From assembly GCA_027627225.1 (NCBI GenBank), contig CM051029.1, forward strand, positions 73,258,078 to 73,322,077: a stretch of DNA of 64,000 nt. The letters run 5' to 3'. Made by a program: the position numbers and the translations under genes. This DNA comes from Congeria kusceri. Taxonomy: Eukaryota > Mollusca > Bivalvia > Myida > Dreissenidae. The stretch's first letter is position 1, and each line of letters opens with the position of its first letter. Below, in pieces: positions 1-64,000 of this stretch. The notes beneath the pieces are model-generated. The model saw nothing but the letters and a program-made list of their open reading frames with translations. It did no database searches and had not been told where the DNA came from.

Positions 1-690
1 CGACATTTTCAAGTGAAATGAAATATATTAAACACCCGTACCATTTAACGTTACACGTAACAACACTTTCGAAACATAGAAACAGCAAACATTCCAGCAC
101 GCAAAGTTAAACCTGACACAAACATGACTGGAAATGTGGTCCCAATGTTGCTAATTATGAACTAACAAATCGTTCTAAATAAAGAATGCTGCAATTAGAG
201 TCGATGGATACCGAGTAAGATTCAAATTTACAGCGCTCTTACAAAACAACAGTTTCAAGAATATTCTTTATTGCAAGTCTTAAGTCCAAGAATCGGTTGG
301 TGAATACGGGGCCAACTCTGATGTCAATGTTTACAGTATTTGCATCTTTGTTGCGTTTCAATACAGCAAAGTCTGGATCATATTCGACATGTGTACCATA
401 CTCGTGCGAACATAATCCTAGTAATTATTGTTGTGATAAAATAGTCTACATTTATATTAAAACAACTGATGCATGCCTCGGCAAATTTCGATCGCTAACA
501 TTTAATTCACATAGACAAGCACTTAGTCTTTTAAAATGTTCAGAATAAATAAACGAAATACTACAGTGTGTATACAATTAGCATTAAATTACATTAAAGT
601 TAAACTTTAATAGCTCATCAAAAATGTTCTATAGTTCTGAATTTACACAAAACTTTATAAAAAAAATCCGCAATGAATATGAGCAGCCTC
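1..690. other. AT-rich non-coding host DNA
   Basis: I see no gene here. The longest open frame (297-548, 83 codons) has low-complexity composition, no recognisable domain and no splice or promoter context. Confidence 0.5.
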
Positions 691-759
691 TAAATCCTGC
701 TATTTACAATGACCGTCATGATTTCAGCGCACATTATTGCCTTATTCAAACAGCCCGCG

Positions 760-1078
760 TTTTGCTCGAGTTTGCGGGCACACGTTTCTGCCCACATCGA
801 CAGACACATTGTTACCGCTTTATTAACAGCCATTCGGTTGCGCTAATCGGCGGACACAGGGTTGCCCTTCATAGGCCGACATACGAATGTCTTCAATCGA
901 CTGTCACACGACTGCTTTCATCGGCAGACAAATGGTTGCGCTCATCGGCGGGCACACGGTAGTCTTCATCGGCCGACACACGGTTGCGCTCATCGGCGGA
1001 CACGCGGTTGCCTTCATCGGTCGACATACGGTTAGCCTTCATTGGCGGACAAACGTCGCGTTCATCAAACGGCATATG
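760..1078. repeat. ~24-nt minisatellite
   Basis: Degenerate copies of a roughly 24-base unit built around 'catcggcggacacacggttg' run through this stretch. Because the unit is a multiple of three, both strands stay open and give spurious repetitive ORFs. It is more GC-rich than its surroundings. Confidence 0.8.
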
Positions 1079-1089
1079 AACATCTGTAA

Positions 1090-4000
1090 AACGAAAAAAA
1101 ATATATAATAAGTTTAAATGTTATTAATAGGTGAACTTATCTATATTAGTGTAAATGGTGTGTTGCTGGTTATAAATGCCTGAAGATCGTGTAAGTTAGT
1201 TGTGCCATAAGGCTGTAAATATCACACATGCATTATTTTATAAAACCACAAGATTTCAGTTCTATATTAAATAAAGGGCCTTTAAGTCATTCAGTACTGG
1301 CAATAACAGTCCATATTGTCTCACTCTATTGCATAAATCAGAGTTCACTGTATGGAGAGATTAAATAGTTGAACTTACTTTTCGTCTGTAAAACTTTTCT
1401 TTTGAAATCAAATAACCATAATGTTGTTTATGTCGTTGTTGCTGCTACTCGGATGATGGTGATGGTGACGTGTAATTAATTACAATTTATACCATTACAC
1501 ATTGCAATTATTATTAATTAACAAAATCGCATTTGCGTTTATATGAACACAAAAACGTTGTTAAACATATTGTCCACAGTAATTCCTGAGAACAATGTCT
1601 AGAGAGATGAATCTTTAACATGAACATGACAACATTGTATGTTCTAGCCTTCTCATTACTGAGGTCAACTTGAGAACAACATATTAACATACAATTATAC
1701 GAATAATGGAGGCGGTCCGGTGACTTTTCGTGTAATCGTTGAATGTGGTGCAGCTCGTATCTTTCTCCTATATGAAGCTAAATAAGTAAACAAAAGGATA
1801 TTTTTACACAGCAAACCACCGCAGCAACAACACCAACCCGAACATCTGGATACAAAACCAGTATCTGAGCACAGGCAACTACTCTTTCACGTGCAATTAG
1901 TACAGAAATTATTACAAGACGAAACGATACAAAGCTGTATCGATTCAATACTTCCGATCGTTCACACCCATCAGGAAAAAACCCCAGAGACATTGCTATC
2001 TGCAACTATATAAGTCTAAAAAACGGTGAAAAATTAACAGACAATTTAAGGACCGGTGCATCTGTATTACGACGCGCAGTCGTACGTATTTCAAATGATA
2101 CATACTTTAATACTACAACCAATGGTTACACCACGTCAATTAATTTAACTGCGTACTATCAACTAAATATACGACACTTGTCTAATTTAAGAATACAATA
2201 TTGTTCACGTGTTTATCAAACAAAAGTGTATAATTCCACAAGGATTGGATACCGACTGTTTACAGTATCCATCAACGAGTCGTTTACTTTTGCAACTTTA
2301 ACTTTTTAATTTTTAAAAAATCAATGCCATACTTACACGCCAGCTTTCAGGAAGCACGAGCGTTTTATCGACAGTCGAGGACGACAGCAATGATTCTTGA
2401 CAAATTACAAGCTACCGGAAGTGTAACATACTGACGCAGACGACATAGGAGGCAACTGACAATCCCTGAACAAAACAAATTACAACCCGTCACTGCAAAA
2501 AGAATCACGGAAAACAATGAGTCACATTCAACAAGCATCACGGAACACGACGGTATGAAGACGGTGACGTGAATATTAAATATAGCCTATGACGTAGACG
2601 TTAGGTAAATTTGGAGTAGCATTTACGTCGAGACACCGTGCACTGCAGTGGATTTCCACAGAGGTCCTAATGAAAATCTTAATTGAGTCATATTTAATTA
2701 AACATTTTAAATACAATATTGAAAAGCAAGCATTTTATTTGAAATATGTATATTGTACAATAAGACATTTATTGATTCTTTACCGGAATAACACCATTTA
2801 AGTCAAAATACTCATTAAATGATTCAGCCACAAACCTATAAGGAATTTTATGATTTTACGAAATTTACTTTAAGTTTTTACAAAGAAACTTTGAGGATAC
2901 GGGCTCAGGCACACGACATGCTCGACGTTAGCTACTGGTGTATTCGCTGATGGGTCCCAAATCAATGTAACCGGAAATGACGACAGAGCGCGCGTGTACC
3001 GTAGTAAGGGTGAACGGTTTCCCGGATGTCGTGTGTACGATGGTCTGTGTGGGAAATCCAAACATTAATACAATCAAGCAGGCCTGGGTCGAGTTGGGAA
3101 GGCGGGTTTGATCAATGCGACAACAGAACAACTGGCAAGAATCGGAATCGGACTCGGGGAGCACGCAACACACTCACACAGCGGTGTATCCAGAATTCGA
3201 AGACTTTCGTTCGTAAGCAATTAAAAATTGCATATTGAAAATTTCGAGTGTCCGGAAAGTTAAAGGACATAACTCCGGTTCAGAAGTATAAATAAGTTGT
3301 AACTGGTGAAACTGTTTATTTCTGAGTAGGAAGAAAGTTGCTAAAACATCCAGAGATTTGATGAAACGAGCGCCCTGTTGTATTGTACAATTTACTTATT
3401 TTCAAGTACATATAAATTACGGACAACATTATACTGCAAATGCTGAATTAGAAACACACTGCCAAATTCAGAAACTATATGAAGAACTTTTGACAACTTT
3501 TTTCAAATGTCTTTTCGCTTCTGGTAATTCGATCAAATAAATAAATATACATAAAATGCGTCAACTTTCTCTCCGAAAGTTAACATTTTAATTACGACAA
3601 ATTGAATTATTTCGGTCAAAACTTAACCTATTTATAAATGCATTTTGTATAATAGAAATAATATCCCTAGATATTCAATAGATTTCCTGTTCAACCAAGA
3701 ATATTGCAACATAGACTCAGTGTTATATCATTTAGCAATTTTACTCTTTTTAAATCTTTGAAAATATATTTTGCGTTAATAAACTGTAACGCCATTAAAA
3801 TATACATTTGTGAACTATTTTTAATTTAAAAAATAATTTTCGATTTATCGTTGTTTATTGGCCACTAAACAACGATTTGGAGTTCTCATGCGTAGGCATT
3901 AAACCACGAGGGGGTTAGCATCAAAACGACAAAGTGTTATTTATAGGCCGATAAACAACGAAAGTGCGAAAATCATTACGATTCTAACATTAGACAAATA

Positions 4001-5515
4001 TTTTTACAACTGTAATGAGAACTACATTTTACTATATATGCTCCGCTCAGAATCAGGACTACTTTTTGCGTTGTTTATTGGGTAGTTTAACAATGATACT
4101 TCTGTTCTTTAGCTATAGAAAAATTTAGCGAGTATTAAGTTAGAATAACTAACGAGTTTTTTATTCACTATACGTGTTATACTGTTAACTACGCGCAAAT
4201 GGAAAATACCAGGCAGACACACATGTCCAAATTGAATTCAACAATGCAATATACAACTAAAACCTGACTTATCTTGGCTGACTTCAACTTATCGACAACA
4301 GCGCTGCCGTGTAGCTCAGTCCACATTCTTGTTTACAATTTAGTTCCACCTGTTGCAGAGTATGGGCGTTTTCGGGTTCTTTCGACAACAACAACGAAGT
4401 CCGGATACAGTTTCTATAAATGGATTATATTTACGATGAAATATCATAAATATACGATGTTAACTTCTCGAATCAAATGTAACGAATGCCATTTTGAACA
4501 ATTACAACAATATTTCAAAATAATGTGTTCCGACGATAAAATAATTAACTAAACATATTATAACAAAACAAATACAAAATACAAACGATATTTATCAATA
4601 GAAAAATATATAAAATGTTATAGTTAAGCCTAAATTAAAAAATCTTTTGTTTGCCCTTTACCGACCCTAAATTTTAGAGGTGGGTCGGTAGGTAGGGAAA
4701 ATATTTTATTTTATTCCGAGAATTTGACGTTTATCATACATGAATGTGGCCTTTTAAATAGCAATTAATTATATTTGTATAATTGTTTGAAATTCACATT
4801 TTAATACTTTCTTCGTCTTAATTGATACAACTAAGAATATACAGAGTAAAACTGGAGCATATATATATATGTATATATATTTATATAAAATAGAATAAGC
4901 AATGCTTAAAAACAATGTGTGTCAGAAGTACATGTATTCTATTTACTAAATACCAATGTCTGACTAGACCTTCATATTAATTTTTACAGCATAGATACAT
5001 ACTGTCTGACAAGAAAACATGTATATTATTATCAATGGCTGAACTGACTCGACAGTCAAACACATATTTATACAGTGAAAACACATACTGTTTGATCAGA
5101 AAAATGTCAGATCATTGAATTGAAGATCAAAAATAATTTGATCAAAATGTCACAAATCAGAAATGTTGTTCACTCAGATGTCTCTGTCCTCACAAAATAT
5201 AACTGTTTGGTATTCGACAATTTAACAAAGAAAGGTTTGTTTAATATATTTAAAATTGTGGCTGTTGATAGAATAACTATTCCTTAACAAAGGCGGATAT
5301 AAGAATTATTCCTGAACAAAGCCAGCATCAATATAAACTTAAATTAGGACTCAACAAACCCAACTGCATTTTTTTAATAGAAAATTTGAGGAAAATTGAC
5401 AACATATATATTTGTTAATCTATATAACAGGGCATGTTTGGCCAGCTTCAAACATGCCACTAGAGTTTCATGTATCCTCAACAGTTAAGATGGGTTGAGC
5501 ATGTCTTTGAAGGTC
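1090..5515. other. gene-poor AT-rich stretch
   Basis: No open frame exceeds about 92 codons and none has a recognisable domain. There are short low-complexity and (AT)n tracts near 4859-4880, and recurrent 'catactgt..gatcagaaa'-type fragments near 4995-5110. I see no RNA gene. Confidence 0.5.
3848..4095. repeat. palindromic repeat cluster, MITE-like
   Basis: The motif CGTTGTTTATTGGCC at 3849-3863 is itself followed by its inverse (to 3875). It recurs inverted at 3946-3960 with one mismatch, and again in direct orientation near 4069-4095. Such nested inversions are typical of short foldback elements; no coding capacity is present. Confidence 0.45.
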
Positions 5516-5519
5516 ACAA

Positions 5520-5750
5520 TTACTTAATAGGAGTGCGTTTTGGTATTTCTTTGATTTTCTTGCATGCATAACAAACTGGCAACACAGTTTTGAGCTTTTT
5601 CATAAGTTGAATATCCTTTTCTGCCCTTTCTTCACCACAATGAGCACATATGTCCTTATGTACTGCTACAGGATTGTTCGCTGCATAGAAGGGGTATTCC
5701 ACAGGAGAGGTACAGGTCATTTGAAGACGGACACATACAACTCCTTCAAG
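5520..5750 (-). CDS. candidate terminal exon of unknown host gene, two CxxC pairs
   Basis: An open minus-strand frame ends with TAA at 5520. It contains a CAHCG pair near the middle and a CYACK pair near the end, spaced like a zinc-binding module, followed by a basic tail (KRTPIK). A polypyrimidine tract and TTTCAG lie just upstream (about 5758), but the frame directly after that acceptor has stops, so the true exon start is uncertain; a slightly later AG may be used. It probably belongs to the same minus-strand gene as the exons at 6247-6621 and 6868-7029. I do not recognise the family. It could also be a decayed gene fragment. Confidence 0.4.
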   Translation of the reverse strand, partial: LEGVVCVRLQMTCTSPVEYPFYAANNPVAVHKDICAHCGEERAEKDIQLMKKLKTVLPVCYACKKIKEIPKRTPIK

Positions 5751-6246
5751 TTATCACCTGAAATAATTGTCATTAAAATTCATTATAGTTTACATTTTTT
5801 GTTTCCCACAATTGCTTTTCACTAAATTGCTATTTAATTTTTATACCATATTAAATTAAAAGAGCCTCCTCATACAATCATGGCATTCTCACATGAATAT
5901 GTTTGAAATCTTTTAAATATTGTTTTCATAAGTAATTTAATACACTAAATGTTTAATGCATGTATTTCCACCAGATTTCTGATGCATGCGTTTATTTTTA
6001 AATATCTATTAATATGTATATGACAATGAGTTGTATATGCTTAAAGTCTCAAATAACTTTCTGTTCTGTTCTGTTATTAATTTGATGCACATGAATTGTT
6101 TACTTGGAAATAAATTTGCAAATGTTTCAAAGGGTAGTTCTTACATTCAATTGATTGAAAGTATTACAATACAAGAAATCTTGAATCTGTGTGAAATGGT
6201 TAATGAAAGGGTATTTTCATAAAATACCTTCAGGTGCAATCTGAGC

Positions 6247-6621
6247 TCAACGCGAATAATCGTAGCGCTCTCTGATCCGTGTCAATGTCTGCTCTCTGAT
6301 CCGTGTCAATGTCTGCTCTCTGATCCGGTTCAATGTCTGCTCTCTGATCCGAGTCAATGTCTGCTCTCTGATCCGTGTCAATGTCTGCTCTCTGATCCGG
6401 TTCAATGTCTGCTCTCTGATCCGTGTCAATGTCTGCTCTCTGATCCGTGTCAATGTCTGCTCTCTGATCCGTGTCAATGTCTGCTCTCTGATCCGTGTCA
6501 ATGTCTGAAGGTATCTAGTTGACAACTTCCTCTGTGAGTAGATACATCTTGGTTTACCACACTCGAAGCAGTTTACAGTCGCCCTGACATTTTGACCGAC
6601 TAGCCCAGAATTGCGAATTAC
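6247..6621 (-). CDS. candidate exon with CxxC motif and eleven 8-residue repeats
   Basis: The frame starts after a good acceptor (TCATTTCAG, ending about 6622) and reads in phase with the upstream exon at 6868-7029. It first encodes a short segment with a CFECGKPRC zinc-type motif, then about eleven copies of the octapeptide TLTRIREQ (with N for T in some), then a TAA stop at 6247. The octapeptide array is the translation of a 24-nt minisatellite, so either the array has expanded inside a coding exon or the real exon ends before it through an unrecognised donor. Function unknown. Confidence 0.4.
   Translation of the reverse strand, partial: VIRNSGLVGQNVRATVNCFECGKPRCIYSQRKLSTRYLQTLTRIREQTLTRIREQTLTRIREQTLTRIREQTLNRIREQTLTRIREQTLTRIREQTLNRIREQTLTRIREQTLTRIRERYDYSR
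6262..6508. repeat. 24-nt minisatellite, about 10-11 copies
   Basis: Near-perfect tandem copies of a 24-base unit containing 'ctctgatccgtgtcaatgtc'; variants differ at one or two bases (ccgg, ccga). The unit length keeps the minus-strand frame open. Confidence 0.9.
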
Positions 6622-6867
6622 CTGAAATGACAATTTGATTCTGCTTTATTGCTATGTGACAAAGAAATGCAATTATTTCATGGAAATCATTAGAATATGA
6701 TCTCTGTAAGAACAATTAATGATCGTGACCACAATGTCCGCACAACAGTTTTACTAACTGCTTCAATTTTATTATTTTCTTTTATATAAAAAAAGTGTGG
6801 CACTCGTAACATTAAATCAAAATGAAATTGTTTCAATCATAAGTCATTAACCATATCTTTTAAATAC

Positions 6868-7029
6868 CTGCGAACTCTCGGAAATGCGAGCATCCTTAGT
6901 GGAAGGCCGATCTCTATCCGTTGTGTCCTTGCCTAGGAGATCGTCAAAGAAGTCATAGTGCTGATTGTCGCCAGGTTTTAGCTGTAGGTCAGGTACAAAC
7001 TGAAGTCCTGTCGAGCTTCGCGGTGTTAA
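6868..7029 (-). CDS. candidate internal exon of unknown host gene
   Basis: This is a 162-nt (54-codon) stop-free minus-strand block with a plausible acceptor (TTTGCATTTAG before 7029) and donor (CAG|GTATTT at 6868/6867). Its end phase matches the start of the exon at 6621. The peptide is polar and acidic, with a YDFFDDLLG segment. It is shorter than an ORF cut-off and has no ATG, so it is supported only by splice signals and phase. No family recognised. Confidence 0.45.
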
Positions 7030-7640
7030 CTAAATGCAAAAATATATTATGATATTTAATACAGGTTTTTATTGATATTTACGACAGGCAAAATCCAAAT
7101 TTACTAACACTTTGATACTTTACAAACGAATTGTAATATCATATAAATATCAAACAATTAAAATCACTACTGCATGGCTGTGAACTATGCTGTTGATATT
7201 GACCGCACAAACTTGTTTGGTCAATATGACAGCAAGCATATTTCACATCCAAAAAGTAAATCATTAATTAGTACAAATTAGAATTTGGTGACTTTGGGTA
7301 TTCATGATAGTAGAGATATATCCTCAACAGCTTGAACCCATATGGCGCGGGGGGTGACCATCTCCCGGGCGCGGGTTTTTGTCAACGTTTTTTTCGCTAA
7401 AAACGTGTTTTATACCTAAATATGACGTTTTAAACATACAAAAATTATTTTTTTTTTTACTACCCTGGCGCGGGTCCAGCGCGGGTCAGGGCACATTTTT
7501 GTGCCCTGAACGCCTAAAGTCGAGCTCACGTTTATGCACGCAAATTTCGAGGTACATCTATGTTTAATGCATCAAAATGTTGGAAAATGTGTGTACTTTT
7601 TAAAAAGTATAGATTTAATACCACTTTAGACATGTATGGT
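7030..7640. other. non-coding, AT-rich
   Basis: I see no gene. The 62-codon plus-strand frame at 7379 lies in low-complexity T-rich sequence next to the tandem repeats that follow, and has no domain. Confidence 0.45.
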
Positions 7641-8530
7641 GTGTCGGATATCTGCGCTGCTTACTATAGCGGAGCCCGCACCGATTTTTACCATTTTTTA
7701 ACCCGGCGCTTGTCGTATCTGCCGAAAACCTATCCATATACCCCCGAATGTTATATACCATTGTAAAGGTAATTCATTTCCCTACATTATTGCAAATTTT
7801 CAGAGGAATCGAGTCACTTTAGGGGAATTTATAGCGAGAATAGTTGCCCCCCCCCCCCCGGACGAGTGAAAAAAGTACAGTACATACACCTTGTCGACTC
7901 ATTAACTGCACAATTGCCGTCTTTTTTCAAGAGTTTTGATACGACAGTGTGCGTATATGTATCATCTAATGATTTAAATCGATTTTAGTGACTTGACATT
8001 AAGTATAAGCACAACGCGGGTCTGCGCAGGTGACCAAAAACCCAAATTTCACTTTTTTTCCAGTTTTTAGCTGTACGCGGGTCGTACCTGCCGAAAACCT
8101 TTCGTTATACCCCCCAATGTTAAATAGCATTTAAGGTAATTCAATTACCTACATTGGTACCAATTTTCATAGAGATTGAATCAAATTCCATGATTTTATT
8201 TTTAAAAGTTGACCACCCCCCCCCTCATGAACTGCACAATTTCCGTTTTTTTTTCAAGAGTTTTGATACGACAGTGTGCGTATATGTATCCTCTAATGAT
8301 TTTAGTCGATTTTAATGTCTTAACATTAAGTATAAGCACAACGCGGGTCTGCGCGGGTGACCAAAAACCAAAATTTCACTTTTTTCCATTTTTAGCTGGG
8401 CACGGGTCGTATCTGCCAAAAACCTTTCCTTATAGCCCCCAATGTTATATACCATTTTGAAGGTAATTCAATTACCTACTTTGTTGCCAATTTTCATATA
8501 CATTGCAAATTCCATGATTTTATAAAAAAA
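7640..8530. repeat. tandem ~320-370 bp repeats
   Basis: Three or more diverged units share, in order, 'acgcgggtctgcgc', 'ccgaaaacctttc', a 'ccccaatgtta' block, a 'ccaattttcat' block and a C-run. Corresponding blocks lie near 7793, 8160 and 8482. The short ORFs here (such as 7560-7766 and 8209-8460) are translations of the same repeat, not independent genes. Confidence 0.75.
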
Positions 8531-8775
8531 TAGTTGACCCCTCCCACCGAAAGTGAAAAAAAAGAACGGTCCATATAGCGCGGCGACTCATTTATTGCAC
8601 AATTATCGTTTTGTTTCAAATGTTTTGATACCAGCGTGTACGTATATGTATCCTTTAATGATTTTAATCGATTTCAGTGTCTTAACATTATTTTTAATAA
8701 TAATAATTGCATGTGTCGTTCATACGAAAAAAAACAAAATGCAAAATTGTTTAGATATTTTTAATAAATTTATAA

Positions 8776-8776
<1 letters not shown>

Positions 8777-8813
<37 letters not shown>
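8777..8813. repeat. (TA)n microsatellite
   Basis: Uninterrupted alternating TA immediately outside the GC-rich left flank of the recombinase element. A longer TA tract lies inside that flank. Confidence 0.95.
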
Positions 8814-8819
<6 letters not shown>

Positions 8820-8820
8820 A

Positions 8821-9150
8821 ATATGCAGGCAGGCAGGCAGTCGGCCGTCGTCTCGGGGAGCTCGCTGGGTTAGTGCGGGCCAGGTCCTGGGGAGCTCGGC
8901 GACAGGGCCCGAAAGCGGGGAAGGCAGGCAGCCGGGCGTTGTCTCGGGGAGCTCGGTGGACAGCGCGGACCAGGCCTTGCTCTCGGGAGGTCGGTGACAG
9001 GGCCCGAAAGCGGGGAAGGCAGGCAGTCGGGCGTCGTCTCGGGGAGCTCGGTGGACAGCGCTGGCCAGGCCTTGCTCTCGGGCAGCTGTCCGGGCTGGGC
9101 TGGTACTGTCCCTCCTGTCCATCGCTGGCTCGGCGCTGTTCCGGTGAGGC
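8821..9150. repeat. GC-rich flank of recombinase element, left arm
   Basis: A GC-rich block contains direct repeats of about 95 bp (marker 'aaggcaggcagtcgggcg' near 8921 and 9016). Its 'gggagctcggcgacagggcc' and 'gaaagcggggaaggcaggca' segments recur in inverted orientation in the GC-rich block at 12430-12745, on the other side of the recombinase-SET gene. The two blocks therefore look like terminal inverted repeats of one element. Long open frames across this block are composition artefacts. Confidence 0.65.
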
Positions 9151-9207
9151 AGCCTGAAACACTGAAACATTACATAAATTAATATGTTCATTATTATACA
9201 ATTACTA

Positions 9208-9210
<3 letters not shown>

Positions 9211-9304
<94 letters not shown>
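9211..9304. repeat. (TA)n microsatellite, ~94 nt
   Basis: Pure TA dinucleotide run directly downstream of the SET-domain stop codon; probably variable in length and hard to assemble. Confidence 0.95.
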
Positions 9305-9305
<1 letters not shown>

Positions 9306-11364
9306 TTACTGTTTAAGCCACGATATGCTTTCCCCGTCCTCTCCTTTCCTTACCCCGTAGTCAAAGAGTAGCTCCTGGTCCGATGGTATGTCCCGCGTCG
9401 CCTTGAAGAGAACATGCGTCTTACCGTTGACGGTCGTAACGAACGGCTTCAAATTGCCGTTCTTCGCCGAATGATTGATGGATCTTCCGAAGGTCCCTAA
9501 AAATACATCATTAGCATGGCACTCACACTTAGTCGCGCCATCAATACACATTTCCCTTCCGTCAAGGTCCCTGAAAAAAAAACGTGTAATTACTTAACCT
9601 GGGATCCTGCTGCTTCACTCGCTTCTCCCCTTCCTCTGCCTTCAAAAGCTGTCCGTGATAGTCGCAGACTATCTGCCCCTTGGAAATATTAAATATGGAA
9701 AAAAGCCCCTTACCTTTACCGCTTGTGTCGCGGCGTGCCACGAGCGGCCAATTTTGCTGGCTGATGTAGGCCGACAGTGCTCCATCGTCAACATCCATTG
9801 CGGAATACCTACTGTTGCGGATGATCTCCCTCATGTGCGATTCTAACCTGGATCGCTTCACCTTGATGTTATGGCGGTTTCGTGCCAGGTCCTCGTCCTT
9901 GATCGCCGGTAGCTGTACAATGTCTTTCACGCTTACCTTCAAGCGCTTTGCCTCAGCGCGCAGAAACTGTTGCGCCATTTTTTCCGCGATGCTGGCGTCG
10001 CACTCGTTCCTCGGGGACCGTTGTATTCTGTCGGCGTCTTCTCTTTTCATTGTCTTACCAAGCGCTCTGTCCATTTCTATCAGCGCGGAAGGGGCGGGCA
10101 CGACGATGTCTGATATTTCGCCCCCCGCCTGGGCAGTGAGGACACCGAGGAACCGTTTAACCTTGTCGTGCTTCGGTGTTCTCGCGGGGGACTGGCTGGA
10201 GGCTTTCTTCTTCGGCTGTGCTGGTCCCGACGATGTACTGGCAACAGCCGGCGGCAGGGACTCGGAAGTGGAAATCCTTCCGCGGGCGAATGCCTCTGCT
10301 GCCGGTATGTCGTTCTCATGGCCTCTGGCATAGTCGATTAACTTACCTATCAGATGCGTCGATTCCGTTGTCATTCCGCGCGAGTGCACCCTGTAATGGC
10401 TGTCACTGACCCGTTCGGAATGGCAAAGGAAGTCGGCGATCATCTTACTCTGTGGCAGCTTTTGTGCGTACGTCTCGATGGAGATTCTCGCGATGCCGGC
10501 CGTCATGGTCTTGAGCTTGTACTGCTTGTGCAGCTTCTGTAGTCCTTCTGACACCGTTTGGCAGGGTCGCCCATCGAAATGGGTAAAGAACTTGGTGTGA
10601 AGCACCCCCTTCGTCTTGCATATGTTCATTCGGACGTACCTGTAATAAATATCGAAAATATTAGTCCAGTAGGGGTCCAGAGCAATGCGACAGTCGTGCA
10701 TGGCGCTGGTCTTCTGGTCGGCAATGCTGATGACCAGATACTGCTGACCTTCGATGACGGGCTGTTCGCCATCAAATGCAGCCCTGTACTCGTGAATGGT
10801 CAGGTTCTGCGCCACGCCGACTCGCTGACCAAGCCTTAAACAAATATAAGCGAACATATATCGGTTAATAAAAGATACTATTTTCTTCGACAATTTGGCC
10901 GTCTCCTTGTCCTTCTCGATCTTGCGTATGGCGGTCTCGAAGTCCTTCTTGGCCACATCCAGAACCCGGGTCACTTCTGCCATGTTGGGCGGATTTTGCC
11001 GGACGATTTTCTCGGTCCGCTGAAGCTTGTGGGCGGTCTTGTCCTGGCCTTTCTGGATATTCTGCACGTCAGCAAGAACTGACTTCACCCGGTGGTACTC
11101 CCCATTGTTTGTCCCCTTCAGATTCACGCCCGAATCGTACAGGAAGAACTTCAAGAATGTGATGTAGTTCTTCGTGTAATTGACCAGCGTCTTCGGGTTG
11201 TAACCCCACGCGGTCATATCGGACATCAGCTTCTTGAAGACTCCCTTCGTGAGCCGGGCGGAGTCGAAGGTTGCCATGGGGTTCCCACCGGACATATTGT
11301 ACAGTATCTTGCTGACGTTCGCCACATAGTTGTCGATGACGTTAGTTGCCTTGGCCTGCTCCAT
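9306..11364 (-). CDS. tyrosine recombinase fused to KMT5A-like SET domain (one frameshift)
   Basis: The N-terminal ~140 residues look like a helical core-binding domain. A tyrosine-recombinase catalytic domain follows, with candidate residues R181 (LGQRVG), K218 (ADQKTS), R293 (IARISIE), H315 (LCHSE) and nucleophile Y324 (SHYR). After a Pro/Ser-rich linker with basic patches, a SET domain begins near residue 545: [13 protein letters not shown], then beyond the frame break INHSAKNG and ELLFDYG. These motifs and their spacing match histone H4K20 methyltransferase KMT5A. The first frame stops at 9562 and the second (9306-9551 and upstream) carries the rest; the break lies at a run of nine T (about 9575-9583). 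Recombinases of this type act in Crypton-like and DIRS-like elements. The fusion suggests a transposon that captured a chromatin-modifying enzyme. Alternative: two genes with a shared exon, which is less likely because the SET fold is split exactly at the break. Confidence 0.75.
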
Positions 11365-11467
11365 TAGGTACCCTCTATGAAAATATATGCCTGAAAATTA
11401 GACATGTTAAAGGCAATGCAACTGCGTCGTGTAAAACAGAAAACTCAAGCAACCCAAACGGCTTTAG

Positions 11468-12292
11468 TTAGGCGAACGGCGTTCTAATGTTAATTACCTG
11501 GAAAATCGGCTGCTGCCTGAACCGTAGGTCTACTTCGTAGAATCCCGTTCCCGTCACTGCTGCCCTCAGCTGCTTGGTGAAGCTTCTTCCATTCTCGGTC
11601 TTTTTCGGCGGGCTGTCTGGTGCCTGCGCTCCGTAGCTTTCCGCTAAAGGTGCTACCGTCGTCTTCCGTGCGTCTTCAGCCGCGGATTGGTCGTCTGCGT
11701 CTTCAGCCGCGGATTGGTCGTCGTCGCTGCAGTCAAAAAACATTAAACGTTTTTTACCTGGTGTCTTACCTGGCCTCCTCGCCGGGAGGCTGTCCTCGTC
11801 AGCGTCGCTACTACTGCACGCTCTTTTGTTGTTGCTCGCTGGCGTCGGTGGCACGTTGTCCCCGCTTCCGTCTTGCTCCTCGACATCGCTATCGGGAGCT
11901 CTGGACACTGTCGCTGTTGGTGATGTACGTGGTCTTGGTGCGGGTAGGCACTTCCGTTCCGCATCGTGCTTGTCCGGCGAGGCAGCCTGAAACAGTGACT
12001 TAACAGATACCGGCATTAATGGTGATTGCGGGGCGAGAACCGGAAACGACCCCGTGACGGAAGTGGCCGCTGGGATCGGCCACACACCGTGCCCTAGAAC
12101 GATGTCGGCTCCAATCACGCCATGGCCCCACGCCTCCAGGACACCGTAAACCTCATCCACGGTGTATGTCTTTTCCTCCAGGATTCCGTGGGGAACCCAC
12201 ATGTTGTTGGCGAGCACCTGGCAGTTCAACTTGATGTTCTCCGTATTCCAGCTAACGTATTCGGCTTTCATGCCAGCACCAAGCGGACACAT
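11468..12292 (-). CDS. unknown protein upstream of the recombinase, probably same element
   Basis: A 274-residue frame lies about 100 bp upstream of the recombinase on the same strand, inside the GC-rich inverted flanks. The first ~90 residues are a globular segment rich in W, V and G. The middle is a low-complexity Ser/Pro/Asp/Glu region with a twice-repeated DDQSAAEDA block and basic clusters (KKR), and the C-terminus is short and globular. A potential donor (CAG|GTAATT) lies near the end at about 11501, so this may be a 5' exon, but joining it to the recombinase start through the visible AGs did not keep frame. No family recognised. Confidence 0.5.
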   Translation of the reverse strand: MCPLGAGMKAEYVSWNTENIKLNCQVLANNMWVPHGILEEKTYTVDEVYGVLEAWGHGVIGADIVLGHGVWPIPAATSVTGSFPVLAPQSPLMPVSVKSLFQAASPDKHDAERKCLPAPRPRTSPTATVSRAPDSDVEEQDGSGDNVPPTPASNNKRACSSSDADEDSLPARRPGKTPGKKRLMFFDCSDDDQSAAEDADDQSAAEDARKTTVAPLAESYGAQAPDSPPKKTENGRSFTKQLRAAVTGTGFYEVDLRFRQQPIFQVINIRTPFA

Positions 12293-12429
12293 TGTGCCTC
12301 TCCAGTCGATCGCCGTAGTAGCGGAAGCACCAGTTACAGCGGTGGAGCGCCCGTTTGACAGTCTTGCGTGTGTTCGCGGCAGCGTTTCGCTGTGCCTCAG
12401 CCATGTTGAAGTCGTGAAATATAAATAAG

Positions 12430-12745
12430 GCAGGCCTGGCCCGCGCTATCCACCGAGCTGTTCGAGATGACGGCCGGCCGGCCAGCCGGCCGCCTGTATG
12501 CGGGCCCTGTCGCCGAGCTCCCGTAGTCCGGGCCCGCGCTTACCCCGCTAGCTCCCCGAGCCGACGCGTGGCTGCCTGCCTACCCCGCTTTCGGCCGGCC
12601 GTTCACCGGCGAGCCAGCCGGCCACCTGTATGCCTTCCCGCTCTCGGGCCCTGTCGCCGAGCTCCCCTAGTCCGGGCCCGCGCTTACCCCGCAGGCTCCC
12701 CGAGCCGACGCGTGGCTGCCTGCCTATCCCGCCTTCGGGACTCTC
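12430..12745. repeat. GC-rich flank of recombinase element, right arm
   Basis: Two imperfect direct copies of a ~150-bp GC-rich unit ('gccctgtcgccgagctccc', 'ccgagccgacgcgtggctgc'). It is inverted relative to the block at 8821-9150. This suggests terminal inverted repeats about 3.3 kb apart enclosing the recombinase-SET gene and the unknown ORF. Confidence 0.65.
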
Positions 12746-12769
12746 CCCGCGAGACCCCCAATATATAAA

Positions 12770-13120
12770 TGTATTTAATAGCATAAACTTGTATAAGATG
12801 AAAATATATATATGTATACGTAAAATAAAAATAAATAAATGTATTAAAGAGCATAAAACTAATAAAAATTATAAATATTTTATATATATATATATTAAAC
12901 ATATTTTTATTTAAATATATATATATTATTCACATTTGTATTTTGTATTTATATTTATATATTCTTATTAATGTATTTATGAGTGTTGTTTTGCAGGTAC
13001 TATTCATATTGAATTGACTTTTTTTAAAGATGGCCAGCTACAATAATATATTTTGGGGCAATATAATCAGAGATGAAATTCAGATTCTATTTGGTCCATA
13101 TTTTCCGAAATGTGTTTGTT
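12770..13120. other. very AT-rich spacer
   Basis: Long A/T and TATATA tracts with no gene; it separates the GC-rich flank from the repeats before the LINE. Confidence 0.6.
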
Positions 13121-13124
13121 AATT

Positions 13125-13345
13125 GACTAACGAGATGCGAAAACATCAATCAGTTGAAATTGATTGGCCCGTCCTGCTCCGCAGGCTAATCGCGATTGAG
13201 TCGACCGATAGGTGAGAATTGCCTAACGAGGAGCGACACTATCGAGTTGACACTGATTGGCACGTCCTGCTAATTGCAATTGAGTCGACCGAGAGGTGTT
13301 ACTTGCCTAACGAGAAGCGATACTAATCAGTTAACACTGATTGGC
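13125..13345. repeat. tandem ~95-bp repeat, two to three units
   Basis: Units share 'cactgattggcacgtcctgc', 'attgagtcgaccga' and 'ttgcctaacgag..gcgac'. They lie just upstream of a TATA-like sequence (TATAAATA at about 13362), so they may be promoter-proximal repeats of the following element or a separate short repeat. Confidence 0.6.
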
Positions 13346-13397
13346 ATCCGCCGCGGCCGTGTATAAATACCTTGCCTAGTCAATGCTTCATCAGAGT

Positions 13398-13456
13398 GCT
13401 CGGGCAATGGTTTTTAACCGAAGTCCCGAGGGTAAATAAGCCCACTCGTCGTCGCT
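13398..13456. repeat. left member of inverted pair spanning the LINE
   Basis: About 59 bp beginning with GTGCTCGGGCAATGG and ending near CTCGTCGTCG is found as its reverse complement at 19977-20036, beyond the retrotransposon. The segment contains its own short hairpin (CTCGGGCAATGG / CCCGAGGG region). Confidence 0.7.
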
Positions 13457-13941
13457 TCATCAGTTCACACTTCCGCCCGCCATCTTGCGCAAAGCGTCCG
13501 ATGTAAACAAAGAAAAAAAGAAAAGAAAATCGAAATATAGACGTAAAGACGAATCAAGTAGAGGTCACCTGCATCCCGCAGCCACCACAGACGTGCCCCA
13601 CAGATTGGTCCCTTTACCCGTCCCACCTTTGTTAATTTTTTCGTAATTATCTAAATTTGCACCTTTTCGGACGTCATTTGGTATCCGAAATTTATCTTTG
13701 GCAAAATTAACCATTTGTAATATTAATAAACCAAATGACTTTTTTAGTAAATTTATAACATTATTTGTACGACTTGGTTTATTTACAGGTGTGGTGCTCA
13801 ATTTTACCTTCAGTTTCATTAAATTCGGTAGTAAACTCAAATTAAATTAGAAATTAAAATTACATTAATCAACATATAAACATATATAACATATACGCGC
13901 TACTTCTCCCTAGTACTTCCTTCTTTCTTTTCATTTTAATT

Positions 13942-15894
13942 ATGCTAAGGAAATTCACCCCAGCTAAGGCCTCGGCCAAGGCTGCCAATACTGTTCAGGG
14001 GCGGAGCACCGATCTGTCCCCTTTACTGGGAGAGGCACTCACGGGGCAGGATTCCCATCACCTGTCCCACAACACTATGCCCTTTAAGTGCCTCCTCCAG
14101 TCGACTAGAAGTGTAGGGAAGCTAACCTCCCTCTTTACCATCTTCCAGCTGGCCTCGTATCTGGCCAAAGCACTCCCCGGACTCATTGAGCGGGCGGTGC
14201 CACTCGCCTCAGGCTGTGTTCTCATTCAACTTACGTCCGCTCAAGCCTTGTCCAGTGTGCTCACTAAAGGAGTATTTAAGCTGGGCGAGGTAGCAGTCCA
14301 GGCCCTATCACCTTTAGATATGAGGTCAGCTTCTGGTCACATAGCAGGGATCCCGGAAAGCCAGGATCTAACTGAACTTCAAGGTTCTTTATATTTCAGC
14401 CCTGCAATCTCTGGCTCAATAACTAAACTGGAGCGGGTCGAACCATCTAGACCGCCTCCTCCTGGCTTTCCGCAGTTAGTTAAAATCACTATACTCACTT
14501 CTGGCCCAGTCCCGCAAAAGGTGTATGTTGCGGGAACTAACATCACCCTGGGCATTAGACCCTGTCCCGTACCTCCTGTCAGATGCTATCGCTGCCAGGG
14601 GTTCGGACATACCGCCAGCGGGGGAAAATGTACCCGCCCTGCAGCATGTTGCCGTTGTTCGGGGGACCGCTGTCAGCGGCAATGTGGCTACAACATCCGC
14701 CATTGCGCTAACTGCGGTGGCCCACACTCGGCCTCCTACCAGGGATGTCCTTCATATAAGAGGGCACTTAAAGTGGCCTCTTACGCCAATTTTCATTGCG
14801 TTTCCTGGGCAGAGGCGGAGTGCAAGCTATTTGCACCGGACACTGCGTCTCGTAAGGATGGTGCCCCACACACCCCATCACAAACCGGCTCCAGAACCAG
14901 GTCCCCTCCCACACAGGCCGCCCCCGGTTCTAGCATGACCAACACCGGGCGTGCATGCCTTTCAGTTGAGGGGCCAATAGGTAAGGCTATAACCCCTGAA
15001 CAAGTTAGAAGCCTGCTATCCATCAGGGTTACTCCCCGCCTGGAGCCGGTTGCCCAAAAAACACCTATTCAACAGATCACCCCCCCTGTTTCACCTATTC
15101 AGGGGGACTCAACAAATCAGGGGCACCACTCTGCGGGTCCTAGAGGGTCTTCCCCGCTCCGGGATTGTAGTGGCTCAACATGTTCGGGCTCTACAATCTC
15201 TGATAATTCTCTATTCAATGTAACCGGGAGAGACTCTCTGGTGTCTGTGCACTCTAGTATTCTAGAGAACCTTACAATCTCAGACATCTGTGAAAAAGAG
15301 GAGGAGCCCTTAGTTAGTGTGCCCCCTACCCGTCCCAGAATGGTCGACACCCAGACCTCCCCTATGAGTACTCCTGATTTTAACGATACTAGGCGCAACT
15401 CGCTTTCAGGAGCCTCATTTATCAAAATAAAAGATCCGCCAGCAACAGGTCATCGTTATCGCAACATTTATCTCAGCGAGCTGACGGATCTCATCGCTGA
15501 GATCATCAAGGACCATGATCGGCCAACTGGGTGTCGGGTTACTCCCTACATCATCAATAAAATAGACTCCCGCTTTAAAAGGGGCAGGGAGTCTATTCCC
15601 AAAGTAACTCCTAAAACAGGCACGCCTGATATGGAAAGCCACTCTGGGTCAAAGGTTCCTCCGTCTCCTCCAGATCCTGGGATCAGCCCCCCGGACAACA
15701 ACAATTCAACAAACATACACAAAGGCAACATTAACCCAACCACCAAACCACCTTCTTTATTTAAAACCCGGCCATCCAGGCCGGCTCGCACTCCCTCTAA
15801 ACTAAAAACTACACTTTCCATAAATAAACTTTTTTTAAGATCTCCGCACGCCAAAGTGCATAATATCAAGCGCAGACTGATCGCTAATCAGTAA
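13942..15894 (+). CDS. LINE ORF1, Gag-like nucleic-acid-binding protein
   Basis: 650 residues. Residues ~170-210 are Pro-rich, followed by CCHC-type knuckles: C215-x2-C218-x4-H223-x6-C230, a middle cluster near 236-248, and C255-x2-C258-x3-H262-x6-C269 (CANCGGPHSASYQGC). The CANCGG.HSASY..CP signature is typical of Jockey/I-group ORF1 proteins, which bind element RNA to form the ribonucleoprotein. The C-terminal half is Ser/Thr/Pro-rich and disordered with a very basic end. The frame is intact. The start ATG lies shortly after a T-rich leader; the stop overlaps the ORF2 start. Confidence 0.85.
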   Translation: MLRKFTPAKASAKAANTVQGRSTDLSPLLGEALTGQDSHHLSHNTMPFKCLLQSTRSVGKLTSLFTIFQLASYLAKALPGLIERAVPLASGCVLIQLTSAQALSSVLTKGVFKLGEVAVQALSPLDMRSASGHIAGIPESQDLTELQGSLYFSPAISGSITKLERVEPSRPPPPGFPQLVKITILTSGPVPQKVYVAGTNITLGIRPCPVPPVRCYRCQGFGHTASGGKCTRPAACCRCSGDRCQRQCGYNIRHCANCGGPHSASYQGCPSYKRALKVASYANFHCVSWAEAECKLFAPDTASRKDGAPHTPSQTGSRTRSPPTQAAPGSSMTNTGRACLSVEGPIGKAITPEQVRSLLSIRVTPRLEPVAQKTPIQQITPPVSPIQGDSTNQGHHSAGPRGSSPLRDCSGSTCSGSTISDNSLFNVTGRDSLVSVHSSILENLTISDICEKEEEPLVSVPPTRPRMVDTQTSPMSTPDFNDTRRNSLSGASFIKIKDPPATGHRYRNIYLSELTDLIAEIIKDHDRPTGCRVTPYIINKIDSRFKRGRESIPKVTPKTGTPDMESHSGSKVPPSPPDPGISPPDNNNSTNIHKGNINPTTKPPSLFKTRPSRPARTPSKLKTTLSINKLFLRSPHAKVHNIKRRLIANQ

Positions 15895-18625
15895 TGGACA
15901 GCGATCTTAATATCGTTTCCTTTAATGTTGGAGGTTTATCCTCCAACAAATTCACAGAAATTAAACATTTTCTAGACGAAAATCCAAATATTAATGTACT
16001 GGCCATACAAGAAACAAAATTTTCTCGCAAAGAATCTAAAACAATTCCCGGCTTCAATATAGAGTTCAAGAACCATACAAGCTTGATAAACAATGTAGCT
16101 GGCGGTCTTGCCATCTACATTAAAAACAACATAAATTATGAATTACTGGGAGTGAATAACCAACTCAAGACTGATGGTAGCACTGCTATCGAGGCACTAG
16201 CAGTAAAATTGATTATAAATAAGAACCGGCCCCTTATTTTGGTCAATCTATACTCAAGAGGATGTGATCTTGAGACTCTTAATGGCCTATTAACAGATTT
16301 AAGGACCATTAAAGGACCCTATGATGTAATATTCACAGGTGACTTTAATGCTTGGGGCTCCAATAACTCAAACGCAGCAGGTCGCGGGGTCATAGAATGG
16401 TTGGATGAGCATGACCTTGTCCTGCTAAATAACGGTTCGCCAACCAGACTCAGCCCCACCGGGTCAACAACATGTATCGACCTGACTGCAGCTAGTGCCG
16501 GGATAGCAAGCGCTTCTGCTTGGGAAACCGTTACAATTTTGGATCTGATCATTTCCCACAAATGGTTACATTGTACAACTATCTTGTACAGGGAACTGAT
16601 ACCCCTAGCCCAGGGGAACCCAAATTTGCCCTAAATAAAGCAAACTGGGATCAGTTCCGGGACCTCTGTTCAGATCTATCCCTAGCAGATGTTCACTCTC
16701 AGGACCCCAGTGTCTTCTGCTCTAATTTAACCAATAGGATCCTGTCCATTGCTGAGTGCAGCATCCCCGTCTCCTCCGGTAAGGGAAAAGCCAGTAAGAA
16801 TGTGCCCTGGTGGAATGAGGCATGTTCTACAGCGGTACAGGAAAGAAAAGCAGCTCTAAAAATACTTAAAAAGAACCCCGCCGAGCACAATCTAAAAAAC
16901 TATAGATCCCTCGAAAATTCAGCAAAGCAGGTAATTTTGGAAGCAAAAACCCAAAATTGGAAAGAATTCTGTGAATCAGCAGTTGTTAATAAAAGTAATA
17001 CTCGGGATTTTTGGCAAAAGATTCACAGAATTAAAGGAAACCGCATCAACCCTGTACCGCTACTAAAATATAAAGGCGAAATTGCCACAACCCCAAGGGA
17101 AAAGGCTCAATTTTTGGTCACACACTTCAAATCAGTCTCCAGTGACTCAAATCTCCCACAAGAAACTTTGGATTATCAAAAACTATTTGAGCTGGAGAAT
17201 AAAAACATTTTAAACGAGCCTGGGGATAATAACACGCCTCTAAATTTACCCTTTACAATGACAGAACTTAACTCTGCAATTAATGGTAGAAGTAACTCCG
17301 CCACAGGCCCAGACAGAATATCTTATATGATGTTCAAAAACATGCCGGCCATAGCTCTAAAAATCTGGCTTGACCTATTCAATCGGGTATACAGATCAGG
17401 AACGGTACCCCCCGAATGGAAGCAGGCTACAGTGATTCCTATTCCAAAACCTGGTAAAGACAAAAATGATCCAGCCTCATACCGTCCAATAAGTCTAACA
17501 TCTTATGCAGGTAAATTACTAGAAATAATGGTTAAAAACAGACTAGAGCACTTATTGGAAACCACAAATATTCTGAACCCCTTCCAGTCTGGCTTTCGGA
17601 AAGAGCATTCAACACTTGATCAGCTAGCAAGACTACAACATGATCAACATGATATTATTTCAGCTAAAAATCAAGGCCAATCATTATTAGCTATATTTTT
17701 GGACCTTCAGGCGGCCTTCGATTTAACATGGACCTTTGGCATCTTAAAAAAGCTAGCTGATTATGGAATCACTGGTTACTGCTTCCACTACCTCAGAGCT
17801 TTCCTAGAGGGCAGAAAAATACAGGTCAAAGTCGATGGGGAGTTATCAGAGGAAACCATAACTGACCGCGGTACCCCCCAGGGGTCCGTAATATCCCCAA
17901 CTCTGTTCTCCCTCATCGTCAATGACCTACCTGAGACAGTCAAGGATTCAGGAATGGTTATCTCCCAGTTTGCTGATGACTCCAGCACTTGGTTAAAGGG
18001 GTCTAATATGTCACGCCTGCAAAAGAGGGCTCAAGCAGGCTTAGACTCCATATGGAAATGGTCAATTGAATGGGGATTCAAAATTTCACCAACCAAAACT
18101 GTAGGTGTATTATTTGGCGATCAAATTAAGCACTCTTTGGACTTACATTTAGGCGGCACCAAAATTGTTTTTGAAAAAGTGGTGAAATTTCTAGGTATGT
18201 TCCTAGATAAACAGTTAACCTTTACTCACCACTTTAAATATTCGGCTGAACGGTGCGAAAGGGACCTAAATTTAATGAGAATGCTAAGAGGCACAGGTTT
18301 CGGTACAGATAAAAATAGCCTCTTACTTCTCTACAAGTCACTTATACGTCCAAAGCTAGATTATGGAGCCCAAATCTATATATGTGCATCGCCAAACGCC
18401 CTTAAAATGGTAGATGCCATTCAGAATAAAGCACTTAGGATAGCTCTGAGGGCCCTGAAATGCACCCCTATCGCCATGCTCGAGGAGGAGGCTGGTGTGC
18501 TGCCGCTCAGTCTGCGCAGAAAACAACAGTCTATCAATTATTGGGCCAGAGCCATGTCCCGGCGTGGTTCAAACCCCGTAAATCAGCTTGTCGGGACCGG
18601 AAATACGTTTCTGAAATATATTTAA
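15894..18625 (+). pseudogene. LINE ORF2, endonuclease-reverse transcriptase with frame break
   Basis: The first frame (15894-16634) holds the endonuclease: an N-terminal SFNVGGL, the AIQETK catalytic Glu, GDFNAWG, and the NNGSPTR region. The terminal SDHFP motif is read only in the next frame (16520-18625), so one base has been lost or gained around 16525-16550 in a T-rich stretch. The second frame has reverse transcriptase: FLDLQAAFD (motif A), GTPQGSVISPTLF (motif B) and SQFADDSS (catalytic FADD), then the thumb (LGMFLDKQLTF) and a C-terminal region ending at 18625. No RNase H motif follows. The enzyme would nick target DNA and prime cDNA synthesis; this copy needs the frame to be continuous to work, unless the break is a sequencing error. 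Confidence 0.85.
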
Positions 18626-18639
18626 ACTTCTTGACTTAT

Positions 18640-19110
18640 GAGACCTCTACACTTCAAGTTTTGACCCCAGGGGCATTATTTGAACAATCTTTGTAGAGGA
18701 CCACTATACAATGTTTCATACCAAATATGAAAACTCTGGGCCGTGCAGTTTCAAATGAGATTTTTAAAGTCAATTTGCTATTTAAGTTTATATAAACCAT
18801 GTGCCGCCGGGGTTTGGGCCAATTTTAAACCAAAGGGCATCATTTTTGCAATCTTTGTAAAGGACCACTATACAATGTTCCCAACTAAATATGAAACCTT
18901 GACAATGTTGTTATCCGGCGCGTACGAATACCTATTGACGGTATATCACAGTCACGTGATCAACTGCCGGATATCAACAAGTTTATACGGTCACCGCTTT
19001 ATTAGGTCACTGTTTGGTTAGTAGCAGGATAAATCATGTAACCCCACTATACAATGTTACATACCAAATATGAAACCTCTGGGCATTGCGGTTTCAGAGA
19101 TTTTTAAAGC
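18640..19110. repeat. ~160-190 bp repeats downstream of LINE ORF2
   Basis: Three diverged blocks share 'ccactatacaatgtt', 'taccaaatatgaaa.ctctgg' and 'gtttcaga.atttttaaag' (near 18700, 18866 and 19042). They may form the repeated 3' UTR of the LINE or an unrelated tandem repeat. No gene is present. Confidence 0.6.
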
Positions 19111-19654
19111 GAGGCCTAAAATAAAATATTGTTTGTTTCCTTCCCGCGACCGACCCAGCAAAATCGCAGCGACCCAAAAATTTGTATAGACCAAAGAAAA
19201 CTATTTTATTTTATTTGTATGTAAAAATGCGGGGTGCGAATCCTATAAAAAAATTCCAATAGCTTGTGCAAATCTTACTTTCAAAAGACGCTTATAAAAT
19301 GACTTTAAACGGACAGTTCTCAGTAACGCGTAATTTGGCGTATTTTGACGCTAGCTTTTACGAAAAGGACGCCATAACATTCAGTGTCAGATTCTATAGT
19401 GCAACTATTTCCGCTCGCATATGCATGCTTTTTTAAAGACAACGAATGCCCACCGGGCAAAAGTCATTTTGCCAAGTCAATATATAACATGTACCGTAAT
19501 TCACCTAAATGTTCGGCCTAGCTAAATATTCGGACACCATATTTTTTATGTGCAAATAATTTATTTTACGTATCTAAATCCGGACACTTAAATGAAAGCA
19601 TTTTTTCTAAATATTCGTACATATAAATCTGTTACCTGTATCACGAGTTTTTTT

Positions 19655-19855
19655 TTTAAATTCTTTCCCTATCCCAATGACACTTTCCCTATCCCAATGA
19701 TTCTTTCCCTATTCCAATGATTCTTGCCCTATGATTCTTGCCCTATCCCAATGATTCTTGCCCTATCCCAAAGAATTTTTTTCCCAATGATTCTTGCCCT
19801 ATCCCAATGATTCTTTCCCAATGATTCTTGCCCTATCCCAATGATTCTTGAACTG
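19655..19855. repeat. ~20-nt minisatellite
   Basis: Repeats of 'ttctt(t/g)ccctatcccaatga' with deletions in some copies, about nine to ten units. Confidence 0.9.
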
Positions 19856-19976
19856 TCACTAAATATCAACAGCACATTTCATCACAATACGCAGAAATTC
19901 TCGATGATTCTAGACATTTCTGTACCTATATTCATCACAGCTCAGAATAACTATAATGTACTAGATGAATCAGATG

Positions 19977-20036
19977 ACGACGAGTGGGGTTATTTACCCT
20001 CGGGACTTCGGTTAAAAACCATTGCCCGAGCACACT
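19977..20036. repeat. right member of inverted pair spanning the LINE
   Basis: Reverse complement of 13398-13456 (marker CCATTGCCCGAGCAC at its end). The ~78-residue open frame that crosses it is not supported as a gene. Confidence 0.7.
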
Positions 20037-20039
20037 GCT

Positions 20040-22890
20040 TAACATTTAAAACTCTGCGTTCACTAAAACTATAATACAGCCCTTCTTTAAAGGGTGTGAC
20101 ACATAAAATCTTTGCAGTGTGGGTGCGGTGCTTTATATAAAAATCTATTCGCAAAAATATGCTCAACTGTTAAAACTGAATAGACAGCCAGAAGTACATA
20201 AAAAATCTTTGTAAATAGGGAAAGAAACGGTAATAAATGCTATAGTAAAAACTTTTCTCAATATAATGCACTACGTGAACTTTAAGAGGAATGTTGTAGT
20301 GTGGGAAACTAATTTGCATACTGAGCTTGATGCTCAAAACGGATAGTAAATGAACAAATAAAAATTCTCGTATCTAATCCGTCTGACCAATCAGCGTGAG
20401 GCTTATATAATAACGTTAGGGTTGGACGAGTATGCACTATTATGAAAAACTGCAAGGAAATATTGAAAATAATAGATCTGCTAGATGGAAATATGCAGAT
20501 TTTAAGATTTAAATGTTTGTAAAAAATTTGGAAGAACTAATTCTCTATGAAAGTGGCATAGTTATTTATGCTTTAATAAAGTATGAAGACATTTTGTTGA
20601 GTAATTTGTGTTTATTTATTGTTTCTTTGCAGTTTAATACTTGGATAGAAAAGAAGAAAGAAGATAGCCCAACATAATAAGATTTAATGATGGAACACAT
20701 ATAATTTTACATGTGTCATCATTTTTCTAGACCCATTTTCCAGCATATCCTGTAATGGGATTGTTGGAGTCTTATTAACTTAAAGATCTGGAAGAAATAT
20801 ATGATTTAATAACCATATACTTATACAAAGGTTTGGAAACAATGCAGGCACAGTAGTACCGGTTGTTTATTTAAGATAAAATAGTGAATAGTTTAATGTT
20901 TTACCAGATCTCTAAGTGGTTCAACATAGTTTTAGAGAATAGATATGATTTTAGCATGTCTATGCTACACTTTAATGCTGCCGGTATATGAAAAGGCAGA
21001 TAATTACTAATAAATTACTTAGAAATGCTGTCATAATAATAGTTATACCCCGAATAAAATGGGTATTTCAATGTAATGCAATATATAGATGATATTTAGG
21101 GTTCTAGCCCTTTTTATCTAAATGTGGAATAAGAATACTCTTGATAATTAGTAAAATGAGTCAAGAGTCACCAAGTACTGAAGATTTAATATTATATAAA
21201 TGAGGTGGGACTTGCCTAGGCAAGTATGTTAAGAGTGTAAGTAATTTTATTTATTTAGCATTTATGCGACGTGCGGTTTACTTATGTTGAACACTTGCAG
21301 ACAGGCAATATAGCGAGTTGCTCTAACTTAAGACCCTGTCTGTTTTGTACCTTAAAAAAGTTGGGCTATTTTAAAATAATAGTACCCCCCCAGGGTGGCA
21401 TTAAAACAATTGTAAAAACTACATTCATTTATATACATAAAATGCAGCAATATACGGTAGGCTGCTGGTTACAAAACAGTCACCCAGTTAGGGCCACTTT
21501 AAAACAATATGTTAAGAAATTGAACTATATACAGTCAAGAATTAAAGGAACAAGAACATTATTTATAATATTTACAGTTTAAAAATATTTTACATGGATT
21601 AATATGATACTGTGTACCTTTAATGTAATACACAGTAATGAATTAGGTAAAAGACAAGTAGCCACCCAGGGAGGACTAAAATGACATATTAGAAGTGTAG
21701 GGTTGGGAGGCCAGCGGGGGGTTGGGGTCAGTGTTGGGTTGAAAAGAAGGGGAGATAATTGGAAGAGTAGAGATGTAGTTATTGGAATTTAGTCCCTTGG
21801 ACCAGAGGGAGTGCACGGCAAGACTAGATTATTTAATAGTAAGCAAAAAAATACAGAAAGGACATAAAATCTTAAGAAGTTGAATAATACAAGTAGGAAA
21901 TAATACCAACTAGGTAAAAGTGAACTATAATACAGGATTATTATAATCCCTGATAAAAAACTTGCATAGGGTCATATCTAGATAATAAAATTGGATATAA
22001 TTGGTAAAATACAGTAGAAGACACTGTACCTATCACAGTAATACTATTAAAAACTCCAATACCTATTAGTGGTATTGGTCTTGATAAGGCCGAATGCAAA
22101 TAATTTCAAGGAACACAGGTCCTTGCACCGTGCACTCCAGTCCGGCGTGGTTCTTTGAGGATGGGGGGGAATGGGGGTATCAGAGGGGGAGGGAGGGGGT
22201 GCAATGCAGTCAACTGTATCCAGGAGAATGGACGGCCCCGCCCTTTCTGGATATTAAAAACTGCAATAAAAAGGGGTTTATTGAGAAACTGAAAAATGTA
22301 AATGGTGGACTAACGTCATACTCTCTTCTGGAAAATGTTTTTAAAATAAAGAGTAAAAGGTCAATACCATTGACCTGGTTTAGAAAGGGCAGGGCAGTCC
22401 ATAGTTTCCCAATGAAGGTAAAACCAAACTTAAGCATTGAAAACTCATGGAGAAACAATGCATCAAGAAGTATACACAGAACTGTAATATATCACAGAAT
22501 TGATAAAAACAATTACAAGAACTGTATAAGGATTGGTTAGGTGTTGACTGCTCCTCCCCCCCCCCCCCAAAGACCTAGATCTTATCAGTTATCTCACAGT
22601 CTGTAAGAAATGTGGACAGGGCAGAGAAGAGATGAATTAGATCAAGACATGATCAACTTTCAAAGGGGATTACATGTGTAGCATCATCTCCAGCTGTGTG
22701 TGGGGGGGGGGGATTATGACCATCTGTGACATACTGGATACATACGTGCATGTATGTAATAGAACAAACATGACAAACTGTGTATTTAGTTTTCTGACAT
22801 GGACAATATTTCATCCGGTTTTCTGGAAGAAAAAAAAATTAATATCTATAATAGTTTGTTATGGTATCTGCTTTCCAAACAATCTCTTGT
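20040..22890. other. non-coding stretch
   Basis: I see no gene. Frames at 21271-21582 (103 codons) and 22094-22540 (148 codons) have no motif, no paralogue in the window and no splice context. Poly-G/poly-C runs occur near 22140-22200, 22552-22568 and 22700. Confidence 0.45.
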
Positions 22891-22892
22891 GA

Positions 22893-24108
22893 TATGCACA
22901 AGACTCGATGCATTATAACAAATTTAGCAAGATTATAAACATAATTCAACTAGAAGTAGTGTTTAATGGTAGTGTAATTTTATGCACAAGACTCGATGCA
23001 TTATAACAAATTTAACAAGATTATAAACATAATTCAACTAGAAGTAGTGTTTAATGGTAGTGTAATTTTATGCACAAGACTCGATGCATTATAACAAATT
23101 TAACAAGATTATAAACATAATTCAACTAGAAGTAGTGTTTAATGGTAGTGTAATTTTATGCACAAGACTCGATGCATTATAACAAATTTAGCAAGATTAT
23201 AAACATAATTCAACTAGAAGTAGTGTTTAATGGTAGTGTAATTTTATGCACAAGACTCGATGCATTATAACAAATTTAACAAGATTATAAACATAATTCA
23301 ACTAGAAGTAGTGTTTAATGGTAGTGTAATTTTATGCACAAGACTCGATGCATTATAACAAATTTAACAAACATAATTCAACTAGAAGTAGTGTTTAATG
23401 GTAGTGTAATTTTATGCACAAGACTCGATGCATTATAACAAATTTAACAAGATTATAAACATAATTCAACTAGAAGTAGTGTTTAATGGTAGTGTAATTT
23501 TATGCACAAGACTCAATGCATTATAACAAATTTAGCAAGATTATAAACATAATTGAACTAGAAGTAGTGTTTAATGGTAGTGTAATTTTATCCACAAGAC
23601 TCGATGCATTATAACAAATTTAACAAGATTATAAACATAATTCAACTAGAAGTAGTGTTTAATGGTAGTGTAATTTTATGCACAAGACTCGATGCATTAT
23701 AACAAATTTAGCAAGATTATAAACATAATTCAACTAGAAGTAGTGTTTAATGGTAGTGTAATTTTATGCACAAGACTCGATGCATTATAACAAATTTAAC
23801 AAGATTATAAACATAATTCAACTAGAAGTAGTGTTTAATGGTAGTGTAATTTTATGCACAAGACTCAATGCATTATAACAAATTTAGCAAGATTATAAAC
23901 ATAATTCAACTAGAAGTAGTGTTTAATGGTAGTGTAATTTTATGCACAAGACTCGATGCATTATAACAAATTATAAACATAATTCAACTAGAAGTAGTGT
24001 TTAATGGTAGTGTAATTTTATGCACAAGACTCGATGCATTATAACAAATTTAGCAAGATTATAAACATAATTCAACTAGAAGTAGTGTTTAATGGTAGTG
24101 TAATTTTA
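22893..24108. repeat. 88-bp satellite array, about 14 copies
   Basis: 'TGCACAAGACTCGATGCATT' recurs at 22895, 22983, 23071, 23159, 23247, 23335, 23415, 23503, 23591, 23679, 23767, 23855, 23943 and 24023. Spacing is 88 bp except two shortened units (~80 bp). Copies differ mostly at an A/G in 'aatttaacaagatt' versus 'aatttagcaagatt' and at CGATG/CAATG. This is homogeneous satellite DNA, with no variable spacers. Confidence 0.95.
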
Positions 24109-24109
24109 C

Positions 24110-25016
24110 TTAAAGAATATCTGCTCACTCTGTGAATTTACTATTATAATTCCAAAAAAAAAAAATATTTCACACATTTCACATTTAACAATGAAACAAA
24201 TTCACATTTATACACACAGATTTACACATGAAGACTAAAGTTTGCAGAAAAGCAAACTACAGTGCCTTCATGCACTGGCAGGCAGATACGGGACTTTTAG
24301 ACTCAGAAAGCAATTCCCGACAGGCAGAATTTAGCACGCCGAATGATTCCCGGTCCCAGAAAAACATTTTGTTTGGAATTTAGATCCCGGTAAAATGGCC
24401 TCCGGGCCATTTGATACACCAATTTAGCATCCCCAATTGAGGGAATTTATACAAAAATGCTTGGCTCTAGGATGGGGAGTTAGATCCCCAAAAATACAAT
24501 TAGTCAAATTCCGTGGGATTGCCCGCCGCTTCCCCCCCCCCCACCCCGTGGAAAATATTGATAGGTGCATAATACAGGTAGTTCAGAATTATCACTTACC
24601 ACTTTTGTCCAGTGAAAGACTGTACTAACACAACTTCCAATTTCCCACTGAATACAATACAACCATAAGGTTACTGCAATGTTCTGAAAGCGCAAGTATC
24701 CCCCAAAAGACTCGTTTATATCTGGTTGAAACGAAGTCCTTAACACTTGGATCAAACTAAATCACTTAAATTTGGTTGAAACGAAGTCCTTAACACTCGA
24801 ATCATTCCAACAAAATCACTTAAATTTTAAATTTTCAATCTGGTATCAAATATCAGCAAAGTAGGTTATTACACTAAATCACTAATGGAAAGTGTTGGTT
24901 GAATATCGTTATAGCGAGCAAGATCATAAGCAAAGAATCCGTAACAGTACAATGGGTATATGCACCTTAGCAGAATGCACGATAGAACAAAATCTTATTA
25001 AAGCAGTAAATTAGGT
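24110..25016. other. non-coding stretch
   Basis: No gene seen. A short direct duplication with marker 'tggttgaaacgaagtcctta' (near 24723 and 24773) is present. Frames of 60-83 codons are unsupported. Confidence 0.45.
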
Positions 25017-25234
25017 ATGTCGTGGGAAAACCGGGCTTAATGCATGCGCGTAAAATGTTGTCTCGCGACAGCACTTTCTGCTTCTATAGTATTTTCTGTT
25101 TCAAGTATGTCTCTTCAAAACATGAATCCGCTGTAAGCGGCAAGTGCCATCCTGGAATAGCCTGTGCGAACTGCACGGGCTAATCCGGGACAACACTTTA
25201 TGCATATGCATTAAGTCCGGTTTTCCCACGACAT
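25017..25234. mobile_element. MITE with ~45-bp terminal inverted repeats
   Basis: The left end reads ATGTCGTGGGAAAACCGG and continues into GCTTAATGCAT; the right end is its reverse complement (CCGGTTTTCCCACGACAT) with the inner TTAATGCAT also mirrored. The 218-bp body has no coding capacity. I recall this terminal sequence as common in heterodont bivalve genomes (memory only). Target-site duplication is unclear because the ends extend into similar bases. Confidence 0.8.
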
Positions 25235-25486
25235 GCCTCATATATTTTGCATACAGAACAACACCTGAAACAAAAGAGAAAATTTCCAAGTACTTTAATA
25301 GCAGGGTGCAGATTTCTGCTCCTTTTTGGTTCCTTCCTACTGGCATTTTGAATGCATTTTTAAATGTAATAGCGTCTAGCAAATCCTTCATAAAATGATA
25401 AAGCGTAAAAAGAATACCAACATAAGAATTACAAAATTATAAGCTGGTCCCATGTTTACAAAGGATTAACTGCAGGATCAAGATCA

Positions 25487-25562
25487 ATATTAGCTGATTC
25501 TTGATCTCCCAGCTCAACTGAGTTATATTAGCTGATTCTTGATCTCCCAGCTCAACTGAGTA
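25487..25562. repeat. 38-bp direct duplication
   Basis: Two adjacent identical copies of a 38-bp unit beginning ATATTAGCTGATTCTTGATC. No other function is evident; a G-run and C-run follow near 25720-25752. Confidence 0.85.
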
Positions 25563-25841
25563 GAGTCTCAAAAATATTTCATTTTCTTCTAGGTTGAATA
25601 TACATGAATGTTTATTAGGTTTTGATTAAAATCACCACAGCCACTTTTTTCTTGTGCCTGTTTTGGGGAGGGATGCGGCGCTATATTATATGCCTGGAAA
25701 ATTTTCAGAGGGTTGAAAAGGGGGGGGGGGTGTTTTGAAAAAGACCCCCCCCGCTTATTTTGCCGGGTGTCGATTTTCTATCGGGAAAATTATTGTTTTT
25801 TAGCCATTTCAGTCTATTAAATACTGTCTCGTTCAGTCGCA

Positions 25842-26768
25842 ATGGAGATTTGTTTTGGCAGTAAGGCAGAAGGATATGACAGTGAAAATAGCAAAATTCA
25901 TGATGATGATCGATGCGCTATCTGTTTTGGCAGTATGGTAGTATGGAAGAAGGAAGAAGAATATGACCGTAGCAAAATTCATGATAATCGATGCGATATC
26001 TGCAGATTGTTTCAAAACGATGAAGATGACTATGACGATTATTTTGGTGATTGTTGTAGTGATCGTTTTGACAGTATGGAAGAAGGATACGACAGTGAAA
26101 ATAGCAAAATTCATAATGATCATCGATGCGCTATCTGTTTTGGCAGTATGGAAGAAGGATATGACAATGAAAATAGCGAAATTCATGATAATCGATGCGA
26201 TATCTGTAGATTGTTTCAATATGACGATTATTGTAGTGATTGTTGTAGTGAGTTCGAAAGAAACGAACCGAAAGTCATGAAAAACAAGCGTTACAAATCG
26301 AATAAAAAACAAACTGTAAAGCAGCATCATAAAGCTGTTCAAAACTGTAAGAGACGGCAACTATCGAAACGTAGAACAAAACTACGGAATGTCAAAAGAG
26401 ACCAAAAGCAGACACATTATCATGAAACAAACGATGATCCTAACAATCATGATTGCAACACGTATTTGGCGACTACAACGTCCTATGAAAGTCGCGGAGA
26501 CGCGGCTGAACCACACTGGCTACACAAATACAATGACATCGATGATGCCGTGGAAAATATGTTTCTAGAATCATATGAACGTTTTTCGGATGAAAAGTAT
26601 GAAGAAGAAACGAATCGTATCTACTTTTCCGACGATGAGTCATTCGAAAGGTACTGGGAAAACAAATATGAAAACCAATATCTCAGAAACATAGAAGAAT
26701 CTGACCGAAATGAAACATGTCGTGATTTCTATATATATTACAATCGCTCTGATATAAATGGCTGCTGA
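25842..26768 (+). CDS. Cys-rich protein with internal CxxC repeats
   Basis: 308 residues. The first ~140 residues hold four repeated modules, each with an acidic Tyr/Ser/Asn stretch then DxRCAICFGSM or NRCDICRLF, and DCCSD/DCCSE pairs, suggesting several zinc-binding knuckles. Residues ~145-195 are strongly basic, and the C-terminal ~100 residues are acidic with many Tyr and Trp. No known family recognised; RING-like function is possible but the His ligands are not arranged as in a RING. The TGA stop is followed at once, in the same frame, by the BIR ORF. It lies outside the duplicated unit but abuts it, with the same compact gene style. Confidence 0.7.
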   Translation: MEICFGSKAEGYDSENSKIHDDDRCAICFGSMVVWKKEEEYDRSKIHDNRCDICRLFQNDEDDYDDYFGDCCSDRFDSMEEGYDSENSKIHNDHRCAICFGSMEEGYDNENSEIHDNRCDICRLFQYDDYCSDCCSEFERNEPKVMKNKRYKSNKKQTVKQHHKAVQNCKRRQLSKRRTKLRNVKRDQKQTHYHETNDDPNNHDCNTYLATTTSYESRGDAAEPHWLHKYNDIDDAVENMFLESYERFSDEKYEEETNRIYFSDDESFERYWENKYENQYLRNIEESDRNETCRDFYIYYNRSDINGC

Positions 26769-27062
26769 ATGCGTTACCGAGTCTTAGAACATTCGTTCAC
26801 AAACATGACTTTTCAGTGCAGAGCGTTGTATTTTCGATATCGCAACGTTGAGCAGCGACTCCAAACATTTGAAGACTTGCCATCAGAACACAACATGTCA
26901 AAGGAAGACCTGGCTAGCCAAGGGTTCATCTACGACAATTGTTTCAACTGCGTTCGATGCGTGTTTTGCCATACGCATATTTGGGACATTGGAAAAGGAG
27001 ATGTGAAACTTCGGCATCGACAGCTGTGTCCTGTTTGCCCTTTCGTATTTGATTGCGAGTGA
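26769..27062 (+). CDS. BIR-domain protein (IAP-like), directly after an in-frame TGA
   Basis: 97 residues with a single baculovirus-IAP repeat: R..TFEDLP near residue 32, LASQGFIYD, then C-x2-C-x15-H-x6-C with a conserved Trp after the first Cys pair. This zinc fold binds caspases or IAP-binding motifs; viruses use such proteins to block apoptosis. It has no RING of its own. The ATG follows the upstream TGA without a gap and in the same frame, so it may be made by reinitiation, readthrough, or from its own start. AATAAA follows at about 27066. No copy exists at the start of the second unit. Confidence 0.8.
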   Translation: MRYRVLEHSFTNMTFQCRALYFRYRNVEQRLQTFEDLPSEHNMSKEDLASQGFIYDNCFNCVRCVFCHTHIWDIGKGDVKLRHRQLCPVCPFVFDCE

Positions 27063-27120
27063 TTGAAATAAAAAGCCTGAAAGGATTTTGCATGTTGTTT
27101 GTTATCTGAGTAGTTAACAT

Positions 27121-27192
27121 AACACAAAAAGCAACCAAGCTATGTTACAAAAAGTTTTATTCAACAATGTGACATGGCAATTATGTGTGCAT
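27121..27192. repeat. segment also present before the second unit
   Basis: The stretch 'aagcaaccaagctatgttac' and the following ~50 bp recur at 46641-46716 with a 5-bp insertion and a few substitutions. Homology to the second copy therefore starts to the left of the main 27807 boundary and is then interrupted. Confidence 0.8.
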
Positions 27193-27682
27193 ATCTATTC
27201 AGCGCTTTCGCACTGTACATTTCCGTAACGTGCTCTGTGTCAAGTATGGCTTTAACGAGTTCTTTTGACTTCTCAACACCATGGAAATCAATTGCACCAA
27301 CCATCCAGTTTCCATCGTGAGTCAAGTTATACAATAAGTCAAATCTGTACTGGTTCGCTTTCGTAGCAATAACGTTCAAAGTTTCTTTTGTCACATCTGT
27401 GATCAGGAACGACCAAACCGAAAAGGTATCTCGTGAAGTACAAGAGTCCATTAGAGCGTGCTGAATCTTGATAATACCAATGTCAGTTTTTCTGACAACC
27501 CATTCCACAATTTGGTCAAATAGACACATTATCGACTGTGTTGGTTTTAGTGCAGCCTTGCGTCTGGCGTAAGTGTTGATTTGACGCACAATATTTTCCC
27601 TTGTATATGTATCTATGTGATTCCACAGACCACCTGGTATGCTTTGTTTGCTGGTATCCATACCGATGACAGGAAGAAACAT
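27161..27682 (-). CDS. unknown 173-aa protein
   Basis: The product is soluble-looking, mixed alpha/beta, with no signal peptide or TM segment. A polyadenylation signal for the minus strand (TTTATT as read on plus) lies at about 27153. It is divergent from glycoprotein 1, whose start is only 76 bp away, so a shared promoter region is likely. In the second unit the gene is gone except for its last ~30 bp, so it is not needed in every unit. No family recognised. Confidence 0.6.
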   Translation of the reverse strand: MFLPVIGMDTSKQSIPGGLWNHIDTYTRENIVRQINTYARRKAALKPTQSIMCLFDQIVEWVVRKTDIGIIKIQHALMDSCTSRDTFSVWSFLITDVTKETLNVIATKANQYRFDLLYNLTHDGNWMVGAIDFHGVEKSKELVKAILDTEHVTEMYSAKALNRYAHIIAMSHC

Positions 27683-27757
27683 GACTGGAATCTGTTAGTA
27701 CAAATATTTATATATGAGCGCATATCTATCCAATGGAAAATATATCAAAAAATCGTC

Positions 27758-29767
27758 ATGTATGTGTTTGTGTATATCGTTTCCCTGTTTCTTTCCTTAG
27801 TTTTACAAACAAATGCGTTGGGAGGTTTTAACCCAAATTTTTATGAAACATCTTGTTTCAAGCCTTTACAGGACAAATCGATCGTCGTTACAAATGGGTC
27901 ATTTTATGTGTTGGTAAACGTAACCTATGATTATCTATCAGTATACGACGATGTAAAGCAAAATTTACGTTTTTTCAACAAATGGATTAACAACCCAGAG
28001 TTGGGTTTCGAGACACATGAGCAAGAAACAAGATGCAAATCCATAGGTCTATCTAGATGTCCAAACAAGAGAGAAGCGTTCTCGAAACCGGTATACAGTG
28101 TAGTTTATGGTATACGAGAGGAAAAAAAATTTGTCATGTACGAAAAACCCAGTCTATTAGTTAGATTGGAAACTGAGTCGAAAACATACTCTTTCAGTGA
28201 GTTTGTGGAATCGGTGCATACTGAGATTTCCACACACGCCTGGATACCTTTGCTAACGTACAATTTTTCATTGACCTATGATGGAAGTGAAATCTGTGCA
28301 AATGGTATTCATGGTCATGCCATCATAAGATTCAACACTAAACTGTGTTCTACGTTAGGAACATGGTGCGCTGCAAATATAGGCGGTGAAAGTCCCGAGA
28401 GATTAAATCATGCGTTAACACGTATCAAAAAAGCGTTGTTGACGGAAAAATTCAATCATTTGGCGCTATACAATCATACCAAAAACTTTGATCTAAAAAT
28501 GAACCCTCATAGATACATAGAATTGCGAGACACAATTGCACAAATTAACCAAGAAATGACTGACCTCTCAAATGTGATAGACAGCTTAAAAATCGATGAT
28601 CAGTCCGACGATGCTTACTTTGACGATAATTACTCTGACGATGATTCAAAGAAAAAGCAAAGCGATAAAAAAAAGGTTCCAGTTTTCGATCTTTCTTACC
28701 TGGTGAACCCTTGGAAAAAAAACAACACAGATCTGTCAGTTCAAAACGATACTATCGTTGACCAACAATTTAACGCTATTCAGGAAACTATCAACAAGCA
28801 TAAAATGATAATTGAGCATAACGAGAATGCCGTTGCAGAAGTATCCGCTTATGGTTTGCAAAATTGTTACTGCCTAACTTGCAATCATTCTACTACAATC
28901 GGCAAAGTGCAAAACAATCGGTGCTATTTTATCAACTTGGATTCATCATTCAAGATTTCATCTGATACGCATACTTCTCCATTTAGAGAATACGAACCCT
29001 TGATTATAGACGAACGTTCTCATGCTTTACAAGAGATACTAAGTCAAACAGTAAAACAAGTGAGCAACGAAGTTATTCTCTCCAAAAAGGCCTCATCATA
29101 TCAACTCATTGTCTACAGCACCAACGATGGTAAAACTGTTGAGAGCAAATGTATGTCGTTATTTAGAAATAAATACCAGGTGGAGAACTGCAACGAAACT
29201 GCGAATGCTGTACTGATAGCGAGAGAGGGAAATTTCAGTCGCGTACCACAAGTACCATTGCCTGATTTCAGATACTGCGATGTTGGTGCGGTCAAAGCGA
29301 GAGATGGCAAATGTTTTCGGATTGATGCAAATTGTTCGCACTCAAACATTGCGAGAGTTAACGATTTGGATGATAAGGTAGTTTCATATTTGGTGAGCAT
29401 TACTCAGAACACTGCACAAAATATGAGTGAGGCAAAATTTCAAATCAAAAATATAGATGATAGTTTTGTTACAAGCGATCACTTCATTGTGTACAACAAA
29501 ATGGCGAACAGTGGACAAGAATGCACATACGTCGACATGCGAGCAAAGACTATTTCAATCGAAGAATGCAAAAACCGACTAACCCTTTGCGAGGTGGTGT
29601 TTGCTAAAAGTACATCGAATGACGAACCGGGACTTAGAAAACTAACATTTTGGGAAACTGTCGCTGTTAGTGTTGGTGGATTCATTTTGCTTGTGGTAGC
29701 TGCTATTGGCTTCATAGTTGCACTGCACAGCATTGCCAGACACAACGAAAATGTTATTAACATTTGA
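27758..29767 (+). CDS. large type I membrane glycoprotein (gp1)
   Basis: I place the start at 27758 because that Met begins a clear signal peptide (MYVFVYIVSLFLSLVLQTNA); the frame is open further upstream but that part overlaps the divergent gene. The product has 669 residues. The ectodomain has many N-glycosylation sites and paired Cys, an acidic Asp-rich then Lys-rich linker at ~280-306, and a NCYCLTC motif at ~369-375 opening a second half that is related to gp2. A TM helix lies at ~635-658, with an 11-residue tail. Location: secretory pathway and cell or virion surface. The architecture suits a viral envelope protein, but no known fusion-protein class is recognised. It has an intact frame. 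Confidence 0.8.
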   Translation: MYVFVYIVSLFLSLVLQTNALGGFNPNFYETSCFKPLQDKSIVVTNGSFYVLVNVTYDYLSVYDDVKQNLRFFNKWINNPELGFETHEQETRCKSIGLSRCPNKREAFSKPVYSVVYGIREEKKFVMYEKPSLLVRLETESKTYSFSEFVESVHTEISTHAWIPLLTYNFSLTYDGSEICANGIHGHAIIRFNTKLCSTLGTWCAANIGGESPERLNHALTRIKKALLTEKFNHLALYNHTKNFDLKMNPHRYIELRDTIAQINQEMTDLSNVIDSLKIDDQSDDAYFDDNYSDDDSKKKQSDKKKVPVFDLSYLVNPWKKNNTDLSVQNDTIVDQQFNAIQETINKHKMIIEHNENAVAEVSAYGLQNCYCLTCNHSTTIGKVQNNRCYFINLDSSFKISSDTHTSPFREYEPLIIDERSHALQEILSQTVKQVSNEVILSKKASSYQLIVYSTNDGKTVESKCMSLFRNKYQVENCNETANAVLIAREGNFSRVPQVPLPDFRYCDVGAVKARDGKCFRIDANCSHSNIARVNDLDDKVVSYLVSITQNTAQNMSEAKFQIKNIDDSFVTSDHFIVYNKMANSGQECTYVDMRAKTISIEECKNRLTLCEVVFAKSTSNDEPGLRKLTFWETVAVSVGGFILLVVAAIGFIVALHSIARHNENVINI

Positions 29768-29809
29768 AACATATCAAACCTTGTTGTTTTGTTTTGGTCA
29801 TAACTCACA

Positions 29810-30154
29810 ATGTCTTCGTTTCAAGAATTGTATACCTTCGAAATGAGCGAAAGCAATGCTAACACCAAAGAATTTTTCATTCACGTACGGAAAGAAATCA
29901 GCGTTTCGATCAATGAGCACGAACTGCTCGAAAGCATTTTTGAAACCATATTTGATGATATCGAAGACAATAACGTTTTCACATTTGATTTGACCATTGA
30001 GTTTTGTTTCATCAATAGTAGGAAAACTCTATATCTCAGGCAGCTCAATTCGCAAACATGTTCGTGTTTTGACGTTATGTTTGCTATGCAAGAAGAAGGA
30101 ACCAATTTCACTGTTCCAGCTGATCTTCGCGTTTGTATCACAAAAACTGTATAA
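29810..30154 (+). CDS. unknown 114-aa acidic protein
   Basis: It lies 42 bp after gp1 in the same direction. The first half is acidic and predicted helical (repeated EL.ESIFETIFDDIED), the second half mixed with three Cys. There is no signal peptide. The second unit differs by one residue at the C-terminus (K to T region), so the frame is conserved. Function unknown. Confidence 0.65.
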   Translation: MSSFQELYTFEMSESNANTKEFFIHVRKEISVSINEHELLESIFETIFDDIEDNNVFTFDLTIEFCFINSRKTLYLRQLNSQTCSCFDVMFAMQEEGTNFTVPADLRVCITKTV

Positions 30155-30193
30155 TAGCCATTTTGCACATAATTTCACAATATAGCACTTCTG

Positions 30194-30592
30194 ATGGAAG
30201 ACAAAGTTAAACCATGCAACAGTGAGCGTTGCACGTTATGTTCTCAAATGAAGGCTGGAAATAGTTTTCAGTTCAATTGCGGTTTTGTGTATATCGTCGA
30301 AGATGGAGAAAACCTATCTTGTAACTCAAAAGACGTTATATACGTTTTGAAGTGCAACACTTGTTGCGGTGAGTACATTGGAGAGACCGTAAATCTGAGA
30401 AAACGCATTCACACACACAACTCTCAGCATTTGTGTCGAGCTACTGATCACTTGATCGAATGTGGGAAACACTTGTGCGACGTTAAAGAGCGTTACACTG
30501 TATTCGTTTTGGAGACAGAGCGAGACAAGTATGTGCGCAAAGCCAAAGAGGCGTACTACATTCGGCTATTCCAGCCAATGATGAACAAGTAA
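30194..30592 (+). CDS. GIY-YIG nuclease-domain protein
   Basis: 132 residues. An N-terminal CNSERCTLC pair may bind zinc. The nuclease core follows: VIYVLKC (GIY position) and EYIGET (YIG position) spaced as usual, then LRKRIHTHN with the conserved Arg, and a C-terminal KAKEAYYIRLFQPMMNK with the catalytic Glu and terminal Asn. GIY-YIG enzymes cut DNA in repair, homing and large DNA viruses. It is a stand-alone domain of about usual size. It sits in a run of plus-strand genes. Substrate cannot be inferred. Unit 2 carries D/Y and F/L changes outside the core motifs. Confidence 0.85.
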   Translation: MEDKVKPCNSERCTLCSQMKAGNSFQFNCGFVYIVEDGENLSCNSKDVIYVLKCNTCCGEYIGETVNLRKRIHTHNSQHLCRATDHLIECGKHLCDVKERYTVFVLETERDKYVRKAKEAYYIRLFQPMMNK

Positions 30593-30671
30593 GGCGTGTA
30601 TTATTTTGTACATGTATATATAGCTACGTTTAACAAACAAAAACTAATCACACTCACAATCACTTTCTACA

Positions 30672-31277
30672 ATGGCACAACAAATGATGAACTCGAGCTA
30701 TGCTAGGAAAATGCAAAACCGATTACGCATAGAGGAGTTTGCGAACACTGTACTGAAACACGGCGTTAGAAGAAATTTGGTTTCTGAAGTCGAGCCAGAT
30801 GTCTTCTTGTCGCCTAACGATACTTCAAAGATAGAAGACCTTTCTGAGAAACTGAAACAGATTGATGCCAAACGAGCGCAGTACAAAAGCCTAAAAGTAA
30901 GAAAGCAGCATTTGATCAAGGGCATCAAAAAAACAAAAAATTTGCGAGACGATGTTGTGAAGACTGTGCGCTCTAACGTTGTCAATCGGATTCCAATTGG
31001 TATGCTCAACGATATACTCGGTTCTGGCGAAGACGAAGACATGTTCGCTTTGATAGAACGAATCAAAACGACCAAGGTTCAGGAGAAGCGCAACTATGCC
31101 GATATCGACATCTCCGATGCAGAAATGTCAGATACGCTGAACGATGAAGACCAGGAAATCATGAACGCTCTGGCTGCCAAGAGAAAGCGCAAAACTGGTG
31201 CGAACAAAGCTGTCAAGAAAGCGAAAAACGAGAAGACTATACTCAGTGATCTAGAACTGAGCGTTGATGACCAATGA
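30672..31277 (+). CDS. unknown 201-aa basic coiled-coil protein
   Basis: Residues ~50-105 are charged and likely coiled coil (KIEDLSEKLKQIDAKRAQ). An acidic stretch near 150-165 follows, then a strong nuclear-localisation type cluster (KRKRKTG, KKAKNEK) near the end, and an acidic last ten residues. TATATATA at about 30615-30622 is a plausible TATA box, ~50 bp before the ATG. The product is probably nuclear or DNA-binding; no family is recognised. Unit 2 lacks one codon and has several substitutions but stays open. Confidence 0.7.
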   Translation: MAQQMMNSSYARKMQNRLRIEEFANTVLKHGVRRNLVSEVEPDVFLSPNDTSKIEDLSEKLKQIDAKRAQYKSLKVRKQHLIKGIKKTKNLRDDVVKTVRSNVVNRIPIGMLNDILGSGEDEDMFALIERIKTTKVQEKRNYADIDISDAEMSDTLNDEDQEIMNALAAKRKRKTGANKAVKKAKNEKTILSDLELSVDDQ

Positions 31278-31389
31278 CTTCGTTGTTGTAACATTGTTTG
31301 ATTTTTGTCGATTGATGTATGCTATATTTTGGTATATGTGGAAAATAAATTGTACCGTCGAACAGTAAACATTTGTTGTTGCGTTATCA

Positions 31390-31977
31390 ATGGATATCGA
31401 TGAGGTTTTGATTATTGACGAAGACGAACAGTTAGCACAAAACACCTACTTGTTTTCACCCATGTTCTCTCGACAACACAACGAATGTTCACTATGCATT
31501 TTTCAGTACATAACAGAATACGAAGAGCAAATACGCACATTCGAAAGCAAGCTAGCCGAGATTAACTCGAAACTCGGGTGTGGAATTCAAACGTGTGTTA
31601 CAATGGTTCTCAATGAGTTCAAAGACGATGAACGCATGTCGTTGTTCAAGAAATTGACACCTAGGGAAATTACTAGTCATTTTGACTCAGTATTCGGTGA
31701 TCCAATGTGTGGATACAACCGACTGAAAGCTTACAATTTTTTCTCTCTGTTTGACGATACTACTATCAACAATTCCGCGTACATCAAGTTTATTTACGAT
31801 ACATACAAACATTCGAGAAACACTTCACTCTGTCCGTACTCGCTTTTAGGCGTGTATGTTTTTTTGGTTATGATCAATACTATAGGATGTGATGCACAGC
31901 TGAAGAAGAAACATGACTTTTTGTGGATGTTCAACTGTCTATGCAATCACAAATTACGGTTTGGAAAGTTGCGTTGA
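31390..31977 (+). CDS. unknown 195-aa protein
   Basis: The ATG follows AATAAA (31345) and a short leader. The product is acidic at the N-terminus and then largely helical with several Cys; the end is basic (CNHKLRFGKLR). No signal peptide; a hydrophobic patch at ~155-165 (GVYVFLVMINTIG) is too weak for a sure TM. The 3' end overlaps the next frame by 55 bp if that gene starts at 31923. Function unknown. Confidence 0.65.
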   Translation: MDIDEVLIIDEDEQLAQNTYLFSPMFSRQHNECSLCIFQYITEYEEQIRTFESKLAEINSKLGCGIQTCVTMVLNEFKDDERMSLFKKLTPREITSHFDSVFGDPMCGYNRLKAYNFFSLFDDTTINNSAYIKFIYDTYKHSRNTSLCPYSLLGVYVFLVMINTIGCDAQLKKKHDFLWMFNCLCNHKLRFGKLR

Positions 31978-32669
31978 GTGACAAGAAAAGAAAATATCTA
32001 TTTAAGGTAAATGTTTCTGTAGAAGCGCTAAAATCGCACAAAACCATGTCAACCATAAACGTTAAGGATATTAATCGTGTCACTGACACTGAGGCCACGA
32101 ATCGCTTGTTCACTAAACTTAAGTACGATATTGGCATTCAAATCACTTCGAAGCTAATTCAGTCGCTTAAACAAAGCAAAGACAGTGTTGTTTTTTATGT
32201 GGGAAAAGAACAAAGGTCTTACCCGGCAGCAATCGTGAAAATGTTCACAATCGTTAAGACAAACCATGTCAAGATTACGAACTACAGTGTTCAAGAATTG
32301 ATGAACGTGTTTGAAATTCTCATGAACCTGTCCGACTACCAATGTAACGGTCTCACGCAAGATTACTCGGATTGGCAGTCGATCTCTAGCCTGGTTAACA
32401 TGATTGAGTTTGCTGAGTTCCTAGGCATGACAGAAGTGGTGTTGTTTCTAAAACGTATTCCACAACTGCTTACATTTCACAACAAAAACGCGTACGACAA
32501 CGAATTGCTCAGAAGAGGAAACGAGTCTAAGGAAAATCTACAACCTATGTCCGTCAACGAACCTAGCGAAAACGATGAAAAACGTTCAAGGTCTAGAAAG
32601 AGAAGCTTTACAAAGGTGTTCAGTCGTAGTCTGAGTCGAAAGCGCAGAGATGAGAATGTCATGTCATGA
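31923..32669 (+). CDS. BTB/POZ-like protein with basic Ser/Arg tail
   Basis: The frame is open from 31923; ATGs at 31923, 31941 and 32046 are all possible, and 32046 (MSTINVKDIN) avoids overlap with the previous gene. A central ~110-residue segment has a BTB-like pattern: DSVVFYVGKEQRSYPAAIVKMF, then VKITNYSVQELMNVFEILM, then LVNMIEFAEFLGMTEVV. The tail has RSRKRSF and SRSLSRKRR. BTB proteins often serve as CUL3 adaptors, which would fit the RING genes nearby. This assignment is by pattern only. The unit 2 copy is frameshifted. Confidence 0.5.
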   Translation: MDVQLSMQSQITVWKVALSDKKRKYLFKVNVSVEALKSHKTMSTINVKDINRVTDTEATNRLFTKLKYDIGIQITSKLIQSLKQSKDSVVFYVGKEQRSYPAAIVKMFTIVKTNHVKITNYSVQELMNVFEILMNLSDYQCNGLTQDYSDWQSISSLVNMIEFAEFLGMTEVVLFLKRIPQLLTFHNKNAYDNELLRRGNESKENLQPMSVNEPSENDEKRSRSRKRSFTKVFSRSLSRKRRDENVMS

Positions 32670-32866
32670 ATGTTGTATGTTGTATGTTGTCGAATGTATG
32701 TTGTTAAAGTAGCTAAACAGTAAACTTGTGTGTTGTTTTCTTCACGCAGTAGTACAAAAACCAAGACTTCAATACATGTTCAAAATAGTTTTTATTCGAT
32801 CAGTACCAAAGATACAAACATTCAAAGATCAACAGTATCACAAGCATATATACAACTTTTTTGTAA

Positions 32867-33277
32867 TCAGAAATAGATGCGAATAGTTTCTTGCACCTCT
32901 GCTCGACACATAGCACACATCGGTTCTATCGTTCTATCCATCATTCGAGAAATGCAGTCTTCGCAAAACGTATGACCACATGGAACAATTGCAATAGATT
33001 TTTCTGTCCAATAACATATTTCGCAAAGATGTTTTTGCTTTAGCGCTTTTTGCAATGTGTCAAGTTGAGTCGCGAATGTCTTTTCTCGTTCATTCCACAT
33101 AGCCAAAGTTATTATCTGTCTCATCTTGGTAGTCTCATCTTGGTAGCAACATTCGTCTCGAAAGGCAACACGAATTTCTTCCATCGCCTCTATGCATTCG
33201 TTGCGTATCTTTCTTGTGGACAACCACCAGTGCAGTTGTTTCAGATAGAATACCGATAGGAATGTTACGACGATCAT
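32867..33277 (-). CDS. membrane-anchored RING-finger protein (E3 ligase-like) A
   Basis: 136 residues. The N-terminus (VVTFLSVFYLKQL) is hydrophobic and may anchor the protein. A charged helical region with likely coiled coil follows. The C-terminal RING at ~95-135 reads CEIC ... CGHTFCEDC ... CAMC, a C3HC4 type with a short tail. Such RINGs recruit E2 enzymes. The minus-strand polyadenylation signal is near 32789. It is convergent with the BTB-like gene. The unit 2 copy is intact with one change (C/S). Confidence 0.85.
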   Translation of the reverse strand: MIVVTFLSVFYLKQLHWWLSTRKIRNECIEAMEEIRVAFRDECCYQDETTKMRQIITLAMWNEREKTFATQLDTLQKALKQKHLCEICYWTEKSIAIVPCGHTFCEDCISRMMDRTIEPMCAMCRAEVQETIRIYF

Positions 33278-33432
33278 AGTTTCTTCTTTTTGTCAACACT
33301 AGGCTGTATGCGATCCCAAATCTTGTCTGGCTTTCTTTCTTCGATTATCAAACGAGTGCACAAAATGAGCATACTGTTTACTAGTGTGGCAATTATATAT
33401 ACGCGTATTTATAAGGAGTCACAGTTTGCACT

Positions 33433-33988
33433 ATGGAGTACTTTGACAGCATATGGTTCGATGCTCGTTTGAATATGCAAGAGGAAAAACGCATTCAAAA
33501 ACGGCAATGGAAAATCCAGTCACTAGCTGCTGCGAAACAGTTGTGGGAATTAGTATCAAAGCATCTGAGCATAACAACCACAGAGAAGCCTAGGGTAAAA
33601 TTGTTTCGCCTGTCAAAATCTGAAACATTTGAATCATATGCATTGTTTTGTCCAAACTGTGAACCTCACCCTGAGTTCGATCAAAATTACATGCTTTGGA
33701 ATAACACTTCATTTGAGTTTATTTGCAAGACTAGGTGAAGATGACAACGATGACGGTTTTATGCTAGTACTGGACACACCAGACGATACAAAACTGTATT
33801 TCAACATTTATGATCGGGATGGCGAAATTGACAAAAAGCATTATCTACTCAAATCCAACGGTTCTGCAATGTGTAGGGAAATTCTCGATATGATTGGTCT
33901 CAAAGACATCATTCACGAAGATGATTTGTTTGCAGAGTTGGCATCAAACATATCGTTAGATAGTGAATGTGAATGTGATGATGAATAA
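33433..33988 (+). pseudogene. unknown 187-aa gene, frameshifted in unit 1
   Basis: Compared with the intact copy at 52623-53186, unit 1 lacks 8 bp near 33682. This ends the first frame at 33738, and the rest of the coding sequence continues in another frame to 33988. The upstream region has TATTTATAAGG at about 33407-33417, a TATA-like element. AATAAA overlaps the stop codon. The product (see unit 2) has a CPNCEPHPEF motif and an acidic C-terminus (DSECECDDE). Family unknown. Confidence 0.7.
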
Positions 33989-34032
33989 AACAACCAAACA
34001 TATTGTGTATGTGTGTTATTCTTTATTTTTAC

Positions 34033-34452
34033 TCAACGGCAATGTAACATGCAATAATCTACAAATGATGTCCATTCACCAGGTTGTTTTGCGACCCACT
34101 CAGTTAGTCTGTATTTTCGAAACACTTCTTGAATCTTGACCAGGTGGTAGAAGCCTTCAGCGTTGTATTTCGATAGTTCACGCACGACGGCCACAAACAT
34201 AACAAACGCAGTCACAAACACGTCCCAGCTCAAACCTCTACTCAGCTTTTGTTCAAGCAATTCGCTAAAATAGTCTACATCGAAACAAGCTTTGCTCAAG
34301 TCTTTCTTTGTTAGAACATGCTGCGTTACAGTTCTTTCAAGAAACAAAACCACACATTCGACTATGTCACAAAGAGTGTAATTGCTATCGTCGAACTGCT
34401 TTTCTACCAAGTATTTGGCTACCATCGCAGCCACAAATTCACTGCTCAACAT
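34033..34452 (-). CDS. unknown 139-aa helical protein
   Basis: Mainly alpha-helical by composition, with a hydrophobic central segment (WDVFVTAFVMFVAVVREL) that may be a buried helix rather than a TM. It ends nine bases from the gp2 stop region on the same strand, so the two could be cotranscribed. The only unit 2 differences are K/N and K/E. Function unknown. Confidence 0.65.
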   Translation of the reverse strand: MLSSEFVAAMVAKYLVEKQFDDSNYTLCDIVECVVLFLERTVTQHVLTKKDLSKACFDVDYFSELLEQKLSRGLSWDVFVTAFVMFVAVVRELSKYNAEGFYHLVKIQEVFRKYRLTEWVAKQPGEWTSFVDYCMLHCR

Positions 34453-34461
34453 TTTTAACAG

Positions 34462-35489
34462 TTATGCGTTATTTGTTAGAACAGCAGTTGGTACACGTCG
34501 AGTTTGAAATCCTTGTAGAAAATACACAATAACTATAACAATAACCAAAGAAACAATCACGAATGTAAGTGCAGCAAACACGATCCAAACGCTGTTAATT
34601 CTGGATTCATCACCACTCGGTACATTCAGTCGTTTATCAGGTTCTTGAATTTGGCACAGAGTTTGTTTTGTTGTGCATCTATTATATGAAATAGATTTTG
34701 TATTCACGTCGATGTACAAGCACGTTATGTTCTCATCTGATGACACTCGCGAAAAGACTAAGGCGTAATCGTTTATTTCGAGCGTTTCGTTTAGAATGTC
34801 AATTTTGAACATCAAATCTTGAGAGATCACATCGACTGTCGTGTCGTGCGTTCTGCTAATCAGATAGTCAAAAGCGTTTTGAAAATCTTCTTGCAGTACT
34901 GCTGGTGAGCATTGACCATCTGCATTCACCACGAAACAGGATTTCGGCGATGTGATCGATGCTGCTGCAGTTTTGTCGAATGAACATTTCTTGTACAAAC
35001 GTGGTTTATAAGGGGATGCTGTCACAAACTCTCCTTTAGTAGCTTTTAACAGTGCTACGTTAGTCGTTTCGCATGAAATGCGAAAAAATTTTCGTTTGAA
35101 CAAATGAACGCATTGAGCAGCCTTATCCTTGCTAAAGAACAGCGCTATCTTGATAGAACGCTCGATGTTTTTCAATACCAGTTCGTTGCTTACTTGACTA
35201 AAAACAGTTTTCAGATTTTCATCTCCAACAATGACCATATCGTATTCATTATAGTCGGTGCTGTTTCACCAACCTTTGCTGGCGCTGAATATTTGTTACC
35301 AACTTTGAACTGTTGCTCTGTACTGAGAAAGTAGCAAGATCCACCATATATTTTACCAATGCTTTTTGTCGAATCGCAGTTATTGCAGTAACAGTTTTGT
35401 AAACCATAGGAAGAAACGTTTTGAAATGTTGTGTCAGCCCTGACAACTATGCAAAAACACAAAATGATAAACGACCGCATACTTGGCAT
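34462..35489 (-). pseudogene. second glycoprotein (gp2), related to gp1, one frame break
   Basis: The first frame (35489 to 35211) begins with a signal peptide (MPSMRSFIILCFCIVV) and has YGLQNCYCNNC, the same motif as the second half of gp1, then GSCYFLSTEQQF. The second frame (35238 to 34462) carries the remainder with matching landmarks (SQVSNEL, CYID/YIDVNTKSIS, LCQIQEP) and a TM helix near its end followed by a short tail. The frames overlap by 28 bp and differ by one register (-1). The same arrangement exists in unit 2, so the break predates the duplication, or expression uses programmed frameshifting. The product would be a gp1 paralogue without its N-terminal half. Confidence 0.75.
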
Positions 35490-35533
35490 AGAAAATCAAG
35501 AATGACTAGATCCTTTTGTAAAGGTCTCTTATA

Positions 35534-35947
35534 CTAATTTTCGTTTCGTCGTTCTTTTATGACTTTTGACACAAATGCTATCAAGCCAATGATGATTGCG
35601 AAAAATGCTAGCATACCAAATACCACTTCGATTATAACAACGACAGATACTTTATCACCATCTCCATTAACCTCTGTGGTTGTAGAAACATTTGTGGTGA
35701 TATTACCAAGCGTTGTGTTATTGATTTGACTGTATTCCTGTATGTCAATTTCGTTTGCAAATGGCGATGTGACAATATCATCTATTTGTTCCTGCGTTAC
35801 GTTATCGCTGGTATTATTGTATAACTCATTGGAACTGCGTTTTTCTATATGAGTAACATGATTTGATGTAGTTTCGGGCTGACCAGTAGGTAGCACATTA
35901 CAGCTACATTGAGATACAAACAAGGCAAATAGTATGAAATGCAACAT
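35534..35947 (-). CDS. small type I membrane glycoprotein (gp3)
   Basis: 137 residues: signal peptide (MLHFILFALFVSQCSC), a Thr/Asn-rich ectodomain with about seven NxS/T sites and no paired Cys beyond the leader, a TM helix at ~103-126 (VVVIIEVVFGMLAFFAIII) and a basic tail. It resembles mucin-like stalk proteins on viral or cell surfaces; no family recognised. A TATA-like element lies ~40 bp upstream. In unit 2 a CGA to TGA change removes the last five residues. Confidence 0.75.
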   Translation of the reverse strand: MLHFILFALFVSQCSCNVLPTGQPETTSNHVTHIEKRSSNELYNNTSDNVTQEQIDDIVTSPFANEIDIQEYSQINNTTLGNITTNVSTTTEVNGDGDKVSVVVIIEVVFGMLAFFAIIIGLIAFVSKVIKERRNEN

Positions 35948-35985
35948 TGTTGGTTTTTATTCATTCAACTAACAGAACACACAGC

Positions 35986-35993
35986 ATATATAA
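35986..35993 (-). promoter_or_regulatory. TATA-like box for gp3
   Basis: TTATATAT on the minus strand, about 40 bp before the gp3 ATG. It lies between the neighbouring stop codon (36004) and that gene's AATAAA (about 35957), so promoter and terminator signals are interleaved. Confidence 0.45.
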
Positions 35994-36003
35994 CAAAAAA
36001 CAT

Positions 36004-37341
36004 TCACAATGCAAAATCGGCAGGTATATACAACACGAGGCCGTTGGAAAGCAATTCCTTCGACACACAAAATGTGCAAAAGTTAGGCGGAACGTGAATG
36101 TTGGGAATGCACGTTCGAACCGCTTGAGAGAGTATGTCTTCTTTTTCATCGTTTTGAAACTCGTTGATGAAGTATACTTTACATGGGTTCTCCTCAGGTA
36201 AGATGTCGCTTACTGGCATGGGATTCTCTTGTACCTCTTGTTCTGGGTTGAACGTTTCCACAATTTCTTCTTTCACGAATGACAAATCGACCGGCATACT
36301 GAGTATCTCGTTCTGCTCTGGAAATGCATTCTCGTAAGAACCACGCATTTCAGTCCATTCTTCTGTTTTGCATAACATCTTTTTCGGAAGACTCGATTGG
36401 TCTTTTGCATGTTCAACAAATTTGCGTTTGCGATTAGGAATAGCATAAGCTAGTCTTCCCTTTCCCCCATCGATCAGCTCCGTTTTAACAAGAAGACTGT
36501 TGATGTGCTGGTTGTACAGAGGATGCAGCAAGAAGAGAAACTCTAACGCCTGGCACAAATTCGAATTTGGATATCCATACTTTGGTCTCAGTGTGTCTAA
36601 GTTAGCATTGTGCTCTGTCAGTTCGATACCAGTTCTCAACGCTTCGTATATTCCACCACAGCTTCTAACAATCTTCAGACCTATCGTGAGCTCTTTCTGT
36701 GTGCTAATCAGCTGGAAGTTTGTACTCGGCAGCACTCCTTTTCTCACCAATATTTCTATGATATCGTTTTCCGAACAATCGAGCAATGTCATGACTGCTT
36801 GAAAGTAGCTGTTCAACTTCAATCGTATCTGAGTCCTTTCCAATGAAAGGCAAGTCGATTTCACGGAATAACATTTGCTGAACTCCTCGATTCCGTGCAA
36901 CTCCAACACTGGTATTATGCATATCGGCAGTCTGTAGTTTTCGGTTGGAGATGACTGCATGTATCTACCCTTCTTGATGCGTTCGTATAGATTTGCGAAA
37001 TGTTCTGGTATAAGATTTTTCAATATCTTGAAGTAGCACATATCAGTCTTTTCGTCGGCGACAGAAAACATCAAGTCTACATATCGTTCAAACGCAGCTA
37101 GTGTTGGTGCATCGAGAAACACATGGTCCAGCGTTGGCTTGTAGTTCAAGTAGTCGTACGGACTGTTCGTTATCGCCGTGAAACGCAGTCCCTCTGCATC
37201 TGTGAAAGGACATGTTACGCTGAACATGTACTTCTTCTGGTGACCACTGGCATTGAAATTTCGTTTCTCATGAATGAATTCTTCACACAATGTTTTGAGA
37301 TACATGTTGTCGCTTCGATTGTCAGATTGTAAATGAGGCAA
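36004..37341 (-). CDS. unknown 445-aa protein
   Basis: The largest soluble protein of the unit. Residues 1-~290 look globular and helical with scattered Cys; a basic patch (NRKRKFVEHAK) near 305 could be a nuclear signal. The C-terminal third is acidic and Pro/Glu-rich, ending in a short Cys-containing segment. No Walker, polymerase or protease motif is visible. A second Met (at residue 13) is also possible. It is divergent from the 37430 gene with an 88-bp gap. Unit 2 differs at one residue (H/R), so it is strongly conserved. Function unknown; a structural or regulatory role is possible. Confidence 0.75.
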   Translation of the reverse strand: MPHLQSDNRSDNMYLKTLCEEFIHEKRNFNASGHQKKYMFSVTCPFTDAEGLRFTAITNSPYDYLNYKPTLDHVFLDAPTLAAFERYVDLMFSVADEKTDMCYFKILKNLIPEHFANLYERIKKGRYMQSSPTENYRLPICIIPVLELHGIEEFSKCYSVKSTCLSLERTQIRLKLNSYFQAVMTLLDCSENDIIEILVRKGVLPSTNFQLISTQKELTIGLKIVRSCGGIYEALRTGIELTEHNANLDTLRPKYGYPNSNLCQALEFLFLLHPLYNQHINSLLVKTELIDGGKGRLAYAIPNRKRKFVEHAKDQSSLPKKMLCKTEEWTEMRGSYENAFPEQNEILSMPVDLSFVKEEIVETFNPEQEVQENPMPVSDILPEENPCKVYFINEFQNDEKEDILSQAVRTCIPNIHVPPNFCTFCVSKELLSNGLVLYIPADFAL

Positions 37342-37429
37342 ATTCAGTTAGTCAAAGCGCATTTTATACGGTTTGTCATATTACAAAGATCGGTTTATAA
37401 ACCTGTCTTGTTGATTTTCTATTTCAGCG

Positions 37430-38164
37430 ATGGCTCGTTGCAGCGAGAGGAAGGGCGATTGCAAACTGCATTCACTTATCAACACAAACCAACCCGAGTT
37501 GTTAGCAACGTACATCAATCAAAACTTTGATTTTGAGTCATCTTGTTACCTTGTTATCAAAGAAACGCATGTTTTGCCTATTGATTTCACACAACAAGAT
37601 TTGAAGCAAGTTGTCATTCATAGCTCGAAATCTGAATTTATGCAATATATGAAACTAACATTCAATGGTTCACAAAGCAATGGGTCTGATTTTCTGCTCT
37701 CTGAACAAACCAATTACGAAGATATCTACGGCAATGAGGTGCATCAGTGTCACATTTATTTTTCAAACGCATGTACCAAAGATATGGCTGCTACAAGCTA
37801 TTTCTTGACGTGCGCTTTTAGCACAACTGGCGTTCTAACATTTTCAAAACACACACTTGAAAAACTAGCATCGTGCTTGATTAAAAGATATGGTCAAACA
37901 CTCATACCCAAATGCACTACAGAGTTTTGGAACAACAAACTTGACTCATTTCGCATGAGATGCCTTCGTGAGAAAACATATGAGGTCTCACAGCAAGATG
38001 ACTCAATAACACTTCATGAAGAAATTGAACGCTTGGCGCAATCCAAGTACGATTTCGTTAGTTGTGAATACAATACTGCGTGTAGAACTCTCAAGATTCT
38101 GTTTCGTTGTTCGAGCGACAACAGCTTTGGGTTAGTGGCTCTCGCACAGTCGCCGAGTATATAA
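37430..38164 (+). CDS. unknown 244-aa protein
   Basis: The product has no signal peptide or TM. It is identical in both units at the protein level. It has about ten Cys and a mixed alpha/beta character (CYLVIKETHVLPIDF, CHIYFSNACTKDM). An ATTTCAG sits right before the ATG, so a spliced 5' leader is possible. The stop codon lies inside the TATA box of the next gene. No family recognised. Confidence 0.7.
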   Translation: MARCSERKGDCKLHSLINTNQPELLATYINQNFDFESSCYLVIKETHVLPIDFTQQDLKQVVIHSSKSEFMQYMKLTFNGSQSNGSDFLLSEQTNYEDIYGNEVHQCHIYFSNACTKDMAATSYFLTCAFSTTGVLTFSKHTLEKLASCLIKRYGQTLIPKCTTEFWNNKLDSFRMRCLREKTYEVSQQDDSITLHEEIERLAQSKYDFVSCEYNTACRTLKILFRCSSDNSFGLVALAQSPSI

Positions 38165-38165
38165 A
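38158..38165 (+). promoter_or_regulatory. TATA box (TATATAAA) of the spliced gene
   Basis: A consensus TATATAAA begins 62 bp before the ATG at 38220 and overlaps the TAA stop of the preceding gene. The GC-containing start site region (GCGCCGAGTCAGTG) follows. Identical in unit 2 at 57359-57366. Confidence 0.7.
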
Positions 38166-38219
38166 GCGCCGAGTCAGTGCAAAGTCAAATCATTCTTGAT
38201 ATCAAAGCCAAAGAGCAAC

Positions 38220-38601
38220 ATGTCGTACAACAATAGCTTCTATGTACCAGCAACTACATTCCAGGTGCCTGTCACTGAGGACTGGGATGCAGAAATAGAG
38301 CTGTCGCAAATGCAAAGTAAGTTGTGTTGCTTTGTATGTACTTTTATGTTACTGTAGAAAATGGAATGTTGCATACATGAATGTTTATACGCAATAACTA
38401 TGTTTCGCTTGTTGTGTTTCAGATACAGCCAGAACTAAGACAACCACTCCAACCGAGGACTGGGACGCAGAAGCTGATGAGGCGAAGCGTGCGCCATTCT
38501 TCCTACGTGTTGGGAAGCTTACGCAGCGACAACTCAACAGACTGCACAGATGTTGGACGTGTCGCTGCGTCCCAGTGAATTGTAGATGTAAAAAAAATTG
38601 A
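38220..38601 (+). CDS. small two-exon gene with repeated TEDWDAE motif
   Basis: Exon 1 is 38220-38316 and exon 2 is 38423-38601. A 106-nt intron has a GTAAGT donor and a TTGTGTTTCAG acceptor and interrupts a codon after its first base. The 91-residue product has TEDWDAE in both exons, then a basic region and a Cys-rich end (CWTCRCVPVNCRCKKN). AATAAA overlaps the stop. The two acidic motifs suggest exon duplication or a linear binding motif. The protein is short, possibly a regulator or toxin-like Cys-rich peptide, but it has no signal peptide. The intron shows that the unit is transcribed in the nucleus. Identical in unit 2. Confidence 0.75.
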
Positions 38602-38711
38602 ATAAAAATGTTGAAACGTTAACATGTGTTTGTTTGTTTTATAGATTATGGTAGAAAAATGTTATATAGGTAGTAATTTGAAAATTCGCTAAGTACTCAT
38701 CGCACACAAAA

Positions 38712-39041
38712 ATGCTAGCCGTTGAACTGAAAGATTTAAGCTTTTTTCGACACATGTTGCATTTGAACCTCGAACAGTGGAACAAAGCTGTCGAAATTTA
38801 CTTAACTGATCTCTATCCTGATGTTCAGTTTACATTCTCGCAGCGAGATCAATGTTGGAAAGTGACAAATACCGACATGGTGTATTATGTCGATATTGAA
38901 CTAATTCTAACGAGTACAAAATATGGTTTCTGCTGGAGAGACCAGAATCAAATCAAACGACTTCAGACGATAAATGGTATTTTGTTGCGCTCAAAAGCCG
39001 AGAGAGCAAAACACGTATCGTTTGACCAAGAGTATTTCTGA
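38712..39041 (+). CDS. unknown 109-aa protein
   Basis: A compact soluble protein with aromatic residues and an N-terminal helical part (FFRHMLHLNLEQWNKAVEIY). Unit 2 has a single G/A residue change. It is followed after 53 bp by the BIR gene on the same strand. No motif recognised. Confidence 0.6.
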   Translation: MLAVELKDLSFFRHMLHLNLEQWNKAVEIYLTDLYPDVQFTFSQRDQCWKVTNTDMVYYVDIELILTSTKYGFCWRDQNQIKRLQTINGILLRSKAERAKHVSFDQEYF

Positions 39042-39094
39042 AAAAAGTATTAACGCGCTTGTAAAGAGTTGTAACTCATAAAATATTTCATTTC

Positions 39095-39394
39095 ATGGAT
39101 GAAACCGACGCTTTATGCACTTATCACTCGGGAAGATATATGGAAACATATTCCGAAAGACTGAAGACATTTGAACACTGGTCGCCACAAATAAAACCGA
39201 ACAAATATGAGTTAGCTTCTTGCGGTCTGTATTACTTAGGGCAACACGATCGTTGCAAATGTTTTAATTGTGGTGTTGTATTGTACCATTGGAAATCAAC
39301 TGACGATGCTTGGCTCGAACACCACAAACATTCGCCGAATTGCCAGTTTTTGCGAATGGTGGGACCAGGGACAAGATTGTTATTAAACCCATGA
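39095..39394 (+). CDS. BIR-domain protein (IAP-like)
   Basis: 99 residues, almost entirely one BIR: RLKTFEHW near residue 23, ELASCGLYYLG, then C-x2-C-x16-H-x6-C with the Trp after the second Cys (YHW). This is canonical spacing. There is no RING, as in short viral IAPs, so any ubiquitin ligase activity would need one of the RING proteins of the same unit. Possible starts are 39095 and the Met at 39140; the latter is the only one available in unit 2. AATAAA lies at about 39420. Confidence 0.9.
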   Translation: MDETDALCTYHSGRYMETYSERLKTFEHWSPQIKPNKYELASCGLYYLGQHDRCKCFNCGVVLYHWKSTDDAWLEHHKHSPNCQFLRMVGPGTRLLLNP

Positions 39395-39722
39395 GCATGT
39401 TTCGTGTAAACGGTACTCAATAAATATCATGAACTGTACATTTCGTTTTGTTCTTGTTTTGTGTTCGACAATAGTTAACATAGCACCGCAAACATATACA
39501 GAGTACAACCATGCTTGTGTAAAGTGAATGGTTTTCGAGTTCGCTATTGCGCTGATGTTACAGACCAGTGTGTTCTGTTTTCTATAAAGGTATAACTTAA
39601 GTATTCTCTACGCAAACACAACAACAAGGTATACGAAGTTTGAAAAGATTTTATTGAGGAAGAATCAATCTTTCATATAATCATTGTATCGACAGTTCAT
39701 TTACAGTCAACGTACACAGTCC

Positions 39723-39866
39723 TCACAACTGCAAATGTCTTGCACCTCTGTTTTTGGCATAACCCTGCATTTCGCCACACCATTTGCATTTCATCGACTC
39801 TTGAGACGTAACAGCGCTTTGATTTGCAAAATCACTCAAACGATGGTATGTTGATCGAAAGGAGTT
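39723..39866 (-). CDS. possible 3' exon or remnant with CKWCG motif
   Basis: A stop-free minus-strand stretch too short for an ORF list. It encodes MKCKWCGEMQ near its end and is followed by a minus-strand AATAAA at about 39650. No clear upstream exon or acceptor was found. It may be the tail of a decayed zinc-binding gene. Confidence 0.25.
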   Translation of the reverse strand, partial: NSFRSTYHRLSDFANQSAVTSQESMKCKWCGEMQGYAKNRGARHLQL

Positions 39867-41290
39867 TCATGTTTTGTGTATATTTGCATCGATTGAATTC
39901 TTTTCAAGAAAGACAAGGTTTGAACAATAGTTGGTTTAATTCATTCGAGAACATATTTTTCTACTAAAATCGTGACAAACATTTGTAGTTTTTCTTGTTT
40001 TGTGAGGAAATACAACGTTGAAAGTTAAACGGATATTGACACATTTGCACCTTCCTGCCTTAGGTATAATCGATACATGCGGTGTGAGTCATCATATCGG
40101 AATTTGCCAGTCGCAATGCATTTTGAGGCTTTTTTGGTGGATTTTGTGTTGATTTGTTAATGAAATTCTGTCAGATGTGAAGATAACGATACAGTAAGTA
40201 CCACGACAATGTGTTGTGCTCTTTGATAACAGACAAAACATTGTATTTTTGAAATGCCATCAAATCTCAAATGTCAAAAAAAAGGTGAACTATACAATGA
40301 ATGATCTTGTGTTTTGTTTTCTGTACCAAAACTGAGATCCTGAAAACAAAATGTGTTCTTTGATTCAGATGATTGTGACTACTTCTGTTTTGTGGAAAAG
40401 AACTCAGTTGAGAAAAACTTGATATGTGTTGTTTTGTTTTCTGAGCTACACCAGACTTTTTTGACTTGAGTTTATTTGTACACATCAAACTCTGCCAGGA
40501 AAAAATGATTTCTAGAATGCATGGACACTCAGTATTGCTTGGTAACTTCCTGAGTTGAATAATTTCTGACCAGGAACAACATTTCAAGATGACACTTATG
40601 TGGAAGAAGACATGTACACTGATTTGTCAGCATATTTCTAGGCTCAGTTTTCATATTTTAGCCATAGAATGCACAACTGACAATTTCGAAGTCTACTTCG
40701 CAAGCACATTTAATGTCTAAAACTGCAGAAAAAAACTATATACACGTCAAAATGCTAATTCTGCTTCTTTTGCCAGCATATGAATGTTTGGCCATAATCT
40801 TTTATTCAATTTAACACAAATGTGTGTTTCTACAAGCCAACCCTTTTGGTAGCCTGTTTCGGGTCAGAGTGCCTATAGTATAGATTATTGAGTTTCAAGA
40901 AGCAAAACTGGCATAACATTTGTGTGTTTAGAACGTTCCAAAAAATGTATTTACACAAAAAATTGAAACTTTGCATGTTGGTCAGTACTGAAAATGTATT
41001 GCCCCAAATCTGTTATCATGTTCACTTGACATGGCGGATAAATTCATCTTCAATCAGAAATGAACCTAAATGCATTTGAAAATCCTGTTTCAGGTCCGGT
41101 TTTCTCTGACCAGTGTCTATAGAAGGTATATTTGAGATGTTTGAAGTAAATCCCACATAACTGGTTATGGTTGAGATTGATGGAAAAAAGGTATAAACAC
41201 AGAAAATGGAATTTTTAGCTGTTTCGCAGGCATGGATTCAGTTTATTCAAGCAAGGCATATTGACTCTGCATAGTTAATCAAATCATGAA

Positions 41291-41368
41291 GCCAGAGTAG
41301 TTTAATGAAAAACGCTTTCTCATGTAGCAACTGAGAAAGAGATCTGGGTGCAATTCCCAGTTCTGGCA
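41291..41368 (+). ncRNA. tRNA-like element 1 with extended anticodon arm
   Basis: Acceptor GCCAGAG (41291-41297) pairs with TTCTGGC (41361-41367) and is followed by A. The D-arm is GTTT/AAAC (41300-41313). The anticodon arm is an 8-bp stem CTTTCTCA/TGAGAAAG (41315-41339) with a 9-nt loop, and the T-arm is CTGGG-TGCAATT-CCCAG (41344-41360). TTTT follows at 41371, a possible RNA polymerase III terminator. The over-long anticodon stem argues against a normal translating tRNA. Confidence 0.6.
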
Positions 41369-41878
41369 TGTTTTGTGAAACCATTGCGTGAGTCAAGAAA
41401 GCATCTTTTGGCACCAACAAGCAATTTAAACCCTGTCTCGGTTCAAAATTTCTGAATTGTTTCACAATGCACATACTGCAAGGTTAAAAAGATTCAAGTT
41501 TCAATCCAGTATAACTGTTTTGACTGAATATTCCCATGATAAAATGGACATTCTCTATTTTATCAGCATGAGAATGTCTTCATACAAATCATTTCTTCAC
41601 CATGTTATGTGGACTGTTATGAGTTTATTAGCAAGCAGAAACAGTTATAACCCTCTCTCGGTTCAGAATTTCAGAGTTATATCTGAAGGAGATATGACTG
41701 CAAATTTTCAAGTCAATCATACATACCCAGTTTGATTGGAAGATACAAGAAAAATGCACATGAATGTAATTTTGAACATTGTTTTCTCTTGTCAAAACTG
41801 AAAATGTTTGACCATAAACTCATATCTTCATGTTAGCAATGCAATACCAGTTGGCTACAGCATTGATCAGCTCATATT

Positions 41879-41959
41879 GCCCAAGTAGTTGAATGTGAAA
41901 CGCTTTTTTCAGCCCTGTGCTTGAAGAAGGAGATCTGGGTTCAAACCCTAGCTCTGGCA
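41879..41959 (+). ncRNA. tRNA-like element 2
   Basis: Same layout: GCCCAAG/CTCTGGC acceptor (5 of 7 pairs), short D-arm, ~7-bp CTTTTTT/GAAGAAG anticodon stem with large loop, and T-arm CTGGG-TTCAAAC-CCTAG with a good B-box (GGTTCAAACCC). No TTTT directly follows. It is more decayed than elements 1 and 3. Confidence 0.5.
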
Positions 41960-42472
41960 AGAGTTGTAAAAGGATTGTAGAGTCGTGGGTCTATTGTATT
42001 AACTCTAGAATTTCATATCTATGTTCATGAAGCAAATTCTGAACAAATTCATATGATTAGGTAATGATATTGATGAATGTTTGTATCTTGAACCATGGTT
42101 ATACATGCTATAGTTGCAAGTAAAGTGACCAATTTTTGAAATCACATTTGATAAGCTACTATGATATGATATTGTCAAAATCTACAGTTAATATTTAACA
42201 ACAGTCTTAGATTTCAAAATATACAAAACATCTCATGACACAATTGTAGTATCAAATTTTTTATTTCGTCAAATCACTACTTGTACAATTTAGCTCATGA
42301 TATTTGCATCTATCTGATCAATTGTATAATTTGACTTCAAAAATGTATTTCACTCAGCTTCTTAATTGTGCATACATGTTGCATTTCAGTATTTTCAGAT
42401 TACATCAAACAAACATTCTTTCATTCAGTAAAAACAAATAACACAGTTGAAAGGTTCATATTCATTTATGTA

Positions 42473-42944
42473 TCAACCGATAATGACATAACCTGGTCCA
42501 AAATTACAACTAGTTTGACCATCATATTGTATTTTGCATTTCAGACAAATCAATCGCCCAGAATTTTTATTGTATACGAATTCCAAATACTTCAAGATGC
42601 AGTTCATACAACAAAACCCGTGCCCACACTTCTTGCTGAACACTCTAGGTGGATTGCTTTCACTTTTACATACTTTGCATGAGTCGATTTTGCCACTGTT
42701 TTTTAGATCGCTTGAAATGCTGTCTATAGCATGTGAAATGTTTCGATGCAGTTGATAGATACGAGGTTACCCTCGAGTCATCACTTTCTTCTGATTTTAC
42801 GTATTGTAACGCTTTTTCGATGTATGCGATCCTCGTCTGAGCATTGCCGTGTAACGATTTAAGTTTGTCTTGTTTGCGGATGTAGTCTTCGACAATCAAA
42901 GTATGATAAATGAAAACTGCTGTCAAGTCGTTTGTACAGTACAT
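42473..42944 (-). pseudogene. RING-finger gene B, broken between N-terminal region and RING
   Basis: The N-terminal frame (42944 to 42666) is charged and helical. The RING lies in a different frame, open from 42766 down to the TGA at 42473: CKVC ... CGHGFCCMNC ... CLKC, a C3HC4 RING, with a short tail. That second frame has no ATG, so it only makes sense joined to the first. No fitting GT-AG intron was found. Both units share the break. The first ~15 codons are antisense to a copy of the start of the neighbouring RING gene, so the present 5' end may be chimeric. Confidence 0.65.
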
Positions 42945-43282
42945 GGACGAACATGTGTGTGATGCTTAGCAAGGGTAGAACTACTCAGTACTTGAAATGA
43001 AGTGTATAGGATCAGACTGCTGATGTATGATAGCTATAGAATAGGCTCAATGCTAGCCAGTATTAAGAGTTGAGCTACAGTGGGGATGTAAATCGAACCG
43101 ATGATGTAAAAGGATGGTGAAATGCTCTGAACAAAACATGATGCTGCAGTAAAAATGTGGTTGTTGATTTGCACTTACTATGCTATGATATTGTTTTGCA
43201 TGCATGTTGTCACACTGCAATTTTATTTCAGGTGGCTGTGGTAAGTATTGTAGTGTAAGAATTTTTGAATATACGATGATAA

Positions 43283-43924
43283 ATGAAAACTGCTTTCGAG
43301 TCTTTTGTACAGTTGGCGAAATACGCTCACAGACTGCCGAAGTTTGAGGACCCCGATGCTACTAGTAGCAGTAGCGATGCAGCCTCTATTAGTAAGGGCA
43401 AGCGACATGCCGCAAAACCGTACGCTCCACCAGAACAATCGGCGTTTAATGAATTTAGATCGTTCAGGTATCATCTGAACAGACTAGGTAGTCAAATAAC
43501 AGCGTTTTCTCACAACAGCGACTTTGCTATGACCAAGGAAGGACGCCAAGTCTGTAGCAAACTAATGGCGTGCTTACAGAAGGCGTCCTACTATCACGGC
43601 GAAGCCAGTAAACACTTGATCGATGACAAGCAGCGTTACTTCGAGGAAGAATGGGCTAAGCGGGAACGACTGCTTCGAGAGCAAAACGAAATAGAAATCG
43701 AAGAGAGGGTGAATGCTGTGACGGCCCAACTTCAGCTGGAAAAAGAACAAACGGTGAAAGACTTGCGGACGTGCATAATTTGCTGCGATGCTGAAAAGAA
43801 CTGTGCTTTAACGAAATGCAGACACACATTCTGCGAAATGTGTTGTTTGATGATGTTAGGTGATAAATGTGCAATGTGTAGAACTGAAGTGGAGGGTTGG
43901 GTAAAAATTCTGCTTACTGACTAG
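43283..43924 (+). CDS. RING-finger protein C with coiled coil
   Basis: 213 residues. The N-terminus resembles a small helical domain, followed by a Ser-rich linker, a helical middle and a long Glu/Arg-rich coiled coil (~120-165). The C-terminal RING at ~170-207 reads CIICC ... CRHTFCEMC ... CAMC (C3HC4). It is a likely ubiquitin ligase; coiled coil plus C-terminal RING is common in cellular and viral E3s. A possible untranslated exon ends upstream (TTTATTTCAG at about 43223-43232). AATAAA is at about 43970. Identical in unit 2. Confidence 0.85.
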   Translation: MKTAFESFVQLAKYAHRLPKFEDPDATSSSSDAASISKGKRHAAKPYAPPEQSAFNEFRSFRYHLNRLGSQITAFSHNSDFAMTKEGRQVCSKLMACLQKASYYHGEASKHLIDDKQRYFEEEWAKRERLLREQNEIEIEERVNAVTAQLQLEKEQTVKDLRTCIICCDAEKNCALTKCRHTFCEMCCLMMLGDKCAMCRTEVEGWVKILLTD

Positions 43925-44050
43925 ATGTGTATATGCTTGTATGTTTGTGTATATGCTTGTATGTTTGTGCAATAAAATGTTGAAATAAATTTCATGTCTT
44001 AGTCATTTGTTTGGTAGTAGTGTACGTTAGAGTAGATGTTGTAGTTGAGC

Positions 44051-44245
44051 TCACAACGTCTTCTCATCACATTGCGATAGAGCGAAATACTTGATCAGAC
44101 AATTTCTGATAAAACGCTCACTTGTCACAAATGCGATGAAAAGCAGAATTTTGATTTCTAAAATAAGCGGCTCTAACATAAGCACGTACAGGGTAACAAG
44201 TAAAAACATTTCAGACAACATAAGCTGACTTTTTTGTCTTATCAC
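44051..44245 (-). CDS. possible small hydrophobic protein
   Basis: A 64-residue frame with a strongly hydrophobic centre (MFLLVTLYVLMLEPLILEIKILLFIAF) that could span a membrane once or twice. It is identical in unit 2. No promoter or polyadenylation signal is clear, so it may be chance in AT-rich DNA. Confidence 0.3.
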   Translation of the reverse strand: MIRQKSQLMLSEMFLLVTLYVLMLEPLILEIKILLFIAFVTSERFIRNCLIKYFALSQCDEKTL

Positions 44246-44613
44246 GAAATTGAACGTTGTGGTGAAGAACTTTCACATATCAATGCTTCAACATAGGTAG
44301 GCGTTTTTGCTCAACAGTTTGAGACTCGAAAACATATTGATATTGATTTTGGTATGTTGCAACGAAGCAACGATGTTTGATCTCTCTACAACAAGACACA
44401 CACATTTTATATGCGTTTGTTAATCATTGCAAGTATAACGCTATATTCGGTTAGCATTACTGAAGTCAAAATCTCATAGCTTGACTCGAAGAGCAAGGGT
44501 AAACTTGACAGTTTACAGTGAATGAATACAAAATGAGAAAATTAACTTCATGTATATTAAATACCTAGCTTTTGACAGAACTCAATCATTCTCACTTGAG
44601 TTAGCAAAGCGAC

Positions 44614-44976
44614 ATGGCCTCCAAACAGCTTACCGATGTTGGTTTTCGTTTGGACGATGAAAATCATCCATTCTATTCCACCCCAAGTGAGATCGACCAA
44701 ACTTGTCAAAGGGTGTACTCGCTCCTAAAAATGCCAGTGGAAGAAGCTGAAAATGAGTATCATTCGCGAGAGGACGAAGAAGCTGCTAATTTCATAGCCC
44801 AGCTTTCGCAGCTTAATTCCAATGACTCAACAGCTACGAGTAGTACAACGAAATCGAACAAACGTAAAGCTATTGCTGATTCTGAGGGTCAAACTGTCAA
44901 AAAACCTAAAGGTTCGCGAAATGCAAAACAAGACGCAATTTCAACTGAACCGAAGAAGACTGTTCCAGCGACTTAG
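44614..44976 (+). CDS. unknown 120-aa acidic/basic protein, probably nuclear
   Basis: The first ~65 residues are acidic and helical. The second half is Ser/Thr/Lys-rich with KSNKRKA and KKPKGSR basic clusters that resemble nuclear signals. There is no TM or signal peptide. The start follows a TATATTAAATA-like element about 60 bp upstream. The last recognised gene of unit 1 before the repeat-rich end. Confidence 0.6.
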   Translation: MASKQLTDVGFRLDDENHPFYSTPSEIDQTCQRVYSLLKMPVEEAENEYHSREDEEAANFIAQLSQLNSNDSTATSSTTKSNKRKAIADSEGQTVKKPKGSRNAKQDAISTEPKKTVPAT

Positions 44977-45423
44977 GCTTGCATAGGTTTAGATTTCTGT
45001 CTCTACTTTGGCACAAGATACTTAACATGAAACATTTTGCAAGCAGACGCTTTTCAAAATTTTGACCGCTGAGATTGATAGTCAGAGGGAGTCCTGCTCA
45101 GCTAGCTGTGTAACGGTTCTAGGTGGAGTTGCTAGCCAATACGAAATGAGGCGCTTTAACGCAACTCGTCCCCGCGATGACCGCCAAATACTTTCGGCAC
45201 TAGCTGGGAATCCTTCCAACACCACATTGTTGCGCTGTTGGAGGGGTGGTAGGCACACATGGTGACATGTCTGTGCTTTGCTGTGCGACACCCATGGTAT
45301 TTTCGTACGGTGACACGAAATTCCTTAATCTGGCTCTCTCAGAAATGCAGCCACGCATTGACCAAGCAATAACATTTTTGTTTGTTAAGTGCTATCATGC
45401 ACAATTGAAGTCTGCTAAGGGCT

Positions 45424-45498
45424 GGGTGGGAAGGCGACTTCTCTTGTGCTCAGACAAGAGGAACGGTCACAAGTCCGTGAAAAAGCCGAGTGACACCC
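45424..45498 (+). ncRNA. structured element S1 (cloverleaf-like)
   Basis: Nested pairs: GGGTG (45424-45428) with CACCC (45494-45498); GGC (45433-45435) with GCC (45485-45487); hairpin CTCTTGT/ACAAGAG (45441-45460); hairpin ACGG/CCGT (45463-45478) with loop TCACAAGT. The second copy at 46118 keeps the fold with compensatory changes. Orientation is assumed; the element could equally act as DNA or on the other strand. Confidence 0.5.
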
Positions 45499-46117
45499 GA
45501 AAACTTTCAAGAGCATAGCATAGAAATTTACGCTTGAGTTGAGGTGAAAAAAAAACACTATATACTGCAGTTTTACAGATTATGGCCATTAACTTGTGCG
45601 CTTCGATGAAGCTTTAACACTCATTGCGTTTTAGGTACTTCTTGCGTTGAGATTTACAAGCACTACGGCTCATGATAGGTATATCTTGTCTTGCAATGAG
45701 AAATATCAACATAAAATGTTAAACGTATCAAGGCTTGAAATTGCGCAAGTGAATCGATGAACAAAACCTATATGAAGCAGTTTTGCCAAATGTTATGACT
45801 TTCGCCGTATAGCAACACACTCTGAAATTGTGCGACTCAATGTTGTGTTATGAAATTAACAAGCATTGGGTTCTCATCAAACTATCACAACTAGTACAGC
45901 GTATGAAACTGTTGGAAAAAACTATTTCAGATCAAAACTGCAAATTTCATTGTTCGCCTTCGGCCAAGCATGCAACTGTTTTGTGTTGTACTCAACAATA
46001 TGCTACAAACGTATTTGCAAATCAACAACTCGATGGTTTGTGAACAATAAAAACCATAGAAGTTCAAACAAGAAATGAAGCCTACAGGTACAGTCTTACC
46101 AAACAATAGCTATCTTT

Positions 46118-46190
46118 TTGGTGGTAAAGCGACTCTTTTCCTTGTGAAAAGAACGGTCACAAGTCCGTGCAAAACGCTGAGTGACACCAA
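46118..46190 (+). ncRNA. structured element S2, homologue of S1
   Basis: TTGGTG (46118-46123) pairs with CACCAA (46185-46190); AGCG (46128-46131) with CGCT (46175-46178); hairpin CTTTT/AAAAG with a 7-nt loop (46135-46151); ACGG/CCGT (46153-46168). The segment AACGGTCACAAGTCCGTG is identical to S1, while flanking stems differ by paired changes. Confidence 0.5.
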
Positions 46191-46248
46191 TCCACAGAAA
46201 TCAATTCGAAATACTTGACTCTGCAGCTTGTATGAACGCGTTTGCAAC

Positions 46249-46323
46249 ATCAGAATAGTTTAAAGCAGAACGCTTTTCCTTCTTCGAGGGAGAAGAGATC
46301 TGGGTGCAAGTCCCGGTTCTGGT
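46249..46323 (+). ncRNA. tRNA-like element 3 with extended anticodon arm
   Basis: Perfect 7-bp acceptor ATCAGAA/TTCTGGT, D-arm GTTT/GAAC, 8-bp anticodon stem (CTTTTCCT with GGGAGAAG, 46273-46295) around a 7-nt loop, T-arm CTGGG-TGCAAGT-CCCGG. Outer acceptor pairs change relative to element 1 (G-C to A-T; C-G to T-G) while pairing is kept. Confidence 0.6.
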
Positions 46324-46384
46324 TATAACACAAATACTCGCTGCTTAGTTGAAATGCCATGACAAAAAACATACTTTAACGCTT

Positions 46385-47012
46385 ACTGAGACCAAACACC
46401 ACTAGGATCGATTTAGAGTTGCGAAAATACTCGCTGCTAAGTTGAAATACCCATCATCCTGCTGTGCCATGACAAAAACATTCTCAAACGCTTAATCGGG
46501 TGGGACCAAACACCACTAGTGTCGATTTCGAGTTGCTGAGCACATGATTGCAATGTACCAGTGTCAATTGCAGAGTATCATACCTACACACTTTCTCGAT
46601 GGACCAAATGCCTATAGGTTCGATTTTGAGTTGCTAGACACAAAAAGCAACCAAGCTATGTTACAAAAAGTTTTATTCAACAATCACGATGTGACATAGC
46701 AATTCTGTGTGTATTTCGAGTTGCTGAACACATGATAGCAATGTACCAGTCGCATACAAAATTCTCTATTTAGTTTGTAGCAAAACTAGATGACCGCTCG
46801 ATTGCAATGTACCAGTCGCATATGCTATTATGTTCGCATAAAACTCACAAATTGCTGAGCACACGATTTCAATAAAGATGTTAAACAATACCAAGTTTGA
46901 GAACACGATCAAATTTGAACTTTTGAACATTCAGATTCTGAAATGATTCATACTCCTTCACACTTAACTTTCTCGTGGGACCAAATGCCCATAGGTTCGA
47001 TTTCGAGTTGCT
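46385..47012. repeat. dispersed short repeats at the unit junction
   Basis: Diverged copies of 'gggaccaaatgcccatagg' plus 'ttcgatttcgagttgct' occur near 46387, 46504, 46610 and 46975. Copies of 'gcaatgtaccagtcgcat' occur near 46547, 46738 and 46803. 'aatactcgctgct(t/a)agttgaaat' occurs near 46332 and 46426. They replace the sequence that precedes gp1 in unit 1 and end exactly at the repeat boundary. Confidence 0.75.
46641..46716. repeat. remnant of the 173-aa gene's 3' end
   Basis: Matches 27121-27192 with a 5-bp insertion and several substitutions (tgacatggc versus tgacatagc). It lies about 300 bp before the resumed homology at 47013. It shows that unit 2 once had the left-hand sequence and lost or scrambled it. 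Confidence 0.8.
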
Positions 47013-48973
47013 AAACAAATGCGTTGGGAGGTTTTAACCCAAATTTTTATGAAACATCTTGTTTCAAGCCTTTACAGGACAAATCGATCGTCGTTACAAA
47101 TGGGTCATTTTATGTGTTGGTAAACGTAACCTATGATTATCTATCAGTATACGACGATGTAAAGCAAAATTTACGTTTTTTCAACAAATGGATTAACAAC
47201 CCAGAGTTGGGTTTCGAGACACATGAGCAAGAAACAAGATGCAAATCCATAGGTCTATCTAGATGTCCAAACAAGACAGAAGCGTTCTCGAAACCGGTAT
47301 ACAGTGTAGTTTATGGTATACGAGAGGAAAAAAAATATGTCATGTACGAAAAACCCAGTCTATTAGTTAGATTGGAAATTGAGTCGAAAACATACTCTTT
47401 CAGTGAGTTTGTGGAATCGGTGCATACTGAGATTTCCACACACGCCTGGATACCTTTGCTAACGTACAATTTTTCATTGACCTATGATGGAAGTGAAATC
47501 TGTGCAAATGGTATTCATGGTCATGCCATCATAAGATTCAACACTAAACTGTGTTCTACGTTAGGAACATGGTGCGCTGCAAATGTAGGCGGTGAAAGTC
47601 CCGAGAGATTAAATCATGCGTTAACACGTATCAAAAAAGCATTGTTGACGGAAAAATTCAATCATTTGGCGCTATACAATCATACCAAAAACTTTGATCT
47701 AAAAATGAACCCTCATAGATACATAGAATTGCGCGACACAATTGCACAAATTAACCAAGAAATGACTGACCTCTCAAATGTGATAGACAGCTTAAAAATC
47801 GATGATCAGCCCGACGATGCTTACTTTGACGATAATTACTCTGACGATGATTCAAAGAAAAAGCAAAGCGATAAAAAAAAGGTTCCAGTTTTCGATCTTT
47901 CTTACCTGGTGAACCCTTGGAAAAAAAACAACACAGATCTGTCAGTTCAAAACGATACTATCGTTGACCAACAATTTAACGCTATTCAGGAAACTATCAA
48001 CAAGCATAAAATGATAATTGAGCATAACGAGAATGCCGTTGCAGAAGTATCCGCTTATGGTTTGCAAAATTGTTACTGCCTAACTTGCAATCATTCTACT
48101 ACAATCGGCAAAGTGCAAAACAATCGGTGCTATTTTATCAACTTGGATTCATCATTCAAGATTTCATCTGATACGCATACTTCTCCATTTAGAGAATACG
48201 AACCCTTGATTATAGACGAACGTTCTCATGCTTTACAAGAGATACTAAGTCAAACAGTAAAACAAGTGAGCAACGAAGTTATTCTCTCCAAAAAGGCCTC
48301 ATCATATCAACTCATTGTCTACAGCACCAACGATGGTAAAACTGTTGAGAGCAAATGTATGTCGTTATTTAGAAATAAATACCAGGTGGAGAACTGCAAC
48401 GAAACTGCGAATGCTGTACTGATAGCGAGAGAGGGAAATTTCAGTCGCGTACCACAAGTACCATTGCCTGATCTCAGATACTGCGATGTTGGTGCGGTCA
48501 AAGCGAGAGATGGCAAATGTTTTCGGATTGATGCAAATTGTTCGCACTCAAACATTGCGAGAGTTAACGATTTGGATGATAAGGTAGTTTCATATTTGGT
48601 GAGCATTACTCAGAACACTGCACAAAATATGAGTGAGGCAAAATTTCAAATCAAAAATATAGATGATAGTTTTGTTACAAGCGATCACTTCATTGTGTAC
48701 AACAAAATGGCGAACAGTGGACAAGAATGCACATACGTCGACATGCGAGCAAAGACTATTTCAATCGAAGAATGCAAAAACCGACTAACCCTTTGCGAGG
48801 TGGTGTTTGCTAAAAGTACATCGAATGACGAACCGGGACTTAGAAAACTAACATTTTGGGAAACTGTCGCTGTTAGTGTTGGTGGATTCATTTTGCTTGT
48901 GGTAGCTGCTATTGGCTTCATAGTTGCACTGCACAGCATTGCCAGACACAACGAAAATGTTATTAACATTTGA
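47013..48973 (+). pseudogene. gp1 copy without start codon and signal peptide
   Basis: Homology to gp1 begins 13 codons before the end of the normal signal peptide. The upstream bases come from the junction repeats and contain no in-frame ATG; the frame is entered only through non-ATG codons (TTG at 47024). The rest, including the TM helix, is open and differs from unit 1 at about six residues. Without a leader it should not reach the secretory pathway, so I call it non-functional as gp1, although a distant spliced leader is possible. Confidence 0.75.
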
Positions 48974-49015
48974 AACATATCAAACCTTGTTGTTTTGTTT
49001 TGGTCATAACTCACA

Positions 49016-49360
49016 ATGTCTTCGTTTCAAGAATTGTATACCTTCGAAATGAGCGAAAGCAATGCTAACACCAAAGAATTTTTCATTCACGTACGGAAAG
49101 AAATCAGCGTTTCGATCAATGAGCACGAACTGCTCGAAAGCATTTTTGAAACCATATTTGATGATATCGAAGACAATAACGTTTTCACATTTGATTTGAC
49201 CATTGAGTTTTGTTTCATCAATAGTAGGAAAACTCTATATCTCAGGCAGCTCAATTCGCAAACATGTTCGTGTTTTGACGTTATGTTTGCTATGCAAGAA
49301 GAAGGAACCAATTTCACTGTTCCAGCTGATCTTCGCGTTTGTATCACAACAGCTGTATAA
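49016..49360 (+). CDS. unknown 114-aa acidic protein, unit 2
   Basis: Copy of 29810-30154; only the penultimate residues differ (ITTAV for ITKTV). Frame intact. Confidence 0.6.
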   Translation: MSSFQELYTFEMSESNANTKEFFIHVRKEISVSINEHELLESIFETIFDDIEDNNVFTFDLTIEFCFINSRKTLYLRQLNSQTCSCFDVMFAMQEEGTNFTVPADLRVCITTAV

Positions 49361-49399
49361 TAGCCATTTTGCACATAATTTCACAATATAGCACTTCTG

Positions 49400-49798
49400 A
49401 TGGAAGACAAAGTTAAACCATGCAACAGTGAGCGTTGCACGTTATGTTCTCAAATGAAGGCTGGAAATAGTTTTCAGTTCAATTGCGGTTTTGTGTATAT
49501 CGTCGAAGATGGAGAAAACCTATCTTGTAACTCAAAAGACGTTATATACGTTTTGAAGTGCAACACTTGTTGCGGTGAGTACATTGGAGAGACCGTAAAT
49601 CTGAGAAAACGCATTCACACACACAACTCTCAGCATTTGTGTCGAGCTACTGATCACTTGATCGAATGTGGGAAACACTTGTGCTACGTTAAAGAGCGTT
49701 ACACTGTATTAGTTTTGGAGACAGAGCGAGACAAGTATGTGCGCAAAGCCAAAGAGGCGTACTACATTCGGCTATTCCAGCCAATGATGAACAAGTAA
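49400..49798 (+). CDS. GIY-YIG nuclease-domain protein, unit 2
   Basis: Copy of 30194-30592. GIY, YIG, Arg and C-terminal Glu/Asn positions are kept. Two substitutions fall between the conserved blocks (CDVK to CYVK, TVFV to TVLV). Confidence 0.85.
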   Translation: MEDKVKPCNSERCTLCSQMKAGNSFQFNCGFVYIVEDGENLSCNSKDVIYVLKCNTCCGEYIGETVNLRKRIHTHNSQHLCRATDHLIECGKHLCYVKERYTVLVLETERDKYVRKAKEAYYIRLFQPMMNK

Positions 49799-49877
49799 GG
49801 CGTGTATTATTTTGTACATGTATATATAGCTACGTTTAACAAACAAAAACTAATCACACTCACAATCACTTTCTACA

Positions 49878-50480
49878 ATGGCACAACAAATGATGAACTC
49901 GAGCTATGCTAGGAAAATGCAAAACCGATTACGCATAGAGGAGTTTGCGAACACTGTACTGAAACACGGCGTTAGAAGAAATTTGGTTTCTGAAGTCGAG
50001 CCAGATGTCTTCTTGTCGCCTAACGATACTTCAAAGATAGAAGACCTTTCTGAGAAACTGAAACAGATTGATGCCAAACTAGCGCAGTACAAAAGCCTAA
50101 AAGTAAGAACGCAGCATTCGATCAAGGGCATCAAAAAAACAAAAAATTTGCGAGATGATGTTGTGAAGACTGTGCGCTCTAACGTTGTCAATCGGATTCC
50201 AATTGGTTTGCTCAATATACTCGGTTCTGGCGAAGACGAAGACATGTTCGCTTTGATAGAACGAATCAAAACGACCAAGGTTCAGGAGAAGCGCAACTAT
50301 GCCGATATCGACATCTCCGATGCAGAAATGTCAGATACGCTGAACGATGAAGACCAGGAAATCATGAACGCTCTGGCTGCCAAGAGAAAGCGCAAAACTG
50401 GTGCGAACAAAGCTGTCAAGAAAGCGAAAAACGAGAAGACCATACTCAGTGATCTAGAACTGAGCGTTGATGACCAATGA
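49878..50480 (+). CDS. unknown basic coiled-coil protein, unit 2 (200 aa)
   Basis: Copy of 30672-31277 with one codon deleted (in the LLNILG segment) and substitutions R/L, K/T, L/S and M/L in the coiled-coil part. The KRKRK cluster is unchanged. In-frame deletion suggests the frame was still under constraint or simply that little time has passed. Confidence 0.65.
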   Translation: MAQQMMNSSYARKMQNRLRIEEFANTVLKHGVRRNLVSEVEPDVFLSPNDTSKIEDLSEKLKQIDAKLAQYKSLKVRTQHSIKGIKKTKNLRDDVVKTVRSNVVNRIPIGLLNILGSGEDEDMFALIERIKTTKVQEKRNYADIDISDAEMSDTLNDEDQEIMNALAAKRKRKTGANKAVKKAKNEKTILSDLELSVDDQ

Positions 50481-50592
50481 CTTCGTTGTTGTAACATTGT
50501 TTGATTTTTGTCGATTGATGTATGCTATATTTTGGTATATGTGGAAAATAAATTGTACCGTCGAACAGTAAACATTTGTTGTTGCGTTATCA

Positions 50593-51180
50593 ATGGATAT
50601 CGATGAGGTTTTGATTATTGACGAAGACGAACAGTTAGCACAAAACACCTACTTGTTTTCACCCATGTTCTCTCGACAACACAACGAATGTTCACTATGC
50701 ATTTTTCAGTACATAACAGAATACGAAGAGCAAATACGCACATTCGCAAGCAAGCTAGCAGAGATTAACTCGAAACTCGGGTGTGGAATTCAAACGTGTG
50801 TTACAATGGTTCTCAATGAGTTCAAAGACGATGAACGCATGTCGTTGTTCAAGAAATTGACACCTAGGGAAATTACTAGTCATTTTGACTCAGTATTCGG
50901 TGATCCAATGTGTGGATACAACCGACTGAAAGCTTACAATTTTTTCTCTCTGTTTGACGATACTACTGTCAACAATTCCACGTACATCAAGTTTATTTAC
51001 GATACATACAAACATTCGAGAAACACTTCACTCTGTCCGTACTCGCTTTTAGGCGTGTATGTTTTTTTGGTTATGATCAATACTATAGGATGTGATGCAC
51101 AGCTGAAGAAGAAACATGACTTTTTGTGGATGTTCAACTGTCTATGCAATCACAAATTACGGTTTGGAAAGTTGCGTTGA
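50593..51180 (+). CDS. unknown 195-aa protein, unit 2
   Basis: Copy of 31390-31977; differences are E/A, I/V and A/T. Frame intact, and still overlaps the next frame. Confidence 0.6.
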   Translation: MDIDEVLIIDEDEQLAQNTYLFSPMFSRQHNECSLCIFQYITEYEEQIRTFASKLAEINSKLGCGIQTCVTMVLNEFKDDERMSLFKKLTPREITSHFDSVFGDPMCGYNRLKAYNFFSLFDDTTVNNSTYIKFIYDTYKHSRNTSLCPYSLLGVYVFLVMINTIGCDAQLKKKHDFLWMFNCLCNHKLRFGKLR

Positions 51181-51867
51181 GTGACAAGAAAAGAAAATAT
51201 CTATTTAAGGTAAATGTTTATGTAGAAGCGCTAAAATCGCACAAAACCATGTCAACCATAAACGTTAAGGATATTAATCGTGTCACTGACACCGAGGCCA
51301 CGAATCGCTTGTTCACTAAACTTAAGTACGATATTGGCATTCAAATCACTTCGAAGCTAATTCAGTCGCTTAAACAAAGCAAAGACAGTGTTGTTTTTTA
51401 TGTGGGAAAAGAACAAAGGTCTTACCCGGCAGCAATCGTGAAAATGTTCACAAACGTTAAGACAAACCATGTCAAGATTACGAACTACAGTGTTCAAGAA
51501 TTGATGAACGTGTTTGAAATTCTCATGAACCTGTCCGACTACCAATGTAACGGTCTCACGCAAGATTATTCGGATTGGCAGTCGATCTCTAGCCTGGTTA
51601 ACATGATTGAGCTTGCTGAGTTCCTAGGCATGACAGAAGTTGTTTCTAAAACGTATTCCACAACTGCTTACATTTCACAACAAAAACGCGTACGACAACT
51701 AATTGCTCAGAAGAGGAAACGAGTCTAAGGAAAATCTACAACCTATGTCCGTCAACGAACCTAGCGAAAACGATGTAAAATTTTCAAGGTCTAGAAAGAG
51801 AAGCTTTACAAAGGTGTTCAGTCGTAGTCTGAGTCGAAAGCGCAGAGATGAGAATGTCATGTCATGA
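51126..51867 (+). pseudogene. BTB-like gene, frameshifted in unit 2
   Basis: Relative to 31923-32669, five bases are missing near 51641 (just after the LGMTEVV segment). The frame runs into unrelated residues and stops at 51728, losing the Ser/Arg-rich tail; the old coding sequence continues out of frame to 51867. The unit 1 copy is intact. Confidence 0.8.
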
Positions 51868-52064
51868 ATGTTGTATGTTGTATGTTGTCGAATGTATGTT
51901 GTTAAAGTAGCTAAACAGTAAACTTGTGTGTTGTTTTCTTCACGCAGTAGTACAAAAACCAAGACTTCAATACATGTTCAAAATAGTTTTTATTCGATCA
52001 GTACCAAAGATACAAACATTCAAAGATCAACAGTATCACAAGCATATATACAATTTTTTTGTAA

Positions 52065-52475
52065 TCAGAAATAGATGCGAATAGTTTCTTGCACCTCTGC
52101 TCGACACATAGCACACATCGGTTCTATCGTTCTATCCATCATTCGAGAAATGCAGTCTTCGCAAAACGTATGACCACATGGAACAATTGCAATAGATTTT
52201 TCTGTCCAATAACATATTTCGCAAAGATGTTTTTGCTTTAGCGCTTTTTGCAATGTGTCAAGTTGAGTCGCGAATGTCTTTTCTCGTTCATTCCACATAG
52301 CCAAAGTTATTATCTGTCTCATCTTGGTAGTCTCATCTTGGTAGCAACATTCGTCTCGAAAGGCAACACGAATTTCTTCCATCGCCTCTATGCTTTCGTT
52401 GCGTATCTTTCTTGTGGACAACCACCAGTGCAGTTGTTTCAGATAGAATACCGATAGGAATGTTACGACGATCAT
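52065..52475 (-). CDS. membrane-anchored RING protein A, unit 2
   Basis: Copy of 32867-33277 with a single C/S change outside the RING. All eight zinc ligands are kept. Confidence 0.85.
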   Translation of the reverse strand: MIVVTFLSVFYLKQLHWWLSTRKIRNESIEAMEEIRVAFRDECCYQDETTKMRQIITLAMWNEREKTFATQLDTLQKALKQKHLCEICYWTEKSIAIVPCGHTFCEDCISRMMDRTIEPMCAMCRAEVQETIRIYF

Positions 52476-52622
52476 AGTTTCTTCTTTTTGTCAACACTAG
52501 GCTGTATGCGATCCCAAATCTTGTCTGGCTTTCTTTCTTCGATTATCAAACGAGTGAACAAAATGAGCATACTGTTTACTAGTGTGGCAATTATATATTT
52601 ATAAGGAGTCACAGTTTGCACT

Positions 52623-53186
52623 ATGGAGTACTTTGACAGCATATGGTTCGATGCTCGTTTGAATATGCAAGAGGAAAAACGCATTCAAAAACGGCAATGG
52701 AAAATCCAGTCACTAGCTGCTGCGAAACAGTTGTGGGAATTAGTATCAAAGCATCTGAGCATAACAACCACAGAGAAGCCTAGGGTAAAATTGTTTCGCC
52801 TGTCAAAATCTGAAACATTTGAACCATATTCATTGTTTTGTCCAAACTGTGAACCTCACCCTGAGTTCGATTATCAGATAAAAATTACATGCTTTGGAAT
52901 AACACTTCATTTGAGTTTATTTGCAAGACTAGGTGAAGATGACAAGGATGACAGTTTTACGCTAGTACTGGACACACCAGACGATACAAAACTGTATTTC
53001 AACATTTATGATCGGGATGGCGAAATTGACAAAAAGCATTATCTACTCAAATCCAACGGTTCTGCAATGTGTAGGGAAATTCTCGATATGATTGGTCTCA
53101 AAGACATCATTCACGAAGATGATTTGTTTGCAGAGTTGGCATCAAACATATCGTTAGATAGCGAATGTGAATGTGATGATGCATAA
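52623..53186 (+). CDS. unknown 187-aa protein, intact copy
   Basis: The unit 1 equivalent is frameshifted by 8 bp. The N-terminal third is basic and helical (EEKRIQKRQWKIQSLAAAKQ). A CPNCEPH motif near residue 78 is followed by a mixed segment, and the C-terminus is acidic (DSECECDDA). The 5' region carries TATATTTATAAGG; unit 1 has 8 extra bases there. Family unknown. Confidence 0.7.
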   Translation: MEYFDSIWFDARLNMQEEKRIQKRQWKIQSLAAAKQLWELVSKHLSITTTEKPRVKLFRLSKSETFEPYSLFCPNCEPHPEFDYQIKITCFGITLHLSLFARLGEDDKDDSFTLVLDTPDDTKLYFNIYDRDGEIDKKHYLLKSNGSAMCREILDMIGLKDIIHEDDLFAELASNISLDSECECDDA

Positions 53187-53230
53187 AACAACCAAACATA
53201 TTGTGTATGTGTGTTATTCTTTATTTTTAC

Positions 53231-53650
53231 TCAACGGCAATGTAACATGCAATAATCTACAAATGATGTCCATTCACCAGGTTGTTTTGCGACCCACTCA
53301 GTTAGTCTGTATTTTCGAAACACTTCTTGAATCTTGACCAGGTGGTAGAAGCCTTCAGCGTTGTATTTCGATAGTTCACGCACGACGGCCACAAACATAA
53401 CAAACGCAGTCACAAACACGTCCCAGCTCAAACCTCTACTCAGCTTTTGTTCAAGCAATTCGCTAAAATAGTCTACATCGAAACAAGCTTTGCTCAAGTC
53501 TTCCTTTGTTAGAACATGCTGCGTTACAGTTCTTTCAAGAAACAAAACCACACATTCGACTATGTCACAAAGAGTGTAATTGCTATCGTCGAACTGCTTT
53601 TCTACCAAGTAATTGGCTACCATCGCAGCCACAAATTCACTGCTCAACAT
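53231..53650 (-). CDS. unknown 139-aa helical protein, unit 2
   Basis: Copy of 34033-34452 with two substitutions (K/N, K/E). Frame intact. Confidence 0.6.
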   Translation of the reverse strand: MLSSEFVAAMVANYLVEKQFDDSNYTLCDIVECVVLFLERTVTQHVLTKEDLSKACFDVDYFSELLEQKLSRGLSWDVFVTAFVMFVAVVRELSKYNAEGFYHLVKIQEVFRKYRLTEWVAKQPGEWTSFVDYCMLHCR

Positions 53651-53659
53651 TTTTAACAG

Positions 53660-54690
53660 TTATGCGTTATTTGTTAGAACAGCAGTTGGTACACGTAGAG
53701 TTTGAAATCCTTGTAGAAAATACACAATAACTATAACAATAACCAAAGAAACAATCACGAATGTAAGTGCAGCAAACACGATCCAAACGCTGTTAATTCT
53801 GGATTCATCACCACTCGGTACATTCAGTCGTTTATCAGGTTCTTGAATTTGGCACAGAGTTTGTTTTGTTGTGCATCTATTATATGAAATAGATTTTGTA
53901 TTCACGTCGATGTACAAGCACGTTATGTTCTCATCGGATGACACTCGCGAAAAGACTAAGGCGTAATCGTTTATTTCGAGCGTTTCGTTTAGAATGTCAA
54001 TTTTGAACATCAAATCTTGAGAGATCACATCGACTGTCGTGTCGTGCGTTCTGCTAATCAGATAGTCAAAAGCGTTTTGAAAATCTTCTTCTTGCAGTAC
54101 TGCTGGTGAGCATTGACCATCTGCATTCACCACGAAACAGGATTTCGGCGATGTGATCGATGCTGCTGCAGTTTTGTCGAATGAACATTTCTTGTACAAA
54201 CGTGGTTTATAAGGGGATGCTGTCACAAACTCTCCTTTAGTAGCTTTTAACAGTGCTATGTTAGTCGTTTCGCATGAAATGCGCAAAAATTTTCGTTTGA
54301 ACAAATGAACGCATTGAGCAGCCTTATCCTTGCTAAAGAACAGCGCTATCTTGATAGAACGCTCGATGTTTTTCAATACCAGTTCGTTGCTTACTTGACT
54401 AAAAACAGTTTTCAGATTTTCATCTCCAACAATGACCATATCGTATTCATTATAGTCGGTGCTGTTTCACCAACCTTTGCTGGCGCTGAATATTTGTTAC
54501 CAACTTTGAACTGTTGCTCTGTACTGAGAAAGTAGCAAGATCCACCATATATTTTACCAATGTTTTTTGTCGAATCGCAGTTATTGCAGTAACAGTTTTG
54601 TAAACCATAGGAAGAAACGTTTTGAAATGTTGTGTCAGCCCTGACAACTATGCAAAAACACAAAATGATAAACGACCGCATACTTGGCAT
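53660..54690 (-). pseudogene. gp2 with the same frame break, unit 2
   Basis: Frames 54690-54412 and 54439-53660 repeat the unit 1 arrangement exactly, with the same 28-bp overlap. One codon (Glu) is inserted in the second frame and there are a few substitutions (S/N, F/L, V/I). The retained open second frame after duplication is notable. Confidence 0.75.
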
Positions 54691-54749
54691 AGAAAATCAA
54701 GAATGACTAGATCCTTTTGTAAAGGTCTCTTATACTAATTTTCATTTCG

Positions 54750-55148
54750 TCATTCTTTTATGACTTTTGACACAAATGCTATCAAGCCAATGATGATTGC
54801 GAAAAATGCTAGCATACCAAATACCACTTCGATTATAACAACGACAGATACTTTATCACCATCTCCATTAACCTCTGTGGTTGTAGAAACATTTGTGGTG
54901 ATATTACCAAGTGTTGTGTTATTGATTTGACTGTATTCCTGTATGTCAATTTCGTTTGCAAATGGCGATGTGACAATATCATCTATTTGTTCCTGCGTTA
55001 CGTTATCGCTGGTATTATTGTATAACTCATTGGAACTGCGTTTTTCTATATGAGTAACATGATTTGATGTAGTTTCGGGCTGACCAGTAGGTAGCACATT
55101 ACAGCTACATTGAGATACAAACAAGGCAAATAGTATGAAATGCAACAT
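54750..55148 (-). CDS. gp3, C-terminally shortened, unit 2
   Basis: Copy of 35534-35947. A CGA to TGA change removes the last five residues of the cytoplasmic tail; signal peptide, ectodomain and TM helix are identical. Probably still functional if the tail is dispensable. Confidence 0.75.
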   Translation of the reverse strand: MLHFILFALFVSQCSCNVLPTGQPETTSNHVTHIEKRSSNELYNNTSDNVTQEQIDDIVTSPFANEIDIQEYSQINNTTLGNITTNVSTTTEVNGDGDKVSVVVIIEVVFGMLAFFAIIIGLIAFVSKVIKE

Positions 55149-55204
55149 TGTTGGTTTTTATTCATTCAACTAACAGAACACACAGCATATATAACAAAAA
55201 ACAT

Positions 55205-56542
55205 TCACAATGCAAAATCGGCAGGTATATACAACACGAGGCCGTTGGAAAGCAATTCCTTCGACACACAAAATGTGCAAAAGTTAGGCGGAACGTGAAT
55301 GTTGGGAATGCACGTTCGAACCGCTTGAGAGAGTATGTCTTCTTTTTCATCGTTTTGAAACTCGTTGATGAAGTATACTTTACATGGGTTCTCCTCAGGT
55401 AAGATGTCGCTTACTGGCATGGGATTCTCTTGTACCTCTTGTTCTGGGTTGAACGTTTCCACAATTTCTTCTTTCACGAATGACAAATCGACCGGCATAC
55501 TGAGTATCTCGTTCTGCTCTGGAAATGCATTCTCGTAAGAACCACGCATTTCAGTCCATTCTTCTGTTTTGCATAACATCTTTTTCGGAAGACTCGATTG
55601 GTCTTTTGCATGTTCAACAAATTTGCGTTTGCGATTAGGAATAGCATAAGCTAGTCTTCCCTTTCCCCCATCGATCAGCTCCGTTTTAACAAGAAGACTG
55701 TTGATGTGCTGGTTGTACAGAGGATGCAGCAAGAAGAGAAACTCTAACGCCTGGCACAAATTCGAATTTGGATATCCATACTTTGGTCTCAGTGTGTCTA
55801 AGTTAGCATTGTGCTCTGTCAGTTCGATACCAGTTCTCAACGCTTCGTATATTCCACCACAGCTTCTAACAATCTTCAGACCTATCGTGAGCTCTTTCTG
55901 TGTGCTAATCAGCTGGAAGTTTGTACTCGGCAGCACTCCTTTTCTCACCAATATTTCTATGATATCGTTTTCCGAACAATCGAGCAATGTCATGACTGCT
56001 TGAAAGTAGCTGTTCAACTTCAATCGTATCTGAGTCCTTTCCAATGAAAGGCAAGTCGATTTCACGGAATAACATTTGCTGAACTCCTCGATTCCGTGCA
56101 ACTCCAACACTGGTATTATGCATATCGGCAGTCTGTAGTTTTCGGTTGGAGATGACTGCATGTATCTACCCTTCTTGATGCGTTCGTATAGATTTGCGAA
56201 ATGTTCTGGTATAAGATTTTTCAATATCTTGAAGTAGCACATATCAGTCTTTTCGTCGGCGACAGAAAACATCAAGTCTACATATCGTTCAAACGCAGCT
56301 AGTGTTGGTGCATCGAGAAACACATGGTCCAGCGTTGGCTTGTAGTTCAAGTAGTCGTACGGACTGTTCGTTATCGCCGTGAAACGCAGTCCCTCTGCAT
56401 CTGTGAAAGGACATGTTACGCTGAACATGTACTTCTTCTGGTGACCACTGGCATTGAAATTTCGTTTCTCACGAATGAATTCTTCACACAATGTTTTGAG
56501 ATACATGTTGTCGCTTCGATTGTCAGATTGTAAATGAGGCAA
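55205..56542 (-). CDS. unknown 445-aa protein, unit 2
   Basis: Copy of 36004-37341 with one residue difference (H to R near residue 24). Confidence 0.75.
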   Translation of the reverse strand: MPHLQSDNRSDNMYLKTLCEEFIREKRNFNASGHQKKYMFSVTCPFTDAEGLRFTAITNSPYDYLNYKPTLDHVFLDAPTLAAFERYVDLMFSVADEKTDMCYFKILKNLIPEHFANLYERIKKGRYMQSSPTENYRLPICIIPVLELHGIEEFSKCYSVKSTCLSLERTQIRLKLNSYFQAVMTLLDCSENDIIEILVRKGVLPSTNFQLISTQKELTIGLKIVRSCGGIYEALRTGIELTEHNANLDTLRPKYGYPNSNLCQALEFLFLLHPLYNQHINSLLVKTELIDGGKGRLAYAIPNRKRKFVEHAKDQSSLPKKMLCKTEEWTEMRGSYENAFPEQNEILSMPVDLSFVKEEIVETFNPEQEVQENPMPVSDILPEENPCKVYFINEFQNDEKEDILSQAVRTCIPNIHVPPNFCTFCVSKELLSNGLVLYIPADFAL

Positions 56543-56630
56543 ATTCAGTTAGTCAAAGCGCATTTTATACGGTTTGTCATATTACAAAGATCGGTTTATA
56601 AACCTGTCTTGTTGATTTTCTATTTCAGCG

Positions 56631-57365
56631 ATGGCTCGTTGCAGCGAGAGGAAGGGCGATTGCAAACTGCATTCACTTATCAACACAAACCAACCCGAGT
56701 TGTTAGCAACGTACATCAATCAAAACTTTGATTTTGAGTCATCTTGTTACCTTGTTATCAAAGAAACGCATGTTTTGCCTATTGATTTCACACAACAAGA
56801 TTTGAAGCAAGTTGTCATTCATAGCTCGAAATCTGAATTTATGCAATATATGAAACTAACATTCAATGGTTCACAAAGCAATGGGTCTGATTTTCTGCTC
56901 TCTGAACAAACCAATTACGAAGATATCTACGGCAATGAGGTGCATCAGTGTCACATTTATTTTTCAAACGCATGTACCAAAGATATGGCTGCTACAAGCT
57001 ATTTCTTGACGTGCGCTTTTAGCACAACTGGCGTTCTAACATTTTCAAAACACACACTTGAAAAACTAGCATCGTGCTTGATTAAAAGATATGGTCAAAC
57101 ACTCATACCCAAATGCACTACAGAGTTTTGGAACAACAAACTTGACTCATTTCGCATGAGATGCCTTCGTGAGAAAACATATGAGGTCTCACAGCAAGAT
57201 GACTCAATAACACTTCATGAAGAAATTGAACGCTTGGCGCAATCCAAGTACGATTTCGTTAGTTGTGAATACAATACTGCGTGTAGAACTCTCAAGATTC
57301 TGTTTCGTTGTTCGAGCGACAACAGCTTTGGGTTAGTGGCTCTCGCACAGTCGCCGAGTATATAA
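56631..57365 (+). CDS. unknown 244-aa protein, unit 2
   Basis: Protein identical to the 37430-38164 product; stop codon again overlaps the following TATA box. Confidence 0.7.
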   Translation: MARCSERKGDCKLHSLINTNQPELLATYINQNFDFESSCYLVIKETHVLPIDFTQQDLKQVVIHSSKSEFMQYMKLTFNGSQSNGSDFLLSEQTNYEDIYGNEVHQCHIYFSNACTKDMAATSYFLTCAFSTTGVLTFSKHTLEKLASCLIKRYGQTLIPKCTTEFWNNKLDSFRMRCLREKTYEVSQQDDSITLHEEIERLAQSKYDFVSCEYNTACRTLKILFRCSSDNSFGLVALAQSPSI

Positions 57366-57366
57366 A
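57359..57366 (+). promoter_or_regulatory. TATA box of the spliced gene, unit 2
   Basis: TATATAAA, 62 bp before the ATG at 57421. Confidence 0.7.
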
Positions 57367-57420
57367 GCGCCGAGTCAGTGCAAAGTCAAATCATTCTTGA
57401 TATCAAAGCCAAAGAGCAAC

Positions 57421-57802
57421 ATGTCGTACAACAATAGCTTCTATGTACCAGCAACTACATTCCAGGTGCCTGTCACTGAGGACTGGGATGCAGAAATAGA
57501 GCTGTCGCAAATGCAAAGTAAGTTGTGTTGCTTTGTATGTACTTTTATGTTACTGTAGAAAATGGAATGTTGCATACATGAATGTTTATACGCAATAACT
57601 ATGTTTCGCTTGTTGTGTTTCAGATACAGCCAGAACTAAGACAACCACTCCAACCGAGGACTGGGACGCAGAAGCTGATGAGGCGAAGCGTGCGCCATTC
57701 TTCCTACGTGTTGGGAAGCTTACGCAGCGACAACTCAACAGACTGCACAGATGTTGGACGTGTCGCTGCGTCCCAGTGAATTGTAGATGTAAAAAAAATT
57801 GA
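57421..57802 (+). CDS. small two-exon TEDWDAE gene, unit 2
   Basis: Exons 57421-57517 and 57624-57802 with the same 106-nt GTAAGT/TTTCAG intron. No coding difference from unit 1. Presence of the intron shows the duplication was at DNA level, not through cDNA. Confidence 0.75.
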
Positions 57803-57912
57803 ATAAAAATGTTGAAACGTTAACATGTGTTTGTTTGTTTTATAGATTATGGTAGAAAAATGTTATATAGGTAGTAATTTGAAAATTCGCTAAGTACTCA
57901 TCGCACACAAAA

Positions 57913-58242
57913 ATGCTAGCCGTTGAACTGAAAGATTTAAGCTTTTTTCGACACATGTTGCATTTGAACCTCGAACAGTGGAACAAAGCTGTCGAAATTT
58001 ACTTAACTGATCTCTATCCTGATGTTCAGTTTACATTCTCGCAGCGAGATCAATGTTGGAAAGTGACAAATACCGACATGGTGTATTATGTCGATATTGA
58101 ACTAATTCTAACGAGTACAAAATATGCTTTCTGCTGGAGAGACCAGAATCAAATCAAACGACTTCAGACGATAAATGGTATTTTGTTGCGCTCAAAAGCC
58201 GAGAGAGCAAAACACGTATCGTTTGACCAAGAGTATTTCTGA
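57913..58242 (+). CDS. unknown 109-aa protein, unit 2
   Basis: Copy of 38712-39041 with one residue change (G to A). Confidence 0.6.
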   Translation: MLAVELKDLSFFRHMLHLNLEQWNKAVEIYLTDLYPDVQFTFSQRDQCWKVTNTDMVYYVDIELILTSTKYAFCWRDQNQIKRLQTINGILLRSKAERAKHVSFDQEYF

Positions 58243-58340
58243 AAAAAGTATTAACGCGCTTGTAAAGAGTTGTAACTCATAAAATATTTCATTTCATGGA
58301 TTAAACCGACGCTTTATGCACTTATCACTCGGGAAGATAT

Positions 58341-58595
58341 ATGGAAACATATTCCGAAAGACTGAAGACATTTGAACACTGGTCGCCACAAATAAAACCG
58401 AACAAATATGAGTTAGCTTCTTGCGGTCTGTATTACTTAGGGCAACACGATCGTTGCAAATGTTTTAATTGTGGTGTTGTATTGTACCATTGGAAATCAA
58501 CTGACGATGCTTGGCTCGAACACCACAAACATTCGCCGAATTGCCAGTTTTTGCGAATGGTGGGACCAGGGACAAGATTGTTATTAAACCCATGA
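58341..58595 (+). CDS. BIR-domain protein, unit 2, shorter N-terminus
   Basis: A GAA to TAA change at codon 3 of the upstream start (58296) leaves only the internal Met at 58341 (MΕTYS region). The full BIR with C-x2-C-x16-H-x6-C is kept, so an 84-residue protein remains possible and only the first 15 residues are lost. Confidence 0.8.
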   Translation: METYSERLKTFEHWSPQIKPNKYELASCGLYYLGQHDRCKCFNCGVVLYHWKSTDDAWLEHHKHSPNCQFLRMVGPGTRLLLNP

Positions 58596-60491
58596 GCATG
58601 TTTCGTGTAAACGGTACTCAATAAATATCATGAACTGTACATTTCGTTTTGTTCTTGTTTTGTGTTCGACAATAGTTAACATAGCACCGCAAACATATAC
58701 AGAGTACAACCATGCTTGTGTAAAGTGAATGGTTTTCGAGTTCGCTATTGCGCTGATGTTACAGACCAGTGTGTTCTGTTTTCTATAAAGGTATAACTTA
58801 AGTATTCTCTACGCAAACACAACAACAAGGTATACGAAGTTTGAAAAGATTTTATTGAGGAAGAATCAATCTTTCATATAATCATTGTATCGACAGTTCA
58901 TTTACAGTCAACGTACACAGTCCTCACAACTGCAAATGTCTTGCACCTCTGTTTTTGGCATAACCCTGCATTTCGCCACACCATTTGCATTTCATCGACT
59001 CTTGAGACGTAACAGCGCTTTGATTTGCAAAATCACTCAAACGATGGTATGTTGATCGAAAGGAGTTTCATGTTTTGTGTATATTTGCATCGATTGAATT
59101 CTTTTCAAGAAAGACAAGGTTTGAACAATAGTTGGTTTAATTCATTCGAGAACATATTTTTCTACTAAAATCGTGACAAACATTTGTAGTTTTTCTTGTT
59201 TTGTGAGGAAATACAACGTTGAAAGTTAAACGGATATTGACACATTTGCACCTTCCTGCCTTAGGTATAATCGATACATGCGGTGTGAGTCATCATATCG
59301 GAATTTGCCAGTCGCAATGCATTTTGAGGCTTTTTTGGTGGATTTTGTGTTGATTTGTTAATGAAATTCTGTCAGATGTGAAGATAACGATACAGTAAGT
59401 ACCACGACAATGTGTTGTGCTCTTTGATAACAGACAAAACATTGTATTTTTGAAATGCCATCAAATCTCAAATGTCAAAAAAAAGGTGAACTATACAATG
59501 AATGATCTTGTGTTTTGTTTTCTGTACCAAAACTGAGATCCTGAAAACAAAATGTGTTCTTTGATTCAGATGATTGTGACTACTTCTGTTTTGTGGAAAA
59601 GAACTCAGTTGAGAAAAACTTGATATGTGTTGTTTTGTTTTCTGAGCTACACCAGACTTTTTTGACTTGAGTTTATTTGTACACATCAAACTCTGCCAGG
59701 AAAAAATGATTTCTAGAATGCATGGACACTCAGTATTGCTTGGTAACTTCCTGAGTTGAATAATTTCTGACCAGGAACAACATTTCAAGATGACACTTAT
59801 GTGGAAGAAGACATGTACACTGATTTGTCAGCATATTTCTAGGCTCAGTTTTCATATTTTAGCCATAGAATGCACAACTGACAATTTCGAAGTCTACTTC
59901 GCAAGCACATTTAATGTCTAAAACTGCAGAAAAAAACTATATACACGTCAAAATGCTAATTCTGCTTCTTTTGCCAGCATATGAATGTTTGGCCATAATC
60001 TTTTATTCAATTTAACACAAATGTGTGTTTCTACAAGCCAACCCTTTTGGTAGCCTGTTTCGGGTCAGAGTGCCTATAGTATAGATTATTGAGTTTCAAG
60101 AAGCAAAACTGGCATAACATTTGTGTGTTTAGAACGTTCCAAAAAATGTATTTACACAAAAAATTGAAACTTTGCATGTTGGTCAGTACTGAAAATGTAT
60201 TGCCCCAAATCTGTTATCATGTTCACTTGACATGGCGGATAAATTCATCTTCAATCAGAAATGAACCTAAATGCATTTGAAAATCCTGTTTCAGGTCCGG
60301 TTTTCTCTGACCAGTGTCTATAGAAGGTATATTTGAGATGTTTGAAGTAAATCCCACATAACTGGTTATGGTTGAGATTGATGGAAAAAAGGTATAAACA
60401 CAGAAAATGGAATTTTTAGCTGTTTCGCAGGCATGGATTCAGTTTATTCAAGCAAGGCATATTGACTCTGCATAGTTAATCAAATCATGAA

Positions 60492-60569
60492 GCCAGAGTA
60501 GTTTAATGAAAAACGCTTTCTCATGTAGCAACTGAGAAAGAGATCTGGGTGCAATTCCCAGTTCTGGCA
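60492..60569 (+). ncRNA. tRNA-like element 1, unit 2
   Basis: Identical to 41291-41368, including the TTTT run after it. Confidence 0.6.
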
Positions 60570-61079
60570 TGTTTTGTGAAACCATTGCGTGAGTCAAGAA
60601 AGCATCTTTTGGCACCAACAAGCAATTTAAACCCTGTCTCGGTTCAAAATTTCTGAATTGTTTCACAATGCACATACTGCAAGGTTAAAAAGATTCAAGT
60701 TTCAATCCAGTATAACTGTTTTGACTGAATATTCCCATGATAAAATGGACATTCTCTATTTTATCAGCATGAGAATGTCTTCATACAAATCATTTCTTCA
60801 CCATGTTATGTGGACTGTTATGAGTTTATTAGCAAGCAGAAACAGTTATAACCCTCTCTCGGTTCAGAATTTCAGAGTTATATCTGAAGGAGATATGACT
60901 GCAAATTTTCAAGTCAATCATACATACCCAGTTTGATTGGAAGATACAAGAAAAATGCACATGAATGTAATTTTGAACATTGTTTTCTCTTGTCAAAACT
61001 GAAAATGTTTGACCATAAACTCATATCTTCATGTTAGCAATGCAATACCAGTTGGCTACAGCATTGATCAGCTCATATT

Positions 61080-61160
61080 GCCCAAGTAGTTGAATGTGAA
61101 ACGCTTTTTTCAGCCCTGTGCTTGAAGAAGGAGATCTGGGTTCAAACCCTAGCTCTGGCA
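61080..61160 (+). ncRNA. tRNA-like element 2, unit 2
   Basis: Identical to 41879-41959. Confidence 0.5.
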
Positions 61161-61673
61161 AGAGTTGTAAAAGGATTGTAGAGTCGTGGGTCTATTGTAT
61201 TAACTCTAGAATTTCATATCTATGTTCATGAAGCAAATTCTGAACAAATTCATATGATTAGGTAATGATATTGATGAATGTTTGTATCTTGAACCATGGT
61301 TATACATGCTATAGTTGCAAGTAAAGTGACCAATTTTTGAAATCACATTTGATAAGCTACTATGATATGATATTGTCAAAATCTACAGTTAATATTTAAC
61401 AACAGTCTTAGATTTCAAAATATACAAAACATCTCATGACACAATTGTAGTATCAAATTTTTTATTTCGTCAAATCACTACTTGTACAATTTAGCTCATG
61501 ATATTTGCATCTATCTGATCAATTGTATAATTTGACTTCAAAAATGTATTTCACTCAGCTTCTTAATTGTGCATACATGTTGCATTTCAGTATTTTCAGA
61601 TTACATCAAACAAACATTCTTTCATTCAGTAAAAACAAATAACACAGTTGAAAGGTTCATATTCATTTATGTA

Positions 61674-62145
61674 TCAACCGATAATGACATAACCTGGTCC
61701 AAAATTACAACTAGTTTGACCATCATATTGTATTTTGCATTTCAGACAAATCAATCGCCCAGAATTTTTATTGTATACGAATTCCAAATACTTCAAGATG
61801 CAGTTCATACAACAAAACCCGTGCCCACACTTCTTGCTGAACACTCTAGGTGGATTGCTTTCACTTTTACATACTTTGCATGAGTCGATTTCGCCACTGT
61901 TTTTTAGATCGCTTGAAATGCTGTCTATAGCATGTGAAATGTTTTGATGCAGTTGATAGATACGAGGTTACCCTCGAGTCATCACTTTCTTCTGATTTTA
62001 CGTATTGTAACGCTTTTTCGATGTATGCGATCCTCGTCTGAGCATTGCCGTGTAACGATTTAAGTTTGTCTTGTTTGCGGATGTAGTCTTCGACAATCAA
62101 AGTATGATAAATGAAAACTGCTGTCAAGTCGTTTGTACAGTACAT
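61674..62145 (-). pseudogene. RING-finger gene B with the same break, unit 2
   Basis: Same two-frame arrangement as 42473-42944. Two substitutions were noted in the overlap region (near 61892 and 61944); the RING ligands are unchanged. Confidence 0.65.
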
Positions 62146-62483
62146 GGACGAACATGTGTGTGATGCTTAGCAAGGGTAGAACTACTCAGTACTTGAAATG
62201 AAGTGTATAGGATCAGACTGCTGATGTATGATAGCTATAGAATAGGCTCAATGCTAGCCAGTATTAAGAGTTGAGCTACAGTGGGGATGTAAATCGAACC
62301 GATGATGTAAAAGGATGGTGAAATGCTCTGAACAAAACATGATGCTGCAGTAAAAATGTGGTTGTTGATTTGCACTTACTATGCTATGATATTGTTTTGC
62401 ATGCATGTTGTCACACTGCAATTTTATTTCAGGTGGCTGTGGTAAGTATTGTAGTGTAAGAATTTTTGAATATACGATGATAA

Positions 62484-63125
62484 ATGAAAACTGCTTTCGA
62501 GTCTTTTGTACAGTTGGCGAAATACGCTCACAGACTGCCGAAGTTTGAGGACCCCGATGCTACTAGTAGCAGTAGCGATGCAGCCTCTATTAGTAAGGGC
62601 AAGCGACATGCCGCAAAACCGTACGCTCCACCAGAACAATCGGCGTTTAATGAATTTAGATCGTTCAGGTATCATCTGAACAGACTAGGTAGTCAAATAA
62701 CAGCGTTTTCTCACAACAGCGACTTTGCTATGACCAAGGAAGGACGCCAAGTCTGTAGCAAACTAATGGCGTGCTTACAGAAGGCGTCCTACTATCACGG
62801 CGAAGCCAGTAAACACTTGATCGATGACAAGCAGCGTTACTTCGAGGAAGAATGGGCTAAGCGGGAACGACTGCTTCGAGAGCAAAACGAAATAGAAATC
62901 GAAGAGAGGGTGAATGCTGTGACGGCCCAACTTCAGCTGGAAAAAGAACAAACGGTGAAAGACTTGCGGACGTGCATAATTTGCTGCGATGCTGAAAAGA
63001 ACTGTGCTTTAACGAAATGCAGACACACATTCTGCGAAATGTGTTGTTTGATGATGTTAGGTGATAAATGTGCAATGTGTAGAACTGAAGTGGAGGGTTG
63101 GGTAAAAATTCTGCTTACTGACTAG
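62484..63125 (+). CDS. RING-finger protein C, unit 2
   Basis: Protein identical to the 43283-43924 product. Confidence 0.85.
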   Translation: MKTAFESFVQLAKYAHRLPKFEDPDATSSSSDAASISKGKRHAAKPYAPPEQSAFNEFRSFRYHLNRLGSQITAFSHNSDFAMTKEGRQVCSKLMACLQKASYYHGEASKHLIDDKQRYFEEEWAKRERLLREQNEIEIEERVNAVTAQLQLEKEQTVKDLRTCIICCDAEKNCALTKCRHTFCEMCCLMMLGDKCAMCRTEVEGWVKILLTD

Positions 63126-63251
63126 ATGTGTATATGCTTGTATGTTTGTGTATATGCTTGTATGTTTGTGCAATAAAATGTTGAAATAAATTTCATGTCT
63201 TAGTCATTTGTTTGGTAGTAGTGTACGTTAGAGTAGATGTTGTAGTTGAGC

Positions 63252-63446
63252 TCACAACGTCTTCTCATCACATTGCGATAGAGCGAAATACTTGATCAGA
63301 CAATTTCTGATAAAACGCTCACTTGTCACAAATGCGATGAAAAGCAGAATTTTGATTTCTAAAATAAGCGGCTCTAACATAAGCACGTACAGGGTAACAA
63401 GTAAAAACATTTCAGACAACATAAGCTGACTTTTTTGTCTTATCAC
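63252..63446 (-). CDS. possible small hydrophobic protein, unit 2
   Basis: Identical to 44051-44245; same doubts apply. Confidence 0.3.
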   Translation of the reverse strand: MIRQKSQLMLSEMFLLVTLYVLMLEPLILEIKILLFIAFVTSERFIRNCLIKYFALSQCDEKTL

Positions 63447-63814
63447 GAAATTGAACGTTGTGGTGAAGAACTTTCACATATCAATGCTTCAACATAGGTA
63501 GGCGTTTTTGCTCAACAGTTTGAGACTCGAAAACATATTGATATTGATTTTGGTATGTTGCAACGAAGCAACGATGTTTGATCTCTCTACAACAAGACAC
63601 ACACATTTTATATGCGTTTGTTAATCATTGCAAGTATAACGCTATATTCGGTTAGCATTACTGAAGTCAAAATCTCATAGCTTGACTCGAAGAGCAAGGG
63701 TAAACTTGACAGTTTACAGCGAATGAATACAAAATGAGAAAATTAACTTCATGTATATTAAATACCTAGCTTTTGACAGAACTCAATCATTCTCACTTGA
63801 GTTAGCAAAGCGAC

Positions 63815-64000
63815 ATGGCCTCCAAACAGCTTACCGATGTTGGTTTTCGTTTGGACGATGAAAATCATCCATTCTATTCCACCCCAAGTGAGATCGACCA
63901 AACTTGTCAAAGGGTGTACTCGCTCCTAAAAATGCCAGTGGAAGAAGCTGAAAATGAGTATCATTCGCGAGAGGACGAAGAAGCTGCTAATTTCATAGCC
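63815..64000 (+). CDS. unknown acidic/basic protein, partial, unit 2
   Basis: First 62 codons of the copy of 44614-44976, cut by the window end; no difference seen in the part present. Confidence 0.6.
   Translation, partial: MASKQLTDVGFRLDDENHPFYSTPSEIDQTCQRVYSLLKMPVEEAENEYHSREDEEAANFIA

What the first reader, a model, noticed from the sequence alone, without database searches (positions are those of the whole stretch)
25842..64000. Compact virus-like gene cluster in a repeat-rich animal genome
Seen: about 21 tightly packed genes per unit on both strands, with three membrane glycoproteins, a GIY-YIG nuclease, three RINGs, BIR proteins, a BTB-like protein and many orphan proteins. Known: large DNA viruses, including malacoherpesviruses, encode BIR and RING proteins. 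Inferred: an endogenised large DNA virus or virus-derived segment. No polymerase, helicase, capsid or terminase was recognised, so it may be a partial provirus or, like polydnavirus segments, a cargo unit replicated by genes elsewhere.
Basis: partly seen in the sequence, partly recalled or inferred. Interest (0 to 1): 0.9.

Follow-up and report, generated by a model that had tools for sequence, protein, structure and literature searches.

The report
Multi-copy endogenous herpesvirus, likely in bivalve
The gene cluster is the terminal repeat, copied in tandem, of a roughly 157-kb herpesvirus that sits as about 25 copies (21 with an open polymerase gene) in the chromosomes of what is probably a bivalve, and that seems to insert much as a transposon does although no transposase gene was recognised in it.

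Summary
Window 25634-64000 is a tandem array of the terminal repeat (TR) of an endogenous herpesvirus. Elsewhere in the same 1.55-Gb genome this sequence flanks full elements, TR (~38 kb) - core - TR, about 157 kb. The core, absent from the window, matches Pfam models for DNA polymerase, terminase, assemblin, origin-binding protein, herpes helicase, glycoprotein B, protein kinase and deoxynucleoside kinase. Its terminase is 63% identical to that of Soft-shell clam herpesvirus 1. Of 25 polymerase loci found, 21 are full-length and open. Ends are exact: (A)CCACAGCC...GAGTTGCT. 8 of 12 full elements tested have 4-6-bp target-site duplications, against 3 of 180 mismatched flank pairs. No transposase or integrase was recognised. 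The window array starts at the exact left viral end; units 2-4 each join the right viral end to one internal point of the TR, with no polymerase match nearby. Its copies differ almost neutrally. Inferred, not shown: insertion of linear genomes by an unrecognised integrase, and TR arrays from defective concatemers or later rearrangement.

The parts
25634..47012 (+). Unit 1: terminal repeat from exact left viral end to exact right viral end, shorter than the ~38-kb TR of full elements
   Evidence: Left end ACCACAGCC at 25634 and right end GAGTTGCT at 47012, matching the ends of full elements
47013..64000 (+). Unit 2 (cut by window end), starts at the equivalent of 27807; lacks the first 2.17 kb
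   Evidence: 99.5% identical to 27807-44799; junction GAGTTGCT|AAACAAATG
25634..25800 (+). Left terminus with T run, GCGGCG and G-tract/AT/C-tract; reminiscent of herpesvirus pac signals (recalled, not tested)
   Evidence: Sequence printed; 26-bp end motif has 66 exact copies in the genome, reversed control 0
46813..47012 (+). Right terminus of the TR, in a sub-repeat ending GAGTTGCT
   Evidence: 40 of 151 candidates scored, each 100% over 200 bp
25842..26765 (+). Acidic Cys-repeat protein, 308 aa
   Evidence: ORF; no Pfam match
26769..27059 (+). BIR protein
   Evidence: Pfam BIR 2.2e-10
27164..27682 (-). Orphan protein, 173 aa; 80% relative in the element TR
27758..29764 (+). Membrane glycoprotein-like, 669 aa; C-terminal part related to the 34465 protein
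   Evidence: ORF; blastp 24% over 195 aa, 1.8e-12
29810..30151 (+). Orphan, 114 aa
30194..30589 (+). GIY-YIG nuclease-like, 132 aa
   Evidence: Pfam 3.6e-7
30672..31274 (+). Orphan, 201 aa
31390..31974 (+). Orphan, 195 aa; weak Herpes_env match below cut-off
   Evidence: Pfam 0.0062
32046..32666 (+). Orphan ('BTB-like' not confirmed)
   Evidence: No Pfam match
32870..33277 (-). RING protein 1
   Evidence: Pfam 4.2e-10
33432..33988 (+). Orphan, two frames in copy 1; open in copy 2 at 52623-53183
34036..34452 (-). Bcl-2-like protein (suggestive only)
   Evidence: Pfam 3.1e-4 below cut-off
34465..35495 (-). Second membrane glycoprotein-like, two overlapping frames
35537..35947 (-). Small membrane protein
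36007..37308 (-). Orphan 434 aa, best conserved TR gene tested; relatives in D. polymorpha and metagenomes
   Evidence: 31 homologues at E<=0.01; no fold match
37430..38161 (+). Orphan 244 aa
38219..38602 (+). Predicted spliced gene, GT-AG intron
   Evidence: no RNA evidence
38712..39038 (+). Orphan 109 aa
39095..39391 (+). BIR protein
   Evidence: Pfam 4.2e-21
39400..42470 (.). Non-coding part with tRNA-like pieces (by eye)
42476..42965 (-). RING protein 2, two frames in copy 1
   Evidence: Pfam 1.5e-4 on one piece
43283..43921 (+). RING protein 3
   Evidence: Pfam 1.5e-7
44614..44973 (+). Orphan 120 aa

Best explanation
The window holds a decaying tandem array of the terminal repeat of an endogenous herpesvirus. 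The complete element is about 157 kb: direct terminal repeats of about 38 kb around a core with herpesvirus replication, packaging and entry genes. Shown: exact shared ends, about 25 core copies, near-identical repeats within an element, short target-site duplications in most full elements tested, and core-less TR loci including the window. Inferred: linear genomes with packaging-type ends are inserted into chromosomes by a staggered-cut enzyme that was not recognised; TR-only loci come from recombination between the two TRs or from defective TR-only genomes; the window array grew from one joining of the right viral end to a broken left end, then by unequal exchange or rolling replication. The TR genes (two BIR, RINGs, perhaps a Bcl-2) most likely block cell death and redirect host ubiquitination during infection, and the membrane proteins act at the envelope or cell surface (by family analogy).
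For: Core genes: polymerase 3.8e-37 and terminase 7.9e-9, assemblin 1.9e-7, origin-binding protein 3e-31 and kinase 3e-34, glycoprotein B 6.8e-12, dNK 1.2e-47, herpes helicase 4.2e-8; PDB terminase 1.3e-13 and gB 5.4e-8. Terminase 63% identical over 100% to Soft-shell clam herpesvirus 1, unclassified Herpesvirales. TRs of one element 99.5-100% identical. 66 exact left ends, 0 reversed controls; 19 pairs 115-135 kb apart, and each of the 19 has a polymerase locus between its ends (compared by eye). Target-site duplications 8 of 12 against 3 of 180. Window ends and junctions. Window copy 1 against 2: pN/pS 0.81; window against a full element: 0.53.
Against: No capsid protein was recognised. 4 of 12 full elements, including the best-read one, and 3 of 4 solo TRs show no duplication; 4 further elements were dropped because the right end was not found or ran on. 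No integrase seen. The counts for pN/pS are small (7 synonymous, 22 nonsynonymous). Assembly error in repeats this alike cannot be excluded for single loci.
Confidence: 0.93

Rival explanations
1. The array is an amplified host gene cluster whose genes were later captured by the virus.
For: BIR, RING and Bcl-2-like proteins are host-type families, and the array has no viral core genes.
Confidence: 0.03
2. TR-only arrays are integrated defective or satellite genomes: TR units carrying ends and perhaps an origin, copied head to tail with help from full virus, like class I defective genomes of herpes simplex virus (recalled).
For: Several core-less tandem arrays with 22.7-25.5-kb spacing, e.g. 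five right ends on C17; one C17 unit read keeps about 1.1 kb of core remnant between TR right and left ends; the same run-on after the right end in 6 of 6 short array pieces from C17, C1, C10 and C14; a TR-TR head-to-tail join in C8.
Against: The window array has another junction and lacks the left end in units 2-4; array lengths were not measured; no origin was identified; the C17 unit start is only 81-88% like the full-element TR, so it is old or diverged.
Confidence: 0.35
3. TR-only loci and arrays are chromosomal by-products: recombination between the two TRs leaves a solo TR, and unequal exchange multiplies it.
For: Solo TRs of 38-44 kb with both exact ends at 4 loci; one has a target-site duplication; near-neutral differences between window copies; all three window-array junctions read share one breakpoint.
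Against: A chromosomal duplication whose breakpoint falls exactly on the viral right end is a coincidence; 3 of 4 solo TRs have no target-site duplication.
Confidence: 0.5

Closest known systems
Soft-shell clam herpesvirus 1 (unclassified Herpesvirales)
   Same: Terminase 63% identical over 100% of its length; bivalve host by name
   Different: Only its terminase was seen here; whether it integrates is unknown to me
Teratorn, 180-kb piggyBac-alloherpesvirus fusion of medaka (PMC5601938, passages read)
   Same: Multi-copy, complete herpesvirus gene set in animal chromosomes, transposon-like insertion
   Different: Teratorn carries a piggyBac transposase and terminal inverted repeats; here no transposase was recognised, ends are 38-kb direct repeats, and the duplication is 4-6 bp of varied sequence
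BelcheriHV-1, integrated malacoherpesvirus-like genome of a lancelet (PMC12373286, passages read)
   Same: About 150-kb invertebrate herpesvirus integrated in a chromosome
   Different: Reported as an integration found in 20 resequenced samples, not as a repeat family with tens of copies and exact ends
Acipenserid herpesvirus 3 in lake sturgeon (PMC12031113, passages read)
   Same: Integrated herpesvirus with direct terminal repeats and intact genes
   Different: Its terminal repeats are telomere-like; here insertion is at dispersed sites with short duplications
Class I defective genomes of herpes simplex virus (recalled)
   Same: Tandem units made of terminal-repeat sequence without the core
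   Different: Here they are chromosomal; free forms were not tested

Membership tests
Herpesvirales | Herpes-type terminase | tested here: met
   Pfam DNA_pack_N 7.9e-9; herpes tripartite terminase in PDB 1.3e-13
Herpesvirales | Assemblin (S21) maturation protease | tested here: met
   Pfam 1.9e-7, above cut-off
Herpesvirales | B-family DNA polymerase, origin-binding protein and herpes helicase | tested here: met
   3.8e-37, 3e-31, 4.2e-8
Herpesvirales | Glycoprotein B fusogen | tested here: met
   Pfam 6.8e-12; PDB gB 5.4e-8
Herpesvirales | HK97-fold major capsid protein | tested here: inconclusive
   Large orphan proteins had no Pfam match; no structure predicted
Malacoherpesviridae | Core proteins group with OsHV-1 and HaHV-1 | tested here: inconclusive
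   No OsHV-1 or HaHV-1 protein appeared among 13 terminase hits or the 120 listed of 350 polymerase hits; no reference was available for a tree
Teratorn-like elements | piggyBac-type transposase | tested here: not met
   No transposase among 72 element ORF pieces scanned with Pfam; smaller ORFs not scanned
Teratorn-like elements | TTAA target duplication (recalled) | tested here: not met
   Varied 4-6-bp duplications in 8 of 12 elements
Telomere-integrating herpesviruses | Telomere-like terminal repeats | tested here: not met
   Fetched termini show no telomere repeat and varied host flanks
Polydnavirus segments | Packaged circular segments with wasp-type genes | not tested
   No packaging data; nothing seen that points there
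Maverick/Polinton | Retroviral-type integrase and protein-primed polymerase | tested here: not met
   No integrase matched; polymerase lacks the protein-primed Pfam model in its hits

The most novel reading that the evidence does not exclude
This is a herpesvirus for which integration is a regular part of life: unit-length linear genomes, cut at packaging-type ends, are inserted at dispersed sites with about a 5-bp staggered cut by an integrase of a kind not yet known, possibly the RNase H-like nuclease of its own terminase, and its core-less terminal-repeat units spread as dependent satellites.
Probability: 0.35. Interest if true: 0.93.

Novelty: new variant of a known kind. Interest (0 to 1): 0.82.

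Why it matters
Herpesviruses are thought to integrate rarely, and the known multi-copy case (Teratorn) borrowed a piggyBac transposase. About 25 core copies with exact ends, short target duplications and a mostly open polymerase in an invertebrate suggest a second route by which a herpesvirus becomes a genomic repeat. Such a family gives a fossil record of molluscan herpesviruses, lets insertions be dated from TR divergence, and makes the missing integrase a concrete question. It also warns that IAP, RING and Bcl-2-like gene expansions in bivalve assemblies may be viral.

Tried and rejected
Rejected or led nowhere: BTB-like domain. The Bcl-2 reading stays unproven: the model is weak (mean pLDDT 62) and its best fold matches are chance-level, though Mcl-1 and Bcl-XL chains appear among them. 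The 434-aa orphan folds with partial confidence but matches nothing at E<=0.001 in the viral or PDB library. Five scans of viral contigs found no relative of the 434-aa protein or the terminase; the polymerase found none as a single sequence and 36 distant ones at 21-30% as an alignment. Rfam: nothing at gathering score. Literature: no paper held all of 'malacoherpesvir', 'endogenous', 'Dreissena'; the listings showed no report of this element; they list only the top papers. Rosani et al. 2023 on invertebrate herpesviruses is not held and may bear on novelty. A tree of 13 close polymerases and 5 distant ones put the 13 together with full support, midpoint-rooted.

Not obtained: the full list of right ends; the request was made many times but the machine was busy.
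Full report
What is in the window. Two copies of one unit lie in tandem: 27807-44799 and 47013-64000 are 99.5% identical over 17,004 columns. The unit is gene-dense on both strands. Pfam recognises two BIR proteins, a GIY-YIG nuclease and three RINGs; a Bcl-2 match stays below the curated cut-off, and the BTB-like protein has no match. To the left lies a LINE with endonuclease and reverse transcriptase.

Where else it occurs. The genome has 1.55 Gb in 1071 contigs; the window is on contig C6. A 1-kb probe gave 40 matches (40 of 119 candidates scored): four in a row on C6, while many others come in same-strand pairs about 115-121 kb apart. Ten-kb pieces taken alternately from two such pairs show that the paired sequences are long direct repeats at both ends of one element. 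Within an element they are 99.5-100% identical over the stretches compared, and pieces upstream do not match the element.

What the element is. ORFs of the core match polymerase, terminase, assemblin and two OTU proteases, origin-binding protein and a kinase, glycoprotein B, deoxynucleoside kinase, a kinase, two BIR and RING proteins and a herpes helicase. Terminase and glycoprotein B also find herpesvirus chains in the PDB. 13 terminase homologues were found, 56-94% identical; the one named is Soft-shell clam herpesvirus 1, at 63%. 13 polymerases at 45-90% precede a gap to about 25% in the list. No capsid protein was recognised.

The TR gene 36007-37308 has 31 homologues. Four are named Dreissena polymorpha and lie on contigs of 76-153 Mb, so relatives are chromosomal there too. 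Some homologues share exact contig lengths with polymerase and terminase relatives (54,762; 7,488), which suggests one contig each. That the host is a bivalve is an inference from these names.

Copies. Of 32 polymerase matches listed (36 of 69 candidates scored), 21 loci are full-length and open at 99-100% identity, four loci are broken, and two matches are distant (24% and 36%). The exact 26-base left end occurs 66 times, the reversed control never. They form 19 pairs 115-135 kb apart (median 119.8 kb), two extra ends in tandem on C8 and 26 unpaired ends. Comparing by eye, 19 of 19 pairs hold a polymerase locus (16 open, 3 broken). Six unpaired ends lie on contigs where a polymerase is nearby; of the other 20, 14 are on contigs C3-C16, the window among them. 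Both lists are lower bounds.

Ends and insertion. Twelve further left ends and the two of one element share (A)CCACAGCC; one of these starts at CCACAG without the A. The right end is ...GAGTTGCT. The best-read element spans C5:16523694-16681095, 157.4 kb, with TRs of about 38 kb. Both flanks were obtained for 12 of 19 pairs and 4 solo TRs. Allowing one base of freedom at the left end, 8 of 12 and 1 of 4 have duplications of 4-6 bp, against 3 of 180 and 1 of 60 mismatched pairings (Fisher 1.9e-9 and 0.12). A first test on 9 loci gave 4 of 9 against 2 of 72. Of 11 elements added later, 4 were dropped: three right ends were not in the fetched stretch and one ran on into array-like sequence. One element ends at an earlier sub-repeat, again at GAGTTGCT. 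No transposase or integrase matched among 72 ORF pieces; smaller ORFs were not scanned.

The window array. It starts at the exact left end, 25634, and unit 1 ends at the exact right end, 47012. Units 2, 3 and 4 begin at the same internal point, next to GAGTTGCT; one junction has a one-base difference. Unit 3 is 26 kb. A piece at C6:73368900-73371900 shows no unit sequence beyond a 133-bp match to left-flank window sequence, so the array ends, or unit 4 is cut, before it. Against the ~38-kb TR, unit 1 lacks a long repeat-rich stretch and has 43314-44962 in opposite orientation. Synonymous and nonsynonymous changes between window copies give pN/pS 0.81 (7 and 22 changes); window against one full element gives 0.53 and against another, for one gene, 0.44. 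This fits decay after insertion and some constraint before, but counts are small.

Other core-less loci. The last 200 bp of unit 1 match 40 places at 100% (40 of 151 candidates scored), many 22.7-25.5 kb apart in rows, such as five on C17 and three on C1. One C17 junction read for 6.2 kb goes from the right end through about 1.1 kb related to both edges of the core to a TR start 81-88% alike, and reaches the TR's non-coding middle without the gene cluster. Six of six short array pieces run on identically as far as read. These look like units that lost nearly all of the core.

Mechanism. Shown: exact ends, direct repeats, short duplications, multiple open copies, core-less arrays. Inferred: insertion of linear genomes by an unrecognised staggered-cut enzyme; solo TRs by recombination between TRs; arrays by defective replication or unequal exchange. 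The role of BIR, RING and Bcl-2-like proteins in blocking cell death is by family analogy.

Known and new. Teratorn is a 180-kb herpesvirus fused with piggyBac (PMC5601938, passages). A lancelet carries an integrated malacoherpesvirus-like genome (PMC12373286, passages), and lake sturgeon carries an integrated alloherpesvirus with telomere-like repeats (PMC12031113, passages). PMC10175614, PMC10707223, PMC11092209 and PMC11521996 were seen as passages; other papers as listings only. The combination seen here, many copies, 38-kb direct repeats, short duplications and no recognised transposase, was not found in these searches; a key paper (10.3389/fmars.2023.1159754) is not held.

Noticed in passing
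13942-18622: LINE-type retrotransposon with endonuclease (1.5e-13) and reverse transcriptase (6.1e-35) ORFs left of the array.
   Followed up: no
22893-24108: Satellite of 14 copies of an 88-bp unit.
   Followed up: no
46249-46324: tRNA-Arg-like sequence in the TR non-coding end, with similar tRNA-like pieces near 41330 and 41925; possibly SINE-derived (by eye).
   Followed up: no
L024:3864-4565: Core gene with somatomedin-B and TSP1-like domains, host-type extracellular domains in the virus.
   Followed up: no
L013:4384-6420 and L014:6019-8145: Two OTU-type protease genes in the core.
   Followed up: no
L110 (C277): Right TR of one element runs on into the same sequence as the core-less arrays, so full elements and arrays may be physically joined.
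   Followed up: partly
C12:57356052-57530034: One pair is 135 kb apart instead of about 120 kb, so that element is larger, about 174 kb.
   Followed up: no
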